Shown here piece after piece: positions 1 through 40,435 of a DNA stretch of 40,435 nt. Source of the DNA: an uncultured Chloroflexota bacterium (lineage in GTDB: Bacteria > Chloroflexota > Anaerolineae > Aggregatilineales > Phototrophicaceae); assembly GCA_903877335.1 (NCBI GenBank), contig CAIRDJ010000451.1:1-40435 (forward strand), in the 5' to 3' direction. A program made the position numbers and the translations under genes. The notes beneath the pieces were generated by a model. The model saw nothing but the letters and a program-made list of their open reading frames with translations. It ran no database searches and was not told the DNA's origin. The stretch's first letter is position 1, and the number at the start of each line of letters is the position of its first letter.

Positions 1-228
1 GCGATGGAGTTACACTACCCGTATCTCCTGTTCTATGGCACAGCAGATGCGCTCGTCCCCCCACAAATGTCAGAAAAACTGTTCGAGCAGGTGGCTTCAG
101 CGGACAAAACATGTCACGCCTATGAGGGTGCCTATCATGAAACCATCAATGACCTGTGTAAGGATGAGGTACTAGCGGACACCCGCGCATGGATTGAAGC
201 GCGGGCATCCAAAGAGCAAAGTGCTTAG
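1..228 (+). CDS. alpha/beta hydrolase, C-terminal part (monoacylglycerol lipase-like)
   Basis: The gene enters from the left edge, so only the last 75 codons are visible. They match the end of a serine alpha/beta hydrolase of the monoacylglycerol lipase/lysophospholipase type. The acidic member of the triad lies in the segment YGTADALVPP (the D after GTA), and the catalytic His is in YEGAYHE. The nucleophile elbow (GxSxG) would lie outside the window. The family hydrolyses acylglycerols or related esters, usually in the cytoplasm. The stop codon overlaps the stop of the convergent AIM24 gene by four bases (TTAG), so there is no room for an intergenic terminator. The family call is fairly safe; the substrate cannot be read from this piece. 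Confidence 0.8.
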   Translation, partial: AMELHYPYLLFYGTADALVPPQMSEKLFEQVASADKTCHAYEGAYHETINDLCKDEVLADTRAWIEARASKEQSA

Positions 229-911
229 CTGGATGATGATTTAGGCAAGAATTGGTAGATTGACATTGCCAAGTTGTAAAGGGGCATGGTTTGTAACCAC
301 ACACGACCGGGACCTGTCAACTTGGCGAGGAACAAGCCTTCGCCACCTAAGAAAATGTTCCCCAAGCCCTTGACCATTTCGATGTCGAAGTCAACCTCGG
401 TGTCCATCATGGCTATGTGACCAGGATCGACCTTGAGCACCTCACCGCGCGCCAATTCACGCTTGACCACCTCGCCGCCGATCTCGACAAAAACCACACC
501 TGGACCGGTCAGGCGTTGCATCACGAAACCTTCGCCACCAAATAACCCCGTCCCCAACTTACGCCGAAAGTGCATCTGCATTTCTACGCCTTCTTGTGCC
601 ACCATGAAGGCATTGCGTTGTGCGATCAAGGATTGTCCTGCCTTCAATTCAATTGCAAGCACGTTACCGGGCATATCTGGAACGAAGGCAATTTGTTGTG
701 CATCGCGGGTGGCGGTGTAGGTGGTCATGAATAATGATTCCCCTGCTAAAGCACGCCCTAGCATTTTGCCTAAGCCACCCTTTCCGCTGGTTTGCATCGC
801 GATGCCATCATCCATCCACGCCATTCCACCCGATTCGGTGAATACAGATTCCCCTTTATCCAGGGTGATTTCCACCACTGGCATTGTTGTTCCACTGATT
901 TCATACTTCAT
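225..911 (-). CDS. AIM24 / TIGR00266 family protein
   Basis: This 228-residue protein has the all-beta, glycine-rich pattern of the TIGR00266/AIM24 family. It opens with MKYEISGTTMPVVEITL and repeats blocks such as GGEGFVMQRLTGPG (middle) and GGEGLFLAKLTGPG (near the C-terminus), the internal duplication typical of the family. There is no signal peptide or membrane segment. Length is usual for the family. The bacterial function is unknown; the yeast homologue is a mitochondrial protein linked to membrane organisation. The start is the ATG at 911, preceded by a GAGG at a somewhat long distance. Two near-identical 14-bp repeats lie directly upstream (927-958). The gene is divergent from the GTG-started gene at 1016 and converges on the hydrolase at the left edge. 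Confidence 0.88.
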   Translation of the reverse strand: MKYEISGTTMPVVEITLDKGESVFTESGGMAWMDDGIAMQTSGKGGLGKMLGRALAGESLFMTTYTATRDAQQIAFVPDMPGNVLAIELKAGQSLIAQRNAFMVAQEGVEMQMHFRRKLGTGLFGGEGFVMQRLTGPGVVFVEIGGEVVKRELARGEVLKVDPGHIAMMDTEVDFDIEMVKGLGNIFLGGEGLFLAKLTGPGRVWLQTMPLYNLAMSIYQFLPKSSSS

Positions 912-926
912 GAGATTGATCTATCC

Positions 927-958
927 TCTATTCACACAATATGTTCTATTCATACAAT
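927..958. repeat. tandem 14-bp direct repeat in the AIM24 promoter region
   Basis: TCTATTCACACAAT (927-940) and TCTATTCATACAAT (945-958) are identical at 13 of 14 positions and start exactly 18 bp apart. They lie 16-47 bp upstream of the AIM24 start codon, in a short divergent spacer. Two copies close to two helical turns apart suggest a site for a regulator that binds twice, but no known operator is recognised. Confidence 0.5.
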
Positions 959-1015
959 ACATCAAAACTATCGTAATGTTGCTAGGATTTTAAGAAAAAG
1001 AAAAGGTCGAACGGC

Positions 1016-1627
1016 GTGCAGGAACCCATCACGATTTTATATACCCAGAACCTTCGTGGAGACTTCATGCTTTTGCCACGCATGGCGCGCTTGTTATGGC
1101 AACTCAAGCGCACCGCGACCGGCATCACGCGGGTCTTTGATATGGGGGAGGCGTGTTCACCAACTAGCTCACTGTGCGAGTGGACGGAAGGGCGGGCGGT
1201 TATCATCGTGTTAGATGCGATGGGATATGATGCCATCCATGTGAATGGCTACGTCAGCGAGAATGCACGAGAGAAACTGGCGGAGAACTACTTGCATGCT
1301 GTTCTGGTTCACGCTGAACAAAGTTACACCGATGATGTATTGCAGTTCGGGGCGCATCCTCTCCCCAACAGAGTACACATTCCCATTCAAACTTCGCTCC
1401 CTCCTCATCCTGACACGTTAACATTCCCCCTGCCTGTGCTCTCGGCAGGGCAAATTGGGCGGGTGGTCTTGACGCGGGATGAAGGGCAACCTGTTTCGCA
1501 ATTTACCTTGTTTGACCTCCCCGCAGATGTTCTGCCAGAGCCAACCATCATGGCAACCATTGACTTTGTGATGGATGAGGCACGTTATTTTCAAAAGGTG
1601 AAGGAGCGACAAGCTAAACTGAATTAG
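1016..1627 (+). CDS. degenerate 5'-nucleotidase/metallophosphoesterase-like protein
   Basis: This 203-residue protein starts at a GTG with AAAGG about ten bases upstream. The N-terminus resembles the start of UshA/5'-nucleotidase-type metallophosphoesterases: ITILYTQNLRG sits where the family has ITILHTNDxHG, FDMGEA where it has xDxGDxxxG, and MGYDAIHVNGY where it has LGYDAxxxGNHE. The metal-binding Asp, His and Asn-His residues of those motifs are all replaced. The protein then departs from the family and ends at about one third to one half of the usual length of the catalytic domain plus C-domain. No signal peptide is visible. I infer a non-catalytic relative rather than an active phosphatase. 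It could also be an unrelated protein with chance resemblance. Confidence 0.55.
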   Translation: MQEPITILYTQNLRGDFMLLPRMARLLWQLKRTATGITRVFDMGEACSPTSSLCEWTEGRAVIIVLDAMGYDAIHVNGYVSENAREKLAENYLHAVLVHAEQSYTDDVLQFGAHPLPNRVHIPIQTSLPPHPDTLTFPLPVLSAGQIGRVVLTRDEGQPVSQFTLFDLPADVLPEPTIMATIDFVMDEARYFQKVKERQAKLN

Positions 1628-1757
1628 ACTTGTCGCGCAATCCACAGGTTGAATGAGGCACGGATGGCACAGAATGTCAAAATGCTCACTGGAATTTTAG
1701 GGGTGGCGTGGCTAACATGGTGAGTCTTGATCTACAGTGTAACAGGTAGAGACAATC

Positions 1758-2039
1758 ATGTTAGAAAATCTGCAAAAGTTCCCACTGATTAAATGGGCAA
1801 ATCATCATCCCCGTTTAGCCGCTTGGTTGGTATTGGGAACAGGGATGGTGGCAATGTTGGCTTATGAAGCACGCGATGTTGGGTTGCTGTTTCGGCAATG
1901 GGTCGCGCTGATTATCGCGACCGTTTTGGTGGCGGGGGCGTGTGTGTGGATCATTAGCTGGGAAGACGCAGACGAACAAGACTTGCGTAAAGCAAGCGAC
2001 GAGCATCCTAAAGCAACCGAAAAAGAGCATGACGCATAG
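1758..2039 (+). CDS. small two-helix membrane protein of unknown function
   Basis: This 93-residue protein has two probable transmembrane segments, about residues 20-37 (LAAWLVLGTGMVAMLAYE) and 46-67 (QWVALIIATVLVAGACVWII), joined by a short charged loop. A strongly acidic and basic hydrophilic tail follows (WEDADEQDLRKASDEHPK). An AGGTAGAG ribosome site sits just upstream of the ATG, which supports the start. I recognise no family. It may be an inner-membrane accessory protein. It converges on the lipoprotein gene at 2098. Confidence 0.7.
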   Translation: MLENLQKFPLIKWANHHPRLAAWLVLGTGMVAMLAYEARDVGLLFRQWVALIIATVLVAGACVWIISWEDADEQDLRKASDEHPKATEKEHDA

Positions 2040-2097
2040 CGCATAGCTGTCTTGTAATGCTAGTGCGGCGCACGGTTAGCAGGATCACCACGAGTGA

Positions 2098-2625
2098 TTA
2101 GGGGTTGGTAGGTGGGCGAACCAAAATTCGTACATCATTCACCCCGCGCGTCCCCACCCAAAACGGTTGAATCAATTCGTAGGGGCAATCTCCTTCGGTT
2201 ATGAACTGAAGTTCAATTTCTAAGATGCCCTGTGCGATGCCATAGCGCAACACGTCGTGGCGTGCCGTGCATCCCCACCCATACGACCATAACCCTGCTA
2301 GCATGCGCTTGCCATCTTCAAACTCAAACGGATGCCGTGTGACGGGTTGGCGACAGAGACGACTGTGATCGGCAAGGTCATAGAACTCAATGTGTTCGCT
2401 GGCGTTGTGCAAGACAAAAACACGCTCGCGTGCATCATAAGCTGCTTCAAAACAAATTCCCAATAGGGTCGCGGTTTCATCTGACCATGGATAGCGTGAG
2501 ACCGTCGCTACAGCGGAGGGAGACGCGACGGGCGCGGGCGTGACCGTGGGTAAAGGTGGCAAGATATTGCAACTGCTGATAGAAATAAGCGTGACAAAAA
2601 GCAGGCACACACCAAGCCTGTTCAT
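2098..2625 (-). CDS. hypothetical lipoprotein
   Basis: The 175-residue product starts MNRLGVCLLFVTLIS and has a clear lipobox (ISSC) with Cys19, so it should be exported and lipid-anchored. A Pro/Ala/Val-rich linker follows the cysteine, typical of surface lipoproteins. The mature part (about 140 residues) contains several cysteines but matches no family I know. The ATG at 2625 is preferred over the TTG one codon upstream because AAAGGT lies seven bases before it. It is divergent from the metallophosphoesterase at 2737. Function unknown. Confidence 0.7.
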   Translation of the reverse strand: MNRLGVCLLFVTLISISSCNILPPLPTVTPAPVASPSAVATVSRYPWSDETATLLGICFEAAYDARERVFVLHNASEHIEFYDLADHSRLCRQPVTRHPFEFEDGKRMLAGLWSYGWGCTARHDVLRYGIAQGILEIELQFITEGDCPYELIQPFWVGTRGVNDVRILVRPPTNP

Positions 2626-2681
2626 CAACCAAACCTTTGCACTGTTCTAAGACGTAGGCTACTATAATACTATGAAACAAG

Positions 2682-2715
2682 TTGCCATTGCACTTCCTTT
2701 GGCAATGTGTTGCCA
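2682..2715 (+). promoter_or_regulatory. overlapping inverted repeats in the metallophosphoesterase leader
   Basis: TGGCAA-TGTG-TTGCCA (2700-2715) is a perfect 6-bp inverted repeat with a 4-base loop. A further TTGCCA at 2682-2687 can pair with the same TGGCAA, so two hairpins are mutually exclusive. The element lies 22 bases upstream of the start codon at 2737, which has no clear Shine-Dalgarno. It could be an operator or an RNA leader structure. Confidence 0.35.
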
Positions 2716-2736
2716 GTTATTTGAGTACAAACCAAG

Positions 2737-3465
2737 ATGAAGATTTTAGTAATTTCTGATATTCATGCGAATCTAACTGCGTTCAAGACGGTCTTAGAAC
2801 ACGCTAAAAAGCAATGGGATTATGTGTGGTGTTTGGGGGATGTCGTTGGATATGGTCCGGATCCGAACGAATGTGTGGACTTGTTGCGCTCCATGCCCCA
2901 TCTATGTTTGGCGGGCAACCACGACTGGGCAGCACTTAACCGCTTAGACATCCGTACATTTAATCCAGACGCGCGCAAGGCAGTTCAGTGGACGCAAGAG
3001 ACGTTACGCGCCGATGTTGTCGCCTATTTAGAAGCGTTGCCCACCACTTTCGTCATCGAGAACTACACCCTGGCGCACGGAAGCCCGCGCGAGCCTGTTT
3101 GGGAGTACATTCTTGAGCCGTTGGTGGCGGGGTTGAATTTCTCCCATTTTGCTACGGACTATTGTCTGGTTGGGCACACCCACCAACCCATCATCTACGA
3201 GCAAATCGGTGAAGAAGAGGCAACGGCTTTCCCACCCAAATATGATAGACCGATCAAACTCAATGGACATCGCCAAATCATCAATCCGGGCAGTGTGGGG
3301 CAACCGCGTGATGCCAACCCCAAAGCCGCCTATGCCATTCTTGATTTGGAAAACGCCACCTTTGAGCACCGTCGTATCCCTTACGATATTGAAGCTGTGC
3401 AAGAGCGAATGCGTGCCCATGATATGCCAGAACGCTTAATTGTGCGTTTGGAGCATGGTTGGTAA
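2737..3465 (+). CDS. metallophosphoesterase (calcineurin-like, YfcE/Phosphoesterase_2 type)
   Basis: This 242-residue cytoplasmic enzyme carries every motif of the calcineurin-like phosphoesterase fold: SDIHAN (Asp8, His10), GDVVGYGPDP (Asp35), GNHDW (Asn61, His62), AHGS (His114) and GHTHQP (His147, His149), followed by NPGSVGQPRD. The GYGPDP and NPGSVGQPRD signatures place it in the small bacterial phosphodiesterase group related to YfcE. These hydrolyse phosphomonoesters or phosphodiesters with two metal ions; the natural substrate of this type is generally unknown. Length is normal and all metal ligands are present. It appears to be a single-gene unit between the divergent lipoprotein gene and the gene-free spacer at 3466. 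Confidence 0.9.
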   Translation: MKILVISDIHANLTAFKTVLEHAKKQWDYVWCLGDVVGYGPDPNECVDLLRSMPHLCLAGNHDWAALNRLDIRTFNPDARKAVQWTQETLRADVVAYLEALPTTFVIENYTLAHGSPREPVWEYILEPLVAGLNFSHFATDYCLVGHTHQPIIYEQIGEEEATAFPPKYDRPIKLNGHRQIINPGSVGQPRDANPKAAYAILDLENATFEHRRIPYDIEAVQERMRAHDMPERLIVRLEHGW

Positions 3466-3572
3466 CACGCCACCATCCAGTTTAATTTCCACCATGTAAA
3501 CGCAACGGTAGTCCTCCACCTTGTGGTGGGGGCTATCAGTGTCTGCACGATGCCCCTACCTGGCGAAAACGG

Positions 3573-3595
3573 CACGCTCGGTCGTGATTCCCCGC
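3573..3595 (+). repeat. 23-bp dispersed repeat, copy 1
   Basis: The 23 bases beginning CACGCTCGGTCGTG and ending ATTCCCCGC are identical to 32769-32791. The match stops abruptly on both sides. A chance 23-bp match in a window of this size is very unlikely. The second copy abuts a transposase remnant. Confidence 0.75.
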
Positions 3596-3713
3596 AGGCT
3601 CTTGGTTTTGGGTGCGGGTGGTTTGGTCAAAACAGCGCTCTCGTCCAGAATACATGGCCCATCAATTAATGTTGTCCGTAGGGTCGCCCCTACAAGGTTC
3701 ACAATGATTTATT

Positions 3714-3739
3714 TAGGGGCAGGATGCATCCTACCCCTA
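3714..3739. repeat. 26-bp near-perfect palindrome
   Basis: The core AGGATGCATCCT (3721-3732) is a perfect palindrome. The arms TAGGGGC and ACCCCTA extend it to 26 bp with a single mismatched pair. It lies between convergent genes, where such GTAGGGG-type repeats may serve as bidirectional terminators or be copies of a dispersed REP-like sequence. Confidence 0.6.
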
Positions 3740-3891
3740 CGCCTCTAGCCCCACGATTGCTTTCGCTCTCCGTTTGAGCAGTGTGCGGATAACGATCTTT
3801 ACCCTAACCTGTGATTCACTGACTCGTTTCTGGTTTCAAAGATTGCTCCCCTTCTGAGCAGGTTTAATTCCGCTTGACCTGATAGACAACC

Positions 3892-4608
3892 TTATTGCTG
3901 CGACATATGCCAAGCGTTCAACCGTTCACCGCTAATTCCGCGCCCATCCTGTGTTGCGAGTGTCAAGAAGGCGGGGGTCAACCGCATAGGGTCAATCCAC
4001 TGTTGTTTTAGTGCCTCTGAGTAGTTGTACTCAGACATAGGGGTGTGCATATACATGCCGGGGGTGATGGTGTTCACGGCAATCTGCCGCGCCTTACCCT
4101 CAATTGCCATACACTTCATGAAACCTTCTAGGGCGTGCTTGCCTGCCACATATGGGCTTTCTTCGTCAAACCCGACTACCCCTGACCGCGACGAAACAAA
4201 TACAATACTCCCCCCACCAGCTGCGGTCATCGGTTCCCAGACGGCTTGCGTGAGGATAAACGCCGCTTGAATGATGACTGCTAATTCTCGTTGGAAGTCT
4301 GCTAGGTGGATCGCCAATAGCGGGCGGTTGACCAGAATAGCAGCATTGTGTACCAAAACTGACGGAACGCCGCACCACGTCACAGCTTGTTGTGCCACAG
4401 CTTGCGTATGTTCTCCGTCGGATAAGTCCACGGTGAACGCCGTGCTGTTCGCCCCAAGCTCTGCTTGCACAGACTGGAGTAAATCCGCTTTGACATCCAG
4501 CAATGCAACGCGCATTCCTGCTGTCACATATGCCTTGGAGATGGCGTAGCCCAATCCCTGTGCTGCCCCCGTGACGATTGCGGCCTTGCCTGCTAGGCCC
4601 ACCGACAT
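3892..4608 (-). CDS. short-chain dehydrogenase/reductase (SDR)
   Basis: This 238-residue protein has a complete classical SDR signature: TGAAQGLG (residues 13-20) for nucleotide binding, HNAA near 87-90, the catalytic Ser in VSSRSG, and Tyr153-x-x-x-Lys157 (YVAGK). Asp38 at the end of the second beta strand favours NAD(H) over NADP(H). The C-terminus (GERLNAWHMSQQ) departs from the usual VDGG ending. It should oxidise or reduce a small alcohol or carbonyl compound. Its ATG overlaps the stop of the aminotransferase by one base (TAATG), so the two are translationally coupled. It is the last gene of the minus-strand block that starts at the GntR regulator. Confidence 0.88.
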   Translation of the reverse strand: MSVGLAGKAAIVTGAAQGLGYAISKAYVTAGMRVALLDVKADLLQSVQAELGANSTAFTVDLSDGEHTQAVAQQAVTWCGVPSVLVHNAAILVNRPLLAIHLADFQRELAVIIQAAFILTQAVWEPMTAAGGGSIVFVSSRSGVVGFDEESPYVAGKHALEGFMKCMAIEGKARQIAVNTITPGMYMHTPMSEYNYSEALKQQWIDPMRLTPAFLTLATQDGRGISGERLNAWHMSQQ

Positions 4609-5771
4609 TAGGTTAGCCCCCGAATAAGAATTCGAAAGCGCTCTAAACCCAGGTCAAGGTCCGGAGAGCTGCGCGTGAGAGCTGCTCGAATGAAACCTTC
4701 CCCTGCGCCACCGCCGATCGTACCGGGTTGAAACACCAGCTTGGCGTGTTCGCGGGCGTATTCCACAAATGCTGCACTTGATAGCCCCGTTGGACGGATG
4801 TCTACAAATACGTAATATGCACCTTGCGGTTGGCTATACGGCAACGCCAATTCATTTAAAGATTCCATCCACAGATGGCGACGGCGGTCATATTCCTGAA
4901 GTTGCGGTGCAAACCAATCGCGCGGGTTGGTCATGATTGCCAAGCCACCGTACTGAGTGATGGTGTTGGCACAGATCATCATAGCGTGGTGGAACGGTAG
5001 CATCGCTTCCATGATTGATTCTGGTGCCGCAATATAGCCCAAACGCATTCCGGTAATGGCGAAGCTCTTAGAGAAGCTATTGATGGTGATGGTGCGTTCC
5101 CACATGTTGGGTAGGCTTGCCATCGTGATATGCCGATGTCCGTCGTAAGTGTAGTATTCGTAAATCTCGTCAGACACCACTAGTAGGTCATGGCGCTTGG
5201 CTAAGTCGGCAATTTCCAGCAGTTTTTGTTGCGACAGCACGGTTCCGGTGGGGTTGTTGGGGTTTACAACAATGATTGCCCGGGTACGTTCTGTTATAGC
5301 TGCTTCGAGGTCGGCAACATCTATGGTGAAGTTGGTTTCAGGGCGGGTCGTTACAGGTACCAACTTCCCACCGAGAATGGCGGCATCACGACTGTACTCG
5401 TCATAGTGGGGGGAAGGAGTGATCACTTCGTCGCCGGGGTCAAGTAGCGTCATAAGCGTTACCATAAGGGCCTCTTGTGCGCCGGAAGTCACCAGAATTT
5501 CCGATTCTGAGTTATAACGTGCGCCGTTTTCACTGAGCAGTTTGTCGGCAATAGCCGCCCGCAACTCTGGGATGCCGCGCCATGATGTGTAGCGAATCTG
5601 ATTGTTGGACAGCGCCTGTTGCATGGCTTCGTAAACAAACGGTGGCGGAGAGAAATCTGGCGTACCACTGCCGAGGTTAATTAAGCCTGGAATCGGTACA
5701 GAGGTCTGTTTGCCAAGCACCCCATAAAGTGACATAGCGCGTTTTGAGAGGTATTTTTCCATGCTGAACAT
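4608..5771 (-). CDS. class I/II PLP-dependent aminotransferase
   Basis: The 387-residue fold-type I enzyme shows NPNNPTG (residues 170-176), SDEIYEY with Asp201, and the PLP lysine in NSFSKSFAITGMRLG (Lys235). The conserved C-terminal Arg that holds the substrate carboxylate lies in the AGEGFIRAAL region. Length is normal. It would move the amino group between an amino acid and a keto acid in the cytoplasm; substrate is not predictable. Start ATG 5771 follows an AGGA and lies seven bases after the oxidoreductase stop; an in-frame ATG at 5762 is an alternative. It is homologous to the aminotransferase at 18765 in the opposite block, so this locus holds two complete paralogues plus one truncated one. 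Confidence 0.92.
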   Translation of the reverse strand: MFSMEKYLSKRAMSLYGVLGKQTSVPIPGLINLGSGTPDFSPPPFVYEAMQQALSNNQIRYTSWRGIPELRAAIADKLLSENGARYNSESEILVTSGAQEALMVTLMTLLDPGDEVITPSPHYDEYSRDAAILGGKLVPVTTRPETNFTIDVADLEAAITERTRAIIVVNPNNPTGTVLSQQKLLEIADLAKRHDLLVVSDEIYEYYTYDGHRHITMASLPNMWERTITINSFSKSFAITGMRLGYIAAPESIMEAMLPFHHAMMICANTITQYGGLAIMTNPRDWFAPQLQEYDRRRHLWMESLNELALPYSQPQGAYYVFVDIRPTGLSSAAFVEYAREHAKLVFQPGTIGGGAGEGFIRAALTRSSPDLDLGLERFRILIRGLT

Positions 5772-5778
5772 TAGTAGT

Positions 5779-6861
5779 TTATCCTGTAATTTCAGTAAGT
5801 TGAATCCAGCGGCGCTCGGTGGACGACTGGCGCACTGCGTCCATGGCCTGTTGGGTTTTTAATCCATCAAAAAAGGTTGCGCCTGCTTTTAATGCGCGCC
5901 CTTCCCGAATCGCGGCGGTGAATTCCTGCATCAGACCAACAAACGACACATTCCAGATGCCCTTGTTGACCCCTGGTAAAGTGGCGTTGGAGTCGCTGAG
6001 GGTTAACTCTTGAAATGGCTCACCATGGCGTGCAACGCGCAGCACTTCATCATCGTTAGACAGCAAAATTGTACCCTCGCTGCCGAAGAACTGGACGCTG
6101 TTGCCGACATTGTGCCGAGCGGCGCCGCTCAAGAGCATGTTGACCACTGCGCCGGACTGCATTTCCATTTGAAACTGGGTGAAATCATCAGCGGTGGCAG
6201 TGAATGGTTGTCCGTTGTCCTTGCCAATCCGTGCTGGCACCAGTGTGCGTAGATCGCCGTTGACAGCGCCAATATCCCCAAGCCACCACCGTAATAGGTC
6301 AATCTGATGAGAGCCGTTTGCCCCCATCCGCCCGCCGCCCATCGCCTCATCTGACCACCAATCATTAAACGGGCGAGAGGCCAAGTCGCCCCACGAGTTG
6401 GAAATGTTGACCACGGTGACAAAGCGTACTGTGCCGATGGCGCCCTCATCTAGCAAATCCTTGAGCTTGCGGCGCGTGGGGTTAAAGCGCAATTCGTGAC
6501 CAATCATATGGAGCTTGCCCATCACCTCGGCTTGATCGAGCATGGTTTGCGCCTCGGCAGTATTCATGGCGAACGGTTTTTCGCACAAAACATGGGCACC
6601 GCGCTCTAATGCCCGCAGTACCATAGGCATGTGATAAACAGGAGGGGTGGCGATCCCTACTAAATCAAATGTTTGCTCGTCGAGCATTTGCTCCCAATTG
6701 TCATAGGCACGTGGAATCCTAAACGCATCCGCTGCGGCTTGTGCGCTTTCTAGGCGTGCGCTGGAGATGCCGGTTACGGTTGCATCTGAGATATTGGCGA
6801 GCGCTGGCAGGTACGCTGCCTTTGCAAAGCTTGCCCCGATAATCCCAACCTTGAGGGTCAT
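5779..6861 (-). CDS. Gfo/Idh/MocA family oxidoreductase
   Basis: This 360-residue protein begins with a Rossmann NAD(P)-binding strand (LKVGIIGASF) and has the family hallmark EKP (residues 94-96). The C-terminal alpha/beta domain contains GGGRMGANGSHQIDLLRWW, where the His is the expected catalytic-pocket residue. These enzymes oxidise or reduce sugars, inositols, amino sugars or related cyclic alcohols. The start codon overlaps the stop of the TIM-barrel gene (ATGA at 6858-6861), which indicates coupling. A second member of the family lies at 12018 in the same block; the two are distinct paralogues. Confidence 0.9.
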   Translation of the reverse strand: MTLKVGIIGASFAKAAYLPALANISDATVTGISSARLESAQAAADAFRIPRAYDNWEQMLDEQTFDLVGIATPPVYHMPMVLRALERGAHVLCEKPFAMNTAEAQTMLDQAEVMGKLHMIGHELRFNPTRRKLKDLLDEGAIGTVRFVTVVNISNSWGDLASRPFNDWWSDEAMGGGRMGANGSHQIDLLRWWLGDIGAVNGDLRTLVPARIGKDNGQPFTATADDFTQFQMEMQSGAVVNMLLSGAARHNVGNSVQFFGSEGTILLSNDDEVLRVARHGEPFQELTLSDSNATLPGVNKGIWNVSFVGLMQEFTAAIREGRALKAGATFFDGLKTQQAMDAVRQSSTERRWIQLTEITG

Positions 6862-8240
6862 CGTAAACCACGCTCCTTCAAGACTGCCCCGACTGCCGCC
6901 AGAGCGGGCAGGTCGGCTTCGGAGTAGTTGCGGGAAATTAAAATACCTGCTGCACCACCGTCTAACGCTGCTGCAATGCCTTCACGCACTTCTTGTGGGG
7001 TCACGGGTTTGCTAGTGCCGCCATCCCCGACGCCCACTCCAATACCCGAGTAGACCTTTACGCCTGTCTTGTCCACCAGATCGCGCGTCCACTTTTTGAC
7101 GTATTCTGGGCTAAAGCCTTGCATGGGTGCCTCTGTGCGCGTCCCAGTAAACCCATCCAGATTCAACAACCGTGCCAAGCCATCAAACACCCCATCTGGC
7201 GTGGCATCCGCCAGAATGCCCTTTTGCCAACTGGCGGCGAAGCTGGCAAAACGTGCGCCTGCCGGCGTGTGATACAGCACAGGCTTGAGGAAGTCGGCAT
7301 ACTGGGCGAAGTCTGCCATGTCGTACTGGGCGCGCAGGTACGGGTTATAGGTATTGATAACCTGCCAAATGCCGTAGCCCATCTCATAAGTCGGGTCAAA
7401 GAAGTGGACTAGCCCGGCGATCTCGTGGTAAAATGACTGATGCGAATCTAGCCACATCTTTTCCCACAGTAGCACCTCTGGGTGGTGAAGGATGTGCCGC
7501 AGGAACATCACGAACATGCCTTCGTCGGGGAGTTGCCCGGTTTTGCGATACGATTGCAACAACTGATCAATGTTGCGGTAGCCCTGCAGTGCCTTTTCGA
7601 CATCAATGTGGCGCGCGCGCGCTTCTGCCTTGTAGTAATCGTCAAAGCCAGTGCTACTGTCGCCACGGAGAATATCCATTAGCGGGCTGTGACGCTCGAC
7701 ACCCCACAGCAACCCATCGAGCGCATGGTTCTTGAACCAGTCCTCAATCACGCTGAACCACCACGTTTTATAGTGAGGATTTAACAGGGAGGGGCGGGTG
7801 GCAACACGCCCAAAGTGATCGCGGTCGAGGAAATGCGGGAAGCCCGGTTGCCACACAGGACGAATGCCGGAACTGGACGTTTCACAGTAGTAGGGGTAAA
7901 CCTTTATGCCGCGCGCCTTCGCGGCGGGCACCACTGCCCCTAGCGTATCGAACCCGTTGTAAAGCGGATCGGGGGCTTTGAACTGTTTATGAAATGTAGC
8001 AGTGTAATAGTCTGGGTTAGGTTCGTAGAATGCCCCACCCTGAAGGTGATCGGGGCTTGCCTCGCCGTGATCTGGGAAGCCATACAGCGCACGCCCTGCG
8101 TTGCCTCGGCTCCACGATAAGGCAGAGATCATCAGGGCGTTTACCCCCGCCTGTTCTTGAAGCAGATCAAGAACAGGTTCTACCCCCTCGTCAATGAAGC
8201 TGATTGCGCCGATTTGAATCCCTACAAATGTCTCTGTCAT
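6858..8240 (-). CDS. TIM-barrel glycoside hydrolase-like protein of unknown function
   Basis: This 460-residue protein has no signal peptide. It shows a barrel-like alternation with barrel-strand signatures such as GIKVYPYYCETSS, DGLLWGVERHSP and GAAGILISRNYSE, the last near the C-terminus. It has many aromatic residues, as in carbohydrate-binding pockets. It resembles the putative glycoside-hydrolase-like TIM barrels often found beside Gfo/Idh/MocA enzymes, but I cannot place it in a numbered family or name the catalytic acids with confidence. The Glu in GVERHSP and the Glu in YCETSS are candidates. The start is well supported by GAGGG five bases upstream. Context (ABC importer upstream, oxidoreductase coupled downstream) suggests it processes an imported compound in the cytoplasm. 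Confidence 0.5.
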   Translation of the reverse strand: MTETFVGIQIGAISFIDEGVEPVLDLLQEQAGVNALMISALSWSRGNAGRALYGFPDHGEASPDHLQGGAFYEPNPDYYTATFHKQFKAPDPLYNGFDTLGAVVPAAKARGIKVYPYYCETSSSGIRPVWQPGFPHFLDRDHFGRVATRPSLLNPHYKTWWFSVIEDWFKNHALDGLLWGVERHSPLMDILRGDSSTGFDDYYKAEARARHIDVEKALQGYRNIDQLLQSYRKTGQLPDEGMFVMFLRHILHHPEVLLWEKMWLDSHQSFYHEIAGLVHFFDPTYEMGYGIWQVINTYNPYLRAQYDMADFAQYADFLKPVLYHTPAGARFASFAASWQKGILADATPDGVFDGLARLLNLDGFTGTRTEAPMQGFSPEYVKKWTRDLVDKTGVKVYSGIGVGVGDGGTSKPVTPQEVREGIAAALDGGAAGILISRNYSEADLPALAAVGAVLKERGLR

Positions 8241-8294
8241 GAATACCCTCTGTTTGTTCCGATTAAAAAATAACAGGTCAATGGAGCGTACTGG

Positions 8295-9248
8295 CTAGCT
8301 ACCCTCACCGCGCAGTCGTGGATCTAAGATGTCGCGCAGCCAGTCGCCTAAAATGTTGAGCGCTAATACCACGACCATAATAGCCCCCCCCGGATACACA
8401 GCCAACCACCAGTAGCCGCCAAGCAACTGGTCGCGGCTTTCGGCTAACATCCCGCCCCAAGTTGGTACATCAGGTGGGACGCCTAGCCCTAAAAATGATA
8501 GCGATGCCTCTGAGAGGATGACGCCTGCGACATTGAAGGTGGTGATAATAATCAGCGGAGTGAGGATATTACGCAACACATGAACCAGCATGATGCTGAC
8601 GTTGTTCATCCCGATGCTTCTGGCGGCCTCTACATATTCTTTTTCGCGCTGGCTGATGGTTTCTCCGCGTGCGATGCGTGCATATGTCACCCATTGCCCG
8701 ATACTCAATACCAGCACGACGTTTAGCACGCCCTGACCTAACACAACCAGCACCATAATCGCCAGCAGGATAAACGGAAACGCTAGTTGAATATCCGCCA
8801 GTCGCATAATCACATCGTCTACCCAACCACCGACATAACCCGAGATCAAACCCAATAATGTGCCGATCCCGCCGCCAATCACTACGGATGCCACACCAAC
8901 CCATAACGAAATCCGTGCGCCATACAGCAAGCGAGACAATACATCCCGCCCTAGTCCGTCTGTTCCCAAGGGGAAGGACACCACACCAGTGGCATCGGCA
9001 GTCGTGGGTGGCGTTAGCCGTAGGGCGAGGCTTTGGCGGTTGGGGTCGCGCGGTGCCAATTGTGCACCAAACATAGCAATAAAGACGAAGCCAATGAGCA
9101 AAATTGCAGCTACCAACGGCCAACCTGCCCGTAGCATTTGCTTGAACCAGTGGGGGAGTTGTAACGGATGGCGTTGCAAAGTTGCCACGCTTGCAGGGGG
9201 CACCAGCATTGGGGCATTTGGCGTTGATGGTTTGGGTTGCTCTACCAT
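8295..9248 (-). CDS. ABC transporter permease, DppC/OppC type
   Basis: This 317-residue membrane protein has the layout of DppC/OppC/NikC permeases: a first transmembrane helix around residues 40-60 (GWPLVAAILLIGFVFIAMFG), an exported loop containing the family signature FPLGTDGLGRDVLSRLLYGARISL, then five more helices. The coupling-helix EAA-type loop is EYVEAARSIGMNN. The C-terminal signature is LNILGDWLRDILDPRLRG. It forms a heterodimer with the DppB-type permease just upstream. No ATPase genes are present in this window, so DppD/DppF-type subunits must come from elsewhere. Start ATG 9248 with GAAAG upstream. Confidence 0.93.
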   Translation of the reverse strand: MVEQPKPSTPNAPMLVPPASVATLQRHPLQLPHWFKQMLRAGWPLVAAILLIGFVFIAMFGAQLAPRDPNRQSLALRLTPPTTADATGVVSFPLGTDGLGRDVLSRLLYGARISLWVGVASVVIGGGIGTLLGLISGYVGGWVDDVIMRLADIQLAFPFILLAIMVLVVLGQGVLNVVLVLSIGQWVTYARIARGETISQREKEYVEAARSIGMNNVSIMLVHVLRNILTPLIIITTFNVAGVILSEASLSFLGLGVPPDVPTWGGMLAESRDQLLGGYWWLAVYPGGAIMVVVLALNILGDWLRDILDPRLRGEGS

Positions 9249-9263
9249 AATCTTTCAACCGAT

Positions 9264-10241
9264 CTAGTCATAGCGAATTCTGGGGTCAAGCCGAAGGTAT
9301 AATAGGTCAACGATCAGGTTCAACACTACAAACGTTAGCGAGAAGATAAACACTGAAGTCTGTACTACTGGAATATCACGCTGGTTGATGGAATTAAACA
9401 CCAACCGCCCAACCCCCGGCCAAGAAAACACGGTTTCGACGACAACGACACCGCCCAGCAAAAATCCGAACTGCAAACCCAGAATGGTTACGACTGGAAT
9501 CAGCGCGTTACGGAGCGCATGGAACAGCACAACAGCGCGCTCGCTGAGTCCTTTTGCCCGCGCAGTGCGGACGTAATCCGCAGACAACACCTCTAACATC
9601 GCGGAGCGGGTCATACGGGCATTGCGCGCCAAAGAGAAAAGTGACACTGTAATTCCGGGCATCAACATGAAGCGCAGTGCCTCTGGAAAGTTGGTTAAGA
9701 ATGTGCCGACATCCCCTGCCAGTAGCGGGTTTAACAGCGGCACATGCCCAGATATTGGGATGCCAGGAACATTAAGCCCCACATACATGATGAGCATAAT
9801 CCCCAACCAAAAATTCGGGACGGATTGCCCCAGTAGCGCGAACATCATGATGCCGCCGTCCCAGAGCGTACCGCGTTGGGTTGCCGCGAGGATGCCAATC
9901 GGAATTCCTAGAAGAGTTGAAAATACCATCGCGAAAATAGTCAGTTCCAGCGTGGCCGGCAAACGTTCTAGCACCACGTCCAACGCGGGGCGGCGTGCTT
10001 TGAGTGAATTGCCGAAATCGCCTTGTGCCATATTCCATACGAAGATGGCGTACTGTTCATACAACGGCTTGTCGAAACCCAACCGTGCGCGGACTTCTGC
10101 GACTTCTTCTTCGCTGGAACGCTCGCTGACGTATAAATAGGTCGGGTCACCGGCCAAGTGCAGCGTCAGGAAAGTTAGTAATGTTACGCCCCAAATCACA
10201 ATTAGAGACTGCAATAGTCGTCGAACAACATATTTAATCAT
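9264..10241 (-). CDS. ABC transporter permease, DppB/OppB type
   Basis: The 325-residue protein starts MIKYVVRRLLQSLIVIWGV, the standard N-terminus of DppB/OppB permeases. It has six predicted transmembrane helices, and its coupling loop is DYVRTARAKGLSERAV. It ends in the usual YLRLDPRIRYD. The ATG at 10241 is chosen over an upstream extension because the family starts here and because the extension would run into an 18-bp hairpin (10287-10327). There is no strong Shine-Dalgarno. It pairs with the permease at 8295 in a peptide/nickel/opine-type importer. Confidence 0.93.
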   Translation of the reverse strand: MIKYVVRRLLQSLIVIWGVTLLTFLTLHLAGDPTYLYVSERSSEEEVAEVRARLGFDKPLYEQYAIFVWNMAQGDFGNSLKARRPALDVVLERLPATLELTIFAMVFSTLLGIPIGILAATQRGTLWDGGIMMFALLGQSVPNFWLGIMLIMYVGLNVPGIPISGHVPLLNPLLAGDVGTFLTNFPEALRFMLMPGITVSLFSLARNARMTRSAMLEVLSADYVRTARAKGLSERAVVLFHALRNALIPVVTILGLQFGFLLGGVVVVETVFSWPGVGRLVFNSINQRDIPVVQTSVFIFSLTFVVLNLIVDLLYLRLDPRIRYD

Positions 10242-10286
10242 TTTGAGGGCAACTTTTATCCAATATAAGATCAGCAAGACATAACG

Positions 10287-10327
10287 GTTGGGTGTGGCGC
10301 AGTGAAGGCCACTGCGCCACACCCAAC
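10287..10327 (-). promoter_or_regulatory. 18-bp perfect hairpin between binding-protein and permease genes
   Basis: The arm GTTGGGTGTGGCGCAGTG (10287-10304) is exactly complementary to 10310-10327, with a five-base loop. It starts 13 bases after the stop of the solute-binding protein gene and is not followed by a T-run, so it is more likely an mRNA-stabilising or partial-attenuation structure than a full terminator. Such stem-loops commonly let binding-protein mRNA outlast permease mRNA. Confidence 0.8.
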
Positions 10328-10340
10328 GCTAGAAATGTTG

Positions 10341-11924
10341 TTACTCAGCCAGGGTCACACCGTAGACGAAGATCTTCTCGTCACGGCGCGCTTGCCATTC
10401 CACACGGTTGCTCACCCCGTAGAAGTCCGGTTGGAAGTACAAGAACAACCACGGCGGGTCGCTGTGCATCACATCCAACATGGCAAACACAATTTCCTGT
10501 GTTTCTTCTTCGGTCAGTGCAGCGTTGGCGAGTTGCTCGCGCAGGGTGAACCACTCTGGGTTGCTCCATTCGGTGTAGTTGGTCGCACCGTCTGGGGTAG
10601 AGATGTCTGCCATATCATATTGGGCGTTCCACGTGCCGCCACCTGTACCGACGAAGTACAATGGACCTACCGCATGTTCGCGCAGAGCAGGCACAAATTC
10701 CGATGACCAGTCGAGCAGTTCAACGTTGGTTTCTACACCAACATCCGTCAAGTATTGACCAATTGCCTGTACAACGTTGACATCATTGAGGTAACGCCCA
10801 CGCCCTGCTTGTAGGGTGATGCTGAAACGCACGCCGTCGTCACCACGCGGGTAGCCAGCGGCATCCAGCAGACTTTCAGCGGTTGCTGGGTCATAGGGAT
10901 ACGGTGCTAGGTCGGGGTTATTGTTGGGGGGGTTCACCATACTGGATGCTCGCTCGCAATCCATCCCTAACAAAGTGGTGCAGATGGTTGGTACGTCTAC
11001 GGCGTATTGCAATGCTACACGTACATCGGTGTTCATGATGGCATCGCCACCTTCATCACCCGCGAACAAGCCCGTCATGTTATACCCAACATACATACGG
11101 CGTGTACCTGCCACACCCTGTACCGCTGCCACGCCAGAATTCGCGACTGCACCCTGTTGGTCAGGCACTAGGTTGGCGATGATGTCTACATTACCAGCAA
11201 TCAACTCTGCGGCGCGTGTCGAATTTTCTGGGATGACGCGCCACACCAACGTTTGGAAGCCCTGAGGACGCAACGTGAAGCCCTCTACGGCGGTCAGCGT
11301 GGTGTGACTGTCTGGCACCCATTCGACAAACGAATATGGGCCAGAGCCAATCGGTGCGGCGGCAGCTTGTTCAAGGGTCATGGCCTCGTAGCTGTCTTTG
11401 CAGTGAATGAACACTTCAGAGATCAAGCCGATATTGATCGACTGGAAGCGACTGACGTTGATTGCAACTTCTAAATCACTAAGCGCCTCCGCATTCTGGA
11501 ATCCGATGGAGTCAAATACAAACCCGGCGGTGTTGCCCGTGAATGCATTAGCATCGTCTGCCGCACGGTTGAACGTATAGGCGGCATCCTCTGCTGTTAG
11601 TGCTTCACCGTCGTGGCAAGTTAGCCCTTCGTTGAGGGTAAAGATGATGCTCATGCCATCGTTTTCCAGACGGTACTCTTTTGCCAAGTACGGGTCAATT
11701 GAGCCTGTTTCGCTGATGGAGTACAGTGTACCGAAGATGTGTGAGAAAACGTTAGCCTCCGCCCGTGAGTTAACCTCTGAAGGTTCCCAACTGTCGATAT
11801 CAACTGTTTGAGCGATGACCAAGGTAGACTCATCTGGTCCGGGTTGTGCGGACACTACGAGTGGCAGGATAGCCAAAACCACGACAATTAACGCAATTGC
11901 GCTTATGCGAAACTTGTACTGCAT
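10341..11924 (-). CDS. ABC transporter substrate-binding protein, family 5 (DppA/OppA type)
   Basis: This 527-residue exported protein has a signal peptide (basic MQYKFR, hydrophobic core IALIVVVLAILPLVV, cleavage after VSA). The following AQTVDIDSWEP and DGMSIIFTLNEGLTCHDGEALTAEDAAYTFNRA segments are the standard family-5 (SBP_bac_5) pattern. There is no lipobox, so it is free or otherwise held at the membrane. These proteins bind peptides, opines, nickel chelates or sugars. The ATG at 11924 is chosen because GGAGAAG lies six bases before it; a TTG two codons upstream is too close to that site. It is the first transport gene of the minus-strand block, followed by the hairpin at 10287 and the two permeases. 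Confidence 0.93.
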   Translation of the reverse strand: MQYKFRISAIALIVVVLAILPLVVSAQPGPDESTLVIAQTVDIDSWEPSEVNSRAEANVFSHIFGTLYSISETGSIDPYLAKEYRLENDGMSIIFTLNEGLTCHDGEALTAEDAAYTFNRAADDANAFTGNTAGFVFDSIGFQNAEALSDLEVAINVSRFQSINIGLISEVFIHCKDSYEAMTLEQAAAAPIGSGPYSFVEWVPDSHTTLTAVEGFTLRPQGFQTLVWRVIPENSTRAAELIAGNVDIIANLVPDQQGAVANSGVAAVQGVAGTRRMYVGYNMTGLFAGDEGGDAIMNTDVRVALQYAVDVPTICTTLLGMDCERASSMVNPPNNNPDLAPYPYDPATAESLLDAAGYPRGDDGVRFSITLQAGRGRYLNDVNVVQAIGQYLTDVGVETNVELLDWSSEFVPALREHAVGPLYFVGTGGGTWNAQYDMADISTPDGATNYTEWSNPEWFTLREQLANAALTEEETQEIVFAMLDVMHSDPPWLFLYFQPDFYGVSNRVEWQARRDEKIFVYGVTLAE

Positions 11925-11971
11925 AAACAACTTCTCCTATAACCTGAAATCCAGTAATTATTTTCGATCAC

Positions 11972-12004
11972 AAAGCTACAGAGGTGTTGCCACCTGATCG
12001 CTTT
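11972..12004 (-). promoter_or_regulatory. hairpin with GCAA tetraloop upstream of the binding-protein gene
   Basis: On the minus strand, AAAGC...AGGTG-GCAA-CACCT...GCTTT forms a two-part stem-loop with a GNRA tetraloop. It lies in the 93-base gap between the Gfo/Idh/MocA gene and the binding-protein gene. It may be a processing or attenuation structure separating regulator-proximal genes from transport genes. No clear promoter is seen in the gap. Confidence 0.35.
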
Positions 12005-12017
12005 GATGATGCCTCAG

Positions 12018-13067
12018 TTAGGTAGGCGGGGCGTGCCGCGCCAAAGACAGCACACTGTCAATACGAACGCTGCGTTGTTCTCGACTGCTAATCACACACG
12101 CCTCTAGCATCGCCAGCGAGCGTACATGATCCGCACCGCTACATTGCAAGGGGGCGCCATCCAGAACCGTGTCAAGAAAGGCATCCAGCAGAGCAGCGGT
12201 TTCAGTAATCCAGCGTTCATGTGTTGGCAGGTCAACAGGGGTGAGTGTGGTTTCATCACGGTGGGCATAGTACAGCGCGCCGAATTGGTCGCGTTGACTG
12301 ATAACGCCCTGCGTACAGTCAATCCGCCATTCGAAGCTCGGTTCTGACCAACCGCTTTGCCACAATCCCTGATAATTCACAGATAAGCCATTGTCAAAGA
12401 CGAAGATGGCCGCAACATTACTATCATCTCGATACATGCTCCAAGCTGGGTTCCATGTGTGGCAATGTACCAAGATGGGTTCTGCGCCTAAGACGTGGCG
12501 CAACAGGTCGAAGTGATGGATAGATTGTTCCCACAACATTGGGTGATCCATCGTGAGTGGATATTTGTTGAGGTCGGGGCGGTTTCCGTCGCGGTAGCGC
12601 TCGTAGGTGAAGCGGGCGAATGATGGGCTACCCACTGTCTGCTGTTGCAGCAGGCGCATCAGTGCGTGCGTCACGCCCAAGTAGCGGAAGTTTAAGCCAA
12701 TCATCAGCGGGGTGTCCGTTTGGGCGGCAATCTCTACGAGTGCCTGCGCTTCTGCGACACTGAGCGCCAGCGGCTTTTCGATCAGCATGGGCAGTTGGCG
12801 AGCGCTGGCGGTTTGCACCTGCGAGGTGCGCCCCATCGGTGGGTTCGCTAGGATCAGCGCCCCAGCGTGTGGGGTCGCGTCGATTGCTTGCTCAGCTGTG
12901 TCGAAGTGTGGGCGCGTGCCGAAGCGTGCGCTGGCGCGTTGGCGTGCCTCTGTATTGGGGTCAGCGTAGGCGGCAATCTCGCAACGTGCCGAGCGGGTGA
13001 TTACCTCTGCCCAGTGCGTGCCGCGTACCCCCAGTCCTGCCAAAATAATCGGTAGGCGTTCGCTCAT
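12018..13067 (-). CDS. Gfo/Idh/MocA family oxidoreductase (second paralogue)
   Basis: This 349-residue protein begins MSERLPIILAGLGVRGTHW, a Rossmann strand with the GxGxxG-like AGLGVRG, and carries EKP at residues 97-99. The C-terminal domain has WEQSIHHFDLLRHVLG with the expected His pair. The start at 13067 overlaps the epimerase stop as ATGA, which fixes it; the upstream in-frame extension is not a real N-terminus. It probably oxidises a sugar-like or cyclic polyol substrate with NAD(P). It clusters with the regulator and epimerase as the first three genes of the minus-strand block. Confidence 0.9.
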   Translation of the reverse strand: MSERLPIILAGLGVRGTHWAEVITRSARCEIAAYADPNTEARQRASARFGTRPHFDTAEQAIDATPHAGALILANPPMGRTSQVQTASARQLPMLIEKPLALSVAEAQALVEIAAQTDTPLMIGLNFRYLGVTHALMRLLQQQTVGSPSFARFTYERYRDGNRPDLNKYPLTMDHPMLWEQSIHHFDLLRHVLGAEPILVHCHTWNPAWSMYRDDSNVAAIFVFDNGLSVNYQGLWQSGWSEPSFEWRIDCTQGVISQRDQFGALYYAHRDETTLTPVDLPTHERWITETAALLDAFLDTVLDGAPLQCSGADHVRSLAMLEACVISSREQRSVRIDSVLSLARHAPPT

Positions 13068-13984
13068 GACGTTAGCACTCCAGTGGATAAAGGTTGCAAC
13101 AGACGCTGCAAACCAACTGCAAAGGGAGTCCATTTATGGAACCCCGTATCCTGTTGTAGGCGCTCGCTGACCAGATACCCCTGTCGGGGATGTGGCAGTG
13201 CTTGCTCGGGCGGCATCACAATCTTTACGCCGGGCAATTTTGCTACGATAGATTCGGCAACAGTGGCATTACTCAGCAGTTCAGGGTTGGCAACATGATA
13301 AAGTGGATGCTGCCACTGGCTCGCCTGCAACAGTGCAACGATAGCCGCTCGCACATCTTCGGCAAACGTCCAAGTGTGTTGGTCAGTTGGGCGGTGTAGC
13401 GTTAGCGTACCCCTGCTGCGCGCCTCGTCAAGCCACTGCGCGATCAAGCTCATTCGTGGACGAGTCGCACGCGGGCGCTCATCCGTGCCGTAAATCCTGC
13501 TTAGGCGGATGGCAATCACCGGTTGCTTGTGCTCAATATGAAGTGTTTCGACCAGTTGTTCCAGTGTACGCTTGGCAACCGCATACAATCCCAATGGCGA
13601 TGGCATGTCAGTTTCATGGATAGCACCAGTGGTCGTCCGAAATACGGCATCAGAACTAAGTAGGATGCCACGTCGGGTGGGGTGGGCTTCTAGCAGGGCA
13701 AGCATGGGGTCAAGGTTGGCACGCATCGTCGCCACTGCCGAAAGCCCGCTCTCTTCTGGTGTGGCGGTTAGTGCGGCGGCATGTACATAGGCATCATAGG
13801 ACAATGATTGCAATGTTGTTGCGCCAATTTCACCCGTAAGGGTTGTCACGGAACCGGCCCACATCGCCAAGAAGTCAACGTCAAACTGTCGATCCCATGC
13901 GATAACATCGTATCGAGCGTCCAGCATGGCGCGCACGATGTGCCGCCCAACAAACCCTCCAGCTCCTGTCACCAGCACACGCAT
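13064..13984 (-). CDS. NAD-dependent epimerase/dehydratase (extended SDR)
   Basis: The 306-residue protein starts MRVLVTGAGGFVGRHIV with the extended-SDR TGxxGxxG (residues 6-13). It has VHAAA near 67-71, LLSSDAVF with the catalytic Ser, and Tyr134-AVA-Lys138. This is the UDP-sugar epimerase/dTDP-rhamnose reductase fold, but no nucleotide-sugar pathway partners are present, so a different substrate such as a lactone, uronate or hydroxy acid is possible. The ATG at 13984 overlaps the regulator stop as TGATG; a GTG one codon earlier is an alternative. Confidence 0.88.
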   Translation of the reverse strand: MRVLVTGAGGFVGRHIVRAMLDARYDVIAWDRQFDVDFLAMWAGSVTTLTGEIGATTLQSLSYDAYVHAAALTATPEESGLSAVATMRANLDPMLALLEAHPTRRGILLSSDAVFRTTTGAIHETDMPSPLGLYAVAKRTLEQLVETLHIEHKQPVIAIRLSRIYGTDERPRATRPRMSLIAQWLDEARSRGTLTLHRPTDQHTWTFAEDVRAAIVALLQASQWQHPLYHVANPELLSNATVAESIVAKLPGVKIVMPPEQALPHPRQGYLVSERLQQDTGFHKWTPFAVGLQRLLQPLSTGVLTS

Positions 13985-14670
13985 CACGGTTTATCCTCTG
14001 TGTTGTATGCCCAACCCCCGGCAATTAGTTCGCCAGTGGTAGCAATGTGCTGCTGGATCGCCCGTAACGCTTGGTCACAGTCATTGCCCTGCAGTGCCGC
14101 CAAAATGGGTAGGTGGTTTTCCACCACACGCACGATGTTATCGTTGCGCAGGTTATGCAGTGACATCACTTGTTGCACGCGCATATTCACGGCATACCAT
14201 GTTGAAGAAAGCAACCGATGCCCACTCAATTCGATGATCTTGTCATGGAATTCACGGTCAATGCGGTTGACATCTCGCCAGCTTCCTTCGTGTGCTACCG
14301 CCATCATTCTGTCAAAAATCGCCTGCAATGCTTCGGCAGCGGTCGTTGGATTATCAGCGAAGATACGCTCGATAGCGAAACTTTCTAGCACACTTCGCAA
14401 GCTAGTCAATTCTTCGATGTCTACCTTACTCAGACTGGTCACCGTCGTGCCATGATACGGTACAACCGTGACCAATCCCTCTGTGTTCAGGATTTGGATT
14501 GCTTCGCGCAGTGGGGCGCGACTTACGCCTAACTGTGCTGCAAGGTCGGTTTCCACCAGCGCTTGCCCCGGCTTAAGTTCGCCACTCAGGATTGCACTAC
14601 GTAGCGCGTCCAGAATGCGTTCCCGCAGGGATTTGGTGCTGATTTGGTTGAACTGAAAGGATTCACTCAT
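13984..14670 (-). CDS. GntR family regulator, FCD (FadR) subfamily
   Basis: The 228-residue protein has an N-terminal winged helix-turn-helix (about residues 10-75) with LRERILDALRSAILSGELKP and the GntR hallmark LGVSRAPLREAI. An all-helical FCD ligand-binding domain follows. The metal/ligand residues expected in FCD domains are present: DREFH, the HLPILAAL His and the QQHI His. FCD regulators usually bind an acidic metabolite and release DNA. Start ATG 14670 gives the family-typical N-terminus but lacks a Shine-Dalgarno. The gene is the first of the minus-strand block, and the repeated TCGACAAT sites just upstream are its likely own operator, so it probably controls both blocks. Confidence 0.92.
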   Translation of the reverse strand: MSESFQFNQISTKSLRERILDALRSAILSGELKPGQALVETDLAAQLGVSRAPLREAIQILNTEGLVTVVPYHGTTVTSLSKVDIEELTSLRSVLESFAIERIFADNPTTAAEALQAIFDRMMAVAHEGSWRDVNRIDREFHDKIIELSGHRLLSSTWYAVNMRVQQVMSLHNLRNDNIVRVVENHLPILAALQGNDCDQALRAIQQHIATTGELIAGGWAYNTEDKP

Positions 14671-14674
14671 TTGC

Positions 14675-14702
14675 TTGACAAACCATTGAATTGGTATATA
14701 AT
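14675..14702 (+). promoter_or_regulatory. plus-strand sigma70-type promoter of the 16-gene operon
   Basis: TTGACA (14675-14680) and TATAAT (14697-14702) match both consensus hexamers exactly, with a 16-bp spacer. Transcription would start near 14709 and run into the DUF4438 gene at 14828 with a leader of about 120 bases. The -35 box lies just upstream of the start codon of the GntR gene on the other strand. Confidence 0.82.
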
Positions 14703-14710
14703 CCCAGAAA

Positions 14711-14741
14711 TGTCGAATGTCGACAATCTTCAATCGACAAT
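14711..14741. promoter_or_regulatory. probable GntR operator (TCGACAAT / TGTCGA repeats)
   Basis: The palindrome TGTCGACA (14718-14725) sits within two direct TCGACAAT copies (14720-14727 and 14734-14741) and two TGTCGA copies (14711-14716 and 14718-14723). Short palindromes of this TTGTCxxACAA style are typical of FCD-type GntR operators. The block lies exactly between the predicted start points of the two opposed promoters, so a bound repressor would block both. Confidence 0.7.
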
Positions 14742-14747
14742 AACGCG

Positions 14748-14776
14748 ATTATATGAGTAAATCGAGGCGTTGTCAA
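14748..14776 (-). promoter_or_regulatory. minus-strand sigma70-type promoter of the GntR block
   Basis: Read on the minus strand, TTGACA (14776-14771) and TATAAT (14753-14748) are exact consensus hexamers with a 17-bp spacer. The start point would be near 14741 and the leader to the GntR ATG about 70 bases. It faces the plus-strand promoter, so the first 30 or so bases of the two transcripts are complementary. Confidence 0.82.
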
Positions 14777-14827
14777 GTAATTGAGGGAAATTCGGTAAAT
14801 CTCTACCAGAATACAAAGGAGAACCTT

Positions 14828-15694
14828 ATGCCACTTCCTACGAACGCAGCGCAACTTATCACTATCGCGGTGCGTGGCAACGTATCACAACCGGGTTTGC
14901 GCTACCCCGGTTACATCCCTCATGCCAACGGGCAGTCTGTGGTGCTGCCGGGGATGTCTGGTGTGGTCTACAATGTCAAAGTCGGGCATCAGGCGTTTGG
15001 TTGGGTGGCAGATCATGTCGAGCCAGGCGTTTCGATTGCCAACCCCAACAACGAGGCGGAATTTGCCCTGCACTATCTGTCGTGCATAGGAAACCGTGCT
15101 CTGGTCACCTCTGGCATGGCGAAGGGCGGCGAAGGGATCGTAACGGGCGAACACGCCCGAATGCTTATAGACTTTCCGGACGAAGTCAACGACCTGCTGT
15201 GCGTTGGTGATACCATCCAAATCTTTGCACAGGGGCGCGGTTTGGCCTTTCAAGGCTACGAACATATTGAACTGAAGAAGTGTAGCCCCACCCTCATGGA
15301 TGCGATTCCAATTGAAGCGGTGGACGCCCATACCCTCCGTGTGCCGGTCACGATGGAACTGCCACCACGTATTATGGGCAGTGGCGCAGAGTTGAATTCA
15401 GAATATGTTGACCAAGACCTCATGTCGGGTGACCGAGCGTTGATGGCAGAATTAGGGGTAGACCAACTCAAGCTCGGTGATCTGGTGGTCATCCCTGACC
15501 ATGACCATCACATGGGGCGTGGCTATCGGCGGGGTGCGGTGACGATAGGTCTGTGCATTCACGGCGATTCCGTCATGAACGGGCACGGCCCCGGCATTCT
15601 CACATTGATGACCTGCTCCACCCCTCATATCGAGTGGGTGGTCACGCCTGAGGCAAACATTGCACGTTACCTGAACATTGGAGTGTTCGCATGA
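14828..15694 (+). CDS. DUF4438 domain-containing protein, copy A
   Basis: The 288-residue protein carries the DUF4438 pattern along its whole length: VVYNVKVGHQAFGWVADHVEPG, NRALVTSGMAKGGEGIVTGEH, an IxIxAxGxGL stretch, PPRIMGSGAELNS, LGDLVVIPDHDH and VTIGLCIHGDSV with GHGPGILTLMT. The family is widespread in anaerobes and thermophiles and has a known fold but no assigned biochemical role; I do not assign one. There is no signal peptide. The ATG at 14828 follows AAGGAG at good distance, so the leader-encoded extension is not used. It is the promoter-proximal gene of the operon and overlaps its paralogue by four bases. Confidence 0.85.
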   Translation: MPLPTNAAQLITIAVRGNVSQPGLRYPGYIPHANGQSVVLPGMSGVVYNVKVGHQAFGWVADHVEPGVSIANPNNEAEFALHYLSCIGNRALVTSGMAKGGEGIVTGEHARMLIDFPDEVNDLLCVGDTIQIFAQGRGLAFQGYEHIELKKCSPTLMDAIPIEAVDAHTLRVPVTMELPPRIMGSGAELNSEYVDQDLMSGDRALMAELGVDQLKLGDLVVIPDHDHHMGRGYRRGAVTIGLCIHGDSVMNGHGPGILTLMTCSTPHIEWVVTPEANIARYLNIGVFA

Positions 15695-16572
15695 GTATCC
15701 ACACGAACGTAGGACATCTTGTGGCGGTGTCTGTGATGGGGCAAATTGCCGAGCCGGGATTTCCGGGGCTACCCGCATCGCCGTATCTATTGACCGCTGA
15801 AGGCAAACCCTTTCTATTGCCCATGTTTGGCGGCATTGTATATAACGTGTCCGTTGGCGATTCGGCCTATGGATGGCTCGCCGATACCATCCACCCTAGC
15901 GTGAGCATCAAGCTCAATGACGATATAGGGAATCGCGGGTTAAATATCTACGCCTGCGTCGGCAATATCGCCACTGTCATGACCGGAGATGCTAAAGGGG
16001 AACATGGCGTGGTCACGGGCAAGTCAGGGCGGTTTTCAGAGCATGTGATCGTGCACTTCCCGCTGGCGGTGCGCCAGCGCATGGCAATCGGTGACAAAAT
16101 TGTGGTGCGTGCGCATGGGGTCGGCATGGCATTGCCAGATTACCCCGATGTGCAATTCAAGGGTTGTTCGCCTGCGCTATTTGACGCGCTCGGTGCATCT
16201 GCGGGGGAGGATGGAAAGTTGTGTGTGCCTGTTACAGCTGTAGTTCCGCCACATTTGCTCGGCGCGGGAGCAGGGCTAACCAGTGAGGGTGGTTCGATTC
16301 ACATCCAAACCACCGACAAGGCGGCGCTGGTTGAACATGGGCTAGATCAGTTGCGGTTGGGTGATATTGTCGCGCTACACGACTATGACAGTCGCTGGAA
16401 TCACGGTTACCTGCGCGGTGCTGTTGGCATTGGCGTGATTGGGCAGGGCGATAGCCCTCGCAACGGTTACGGCCCCGGCGTGTCAATGTTGATGACTGCC
16501 GCTGTATCGGCTATCGAAGCGGTTGTCACACCGCATATTAACTTGAAATCTCTATTAAACCTGCCAGACTAA
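15691..16572 (+). CDS. DUF4438 domain-containing protein, copy B
   Basis: This 293-residue protein is a clear paralogue of the preceding gene: VYNVSVGDSAYGWLADTIHP, NIYACVGNIATVMTGDAKGE, PPHLLGAGAGLTSE, LGDIVALHDYDSRW, and GVIGQGDSPRNGYGPG aligned with copy A's HGDSVMNGHGPG. The two differ through most of their length, so the duplication is old. The ATG overlaps copy A's stop (ATGA). Two coupled, diverged copies suggest two subunits of one complex or enzymes for two related substrates. Conserved Asp/His-rich segments near the C-terminus could bind metal; that is inference only. Confidence 0.85.
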   Translation: MSIHTNVGHLVAVSVMGQIAEPGFPGLPASPYLLTAEGKPFLLPMFGGIVYNVSVGDSAYGWLADTIHPSVSIKLNDDIGNRGLNIYACVGNIATVMTGDAKGEHGVVTGKSGRFSEHVIVHFPLAVRQRMAIGDKIVVRAHGVGMALPDYPDVQFKGCSPALFDALGASAGEDGKLCVPVTAVVPPHLLGAGAGLTSEGGSIHIQTTDKAALVEHGLDQLRLGDIVALHDYDSRWNHGYLRGAVGIGVIGQGDSPRNGYGPGVSMLMTAAVSAIEAVVTPHINLKSLLNLPD

Positions 16573-16591
16573 CCCCGAAAAGAGGAGACAC

Positions 16592-17056
16592 ATGGGAGCC
16601 AGATACATCAAGCACATGGCATTTGCTGTCAAAGACGCTTACGGCGCGTTGCGTCAGTATCAGCAATTTTTAGGAGCTGGGTTGGACGCTGAAGTGAAGG
16701 ACTTTGAGAAGTCTCGCAACCGCGTGGCGATCTTCAACGTAGGTGATGTGGAATACCAACTTTGCCAGTCGTTGGATGCAGGCGGACGGTTTGATGCGTG
16801 GATTCAAGCACGCGGCTACGAGGGCTTGCATCACATCTGCTACGCAGTGGAGGACATCGAAGCAGGGTTGGCAGAGGCGATTGCTCATGGTGCCACGCTC
16901 AAAGAGTGTAGTGCCTGTAAGGTCAAGGGTAGCCACGTACATCCTGAAGGTTGGGTAGCATTTCTGGAGCAGGAAGCGGGCGGTATCGAATTGGAATTAA
17001 TGCAGGTGTATACGCCAGAACAACTGGAAGCCTACAAATCCGTGAAGGGTCTTTAG
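16592..17056 (+). CDS. VOC (glyoxalase/methylmalonyl-CoA epimerase-like) protein
   Basis: This 154-residue protein has two beta-alpha-beta-beta-beta units of the vicinal oxygen chelate fold. Metal-ligand candidates are His8 (IKHMAFAV), a residue in the strand VEYQLCQS, His80 or His81 (GLHHICYAVEDI) and Glu133 or Glu135 (GGIELELMQ). The overall pattern is closest to methylmalonyl-CoA epimerase-like members, which abstract a proton next to a carbonyl. No CoA genes surround it, so the substrate may be another 2-oxo or 2-substituted acid. An AAGAGGAGA site precedes the ATG. The gene ends three bases before the Ldh-family gene. Confidence 0.82.
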   Translation: MGARYIKHMAFAVKDAYGALRQYQQFLGAGLDAEVKDFEKSRNRVAIFNVGDVEYQLCQSLDAGGRFDAWIQARGYEGLHHICYAVEDIEAGLAEAIAHGATLKECSACKVKGSHVHPEGWVAFLEQEAGGIELELMQVYTPEQLEAYKSVKGL

Positions 17057-17059
17057 CGC

Positions 17060-18127
17060 ATGAGCATTGAACTGATTCGAGTGCCAGTGGACGCGCTGGA
17101 TGCGTTTGTGGTGCAGGCGTTTGAGGCAATGGGGGTTGCGCCAGATGAGGCGCGGTTGTGCGCCAACGGTCTGATGCAGAGTGAGTTGCGTTGCCTACCG
17201 GGGCAAGGGCAGGGGGTGCGCCGCTTGCCGACCTATCACAAGCGCATCAGCAACGGGTGGATTATTCCCGGTGCGCCGTTTGAGGTGCTGAAGGAAACTC
17301 CAGCGTTAGCACTGGTGGATGCTCATAACGGCCTAGGTTCTGCAGTGGCACAAAAGGGCATGGACTTAGCCGTGAGCAAAGCCAAACAGTGCGGCGTCGG
17401 TACCGTGGTGGTACGCAATAGCACCCATTATGGTTCATCGGGAGTCCCTGTGCGGCGCGCACTTAAACAGGGTTGCATTGGGGTGGCGTTCACTAATGCA
17501 GGGCCAGAGATGGCACCGTGGGGTGGAATTGACGGGCGAGTGGGAACCAATCCGTGGGGGATCGCTGCTCCAACTGGCGGAGATTTCCCCGTCGTGCTGG
17601 ACATCGCCATTACCACAGCAGGTAAGGGAATGATGCTTTGGTATGACCGCGAGGGCAAAAAGATGCCCCTAGATTGGGCGATCACCCCAGACGGTGAGGA
17701 AACTGACAATCCAACCGCTGCCTTGAAGGGTGCACTGCTTGGAATTGGTGGACACAAGGGTTACGGACTGGCGATGATGACAGATGTGTTAACTGGGGTT
17801 ATTGCCGGAGCTGGTTTTGGGTTAGCTCCTTACGCCAACCCCGCCAAGCAGGATGTTTCTCATACCTTCATCGCGCTAGATATAGATTGGTTCATGCCGC
17901 TGGAAACCTTCTGTGCCCGCATGGATGACTTTATCGCTGAAATCAAGACCTCCAAAGTCCGCCCCGGCTTTAGTGAAATTCTTGTTCCGGGTGAGGTGGA
18001 CTTCCGCCGTGAACAGGCCTATCTTGCCAGCGGCGCACAACTGGACTCGGTGATTTTTGATGAACTGGCAGCACTGGCGACAGAACTTGGCATCGCCTTT
18101 CCGTTTGCGCGGGAGGTGGTCGAATGA
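17060..18127 (+). CDS. Ldh-family (malate/L-lactate/ureidoglycolate type) oxidoreductase
   Basis: The 355-residue protein belongs to the Ldh_2 family of NAD(P)-dependent 2-hydroxyacid dehydrogenases, which also includes cyclic-imino-acid reductases. Recognisable parts are the NSTHYG catalytic segment (His123), GRVGTNPWGIAAPTGG, TAALKGALLGIGGHKGYGLAMM and the C-terminal VPGEVDFRRE. The N-terminal motif normally reading DLRGHxSHGVxRL is altered: residues 42-56 read ELRCLPGQGQGVRRL, with two extra residues and no histidine. The enzyme may still bind cofactor but with changed specificity. The stop overlaps the next ATG (ATGA). Confidence 0.88.
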   Translation: MSIELIRVPVDALDAFVVQAFEAMGVAPDEARLCANGLMQSELRCLPGQGQGVRRLPTYHKRISNGWIIPGAPFEVLKETPALALVDAHNGLGSAVAQKGMDLAVSKAKQCGVGTVVVRNSTHYGSSGVPVRRALKQGCIGVAFTNAGPEMAPWGGIDGRVGTNPWGIAAPTGGDFPVVLDIAITTAGKGMMLWYDREGKKMPLDWAITPDGEETDNPTAALKGALLGIGGHKGYGLAMMTDVLTGVIAGAGFGLAPYANPAKQDVSHTFIALDIDWFMPLETFCARMDDFIAEIKTSKVRPGFSEILVPGEVDFRREQAYLASGAQLDSVIFDELAALATELGIAFPFAREVVE

Positions 18128-18768
18128 CCGATTTCCCGCAGCACTTGTTACGCCCACTTGCTGCTAGGGTCGCAGCACTTAACGAGCAACTCGCCAGTGA
18201 TGACACTTATGCAGCGTCAGTCGCGTTGATTGAGGGGGCAAGCGCAGCATTGGCGGCAGGAAAGACCAAGTATGCCGATCGCGCAGGGATTCCTGGCTTG
18301 AGGCAGTGGGTCGCAGCAGATCTAAACCGCCGCTACCAACTGGGCATGAGTGCCGATGCAGTCACCATTACCTGTGGCGTGGAGGAAGCGCTGTTTATTG
18401 CAGTGACTTGTCTGGGGCATAGCGGGCAGGTGATGTTCCCGCTGTTACCGACAGGTTCGCTTGTTTACCTGCCCCAGTGGGAATCCGCTAGCGACGATCT
18501 GCTCAACAGAGTAGACATGGCACAACACATCATCTGGGATATGCGTCAGGGAGATGCCCCGAACCACCCCGCACAAAACCCTGAACGGGTAGCGCGCACC
18601 GTCTCGATCGGCGTGTTCCCTGCTGTCGGAGAAGGTTGGCGCGTCGGATGGTTGGCAGGTCATGCAGATCACGCCCAATTGCGTGCCTACAAACAGAGCC
18701 TGAGCATCTGTACGCCAAGTGTTTCTCAGTGGGCAGTTCTGGCACATCTGGAGGCAACTCCCGCATGA
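18124..18768 (+). CDS. truncated aminotransferase-like protein lacking the PLP lysine
   Basis: This 214-residue protein resembles parts of a class I aminotransferase. Residues 50-100 (AGIPGLRQWVAADLNRRY, TITCGVEEALFIAV) match the N-terminal helix and large-domain start. Residues 159-210 (TVSIGVFPAVGEGWRVGWLAG, PSVSQWAVLAHLE) match the region around the PLP site. The usual NPTG and SDEIYE segments are missing. The SFSK motif is replaced by VFPAVGEG, so no Schiff-base lysine exists, and the C-terminal small domain is absent. The reading frame is intact and both ends overlap neighbours as ATGA. It may be a partner subunit of the complete aminotransferase that follows, or a decayed duplicate kept for coupling. 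I favour a non-catalytic protein. Confidence 0.7.
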   Translation: MTDFPQHLLRPLAARVAALNEQLASDDTYAASVALIEGASAALAAGKTKYADRAGIPGLRQWVAADLNRRYQLGMSADAVTITCGVEEALFIAVTCLGHSGQVMFPLLPTGSLVYLPQWESASDDLLNRVDMAQHIIWDMRQGDAPNHPAQNPERVARTVSIGVFPAVGEGWRVGWLAGHADHAQLRAYKQSLSICTPSVSQWAVLAHLEATPA

Positions 18769-19952
18769 CATTCGCAAACCCCAACATCCCAGAAGAAATC
18801 CGTCGGGTTGCCAGCGATGGAACCGCCCTGCGTTACGCCCTAATGGAACTTGGGAACCGCCCAGAAGTGATCGCGCTAGGGCGTGGTGACCCAGACCTAC
18901 CCACCCCACCGCATATCCTGCAAGCGGCGCAGCGTGCCCTACAGGACGGTCAAACCGCAGTGACCCCAATTGCAGGGTTGCCCGAACTGCGCGAGGCAAT
19001 CGCCCATAAATTGCTTACTGAGAACCAGTTGCCTGTCAGCACAGACAATGTGCTGGTCACTACTGGCGGGCAAGAAGGCTTATTCCTCATCATGCAGGCA
19101 CTCCTGAACCCCGGCGATACGATTCTTGTGCCGGACCCGCGTTACACTTCCTACGACGAGGCGATTGCCAGTGCGGGCGCACAGATGGTCATGGTACCCA
19201 CCGACCACAACGACGCTTTCAACCTGAACGCGGCGGCAATAGAGGCGTCCATCACTCCAAGCACGAAGGCATTACTGATTGTCACGCCGAGCAATCCTAC
19301 GGGCGGTATTGTCACCCGTGAACGATTGGAACAGATTGCTGATGTTGCAATCCGTCACAACCTGATCGTTATCTCAGATGAAATCTATGAGAAATTTGTG
19401 TTCGATGGTTGGCAGCATGTCAGCATCGGTAGTCTGCCGGGGATGTCAGCGCGCACGATTACACTGAATGGGTTTTCTAAAACTTACGCCATGACCGGTT
19501 TACGGGTGGGGTACATCGCAGCTCCCACCGACTTCATCGAGGCGTTGGCACGGGTCAAGGCCTATACAACAGGGGCAGCGGCGACAGTTTCGCAACGGGC
19601 GGCACTGGCGGCGATCACAGGCACCGATGAGGCACTCGCCGAATTTATCCCTATCTACGAAGAGCGGCGTAAAGCGATGAAGGAAGGTTTGGCGGCGATG
19701 CACCTAAATTACAGTGATCCGCGTGGCGCATTCTTTTTCTGGACGAACAGTACCCCAACAGGGATTCATGCTACAGAATTGTCTTATCTACTGTTAAAGG
19801 AAGCCAACGTCTTGATCTTCCCCGGTACGGCCTTTGGCGAAAACTGGGGCGGTTACCTGCGGATTAGTATTCTGCAAAGCACGGACAAAATTATAGAGGC
19901 ACTGGCGCGTATGCGTACTGTGGTTGATAACTATAGGTTGAAAGGTGAATAA
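18765..19952 (+). CDS. class I/II PLP-dependent aminotransferase
   Basis: The 395-residue enzyme has GRGDPDLPTP near the N-terminus, PSNPTGG (residues 175-181), SDEIYEKF with Asp205, and the PLP lysine Lys239 in NGFSKTYAMTGLRVGY. The C-terminal carboxylate-binding Arg lies in GGYLRISI. All key residues are present. The ATG at 18765 overlaps the stop of the truncated homologue (ATGA); longer in-frame starts lie inside that gene and are rejected. It should transaminate an amino acid, possibly the product released by the hydrolases encoded downstream. Confidence 0.93.
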   Translation: MTFANPNIPEEIRRVASDGTALRYALMELGNRPEVIALGRGDPDLPTPPHILQAAQRALQDGQTAVTPIAGLPELREAIAHKLLTENQLPVSTDNVLVTTGGQEGLFLIMQALLNPGDTILVPDPRYTSYDEAIASAGAQMVMVPTDHNDAFNLNAAAIEASITPSTKALLIVTPSNPTGGIVTRERLEQIADVAIRHNLIVISDEIYEKFVFDGWQHVSIGSLPGMSARTITLNGFSKTYAMTGLRVGYIAAPTDFIEALARVKAYTTGAAATVSQRAALAAITGTDEALAEFIPIYEERRKAMKEGLAAMHLNYSDPRGAFFFWTNSTPTGIHATELSYLLLKEANVLIFPGTAFGENWGGYLRISILQSTDKIIEALARMRTVVDNYRLKGE

Positions 19953-19954
19953 CA

Positions 19955-20932
19955 ATGACATTGACAGTTGGGACAGCAATTGCTGCAACAGGTAGCCGTG
20001 CACGCGGGGTGATACCCGTGACAACCTTCGGCGGTGGGCGGGCGCTGGATATTCCAGTGATTGTGTTGCACGGCGCGCAACCGGGGCCGTGCGTCTGGGT
20101 GGATGCAGCGATTCACGGAGACGAGCCAGAGGGTACGCTGTGCTGCCATATGTTGGATGCTGCGTTAGACCCAAGCACCATGCACGGTAGCGTTGTGCTA
20201 GTACCGGTGCTGAATGTGCCTGCCTATGAAGCAGCGCAACGCGGCAATCCACTAGATACCTTCAGCTATGACCTGAACCGCATTTATCCGGGGCGCGAAC
20301 AGGGCTACCTAACCGAGCGCATAGCCTACGCCCACAGCACATGGATGCGCGCGGTTGCCGACTTTGAAATTTCGATCCACTCTGGCGGGGCGCATTCCTA
20401 CCTTGCAGAGACGATTTTTACTACCACCCAACCCGAAGCGATTGAGTTGGCAAAGGCGATGGGTACTGACTGGAAGTTGATTCTGAAGAACATCCGCCCA
20501 CAAGGTAGCCCGCCTGCCGTGATGTTTGAGGCAGGCAAGTATGGGTTAACGGTTGAACTCGGTGGGCGTTCTGCCACAAGTCCGACGGCTTTTCAGCAGT
20601 GCGCCCGCACACTTACGGAAGGCATCCTAAACGTGCTGCGCTACTATCACGTCATTGATGGCGCTGCCACCAGTGCCCCCACCCACTACACAGGCTTTCA
20701 ACATGCCTTGCTTGCACCCGTTAGTGGGCTATTTCTGGCAGAAACGGACTTGCAATTCCTGACATTCATGCAACGAGGCGATGTCATCGCTACTATTGTG
20801 GACGTGTATGGCGATGTATTGGCTCACCTTTCGGCACCGGCAGATGGCATGATCTTTGGTTTGCGAGCGTTGCCCAACGTACAGACGGGTGATTGGTGTT
20901 GCTTCTTTGCCGAAATTGAAGGTGAGTTGTAG
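19955..20932 (+). CDS. succinylglutamate desuccinylase/aspartoacylase (AstE/AspA) family deacylase
   Basis: The 325-residue protein has the M14-like zinc site of this family: HGDE (His54, Glu57), DLNRIYPG (106-113) and SIHSGG (His142). VELGG supplies the catalytic Glu201. Members remove an acyl group from an N-acyl amino acid; EutE/DoeB, the N-acetyl-diaminobutyrate deacetylase of ectoine breakdown, belongs here. The C-terminal 90 residues form a small beta domain, as in other members. The gene starts two bases after the aminotransferase stop and ends three bases before the M20 gene, so it is part of the same operon. Substrate unknown. Confidence 0.9.
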   Translation: MTLTVGTAIAATGSRARGVIPVTTFGGGRALDIPVIVLHGAQPGPCVWVDAAIHGDEPEGTLCCHMLDAALDPSTMHGSVVLVPVLNVPAYEAAQRGNPLDTFSYDLNRIYPGREQGYLTERIAYAHSTWMRAVADFEISIHSGGAHSYLAETIFTTTQPEAIELAKAMGTDWKLILKNIRPQGSPPAVMFEAGKYGLTVELGGRSATSPTAFQQCARTLTEGILNVLRYYHVIDGAATSAPTHYTGFQHALLAPVSGLFLAETDLQFLTFMQRGDVIATIVDVYGDVLAHLSAPADGMIFGLRALPNVQTGDWCCFFAEIEGEL

Positions 20933-20935
20933 GGC

Positions 20936-22093
20936 ATGGATGCGATTGAGCTATTACAGGCACTTGTAAGGATTCCCTCGCCGAACCCCCCCGGCGATAC
21001 GCAAACACTTGCGATGTATATTGCACAACTCCTTGAACAGGCGGGGTGTCGGGTACAGCGCCTTGCCCCGCCAAGCAAGCCAGAGGCATTGAGCGTTGTG
21101 GCTAGCGTGGGGCAGGGGGATCCTGTCATTATGCTACACGCGCACATTGATACGGTGCCTATTGCGGTAACCGAGTCCCACCGTTGGCAATTTGACCCGT
21201 ATGCGGCAGAAGTCCACGAGGGTAAGCTATACGGCAAAGGCAGCATTGACGACAAAGCCCCCCTCGCAGCGATGATGCTCACCCTGTTAGAAGCTGCCAG
21301 TGATGAATCTCGGGTACGGGGCACTCTGGTGCTGGTCGCCGCTGCCGAAGAAGAAGTCGGTGGGCAGTTAGGTACGCGCTGGCTTGCCGATCATGCCCAC
21401 TTGCCCAAGTGTGATTTTATTGTAGTGGGCGAGCAGACCCACAATCGTGTCGCTAATGCCCACAAGGGTGTCATGCGTGCGACCATACAAACGCTTGGCA
21501 AAGCTGTACACGCTACTAACCCCGATAGGGGGGTCAATGCCATTACCGCAATGGCGCGAATCGTGTTGGCGTTGGAGTCGTATCATCATGACTTAGCACA
21601 ACGTCAGCATCCGACAGTGGGTGTTCCGACGTGCAATGTTGGGGTGATCGAGGGCGGCAGTACAGCTAACGCCGTGCCAGATCGCTGTGTGGTGCGGCTA
21701 GATCGGCGTGTGATCCCGCGTGAAGACCCCGCTCATGTACAGGCAGAAATACAGGCGGTGGTGGCGGCGGTGGATGTCGGCGTGGCTAGTGCTGCCGTGA
21801 CCGAGTTCCTGTATTCCAGTTGGTTCGATTCCAGCGTGACCAGTTCTCTCGCCAGCAAGTTCTTCGCATGTGTGCAGGAGGTTCTACGCGACACCCCCGG
21901 CCCTGTGGGCTATTTGCCGGGCAGTGATGCCAAGCATCTGATGACTTCTTTACGCGAAGGTGGCGAGATCATCATCTTCGGCCCCGGCAGTTACGAAGTC
22001 GCCCACGCCTTTGACGAGCATGTGGTGATCTCTGAGTATCTGGCGACGATCACGATTCTAAAACAGTTCCTACAAAAAACATTATTGGGGTAA
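20936..22093 (+). CDS. M20 family metallohydrolase (ArgE/DapE type)
   Basis: The 385-residue protein contains the di-zinc site of M20 enzymes: LHAHIDTVP (His70, Asp72), GKGSIDDK with the bridging Asp105, EEEVGG (Glu138 base and Glu139), VVGEQT, and AHAFDEHV near the C-terminus. The central dimerisation domain is present (NPDRGVNAITAMARIV). These enzymes deacylate N-acyl amino acids or cleave dipeptides. It resembles ArgE/DapE rather than N-carbamoyl-amino-acid hydrolases. It follows the AstE-type deacylase by three bases and precedes the cyclic amidohydrolase by five. Confidence 0.9.
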   Translation: MDAIELLQALVRIPSPNPPGDTQTLAMYIAQLLEQAGCRVQRLAPPSKPEALSVVASVGQGDPVIMLHAHIDTVPIAVTESHRWQFDPYAAEVHEGKLYGKGSIDDKAPLAAMMLTLLEAASDESRVRGTLVLVAAAEEEVGGQLGTRWLADHAHLPKCDFIVVGEQTHNRVANAHKGVMRATIQTLGKAVHATNPDRGVNAITAMARIVLALESYHHDLAQRQHPTVGVPTCNVGVIEGGSTANAVPDRCVVRLDRRVIPREDPAHVQAEIQAVVAAVDVGVASAAVTEFLYSSWFDSSVTSSLASKFFACVQEVLRDTPGPVGYLPGSDAKHLMTSLREGGEIIIFGPGSYEVAHAFDEHVVISEYLATITILKQFLQKTLLG

Positions 22094-22098
22094 ACGCT

Positions 22099-23499
22099 AT
22101 GTATAATACGCTAATTCAAAATGGGAATGTGGTTACGGAACGTGGCATTGAGCCATTGGATATCGGCATCGTGGGGGAACGCATTGCCGCTTTGCTGACG
22201 CGCGGTACAGCAGTTGATGCTCAAGAGGTCATCAATGCATCTGGAATGTATGTGTTACCCGGCGCAATTGATATTCACTTCCACTGTCGCGCACCTGCTT
22301 ACCCACAACGCGGCGACTTCGCCACCGAAACCCGTGCAGCGGCGGCAGGTGGGGTGACAACAATCTTTGAAATGCCCATCTCTAAACCATGTTGTGCCAC
22401 AGGCGATGTGTTCCGAATGCGTAAGGCACTAGGGCAGCGGGATGCCTACGTGAATTTTGCCTTGTACGGCGCGCCGGGGTTGTTGGATCGCGCCGAAATC
22501 GCAGATATGGTGCAAGAGGGCGCCATCGGCTTCAAAATCTTCATGACCGCGCCCCCGGCAGGGCGTGATGACGAGTTCGAGGGCTTGTGCCTGCCGGATG
22601 TACCACAGTTGTATCAAGCGTTGCAACTGGTTGGGGAAACTGGGCGCGTGTGCGTTGTCCATGCTGAGAATAACCCGCTGTTGGAATGGCATACCGCGCA
22701 GTTAGTTGCGGCAGGGCGTAACGACATCTTCGCTCACGGGGAATCGCGCCCGCCGCACGTAGAAGCGTTGGCAATTGCGACTTTGTTGGTGCTAAATGTC
22801 AGTGCCCGCACCAAACTGCATATCGCCCATGTGAGCGGCAAAGAACCGCTAGAAGTGATCCGTGCGTTTCAGGTGGCGGGGGCGTCTGTCACGGGGGAAA
22901 CCTGCCCGCACTATCTGTTTTTCAATGAAAACGACCTTGCTCGTGTGGGCCCCTACGCGAAGATCAATCCCCCCTTACGTATGGTCGCCGATCAAGAGGC
23001 ATTGTGGGGCGGTATTCTGGACGGGTCGCTTATGGCGGTCACAACCGACCACTCACCCTTCACCGTTGAGGAGAAAGAGAAAGCCCGCACAGATATCTGG
23101 CGTACCCCGCCTGGTGCGCCTGGCGTGGAAGAATTGGTGCTGGGGATGATGGATGCTGCGCTGATGGGCAAAATGACCATCAACCATGCGGTGAACCTCA
23201 TCAGCACGAACGGCGCCAAACGCTTTGGCATTTATCCGCAAAAAGGCACGATTGCCGTAAATAGTGACGCCGATCTTGTGATCTATGACCCTACGCAAAC
23301 CACCACTATCCACGAGGATATGCTGTTCAGTCAGGCAAAGGCGTGCGATAAGCTCTATGCAGGGATGTCCTTTCAAGGGCGAGTGGTGCGTACACTGGTG
23401 AACGGCAATACCGTGTTTGTGAACGGTGAAGTGGTCGGGGCGCGGGGTGGTGGCAAGTTCGTGCGTCCGTTGGAGCAAACCCTACAGGAGGTTGAATAA
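22099..23499 (+). CDS. cyclic amidohydrolase (dihydroorotase/allantoinase/hydantoinase type)
   Basis: This 466-residue TIM-barrel enzyme has a full binuclear metal site: DIHFH (His60, His62), the carboxylated-lysine segment GFKIFM (Lys146), VVHAEN (His188), HIAHVSG (His244) and TTDHSP (Asp317). Length and the ending match allantoinase/hydantoinase-type cyclic amidohydrolases, which open a cyclic imide, ureide or lactam-like ring. No purine or pyrimidine pathway gene is nearby, so the ring substrate is unknown. The stop overlaps the next ATG by one base (TAATG). Confidence 0.92.
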   Translation: MYNTLIQNGNVVTERGIEPLDIGIVGERIAALLTRGTAVDAQEVINASGMYVLPGAIDIHFHCRAPAYPQRGDFATETRAAAAGGVTTIFEMPISKPCCATGDVFRMRKALGQRDAYVNFALYGAPGLLDRAEIADMVQEGAIGFKIFMTAPPAGRDDEFEGLCLPDVPQLYQALQLVGETGRVCVVHAENNPLLEWHTAQLVAAGRNDIFAHGESRPPHVEALAIATLLVLNVSARTKLHIAHVSGKEPLEVIRAFQVAGASVTGETCPHYLFFNENDLARVGPYAKINPPLRMVADQEALWGGILDGSLMAVTTDHSPFTVEEKEKARTDIWRTPPGAPGVEELVLGMMDAALMGKMTINHAVNLISTNGAKRFGIYPQKGTIAVNSDADLVIYDPTQTTTIHEDMLFSQAKACDKLYAGMSFQGRVVRTLVNGNTVFVNGEVVGARGGGKFVRPLEQTLQEVE

Positions 23500-25199
23500 T
23501 GCCCTATCCACTGGATTTTAGTGAATACTTCCGTTTTGACGCGCTGACCGAGCATCTGCACGGCTTAGCAGCATCATCACCGCTGGCGAGCATCCAAAGT
23601 ATCGGGCGCAGTCATCAGGGGCGCGATATCTGGTGCCTGACGCTGACTAACCCGCAAACGGGTGTCGCCGACAGCAAACCGGCCTTTTATATTGACGGTC
23701 ATATCCACGCTGAAGAAGTGGCAACCTCTCATACTGCGTTGTATACCCTCTGGTATTTGCTGGAATACTATGGGCAAGAGCCACTGGTGACGTGGTTGCT
23801 AGATAACACCACGTTCTACATTCTGCCCCGGTTGAACCCCGACGGCGCAGAAATAAGCCTTACCACGGGGCATCATTGGTGCGGCAACGGGCGTTACTTG
23901 CCGGGCGAAGAACAAATCCACGGGTTGTGTCAAGAAGACATCAATGGTGATGGCCTCATCGTCCAGATGAGGATTCTTGACCCCGCCGGCGAGTGGAAGG
24001 TGTCCAGCGCCGACCCGCGTATCATGGTACAGCGTGCCCCCGGTGAAATTGGGGTAGGCCCATATTACCGCCTTTACCGCGAAGGTGTCATTCGTGGCGA
24101 CTGGGACGGTGAACACTTTGACATTCACCCCCCACGCGACGGCAACCTCAATCGCAATTTCCCAGCAGGTTGGCGACCTGAATTTCGGCAGTACGGCGCG
24201 GGTGAACTGCCGCTCAGTGAGCCAGAAAGCAAGGCCGTTGCAGACTTCCTGTTGCAACACCCGAATATCACCGGAATGCAGTGTTACCATACGCATGGGG
24301 GGCTACACCTGCGCCCGTCGTTGGTCGCCCCAGATACCACATTGCCTAGCCATGATTTGGCGCTCTACAAACGCATTGGCGCGATGGGCACTGAACTTAC
24401 GGGATACCCAGTGATTTCGGTGTATGAGGAGTTCACCAACGAGCCAGACAAGCCGCGCGTTGGGTCTTTGATGCAGTGGTCTTACGACGAGTTCGGCATC
24501 ATCACCTTTAGCACCGAACTGTGGAACCCAGAACTTGCAGCGGGGGTAGCTGACCCGGCAAAATATCAAATCGTGGGGCGCAGTGAGGATAAAGAACGTA
24601 AGTTGATGCAGTTCAACGATGAGCATCTTGGCGGGGCAGCATTTGTGGACTGGCAACCGTTTGAACACCCCCAATTGGGTACACTTGAAATTGGTGGGTG
24701 GACGCATATGTACTTGTTCCGCAATCCACCACCAGCGTCAGTTGCCAAAACAGACTTTGCGCGTCAGTTGCTCCCGCAGACCCTACACCAGAACTGTCTG
24801 TTCACGTTGCATCATGCTGCGTGTACCCCGTTGATACAGCTTGAAAATGTGACTGCAACAGCACTCGCAGATAGTCTATTCCGTGTGAGCGCAACGGTGG
24901 CAAACGTCGGCTTTTTGCCCACCTATATGACTGAACGTGCATTGACACACGGCACAGCGGCAGCGGTCAACGTGACATTAGAAACCGAAGGCGAAGTGCT
25001 GATTGGGCAACGATACACAGAGGTGGGGCACCTTGCGGGTCGGGATGAACGCACAGCAACATGGTCACCGTGGTTGCGCCAATGGTCTGCCACACGGAGT
25101 AAATTGGAATGGCTCGTGCGCGCTAAGCCAGGGCAGTCGGTGACGATTGTAGCGATGGCGCAACGAGGTGGTACTCAGCGTAAGGCGGTTACACTATGA
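23499..25199 (+). CDS. M14 family zinc carboxypeptidase-like protein
   Basis: The 566-residue protein has an M14 catalytic domain: GHIHAEE (His70, Glu73), LPRLNPDG (Arg111), NRNFP (Asn218-Arg219) and YHTHGG (His264 or His266 as third zinc ligand). FSTELWNPE provides the general base Glu340. About 100 residues separate the NPDG and NRNFP motifs, longer than in the smallest members. The last 120 residues form a beta-rich domain. There is no signal peptide, so it should act inside the cell on imported peptides or amino-acid conjugates. The start is fixed by the TAATG overlap. Confidence 0.88.
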   Translation: MPYPLDFSEYFRFDALTEHLHGLAASSPLASIQSIGRSHQGRDIWCLTLTNPQTGVADSKPAFYIDGHIHAEEVATSHTALYTLWYLLEYYGQEPLVTWLLDNTTFYILPRLNPDGAEISLTTGHHWCGNGRYLPGEEQIHGLCQEDINGDGLIVQMRILDPAGEWKVSSADPRIMVQRAPGEIGVGPYYRLYREGVIRGDWDGEHFDIHPPRDGNLNRNFPAGWRPEFRQYGAGELPLSEPESKAVADFLLQHPNITGMQCYHTHGGLHLRPSLVAPDTTLPSHDLALYKRIGAMGTELTGYPVISVYEEFTNEPDKPRVGSLMQWSYDEFGIITFSTELWNPELAAGVADPAKYQIVGRSEDKERKLMQFNDEHLGGAAFVDWQPFEHPQLGTLEIGGWTHMYLFRNPPPASVAKTDFARQLLPQTLHQNCLFTLHHAACTPLIQLENVTATALADSLFRVSATVANVGFLPTYMTERALTHGTAAAVNVTLETEGEVLIGQRYTEVGHLAGRDERTATWSPWLRQWSATRSKLEWLVRAKPGQSVTIVAMAQRGGTQRKAVTL

Positions 25200-26344
25200 C
25201 GATGATGCCACTAGGTGAGGCTTTTTATCGGGGGCGGGTGCAGGCAATTCGTGAGCAGGTTTTGGCATCAGGCGCAAAAGGCATCTTGCTATTGAACATG
25301 CCTGATGTCGTCTACGCTTCGGGCTTTGTACACTCGCCGTCAGAGCGCCCCATTGGGCTGTTTGTCCCCGCAAGCGGTGAGCCAGTCTTATTGATCCCCC
25401 TTTTGGAGCAGGAAAACGCTGCTGAAACGTGGATCAAAGATATTCGCGTGTATTTTGAATTCCCCGGAACAGAGACAGTCTTAGACTGGATGGTAGCGCA
25501 GTGTGACGTAAATCCGTTGCTAGTGGAATCGAATGGTTCAGCGTGGTGGCGACCAGAAGTCCCGTTTGCCACCCCAACCAACATCCTTAACCGCCTGCGG
25601 TGGGTCAAACAACCCGAAGAATTGGCGTGCATCCGCTTGGCAGCACATTACGCAGACTTGTGCCTGTCCCACGTTCGCGATCAAGCCCCACCGATCATCC
25701 GTCGCGGCGGTAGCGAACTGAACATTCTGGAAGCTAGTATCAGCGCCACCCTTCGGCAGATGCGCGATGAACTGGGTAGCAGGTACGCCCGCCGCCTGCT
25801 AAATGTGGTCGGAACGGTTCATAGTGGTGCACGCGCTGCGTTGCCACACGGCGAAACCAGCACGCGCATCCCACAGCATGGCGATACGCTTATTGCCGGC
25901 ATTGGGGCATGCGTGGGCGGCTACTACGCAGAGAGCGGCGCAACGTTTATATTGGGGCAGGCAAATGCAGAGCAACGGCACATCTTAGCGGCTTGTGTAG
26001 ACTGCGACAGTGCTGCTGCTGCCGCGTTACAGGTCGGTGCGACCTGTGCCAGCGTTAACGATGCAGCTTTAGCTGTGCTTCACGCCGCCGGACTTACCCA
26101 GGCAATCCGCCATCGGATTGGGCATGGGATGGGTTTGCAGGGGCATGAAGCCCCTTGGTTGGCGCCCGGCGACCTAACACAAGTGCAGCCGGGCATGGTC
26201 TTTAGTAGTGAGCCGGGGGTATACCGTCCACTCGTAGATGGTTACCGTACTATCAACACCTATATCGTCACTGCCGACGGCGTAGAGATACCCAGTCGGT
26301 TTTTGTCAGCATATCCACCCGAACAACGCATTTTATCTATCTAA
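25196..26344 (+). CDS. M24 (pita-bread fold) protein with creatinase-like loss of metal ligands
   Basis: The 382-residue protein has an N-terminal creatinase domain (about 1-130) and a C-terminal M24 domain. Of the five metal ligands of aminopeptidase P/prolidase, His310 (IGHGMG) and Glu339 (FSSEPG) remain. The first Asp is Ala234 (GDTLIAGIGA), the second is Glu246 (GGYYAESGAT) and the last Glu is Ile353 (YRTINTYIV). His317 is also kept. Creatinase and ectoine hydrolase (EutD/DoeA) share this fold and work without the metal pair, so a non-metal amidase/amidinase role is plausible. Family assignment is firm, reaction is inferred. The start overlaps the M14 stop (ATGA). Confidence 0.85.
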   Translation: MTMMPLGEAFYRGRVQAIREQVLASGAKGILLLNMPDVVYASGFVHSPSERPIGLFVPASGEPVLLIPLLEQENAAETWIKDIRVYFEFPGTETVLDWMVAQCDVNPLLVESNGSAWWRPEVPFATPTNILNRLRWVKQPEELACIRLAAHYADLCLSHVRDQAPPIIRRGGSELNILEASISATLRQMRDELGSRYARRLLNVVGTVHSGARAALPHGETSTRIPQHGDTLIAGIGACVGGYYAESGATFILGQANAEQRHILAACVDCDSAAAAALQVGATCASVNDAALAVLHAAGLTQAIRHRIGHGMGLQGHEAPWLAPGDLTQVQPGMVFSSEPGVYRPLVDGYRTINTYIVTADGVEIPSRFLSAYPPEQRILSI

Positions 26345-26374
26345 CCCTTTATCACGCTCTGGAGGAACAATAGC

Positions 26375-27622
26375 ATGGCAGAGCCACCCGCATGGCATTA
26401 CCAGAAGATCATCAAACCCATGGTCGAGCATGTCACAGTCAACGCCGTACTGACCAACGCTCGTCTGCTGACCTGTGTTGGTGATGAGGAGATTGAGCAG
26501 GGCTACTTATGGATCGCTAACGGTAAAATTACTGCCATTGGCAGTATGGCGGATTACCAAGCCCCTGAAGGGGCACGCGAAATAGACTGTAGCGGCAAAA
26601 CATTAATTCCCGGCATGATGAACTCGCACGCTCATCTGGCGTGGGACGGCGTCCACGACTTGGCACGCCAAAGCATGGATGATGCCCCAGAGATCAGTGC
26701 CTATAAATCTGCGGGTAACATGCTCAAGAGCTTACAAGCAGGCATTACGTTAGTGCGAGACTTAGGCATGAACCGCAGCAACTTTTTCGCTAAACAGGCA
26801 GTGGCGCAGGGCATCTTCCCTGGGCCACGCCTGCTGATCTGTGGCGAGGCAATTATCCAGACAGGTGGGCATACCTACTGGTGCTGCCGTGAGGCAAGTG
26901 GCGCGGATGAAATGCGTCGTGCAGTACGCGAACAGGTGCGCGGCGGGGCAGACCTCATCAAGATCATGGCGTCCCACGATCGCGTTGAGTTCACCGATGC
27001 TGAACTAGAAGCTGTCATCGACGAAACGCACCGCACCGGGTTACCCATCACCGCCCACGCGACCTTCAATGAGGTGATTAAACGGGTAGTGGAATTTGGC
27101 GTCGACTGTGTAGAACACGGCGGTAGCATGACCGATGATACCATCCAACTGTTACTAGACAGGCAGGTGCCTATTGTGACTACCTTTGCCCCGTTGGTGC
27201 AGCAGGCAAACCCAGATGTCGCCCGTAAGTTCAATATTCCAGAGTGGAAAATTGAGGAGCGGCAGAAAGCCCTTCAGTCTGGAACGCGCTTTGCAGGGCT
27301 ACAGAAGGCGGCGCAGGCGGGCGTGACTATTGCCTTCGGCACGGATGCCGGTAGTCCTGCGGTTGGGCATGAGGTTGTGGCGCCGGAACTGGCGTTTATG
27401 GTGCAGTTAGGCATTAAGCGTGACAACTACGATGCCTTGCGCTGCGCGACCATTGTCCCTGCCCGAATTCACAAGCTAGATCATTTACTCGGCACATTAG
27501 AGGTCGGCAAAGCCGCCGATGTTGTGGTACTGTCGCAGAATCCACTAGAGAACTTGTACGCACTCGAAACCGTGCAAATGACCTTTGTAGGCGGAAAGAT
27601 GCTTTATCAACTTGCCAATTGA
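26375..27622 (+). CDS. amidohydrolase family protein (imidazolonepropionase/Xaa-Pro dipeptidase-like)
   Basis: This 415-residue TIM-barrel protein carries NSHAHL (His85, His87), GADLIKIMAS with a probable carboxylated Lys196, TAHAT (His228), VEHGG (His248) and FGTDAG (Asp324). The pattern is that of the group containing imidazolonepropionase-like enzymes and amidohydrolase-fold prolidases. Such enzymes hydrolyse cyclic amides or dipeptides such as Xaa-Pro. A strong GGAGGAA site lies before the ATG, the first clear gap in the operon (30 bases). It is the last hydrolase before the transporter. Confidence 0.9.
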   Translation: MAEPPAWHYQKIIKPMVEHVTVNAVLTNARLLTCVGDEEIEQGYLWIANGKITAIGSMADYQAPEGAREIDCSGKTLIPGMMNSHAHLAWDGVHDLARQSMDDAPEISAYKSAGNMLKSLQAGITLVRDLGMNRSNFFAKQAVAQGIFPGPRLLICGEAIIQTGGHTYWCCREASGADEMRRAVREQVRGGADLIKIMASHDRVEFTDAELEAVIDETHRTGLPITAHATFNEVIKRVVEFGVDCVEHGGSMTDDTIQLLLDRQVPIVTTFAPLVQQANPDVARKFNIPEWKIEERQKALQSGTRFAGLQKAAQAGVTIAFGTDAGSPAVGHEVVAPELAFMVQLGIKRDNYDALRCATIVPARIHKLDHLLGTLEVGKAADVVVLSQNPLENLYALETVQMTFVGGKMLYQLAN

Positions 27623-27632
27623 CGTCCAATCG

Positions 27633-27654
27633 CCCCCCGCATTGGTGCGGGGGG
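27633..27654 (+). promoter_or_regulatory. 9-bp GC-rich hairpin between amidohydrolase and MFS genes
   Basis: CCCCCCGCA (27633-27641) pairs perfectly with TGCGGGGGG (27646-27654) around a TTGG loop. It lies 11 bases after the amidohydrolase stop and 11 before the MFS ATG. No T-run follows directly, so it is not a canonical terminator. It could attenuate or process the message. Its position also argues against the upstream TTG start for the MFS gene. Confidence 0.6.
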
Positions 27655-27665
27655 TAAACCGTGAC

Positions 27666-28892
27666 ATGCTAATCTTTTTTCTGCACAGTGCCACCCTGCA
27701 TATCGGTCTCATTGGCATGGCAGATGTGTTGCTAAATTTTTACTACGTTAGCCTTGGTTACGATGCTAGTGTGATCGGCATGTTGCAGGCGTTGCCGCGT
27801 TTGAGCGGGTTCTTGACAGGTTTACCGGTAGGCTTAGTCGCTAACCACATTGGTAGGCGTCGCATTCTGATCTTATCTAATTTTGGTTTGGTCGCCAGTC
27901 TTCTGTTGTTGGTATGCTTCCCTGTGCTATGGATGTTGGCACTATGTCGTTTTATGTTAGGTTTTTTCTACGGTAGCAACCAAATCGTTACCTCACCGTA
28001 CTTAGTGACACTCACCCCCAAGGCAGAACATACCCACCAGTTTGCCTATCACAATTTGGTGAGCATGTTGGCGACTGCCGTCGGTAGCGTACTGGGCGGG
28101 TACCTGCCGTTGTGGTTTAGCCAATGGCTTGGGTTGGCAGGCACAGCATTCGCACCTCCGGAACAATCGCTCACGGCTTACACGCTTTCGTTGATGCTGT
28201 CGGCAGCAATTATGCTGTTGAGCACGTTGCCGTTGTTCTATCTGCCAATCGCCAAGCATACCTTTCCTGTTTCAGACGGCGAGCAGGTAAGGTTAACTAT
28301 CCCATGGGGGCGCTTGCTACTCTATGGTATCCCGCTATTTTTCTTTGGGGTCACGGGCGGGATGACATTCCCGTTCTACAATCTGTTCTTCCGTGAGCGC
28401 TTTCTCCTGCCCGATGCTGGCGTAGGTAACATTCTGGCGCTGGGTTGGCTTGGTATGGCGTTGGTGCCGCTCATCAACCCGTTCTTGGAACGACGACTAG
28501 GGCGCGTATGGGGCTTGGCAACCATGATGGGCATTGCTGGATTGGGTTTTTGGGGCTTAGGCAGTATTGAGTGGTTGCCCGCAGCAGTCCCCTGCTATGT
28601 GTTAGGCATTGCCGCCCGCAATGCGATGCAACCTTTAATCCAGCCACTAATGATGGATTGCCTGCCCGACGAACTGCACAATATAAATAGTAGCGTCGGC
28701 ATTGTCTTGTGGAATGTTGGTTGGTTTGCATCTACCGCCAGTTTTGGTGGGTTGTTGCCCGTCGCGGGCTATGGTGGCATGATGTTGATTGTGGCTGTAG
28801 GGGTCGTCATTACTGCCGCAAGCATCGTGCTGGTTTTTGCTCCATTATCTGGAAAACAGTTATCCGTTTCTTTGGGAAAGGCAAAATTATGA
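27666..28892 (+). CDS. MFS transporter
   Basis: The 408-residue protein has about twelve hydrophobic segments and the MFS loop 2-3 motif GLVANHIGRRRI (GxxADxxGRRR type). A longer cytoplasmic loop sits near the middle (about residues 190-215), where the two halves join. An in-frame TTG at 27612 overlapping the previous gene is possible, but the ATG at 27666 gives a normal N-terminus and lies after the hairpin at 27633 and a G-rich stretch that can act as ribosome site. It probably imports the substrate or exports a by-product. The stop overlaps the next ATG (ATGA). Confidence 0.9.
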   Translation: MLIFFLHSATLHIGLIGMADVLLNFYYVSLGYDASVIGMLQALPRLSGFLTGLPVGLVANHIGRRRILILSNFGLVASLLLLVCFPVLWMLALCRFMLGFFYGSNQIVTSPYLVTLTPKAEHTHQFAYHNLVSMLATAVGSVLGGYLPLWFSQWLGLAGTAFAPPEQSLTAYTLSLMLSAAIMLLSTLPLFYLPIAKHTFPVSDGEQVRLTIPWGRLLLYGIPLFFFGVTGGMTFPFYNLFFRERFLLPDAGVGNILALGWLGMALVPLINPFLERRLGRVWGLATMMGIAGLGFWGLGSIEWLPAAVPCYVLGIAARNAMQPLIQPLMMDCLPDELHNINSSVGIVLWNVGWFASTASFGGLLPVAGYGGMMLIVAVGVVITAASIVLVFAPLSGKQLSVSLGKAKL

Positions 28893-29800
28893 GCGCAATT
28901 ACTGGCATTTTCAACATTCTGGCAACCCCCTTTACCCCCGATGGTGAAGTTGACAGCAACAGCTTGCGCCATCTGGTAGATTTCCAGTTGGCGCTGGGTG
29001 CCTATGGGCTGACGATTTTGGGTGTGCTGGGCGAAGCAGCAAAATTGAGTGTTTATGAACGCACCCACGTCATGCAGACGGTGGTAGAGCAGGTCAACGG
29101 GCGTGTGCCAATAGTCGTAGGTACCTCCCACCCAGACACTGCCACCTGCGTGCGCCTGAGTAAGTCGGCACTGGAAGGCGGTGCAACAGGCGTTATGGTA
29201 GCATTGCCGCCACTGAACGAGCCAAGCGAAGCACAGATTTTTGCTTACTACGAAGAACTCGCTGCGCATGTAAAAGGAACTATCGTAGTACAAGACTACC
29301 CTAAGGTGAACAACGTCACCCTGTCGGCGGCGGTAATCGCCCGTATTGCCAACGAAATTCCCACAGCGCGCCACCTTAAACTTGAAGACCCGCCGTTGAT
29401 GGAGAAGGTTCGTGCCATCCGCACCCAAACTGAACATATTGCGATTTTTGGCGGGTTGGGCGGGATGTTCCTGCTAGAGGAACTGCACGCGGGGACGGGC
29501 GGCACGATGACGGGTTTCGCTTTTACAGAGGTGCTGGTGGCGGTGTATCAAGCCTACAGTAGCGGCGATATGGTACGCGCTACTGAGATTTTCGACCAAT
29601 ACTTGCCGCTCATCCGTTACGAAAATCAACCAGAGATCAACCTCACCATCCGCAAGGAACTATTGTATCGCCGTGGGGCAATGGCTCACGCCGGTTTACG
29701 TGTGCCATTCCGCCCCATTGATCGGGGTACGCACGACGAAATAACATGGGTTTTACAACGGGTGGGTATTACTGACCCCACCCAGATCATTACTTTTTAA
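28889..29800 (+). CDS. DapA-family (dihydrodipicolinate synthase/N-acetylneuraminate lyase) aldolase
   Basis: This 303-residue TIM barrel opens with GIFNILATPFTPDGEVD, typical of the family, and retains the Schiff-base Lys164 (HLKLEDPP) and the catalytic Tyr137 (VQDYPKV). The GTTGE motif of true dihydrodipicolinate synthase is replaced by GVLGE (residues 45-49), so the Thr pair of its proton relay is lost. It is therefore a lyase or dehydratase of another specificity, probably cleaving or dehydrating a 2-oxo acid. The start at 28889 overlaps the MFS stop; the longer upstream extension is rejected because it runs through the MFS gene. Confidence 0.88.
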   Translation: MSAITGIFNILATPFTPDGEVDSNSLRHLVDFQLALGAYGLTILGVLGEAAKLSVYERTHVMQTVVEQVNGRVPIVVGTSHPDTATCVRLSKSALEGGATGVMVALPPLNEPSEAQIFAYYEELAAHVKGTIVVQDYPKVNNVTLSAAVIARIANEIPTARHLKLEDPPLMEKVRAIRTQTEHIAIFGGLGGMFLLEELHAGTGGTMTGFAFTEVLVAVYQAYSSGDMVRATEIFDQYLPLIRYENQPEINLTIRKELLYRRGAMAHAGLRVPFRPIDRGTHDEITWVLQRVGITDPTQIITF

Positions 29801-29824
29801 TCAACTTAAAAGGGAGCTACCCAC

Positions 29825-30607
29825 ATGGATTTAGGTCTGCATAATAAAGTGGTCATGGTTGCCGCTTCTAGTAAGGGGTTGGGGTTTGGGGTGGCACAAG
29901 CAAGCGCACAAGAAGGTGCGCGGGTGTCATTGTGCAGTCGAACAGAGGCAGATGTACTTGTTGCTGCCGAGCGCATTCGCACAGAAACCCAGTCTGAGAC
30001 GCTGGCGACAGCCTGCGACGTACTCGACGCGGCGCAAATCGAAAACTGGGTGCAGCGCACAGTCTCCGCCTGGGGGCAGTTGGATGCGTTGCTGGTCAAT
30101 GCAGGCGGTCCTGTGTCTGCCAGTTTCAAGGAATTAAGCGACGAGCAGTGGCATGCAGCTTTTGAACTCACCTTGATGAGCACGGTGCGTATGATCCGTG
30201 CAGTGTTGCCGCACATGTCGTCTGGTGGTGCCATCCTCACCGTGACCTCCTCGTCAATTATCGAACCCATCCCGCGGTTGGGCTTGTCTACGGTGATGCG
30301 TGCGGGCGTTGCGGGCTTGGTTAAAACGCTTGCAAATGAACTGGCACCCGACGGCATTCGCGTCAATAACCTGATACCAGGGCGTATCGACACAGAGCGA
30401 GTCGCACAGTTAGACGCTGGGGTGGCAAAGCGGCTCAACATCACACCCCAAGAGGCACGCGCACAATCGCTGCAGAGCATCCCGCTGAAACGGCTTGGTA
30501 GCATTGAGGAGTTCGGGCGTGCAGCTGCTTTTTTGCTGTCACCCGCTGCGAGTTTCATTACGGGCGCAACTTTGCGCGTAGACGGCGGACAGATCAAGGC
30601 GATCTAA
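29825..30607 (+). CDS. SDR family protein lacking the canonical YxxxK
   Basis: The 260-residue protein has an SDR fold with an altered cofactor loop (AASSKGLG, residues 13-20), VNAGGP (91-96), TVTSSS with the Ser position, and the end VDGGQ. At the usual Tyr-x-x-x-Lys position it reads GLSTVMRAGV (153-162), so both catalytic residues are missing. A known SDR subgroup (3-oxoacyl-ACP-reductase-like with LSxxxR) shows the same replacement, so this is probably not decay. Arg39 after the second strand (LCSRTEAD) favours NADP(H). An AAAGGGAGC ribosome site precedes the ATG. Confidence 0.85.
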   Translation: MDLGLHNKVVMVAASSKGLGFGVAQASAQEGARVSLCSRTEADVLVAAERIRTETQSETLATACDVLDAAQIENWVQRTVSAWGQLDALLVNAGGPVSASFKELSDEQWHAAFELTLMSTVRMIRAVLPHMSSGGAILTVTSSSIIEPIPRLGLSTVMRAGVAGLVKTLANELAPDGIRVNNLIPGRIDTERVAQLDAGVAKRLNITPQEARAQSLQSIPLKRLGSIEEFGRAAAFLLSPAASFITGATLRVDGGQIKAI

Positions 30608-30694
30608 CGATGTTTGCCCAATAACCCGCCCATCAGTAACTAAAAAGTTTATCGACAACTCAAACCTACTTTCCATAATTCGAGGAGGGACTAA

Positions 30695-32230
30695 ATGTCT
30701 GGATATGATGACCTTGCACAGCACATTGGTGAACTGAATGATGTGCTTAACGCGATTTCAATTCTAAAGTGGGATCAGCGCACACAGATGCCTTCCGGTG
30801 GTGCCCGCACACGCGGCAACCAACTGGCAACGCTCAGTCGTATCGCGCAAGAGATGTTCATCGGTACTACCACCGCCCGCCTGCTAGAAACCGCAGAGGC
30901 AGAGGTGGCGGGGGAACCCTCAGAGAGTTACCGCGTGCGCTCGGTTGCACAAACACGGCAGTATTACGAGATTGTGCGCCGAATTCCCATGCAGGTGATT
31001 GCAGACATGGCAGCGCTATCACCAGAATCTCAGTTGGTGTGGGAACGCGCGAAAAAAACTGACGATTTTGCGCTATTTGCTCCCTACCTACAACGCATGT
31101 TAGATTTTAACAAGGCGCTGGCGGATGCCGTCGGATATAGCGACCATCCCTATGATGGACTGGTCTTTGAATACGAGCCGAGCATGACCGCCAGTAAGCT
31201 CAAAGTCTTATTCGCTGACCTGCGTGCTGGCTTGATCCCGCTTTTGGGGCGCATCGTTGCCAATGACACCCCACTCCCAGTGGATTTGTGGCGACACACT
31301 TATGACATTCCGAAACAAAAGGCATTTGCGCTAGAGGTTGCACAGCAGTTTGGCTATGACCTGCAACGCGGGCGGCTAGATATTGCGCCACACCCGTTTG
31401 AGGTATCATTCACGCGGGAAGATGTTCGTATCACCACGCGCTACAGCGATCATTACCTGCCGATGGCGCTGTTTGGTAGCCTGCACGAAACTGGCCATGC
31501 ACTGTACGAGCAAGGGGTAGACCCTGCGCTCACCCGCTCTGCGCTGACGACGGATTTTCTGGGGCAATATGCTGTGGGGGGGACCAGTTACGGGGCACAC
31601 GAGTCACAGTCACGGTTGTGGGAAAATCAAATCGGGCGTAGTCGTGCGTTTTGGGTGCAGCACTTCCCTCGCCTGCACGAATATTTTCCTGAGCAACTGG
31701 CAGAGGCAGACGACGAGTTATTCTACAGGGCTGTCAACCGCGTGCAACCCAGCTTGATCCGAGTTGAGGCGGACGAGGTGACCTATAACCTGCACATTAT
31801 GTTGCGGGTGGAAATCGAGATGGGGCTACTGGACGGCACATTTCAGGTATCGGAACTGCCAGAGGTTTGGCGCAGCAAAATGCAGGAATATGTTGGGGTT
31901 GCACCGACCACTGACAGTAATGGTGTGTTACAGGATGTCCATTGGTCCGGCGGGGGCTTTGGGTCATTCCCCGGTTACACTGTTGGCAATGTGATGTCGG
32001 CGCAATTGCTGGCAGCGGCACACCGCGATGTGCCTGACCTAGATAACGCACTGGCAGGAGCAGACTATGCGCCGTTGTTAAGCTGGTTAACGGAAAACGT
32101 CTATCGGCATGGACGGGCGTACAGTGCCAGCGAACTGCTACAACGTACCACTGGGCAAGACCTCACCGTAGGGCCTTATATGACATACCTGACAGAGAAA
32201 TTTGCTGACCTGTACGCTTTCACGATATAG
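30695..32230 (+). CDS. M32 family carboxypeptidase (thermostable carboxypeptidase 1 type)
   Basis: This 511-residue, mostly helical metallocarboxypeptidase has the HExxH zinc site in SLHETGHALYEQG (His264, Glu265, His268) and the third ligand Glu in AHESQSRLWEN (about 303). Other family motifs are DIAPHPFEVSF, TTRYSDH and ESQSRLWENQIGRS. It removes C-terminal amino acids from peptides in the cytoplasm. GAGGAGGG precedes the ATG well. It is the last gene of the operon; a strong hairpin terminator starts 15 bases after the stop. Confidence 0.95.
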   Translation: MSGYDDLAQHIGELNDVLNAISILKWDQRTQMPSGGARTRGNQLATLSRIAQEMFIGTTTARLLETAEAEVAGEPSESYRVRSVAQTRQYYEIVRRIPMQVIADMAALSPESQLVWERAKKTDDFALFAPYLQRMLDFNKALADAVGYSDHPYDGLVFEYEPSMTASKLKVLFADLRAGLIPLLGRIVANDTPLPVDLWRHTYDIPKQKAFALEVAQQFGYDLQRGRLDIAPHPFEVSFTREDVRITTRYSDHYLPMALFGSLHETGHALYEQGVDPALTRSALTTDFLGQYAVGGTSYGAHESQSRLWENQIGRSRAFWVQHFPRLHEYFPEQLAEADDELFYRAVNRVQPSLIRVEADEVTYNLHIMLRVEIEMGLLDGTFQVSELPEVWRSKMQEYVGVAPTTDSNGVLQDVHWSGGGFGSFPGYTVGNVMSAQLLAAAHRDVPDLDNALAGADYAPLLSWLTENVYRHGRAYSASELLQRTTGQDLTVGPYMTYLTEKFADLYAFTI

Positions 32231-32244
32231 GTGGCAAGTGACGG

Positions 32245-32272
32245 TATACCCCTGTCGTATGATAGGGGTATA
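32245..32272 (+). terminator. intrinsic terminator of the 16-gene operon
   Basis: TATACCCCTGTC and GATAGGGGTATA form a 12-bp stem (one G-U pair) with a GTAT loop, followed by TTT. It starts 15 bases after the M32 stop. No other comparably placed terminator-like structure with a T-rich tail was seen between 14828 and here, which supports one long transcript. Confidence 0.75.
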
Positions 32273-32525
32273 TTTGGCGCGTGTTGCAACGCTTGTTAGC
32301 GGACACTTCAACATAAAAGAGGTGTTTTGTGCGGAAGGTGCAGAACCATCTCCGCTGACGCATAACGCCTGTGACAAAGTCACATTAGCGATGCAGGATG
32401 CGTGTTGAGGCAAGATCGTCGAGAGCAAGTTCGATTGTCAAGGTGTTTGACCACCAACGGGGCAACCTCAAGCGGCGACAACTATCGAAGGTGAAGCAGT
32501 GCCCTGAACAGAGACGGCACATTTT
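32273..32525. other. non-coding stretch, nothing recognised
   Basis: No credible gene or RNA is visible between the operon terminator and the transposase remnant. Together with the flanking fragments it makes up a region of about 850 bases that looks like decayed insertion DNA. Confidence 0.5.
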
Positions 32526-32771
32526 TTAATCGACGGTGTTGGTGGGATGCTCGTTGTGCCAATTGAGGTGTGTTTCGGAAATAAACCAACTGGCTAGAAT
32601 CGTTGAAGCAAAATGAAGTTCCCACGCGCGATACTTGATAGCCTGAAATTCATCTATGCCCAATTTGGATTTCGCATCTTTCAGGTTGCGTTTGACAAAA
32701 TAACGCTGGCACTTGCGTCTAGCTGAGCTGAATAACGGGGTGTCGGTAAGGCACTGGTAAAACTTTAACAC
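32526..32771 (-). pseudogene. transposase C-terminal fragment (IS701/IS4-like DDE family)
   Basis: The 81-residue reading frame contains RYFVKRNLKDAKSKLGIDEF followed by AIKYRAWELHFASTILASW, the pattern of the end of IS701/IS4-type DDE transposases, where an RxxQDAKxELGxxxY block holds the catalytic Glu region. Only the last part of a roughly 400-residue protein remains, and the preceding catalytic Asp regions are absent. The fragment begins exactly where the 23-bp repeat shared with 3573 ends, so a deletion or recombination joined it there. It cannot be active. Confidence 0.72.
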
Positions 32772-32791
32772 GCTCGGTCGTGATTCCCCGC
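32769..32791 (+). repeat. 23-bp dispersed repeat, copy 2
   Basis: Identical over 23 bases to 3573-3595 and in the same orientation. It adjoins the transposase remnant, suggesting that the repeat belongs to, or was a target of, a mobile element. Confidence 0.75.
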
Positions 32792-32817
32792 CTTCTTTTC
32801 CAACTCAAGTGAGCTGC

Positions 32818-32946
32818 TGTACCCCTCATACTAGTGCGCAATTGGTGCTGATTGCCCAGTTCAGCGGGTTAACCGCCGTGGGATGGGTAGCGCAACCATG
32901 GCTAGTCTGTGCCATTAGCCTGCTTGTATTGATTTGGTTTAGTTGA
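32818..32946 (+). pseudogene. possible C-terminal remnant of a membrane protein
   Basis: This frame encodes a hydrophobic stretch ending SLLVLIWFS before a TGA, preceded by AQLVLIAQFSGLTAVGWVAQ. Two adjacent hydrophobic segments at a C-terminus are typical of transporters such as MFS proteins. No start or upstream part exists: the frame continues into the 23-bp repeat and transposase remnant. I read it as the surviving tail of a gene destroyed by insertion, with low certainty. Confidence 0.35.
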
Positions 32947-33061
32947 CATGGCATGGGCGCAGGTGGCATTGCTTCTCCATAACCCGCGTTGTTGCACCGC
33001 CCTTATATCAATAAAACTTATAACTCTTATTGGCAACCTATCCGTTATCAAAATGGTTGCT

Positions 33062-33085
33062 GTTCATTATCTTTATGTTATGAAC
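33062..33085. promoter_or_regulatory. inverted repeat upstream of the persulfide dioxygenase gene
   Basis: GTTCAT and ATGAAC (33062-33067 and 33080-33085) form a 6-bp inverted repeat with a 12-base spacer in an AT-rich stretch, 33 bases upstream of the start codon. It could be an operator for a sulfide- or redox-sensing repressor; no known consensus is recognised. Confidence 0.3.
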
Positions 33086-33117
33086 GTTGTTTAGTTGCAA
33101 ATTAGGGGACTGTCCAC

Positions 33118-34518
33118 ATGCTTTTGAGATACTTCTATGATGAAACACTTGCCCAAGCCTCTTACATGGTGGGTTGCGTTGCCAATGGGGACGCGCTCGT
33201 GATTGATGCCGGGCGTGACATTCAACAATACATTGATGTTGCCAACCAAGAAGGCTTGACGATTCGTTACGTCACCGAAACCCACATTCACGCGGATTAC
33301 GTCAGTGGTAGCCATGAACTTGCCCACGCTACAGGGGCACAACTATTCCTAAGCGATTGTGGCACGCCTGAATGGAAATATGAAAAGACCAATTTACCCA
33401 CTGTTATGCTCAATGACGGGGATTCGTGGATGGTTGGGAACATTCGTGTAGAGGTCATTCATACACCGGGTCACACGCCTGAACATATCGTGTTCATGAT
33501 TACCGATACCGCAGGCGCGGATGAACCCATTGGCGTGTTCACCGGGGATTTCATTTTCGTGGGGGATGTCGGTCGTCCAGATTTGCTCGAAGAAGCTGCG
33601 GGGGTGGTAGGAACGAAAGAACCTGGCGCACGCTTGCAATATCGTAACGTTGTCAAATTTCAAGCCATGGCGGACTACTTACAAATTTGGCCCGGTCATG
33701 GTTCTGGCAGCGCGTGTGGCAAGGCACTGGGAGCGATTCCCTCTACCACATTAGGATATGAAAAGCGTTTTAACCCTGCCTTCCAATTCAGCAACGAAAA
33801 TGACTTTGTGGCTTGGCTTTTGGAGGGTCAACCTGAACCCCCTAAATATTTCGCACAGATGAAGAAGGTCAACCGCCAAATTCCTGCTCTGCTCAAAGAT
33901 ACTCCCACTCCTACCCAACTCGATCGTGTTGCCTTTGAGAAGCTCGTGGCAGAGGGTGCACAAATCTTGGACACACGTCCCATACAACAATTCAGCGAGA
34001 GCTATCTGCCAGGAACATTCGCTTCTCCTGCCTCTAACAAGAACTTCTCTACCTGGGCAGGTTGGTATGTAGACTTTGAACGCCCATTGTATTTGGTGGC
34101 ATATCCTGACCAACTCGAACGCATTCTCGTTCAGTTGCGTTCGGTTGGTGTAGACAATACCCCCGCCTTCTTTGACCCACAAGAAATTGTCACAGAAACG
34201 GCTATGCCCATTCCATCCATGACGGTGAATGAATTGGCAGAACGGATGCCCAAGAATGGGTTGGTGGTGTTGGATGTGCGTGGGGCAAGTGAACGTGCTG
34301 ATGGCTACATCGCCAATACGCAACATATTCCAATGGGGTTTGTCCCCCGTCATTTTGACGAACTAGCTAAAGATCATCCCATCGTCGTGCATTGCCAATC
34401 TGGCACGCGCTCTAGCATTGTGGCTACCGTGTTGCTCAACAACGGTTATCAGAACGTCACCAACGTGATGGGTGGGTTCAGCGCGTGGGAAAAAGCCAAC
34501 CTACCGATTGAACGGTAA
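33118..34518 (+). CDS. CstB-like persulfide dioxygenase with two rhodanese domains
   Basis: The 466-residue protein has an N-terminal metallo-beta-lactamase domain (1-250) of the ETHE1/persulfide dioxygenase type: THIHADYVSG (His56, His58), TPGHT (His119) and FTGDFIFVGDVGRPD (Asp144), the iron ligands being His58, His119 and Asp144. WPGHGSGSACGKALG contains Cys200, which from memory matches Cys201 of CstB. A first rhodanese-like domain (about 275-380) lacks the active cysteine. The second (about 380-466) has HCQSGTRS with Cys426. The protein should oxidise persulfides to sulfite and combine sulfite with sulfane sulfur to thiosulfate. AGGGGA precedes the ATG. The SulP gene follows. Confidence 0.9.
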   Translation: MLLRYFYDETLAQASYMVGCVANGDALVIDAGRDIQQYIDVANQEGLTIRYVTETHIHADYVSGSHELAHATGAQLFLSDCGTPEWKYEKTNLPTVMLNDGDSWMVGNIRVEVIHTPGHTPEHIVFMITDTAGADEPIGVFTGDFIFVGDVGRPDLLEEAAGVVGTKEPGARLQYRNVVKFQAMADYLQIWPGHGSGSACGKALGAIPSTTLGYEKRFNPAFQFSNENDFVAWLLEGQPEPPKYFAQMKKVNRQIPALLKDTPTPTQLDRVAFEKLVAEGAQILDTRPIQQFSESYLPGTFASPASNKNFSTWAGWYVDFERPLYLVAYPDQLERILVQLRSVGVDNTPAFFDPQEIVTETAMPIPSMTVNELAERMPKNGLVVLDVRGASERADGYIANTQHIPMGFVPRHFDELAKDHPIVVHCQSGTRSSIVATVLLNNGYQNVTNVMGGFSAWEKANLPIER

Positions 34519-34537
34519 TGAACACATAGGAGATCTC

Positions 34538-36352
34538 ATGACTTCGCAACCGCCTCCGTCTAAGCTGCCTTTTACTGAACCCTATAAACCTCATCCTACG
34601 CGCCCACGATTCAACTGGAAGCTAACGCGCTTTTTCCCGTTGTTGGGGTTGTTAAAGCATTATCGCGCTGAAGACTTAAGTGGAGATTTGTTGGCAGGCA
34701 TCATTGTGGCGATCATGCTTGTTCCCCAAAGCATGGGCTATGCGTTGTTGGCGGGGCTACCCCCACAAGCTGGGCTATACGCCAGCATCATCCCGCTGGT
34801 GATTTATGGATTGTTGGGGTCAAGTCGGTATTTGGCAGTTGGTCCGGTGGCGATGGTGTCGTTGCTGGTGGCAAGTGGGGTGGGGGGGTTGGTGGCAAGC
34901 GATAGCCCAGACTATTGGACGCTTGCGCTCACCTTGTCGTGCATGACCGCCTTGATTTTGGTCGCGTTGGGAATGGTGCGAGCTGGTTTCTTGGTGAATT
35001 TCCTGAGCCACCCTTTACTTTCGGGTTTCACCACCGCCGCCGCCATCATCATCGGCGTGAGTCAGTTCAAGCATGTGTTGGGGGTTTCTTTGCCCCAAAG
35101 TGAAGCGGTGCTTGAAACGCTTGTAAACCTAGTTGAGCAACTCCCCAAAGCGCAAATTACCCCCCTAATTCTGTCCGTGGTGGCGGTGAGTATATTGCTA
35201 TTCTTTAAGCAGGTGTTGCCCAAGTGGTTGAAATCATCCGCTCTGCCACCCGCCATCAAAAACACCCTTCAGCGTTCTGGTCCGTTAGTCGTGGTCTTTC
35301 TGGGGGCAATGGTAACTTGGGCATGGCGACTTGACCAAACCTTGCACCTCAAGATTGTAGGGGTTGTGCCTTCTGGTTTACCTCCGATCACGTTGCCCTC
35401 ATTTGACCCGAATGTATGGTCAGCGTTGTTTCCTTCGGCGTTGACCATTGCCGCAGTAGGTTACATGGAAAGCATTGCTGTGGCGCGTTCTATGGCAAGC
35501 AAGCGTCGTCAAACAGTGAATGCTAATCAAGAGTTGTTGGCGTTAGGCTTGGCAAATTTAGGGACAGCTTTCACTGGGGGCTACCCTGTCACTGGGGGGC
35601 TAAGTCGTTCGGTTGTGAACTTTGAAGCGGGGGCACGCACAGGTTTAGCCTCTGTCTTCACGGCGTTGTTGATCTTGCTCACGGTGATCTTTCTGACACC
35701 CCTGTTTTACTATTTGCCCAATGCCGTCTTAGCTGCAATCATCTTGGTTGCCGTCACCAACTTGTTGGATTTTGGCACGCTACGGACAACTTGGGCGTAT
35801 GGCAAAGAAGAGGGCATCACTTGGGTGGCAACCTTTGTGGCGGTGCTGTCCGTTGGCATTGAGAATGGAATCTTGGTGGGGGTTGCCACGGCACTGGGCG
35901 CATACTTGTGGCGTACCAGTCGCCCACATGTGGCGGTGGTGGGGCGCGTTGGAGAAAGCGAACACTTTCGCAATGTTCTCCGCCATAACGTTAGCCTTGT
36001 TCCGGGAGTGGTGGCGGTGCGCGTGGATGAAAGCCTATACTTCCCCAATGCGCAATTTCTGGAACAGGTGATTAGCACACTGGTAGCGGATGACCCCAGC
36101 GTGAATCAAGTCGTATTGATTTGTAGTGCCGTCAACTACATTGATACCAGCGCGTTGCATTCACTGGAAGTGTTGGTGGATAACTTGCGCGTCTCTGGCA
36201 TCCAATTTTGCTTAACCGAAGTTAAAGGGCCCGTGATGGATCGCTTACGGGGCACACATTTCATGGAGAAACTGGGGGAAAGCTGTATTTATCTGAGTAC
36301 CCATGTTGCCATGCAGAAATTCAGCGGGAATCAAGCGACTCCCTCCGCATAG
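34538..36352 (+). CDS. SulP family inorganic anion transporter with STAS domain
   Basis: The 604-residue protein has 10-14 hydrophobic segments with the SulP signature GDLLAGIIVAIMLVPQSMGY near the N-terminus and VGPVAMVSLLVASGVG. A cytoplasmic STAS domain (about 485-595) ends the protein, with NYIDTSALHSLEVL as its conserved loop. SulP proteins carry sulfate, bicarbonate or related anions. The ATG at 34538 follows AGGAGA; a longer in-frame start would overlap the dioxygenase and is rejected. Its position 20 bases after the persulfide dioxygenase suggests export of sulfite/sulfate/thiosulfate or sulfur-oxyanion exchange, in the place that TauE-type exporters take in cst operons. Confidence 0.93.
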   Translation: MTSQPPPSKLPFTEPYKPHPTRPRFNWKLTRFFPLLGLLKHYRAEDLSGDLLAGIIVAIMLVPQSMGYALLAGLPPQAGLYASIIPLVIYGLLGSSRYLAVGPVAMVSLLVASGVGGLVASDSPDYWTLALTLSCMTALILVALGMVRAGFLVNFLSHPLLSGFTTAAAIIIGVSQFKHVLGVSLPQSEAVLETLVNLVEQLPKAQITPLILSVVAVSILLFFKQVLPKWLKSSALPPAIKNTLQRSGPLVVVFLGAMVTWAWRLDQTLHLKIVGVVPSGLPPITLPSFDPNVWSALFPSALTIAAVGYMESIAVARSMASKRRQTVNANQELLALGLANLGTAFTGGYPVTGGLSRSVVNFEAGARTGLASVFTALLILLTVIFLTPLFYYLPNAVLAAIILVAVTNLLDFGTLRTTWAYGKEEGITWVATFVAVLSVGIENGILVGVATALGAYLWRTSRPHVAVVGRVGESEHFRNVLRHNVSLVPGVVAVRVDESLYFPNAQFLEQVISTLVADDPSVNQVVLICSAVNYIDTSALHSLEVLVDNLRVSGIQFCLTEVKGPVMDRLRGTHFMEKLGESCIYLSTHVAMQKFSGNQATPSA

Positions 36353-36361
36353 CGAGAGACA

Positions 36362-36389
36362 GAGTGGGCATCGCTTAGAATGCCCACTC
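36362..36389. terminator. bidirectional hairpin between convergent genes
   Basis: GAGTGGGCAT and ATGCCCACTC form a perfect 10-bp stem with an 8-base loop in the 46-base gap between the SulP gene and the convergent SH3-protein gene. There is no clear T-run on either side, but position and symmetry suit a shared terminator. Confidence 0.7.
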
Positions 36390-36398
36390 CTGACCTTA

Positions 36399-37214
36399 TT
36401 AGTCACAAATGCCGATCTTGTCTACATATCTTTCGCTCAACCAACCCTGTGCACTCAAGTAAATGACTTCTATCCACCCATCAACCCGTCCAGTTGCGGT
36501 TAGGTTCATGTTGTAGGGTAGGCGTTCAATTACAGGAGCACTGGAGGAGGGTTGCGTCCGCAAGCGCACAATCGCGGTGGTGGTAACGCGACAACTTGCC
36601 AACGGGGTGTATACACCGCTCGCGGTGGTGGTGGTGCTTGCACTAGGGGTGCTAGAAGCAGTTGCGCCCGAATCTGTCGTGGTGGTTGTCGTTGTTGTGG
36701 AGGTGGTAGCAAGACTGCTTACCGTTGGGGCAGCTGCCCCAGTGATCAAAACAGCTGTGCCACTGCCGGACAGGAAAGCACAAGTATGCTGTACGTTGTT
36801 GATGGTGTCGGTGACAGCATCTAACGTGGTGGGTTGGCGTGGGGTGCTGGTATTTGCCAGGAAGAAGAACTGCCCTGTTCCACGCAAACAAGTACGGATG
36901 GGTTCGTTGAAGTACGGTACAGTGGTCGTACCACTATTGCCTACTACATCCACCGCAGCGAGTACCCCTTGCTGAATCAAACCGAGATTCCCGATGATTG
37001 CAGGGGAAAGCACAAAGTCTGTACCGTTGTGAATGACACGACAGAATACATCGCCATTATCTACCGCACCAGCGGGTACGCCGATGCGAACCACACTGTT
37101 GGGTAAACCATCTTGTGTGCTACAGGTTATGGTGCTTTGAGCGTTTACCACAGATGCCATGCCCATCATGACCAAGACAACCACTAAAAGTGAAACCAAG
37201 GCTTTACTGTTCAT
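36399..37214 (-). CDS. secreted SH3-domain protein with Thr-rich linker
   Basis: The 271-residue protein has a signal peptide (KALVSLLVVVLVMMGMAS, cleavage after VNA) and an unrecognised beta-rich domain with paired cysteines (about 30-150). A low-complexity Thr/Ser linker follows (about 165-200, including a run of seven Thr), then a C-terminal bacterial SH3-type domain (about 205-271, TTAIVRLRTQPSSSAPVIERL, GWIEV, GWLSERYV). Such proteins bind cell-wall or surface polymers outside the cell. The ATG at 37214 is preferred over the adjacent TTG since AAAGGT lies eight bases before it. The gene is divergent from the M23-like gene. Confidence 0.82.
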   Translation of the reverse strand: MNSKALVSLLVVVLVMMGMASVVNAQSTITCSTQDGLPNSVVRIGVPAGAVDNGDVFCRVIHNGTDFVLSPAIIGNLGLIQQGVLAAVDVVGNSGTTTVPYFNEPIRTCLRGTGQFFFLANTSTPRQPTTLDAVTDTINNVQHTCAFLSGSGTAVLITGAAAPTVSSLATTSTTTTTTTTDSGATASSTPSASTTTTASGVYTPLASCRVTTTAIVRLRTQPSSSAPVIERLPYNMNLTATGRVDGWIEVIYLSAQGWLSERYVDKIGICD

Positions 37215-37350
37215 CAATTTTACCTTTCAACAATACAAACTACGCTTCCATAACTATAGCAATTTTATGACGTGCTGTCTAAGTCTATCTTCAACTCAAA
37301 GCCAATGTGTTGATAACCCGTAGGTTTAGAGACGGTGTGCTACATTTACA

Positions 37351-38112
37351 ATGGAAAGGTTGGTTCAATTTTTTGAAGGTTTTGTGGTGATGTTGCAGCG
37401 TACCCGTATACGAAGATGGCTCGTGTGGGTGGGCGTGGGGCTTGGGATGTGTGGGAGTGTGGTGGCGTATCAGTGGTATACACGAAGCCTCACCAATAGC
37501 ATCCCGCCCATTCGGGAGTGGTTTCAAAATGGGGCAACGCGCCCGAGCTTGACCACCCAAACGAATGCGCCGTGTCCAAACGCTCCTTTTCTGCTTCCCA
37601 GCTCAGGCTTAATTGGGTTGTTGTATGGCGACCCTGCCGCACCGTATCATGTGTTGCGTCGCCACAGTGGGATAGACATCTTTGGCAACGGCACACCCGG
37701 CACAGTGCCCATCGTGGCGGCGTATAACGGCTATCTCACGCGCGAGGCAGATTGGAAATCCAGCGTTATCATTCGCCATGATGATCCCCTACAGGTGGGG
37801 CGCACCATCTGGACCTACTACACACACATGGCGGATGTGAGCGGAACAACCTCATTCGTGCATGCGGATTTCCCGCCGAACACGCGCGAGGTATTCGTGG
37901 AGCAGGGACGGTTATTGGGGTATCAGGGGGAGTATGGCGGAAACTTGCGCATCGGTTTGCACCTGCACTTCAGCATTGTGAAGAGCGACCCGCAAGGAGC
38001 CTACATGAATGAAACGGTGCTTGCCAACACGCTTGACCCAAGCCCCTATTTGGGGATGCAGCTACAAGCCAACCGCTTGCCGTCTCGCCCCATAAATTGT
38101 CAAAATACCTAG
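37351..38112 (+). CDS. M23 (LytM) peptidase-like protein with N-terminal membrane anchor
   Basis: The 253-residue product has a basic, then hydrophobic N-terminus (RRWLVWVGVGLGMCGSVVAY), a signal anchor or uncleaved signal. The C-terminal part has the LytM layout: RHSGIDIF (His and Asp zinc ligands) and LHLHF (the HxH of the site). M23 enzymes cut peptidoglycan cross-bridges outside the membrane. About 20 extra residues separate the motifs (TYYTHMADVSGTTS and the segment after it). The ATG at 37351 lacks a ribosome site. An ATG at 37390 preceded by GAAGG is an equally good start and would place the anchor close to the N-terminus. Confidence 0.78.
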   Translation: MERLVQFFEGFVVMLQRTRIRRWLVWVGVGLGMCGSVVAYQWYTRSLTNSIPPIREWFQNGATRPSLTTQTNAPCPNAPFLLPSSGLIGLLYGDPAAPYHVLRRHSGIDIFGNGTPGTVPIVAAYNGYLTREADWKSSVIIRHDDPLQVGRTIWTYYTHMADVSGTTSFVHADFPPNTREVFVEQGRLLGYQGEYGGNLRIGLHLHFSIVKSDPQGAYMNETVLANTLDPSPYLGMQLQANRLPSRPINCQNT

Positions 38113-38192
38113 CACAGTCCCTATTTTCACAGGATAGTCATCGGATGTATCATCATACTCAACAAGTCATTTTTAGCAGGTAGGATTCGTTT

Positions 38193-40435
38193 ATGAAAGC
38201 AAATATCGTTATTATCGGGGCTGGCATCATCGGTGTGAGTGTCGCATATCATCTTGCCCAACTAGGGGTGCAAGACATTGTGTTGTTGGACAAGGGTGAT
38301 TTAGACGAAAACGATGGCTCAACCTCGCATGCTCCGGGCGGGATGCGGGTGGTGACATTTTCGGACTGGTTCACGCGGTTAGGGTCACGCTCTTCTGACT
38401 TATACAAACAACTTCCGCTTGCTGTGGAGGGGGAAGAGCAATTCTTCCGCACAGGTTCCATGCAGATCGCATCCAAACCCGAGCGATTTGAGAGTTACAA
38501 ACGCCTACAAGAAATGGGGATGTCATACGGGCGCGAGGTGTTGCTGTTGACTCCGGCTGAGGTGAAGGGCTATTTACCCTTCATTGATGAGAAACAAATT
38601 GTGGGGGGCGTGCGCATCCCTGATGGTGGGGTGGTGAAAACAGCCCGCCTAGCCACGTCCATGCGTCGCCTAGCAGAAGCAAGCGGACAGTTAACCTGCT
38701 ATGGCGAGACAACCGTCACCCAAGTTGTGGCAGAGGGCGGGCGCGTGCGTGCGGTCTTGACCAGTAACCCGAACCTACCCCGCATAGACTGTGAGCAAGT
38801 GGTCTTGTGTAGCAACATCTGGGCACCCATCCTGTGCGAGAAGCTGGGGGTCAATATGCCCCTGTTCCCCGGTCAACATCAGTATATCTACACCGAGCCA
38901 ACCCCCGTCTTAGACGATTACAAAAGCATCGAAGCCCAATTCCCAATTGTGGCAGTGGATGATTTGTCGTTGTATTTCCGTCAGCACCATGACCGCTTAG
39001 GGATCGGTAGCTATCATCACCGCGCCATGTTGGTTGACCCGCACCAATTGCCCAAGCAAGCCATGATGCCGTTCACCCCTGACGATTTCACGCATGCGTG
39101 GTCGCTCATGCAGGAGCTGTTACCACCGCTTCACTCCACCAGCATTTCACACGGGTTTAACGGGATGTTCTCGTTCACGGTGGATGGATTCCCGATTGTG
39201 GGTGAATCTCCCGTTAAAGGCTTTTGGACATCGGTGGGGGCGTGGCTATCTTTTGCTGCGGAACTCGGTAAGGTGTTGGCACAGTGGATGACCACTGGTG
39301 ATCCCGGCATGGATATGCGCTCGGCAGACATCAACCGCTTTCATCCCCATCACCTCAACCGCGAATACTTGACGCGCCAAAGCAAATATCAATATGAGAT
39401 TGGCTTTGACATCATTCATCCCAATCAGGTTTCCTCGCGCGTGCGCAATTTGCGCCTGTCCCCCCATCATGAACGACTGGTGGAATTGGGCGCAGAGTTG
39501 GCACCCTTCGCTGGAATCGAAACCGGCTTGTGGTACAACAGCAATGCTCCGTTGGTGGAACGCTACGCGGAACGCATTCCAGAGCGCACCGGCTGGGAGG
39601 CGCAGTATTGGTCGCGCATTCAAGGGGCGGAGCATCTCACCTTCCGTGAGAACGTGGGCTTGGTGGATTGGTCAGCAGGGATGGCTGCTGTTGAAGTGGT
39701 GGGGCGTGGGGCAACCGCGTATCTCAACCGCTTGTGTACCAACAATGTCGATAAGCCTGTTGGTAGCCTGATCTACACCTTGCTCCTCAACCAAGCAGGG
39801 GGCATTCAACGTGACCTCACCATTGCACGCCTTGCCGAAAATCGCTATTGGATGTTGACGGGCAAGTCCAATGTATATGGTGAGATGGCATGGATGCGCC
39901 GTTGGTTGCCTGATGATGATTCGGTACAGATCATCAATCGTGGGGATGAATATGTTGGCTTGGCATTGTGGGGGGCAAACGCTCGCGCTGTGCTCGAAAA
40001 AGTCACCCATCACGACGTGAGCAATGACGCTTTCCCCTACTACACCGTACAGCAGATTGGGGTGGGCATGGCGCCGGTGATTGCTTTGCGCCTGTCTTAT
40101 GTGGGTGAATTAGGTTGGGAGTTGTATACCCCCAATAACTTTGGCTTACACCTGTATAATACCCTATCGGAGGCGGGGCGCGAGTTTGATATGCCAGCTT
40201 GTGGCATTGGCTCGGTGCTTTCTGCCCGCTTGGAAAAGGGCTATCGCTTGTTTGGCGCGGACATCACCCCCGAAGTGAACGCTTATGAAGCCGGCTTGGC
40301 GGGGCTATTGCGCTACAACAAGGGCGACTTCATCGGGCGTGATGCTTCTTTGCGTTTCAAAGAGAAGGGGGTGGCGCGTCAGTTGGTGTGCTTAACCTTC
40401 GATGATCGCAAGGCGGTGATGTTTGGGAATGAACC
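38193..40435 (+). CDS. FAD-dependent oxidoreductase-GcvT fusion (dimethylglycine/sarcosine dehydrogenase type), 5' part
   Basis: The gene runs off the right edge after 747 codons. The N-terminal DAO domain has GAGIIG (residues 9-14) for FAD and GSTSHAPGG (His46), the position where dimethylglycine dehydrogenase carries covalent FAD. A central FAO domain follows (about 370-430, ending HHLNREYLTRQ). From about 430 on there is a folate-binding GcvT domain (VGLVDWSAGMAAVEVVG, LNQAGGIQRDLTIARL, LSYVGELGWELY). Such fusions demethylate N-methyl amino acids (dimethylglycine, sarcosine) and pass the one-carbon unit to tetrahydrofolate. AGGTAGGA lies eight bases before the ATG. Substrate among N-methylated amines is not certain. 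Confidence 0.9.
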   Translation, partial: MKANIVIIGAGIIGVSVAYHLAQLGVQDIVLLDKGDLDENDGSTSHAPGGMRVVTFSDWFTRLGSRSSDLYKQLPLAVEGEEQFFRTGSMQIASKPERFESYKRLQEMGMSYGREVLLLTPAEVKGYLPFIDEKQIVGGVRIPDGGVVKTARLATSMRRLAEASGQLTCYGETTVTQVVAEGGRVRAVLTSNPNLPRIDCEQVVLCSNIWAPILCEKLGVNMPLFPGQHQYIYTEPTPVLDDYKSIEAQFPIVAVDDLSLYFRQHHDRLGIGSYHHRAMLVDPHQLPKQAMMPFTPDDFTHAWSLMQELLPPLHSTSISHGFNGMFSFTVDGFPIVGESPVKGFWTSVGAWLSFAAELGKVLAQWMTTGDPGMDMRSADINRFHPHHLNREYLTRQSKYQYEIGFDIIHPNQVSSRVRNLRLSPHHERLVELGAELAPFAGIETGLWYNSNAPLVERYAERIPERTGWEAQYWSRIQGAEHLTFRENVGLVDWSAGMAAVEVVGRGATAYLNRLCTNNVDKPVGSLIYTLLLNQAGGIQRDLTIARLAENRYWMLTGKSNVYGEMAWMRRWLPDDDSVQIINRGDEYVGLALWGANARAVLEKVTHHDVSNDAFPYYTVQQIGVGMAPVIALRLSYVGELGWELYTPNNFGLHLYNTLSEAGREFDMPACGIGSVLSARLEKGYRLFGADITPEVNAYEAGLAGLLRYNKGDFIGRDASLRFKEKGVARQLVCLTFDDRKAVMFGNE

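Follow-up and report, generated by a model that had tools for sequence, protein, structure and literature searches.

The 26 genes between positions 3892 and 32272 of the window, a stretch of 40,435 nucleotides that is one entire MAG contig of an uncultured Chloroflexota bacterium, probably constitute a conserved catabolic regulon under a GntR switch, and would encode an obligate aminotransferase heterodimer (AT2/x214) together with an active/degenerate pair of DUF4438 proteins (D4438a/b). The block covers ~28 kb, with ten genes on the minus strand and sixteen on the plus strand diverging from one GntR/FCD regulator. This arrangement had been claimed in a sequence-only reading of the same DNA; all 26 genes were found, each matches the family named there, and the catabolic character assigned to the locus is supported. 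The linkage of the genes and the conservation of their control region can be read directly from the sequence.

Read outwards from the centre, the minus strand encodes the GntR/FCD regulator (13984..14670, start refined to ATG 14670), in which both the GntR helix-turn-helix and the FCD domain were found, an NAD epimerase/dehydratase-like protein (13064..13987), Gfo/Idh/MocA oxidoreductase 2 (12018..13067, start refined), a family 5 solute-binding protein (SBP5, 10341..11930), the OppC and OppB permeases (8295..10322), a 460-aa orphan with weak GHL10/GHL6 likeness (6858..8240), Gfo/Idh/MocA oxidoreductase 1 (5779..6861), a class I aminotransferase of the ordinary kind, which has Tyr as well as Lys (AT1, 4608..5771), and an SDR dehydrogenase (3892..4608). 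Among the block's genes there is no ABC ATPase, in agreement with the proposed ABC transport without one, and ten OppD/F-type (oligo_HPY) matches are found elsewhere in the genome, on other contigs. For the orphan, the Pfam search returned only sub-threshold GHL10/GHL6 matches and the PDB profile search nothing useful; its predicted structure was poor (pLDDT 42), and a plasmid search yielded two distant homologues. In Granulicella, a gene distantly related to the orphan adjoins a 4-hydroxyproline catabolic cluster.

Refining the starts of the regulator and of D4438a (ATG 14670 and ATG 14828) makes the divergent region 157 bp long rather than 19. This bidirectional control region (14671..14827, assigned to neither strand) contains two predicted sigma-70 promoters facing each other with a consensus match of 12/12, one for the plus strand (TTGACA-16-TATAAT, 14675-14702) and one for the minus strand (TTGACA-17-TATAAT, 14776-14748). 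The candidate operator repeats ATGTCGACAAT and CAATCGACAAT sit between the two -10 boxes. The face-to-face layout recurs in Anaerolineae and Trueperaceae relatives, where GntR/FCD orthologues adjoin the same operator, and a TTGTCGACAA-type candidate operator is flanked by both promoters here as in Trueperaceae. The exact palindrome occurs at 17 sites in relatives, mostly at homologues of block genes, and the reversed control gives 0. The copy in the window itself is imperfect, and the genome to which the window belongs has 0 exact copies. The control switch is thus conserved across relatives, including Trueperaceae, which supports the idea of one GntR switch for both blocks.

The plus strand opens with D4438a (14828..15694, start refined to ATG 14828), a DUF4438 (TM1086-type) subunit, and its degenerate partner D4438b (15691..16572), followed by a VOC/glyoxalase-fold protein (16592..17056) and an Ldh_2-family 2-hydroxyacid dehydrogenase (17060..18127), both core genes, and by x214 (18124..18768) and AT2 (18765..19952, start refined to ATG 18765). 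Downstream lie an AstE/AspA deacylase (19955..20932), DoeB-like but far under the DoeB cut-off, an M20 ArgE/DapE-type deacylase (20936..22093), a hydantoinase/allantoinase-type cyclic amidohydrolase (22099..23499), an M14 carboxypeptidase (23499..25199), an M24-fold protein (25196..26344), a Xaa-Pro dipeptidase-like amidohydrolase (26375..27622), an MFS transporter (27612..28892), a DapA/NanA-type aldolase or lyase (28889..29800, start refined), an SDR dehydrogenase (29825..30607) and an M32 carboxypeptidase (30695..32230). The start-stop overlaps reported for this block are real, although refined starts raise their number from six to seven (4, 4, 4, 1, 4, 11 and 4 bases). The hairpin at its end (plus strand, about 32243..32272, z = -3.75) also exists, with a tail of just TTTGG that makes 'T-rich' a generous label, and it is not the single one: a strong hairpin lies between SBP5 and OppB (10287-10327, -40 kcal/mol, z = -9.0).

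The M24-fold protein, counted earlier among the hydrolases, does not have the residues of a metallopeptidase. In every locus member aligned, the metal ligands D, D, H, E, E of the peptidase read G, E, H, E, I, which places the protein outside the M24 metallopeptidases as defined by five metal ligands and leaves it without a dinuclear metal site (D->G, D->E, E->I). With prolidase/aminopeptidase P (M24, e.g. 5cdl) it shares the fold, the His and one Glu, whereas the two Asp ligands and the final Glu ligand are replaced (G, E, I).

What is new here is the pair formed by x214 and AT2. AT2 belongs to the class I/II aminotransferases (Pfam PF00155, 248 bits against a cut-off of 19.7) with its cis active-site residues in place, including the Lys (NGFSKTYAMTG), but it has no Tyr70 (TAVTPIAG), the residue that class I homodimers receive in trans from the identical subunit. 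Immediately upstream, x214 is a Lys-less, C-terminally truncated pseudo-aminotransferase of 214 aa that keeps a Tyr70 equivalent, Y50 (TKYADRAGI). Over 17 pairs, which are not phylogenetically independent, the readable Lys-less partners have Lys in 0/17 and Tyr70 in 17/17, and the Lys-bearing partners the reverse (17/17 and 0/17), with V, P, A, L, I or R in the Tyr70 column of AT2. Among aminotransferases that stand unpaired (AT1 orthologues, six genome paralogues and two AT2 homologues), 13/13 have the Tyr, and a second, diverged paralogous pair repeats the reciprocal pattern. In PfAspAT, Tyr68 and Arg257 bind the PLP phosphate from different subunits, and activity of the double mutant is about 170-fold lower (PMC6612543). 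The reciprocal loss can be read directly from the sequences, and from it we predict an obligate AT2/x214 heterodimer that has one active site, to which AT2 would give the Lys and the cofactor site and x214 the phosphate-binding Tyr70, the second site being dead. Of the aminotransferases named earlier, AT1 and AT2 stand, while one right-block gene, x214, is instead a Lys-less partner subunit.

Two other explanations of x214 deserve attention. It could be a regulatory or chaperone-like pseudoenzyme beside an AT2 homodimer that lost Tyr70 for another PLP reaction, such as that of a lyase or cyclodehydratase; the missing C-terminal domain would fit such a role, as would the best NCBIfam model of AT2, the GntC cyclodehydratase, even if its score stays under the cut-off (330 versus 415 bits). 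We regard this as unlikely, given that the Tyr is missing only from aminotransferases whose neighbour has no Lys, and this in two diverged lineages, that the partner retains exactly the trans residue, and that unpaired AT2 homologues have the Tyr. That x214 is a decaying pseudogene and the Tyr loss in AT2 a coincidence seems to us most improbable: it is truncated and evolves faster than AT2, yet about 15 genomes from two phyla have it with an open frame, it appears constrained (dN/dS about 0.2-0.5), its segments HYTDRPGI and SQW are strictly conserved, and it adjoins AT2 in every case that the contigs let one check, even where both lie on another contig.

The closest parallel to the predicted AT2/x214 heterodimer is serine palmitoyltransferase, a fold-type I enzyme whose homologous subunits SPT1 and SPT2 (LCB1/LCB2) likewise consist of one without the PLP lysine and one with it (PMC6148460), as seen here in 0/17 against 17/17 subunits. 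One shared interface active site is thought to operate there (PMC6148460), and we infer the same for AT2/x214. The two systems differ in that serine palmitoyltransferase is of the eukaryotic alpha-oxoamine synthase family, whereas the present pair is bacterial and has class I aminotransferases as its best models and PDB matches; moreover, most members have a Lys-less partner of only about 214-290 aa, and the Lys-bearing one is without Tyr70. AT2 aligns over its full length with the class I-gamma aspartate/aromatic aminotransferases (Thermus 1bjw, Pyrococcus 1gd9) and shares their Lys258, Asn194, Asp222, Tyr225, Arg266 and Arg386 equivalents; it departs from them in the absent Tyr70 equivalent and in the Lys-less partner gene directly upstream. 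No description of a heterodimeric aminotransferase or transaminase was found in the literature searched, and when aminotransferase partners without the Lys were sought more widely, no title or abstract matched. Within that literature, the split-subunit arrangement was found described only for the distant relative, serine palmitoyltransferase.

For DUF4438/TM1086, crystal structures exist, and we know of no function. Both locus proteins pass the Pfam cut-offs and have the fold, for which TM1086 was the only match in the fold search (PDB 3dcl, 3n99; about 40% identity). D4438a keeps most polar residues that are invariant in stand-alone DUF4438 proteins, whereas D4438b carries H66->T, E68->H, H112->S, D202->S, D204->H, R238->H and H252->Q (letters are group majorities, in b numbering), suggesting an active/degenerate pair. 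The Thermotoga-type relatives in other Chloroflexota are single. DUF4438 was not named in any paper of the literature searched, and TM1086 appeared in one crystallisation-methods paper, the other papers being, by their titles, mostly unrelated. The plasmid search gave no DUF4438, and its neighbourhood in Acidaminobacter holds only unrelated genes.

The relatives named here are Anaerolineae (Chloroflexota), and the gene order recurs across their genera, in rearranged form also in Trueperaceae (Deinococcota). Rare adjacency in relatives was to have refuted the locus; it is instead upheld as one conserved locus. The proposed check of co-occurrence agrees: the DUF4438 pair was found with the 460-aa orphan in 6/6 versus 1/35 of 41 relatives, species that are not phylogenetically independent. 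The sole exception, G039, joins a truncated epimerase (aa 55 on) to a truncated amidohydrolase (aa 220 on), the two lying 13 bp apart, which is an internal deletion or a contig misjoin, and we rejected the idea of a composite island of outer genes without inner ones. Nevertheless, the block behaves as linked sub-modules, not as one fixed pathway: a core of VOC, x214-AT2, D4438a-b and LDH2, plus transport and hydrolases, which among relatives rearrange, drop AstE or split over contigs, some loci having no left or right part. Could the block then be a genomic island in which amino-acid and sugar catabolic genes with no relation to one another are loosely gathered? The separation of sub-modules (the locus is split in G016, rearranged in Trueperaceae, and has x214-AT2 elsewhere in G442) and the hints of sugar chemistry from Gfo/Idh, the epimerase and the GH-like orphan speak for it. 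We nonetheless think it rather improbable, as several of the separated pieces carry the same operator and the order is kept across genera and partly across phyla.

What does the regulon degrade? Judged from its enzymes, a cyclic or N-acylated amino-acid compound is plausible. An ectoine- or hydantoin-degradation cluster would account for the M24 protein without metal ligands, the DoeB-like AstE, the hydantoinase-type enzyme, ABC uptake and GntR, and indeed doeABCD of Halomonas (PMC3187862) shares the logic of creatinase-like M24, AstE-family deacylase, transaminase and dehydrogenase. However, no locus member reaches the Doe cut-offs (TIGR02993/TIGR02994; DoeA 46.5 versus 613 bits, DoeB 105.8 versus 402.7), many additional hydrolases are present, and regulator and importer are others. 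The hydantoinase-type enzyme, whose metal-binding motifs appear to be present, also scores below the curated cut-offs (D-hydantoinase 310 versus 393 bits, allantoinase 317 versus 358), and AstE is dispensable, being absent from several relatives; we consider such a cluster very unlikely. As assignments, the ectoine, hydantoin and hydroxyproline pathways all fail, the last with a DapA-type gene only and no proline racemase or FAD oxidase among the 26 genes. The curated libraries and papers searched held no pathway with this set, as had been suspected, and the locus is undescribed as far as the search reached.

In the scheme that we favour, the GntR/FCD repressor would silence both blocks from one operator between the face-to-face promoters. 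When its ligand appears, the Opp-type importer, powered by ATPases encoded elsewhere, would bring in a peptide- or amide-linked compound, whose amide, acyl or ring bonds would be cleaved by the M14, M32, amidohydrolase, M20, AstE, hydantoinase-type and metal-free M24 proteins, releasing an unusual amino acid. AT2 with x214 would transaminate it, and the keto acid would pass to the Ldh_2, VOC, SDR/Gfo-type dehydrogenases and the DapA-type lyase, the D4438 pair perhaps acting on the same intermediate. Our wider proposal, on which our confidence is evenly balanced, is that bacterial class I aminotransferases of at least two diverged lineages form obligate Lys-only/Tyr-only heterodimers, a new class, in one regulon with a half-degenerate DUF4438 pair and directed at an unrecognised natural product.

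With these results, what was an anonymous gene block in uncultured Anaerolineae and Trueperaceae becomes a defined regulon whose operator can be tested, and DUF4438 gains a strong pathway context. The change of a homodimeric PLP enzyme into an obligate heterodimer has, to our knowledge, been discussed so far in connection with serine palmitoyltransferase and its mutations in human disease; the split aminotransferase, if true, would offer a second, simpler case.

The divergent locus is a real, conserved and regulated catabolic locus, apparently undescribed. The window is a complete contig from an Anaerolineae-type MAG. All genes claimed by the sequence-only reading were found: the minus strand holds ten (3892-14670), the plus strand sixteen (14828-32230), and the two sets diverge from the GntR/FCD regulator. 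The block was confirmed to lack an ABC ATPase; ten OppD/F-type matches lie elsewhere in the genome. Start-stop overlaps do exist in the right block, but they number seven, not six, after start refinement, which leaves a control region of 157 bp between the blocks. The end hairpin is likewise real (z -3.75), but its tail is T-poor and a stronger hairpin occupies the spacer between the importer genes SBP5 and OppB (10287-10327, minus strand; -40 kcal/mol, z -9), where it probably keeps expression of the permeases below that of the binding protein. Apart from the locus, an MBL-rhodanese gene overlaps a SulP-STAS sulfate-type transporter gene (33118-36352).

Homologous loci were fetched via DUF4438 and the 460-aa orphan gene of the left block. 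One relative, G015, carries the entire locus gene for gene, AstE excepted, and other Anaerolineae contigs show identical gene order over the extent each covers. The DUF4438 pair occurs in 6 of 41 relatives and the orphan in those same six and G039 only (Fisher p = 1.6e-6, uncorrected for phylogeny). At the L082/L083 junction of G039, the stretch from GntR to M24 is gone: residues 1-54 are missing from the epimerase and 1-219 from the amidohydrolase, and their ends lie 13 bp apart. An internal deletion is the likelier reading, a misassembly or misjoin the less likely. Among Trueperaceae (Deinococcota) and genomes chosen as relatives of one of them, G465 has a divergent layout, with DapA, hydantoinase-type, orphan, aminotransferase, amidohydrolase (AH2), M24, Ldh_2, D4438b and D4438a genes set against GntR, epimerase, GFO2 (Gfo/Idh/MocA), SBP5, OppBC, GFO1 and SDR, while further genomes carry Opp-VOC-x214-AT2-D4438a-D4438b-Ldh_2-M14. 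Reduced versions exist in other Chloroflexota; in another family (L058-L064), the DUF4438 pair adjoins a 2-hydroxyacid dehydrogenase and several Gfo/Idh genes, and the aminotransferase pair was not seen in the stretches read. The neighbourhood thus recurs in Anaerolineae, Trueperaceae and other Chloroflexota, contrary to the possibility that its genes are rarely adjacent in relatives. Though conserved, the locus is modular.

Within 3500-18000, the only perfect (12/12) sigma-70 promoters are two that face each other (plus, 14675-14702; minus, 14776-14748), with operator-like repeats around TGTCGACAAT between their -10 boxes. The window's own repeat is imperfect. An automatic scan picked up the same layout in most relatives, G465 and the second locus of G442 among them, and exact copies of the palindrome ATTGTCGACAAT number 17 across the 15 genomes searched (reversed control, 0), the inspected sites lying mostly beside GntR, SBP5, VOC, M24, AH2 or AT1 (the ordinary left-block aminotransferase) homologues. 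Two sites are off-locus, one near a glycosyltransferase gene (G439) and one near a citrate synthase gene (G442), the latter about 140 bp upstream (L162 8018, G442:C18). Because of the conserved layout and this distribution, control of both blocks by one repressor is well supported; of the proposed single GntR switch, the promoters and palindrome are observed, and the repression itself we infer.

What does the locus degrade? Of the locus hydrolases, only M20 reached a curated NCBIfam cut-off, that of the broad ArgE/DapE subfamily model, so the curated models point to no one substrate. The cyclic or N-acylated amino-acid compound proposed earlier is compatible, and so is a glycosylated peptide, given the GH-like orphan and the Gfo and epimerase genes. 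A distant orphan homologue in Granulicella sits among hydroxyproline-type and aminopeptidase P genes. The M24 protein is prolidase-like overall, and in all aligned locus members Gly, Glu and Ile replace the Asp, Asp and Glu ligands; with three ligands replaced, it is unlikely to be a dinuclear metal peptidase. Creatinase and ectoine hydrolase contain no metal. Both are related to M24 proteins, and neither acts as a peptidase (PMC3187862). The paired DUF4438 proteins share 41% identity: D4438a keeps nearly all residues invariant in stand-alone DUF4438 proteins, whereas D4438b has replaced at least seven, and D4438b partly retains an EH motif in which D4438a no longer has the Glu and in most cases lacks the His. 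A fold search found no DUF4438 relative besides TM1086. Inspection of the paired contexts usually showed a nearby gene for a 2-hydroxyacid oxidoreductase or a related one (Ldh_2, 2-Hacid_dh or Gfo-type), which weakly suggests action on a keto or hydroxy acid.

The gene x214 (18124-18768) encodes a 214-aa protein. Two stretches of it align with class I aminotransferases (PDB 2z61 43-118 and 212-268), and it has no C-terminal domain; the PLP lysine is absent from every family member examined. The immediate downstream neighbour of x214, the class I aminotransferase AT2, keeps the equivalents of Lys, Asn194, Asp222, Tyr225, Arg266 and Arg386, and carries V, P, A, L, I or R in the Tyr70 column, where x214 always has Tyr (HYTDRPGI). 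The column is borne out by PDB alignments (Pyrococcus THYGPNIG and Thermus TKYAPPAG versus AT2 TAVTPIAG). Tyr is present in all AT1 orthologues, in six further class I/II aminotransferases from the same genome and in L124 and L167, two AT2 homologues that have no Lys-less gene beside them. With each locus contributing one pair, the active partner has lost Tyr70 in 17/17 paired versus 0/13 unpaired cases, although these sequences are related and the counts not independent. The dN/dS of x214 is ~0.2-0.5, and in G442 the two genes stay together though on another contig. In aspartate aminotransferase this Tyr contacts the cofactor phosphate in the opposite subunit; in the Plasmodium enzyme, Tyr68 and Arg257 'belong to different subunits', and mutating both lowers activity ~170-fold (PMC6612543). 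The simplest reading is that AT2 and x214 would form a heterodimer with one complete active site, the known parallel being serine palmitoyltransferase, where the lysine is missing in SPT1 and present in SPT2 (PMC6148460).

G015 and G444 hold a second, strongly diverged pair; it has the same operator and belongs to a paralogous operon (L163 2453-8512; L164 94-8029) of GntR, Lys-less aminotransferase, Tyr-less aminotransferase, SDR, Ldh_2, AstE and S9 prolyl oligopeptidase. Here the Lys-less partner reads HYVDVPGI, again without the PLP Lys, and the active member has D or H at the Tyr column. L164 additionally holds a VOC gene with 80% identity to that of the window, and in L163 a TIR-TPR protein gene (8577-9899) adjoins the operon. 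The aminotransferase pair is a new element of the locus, mechanistically sharp and testable.
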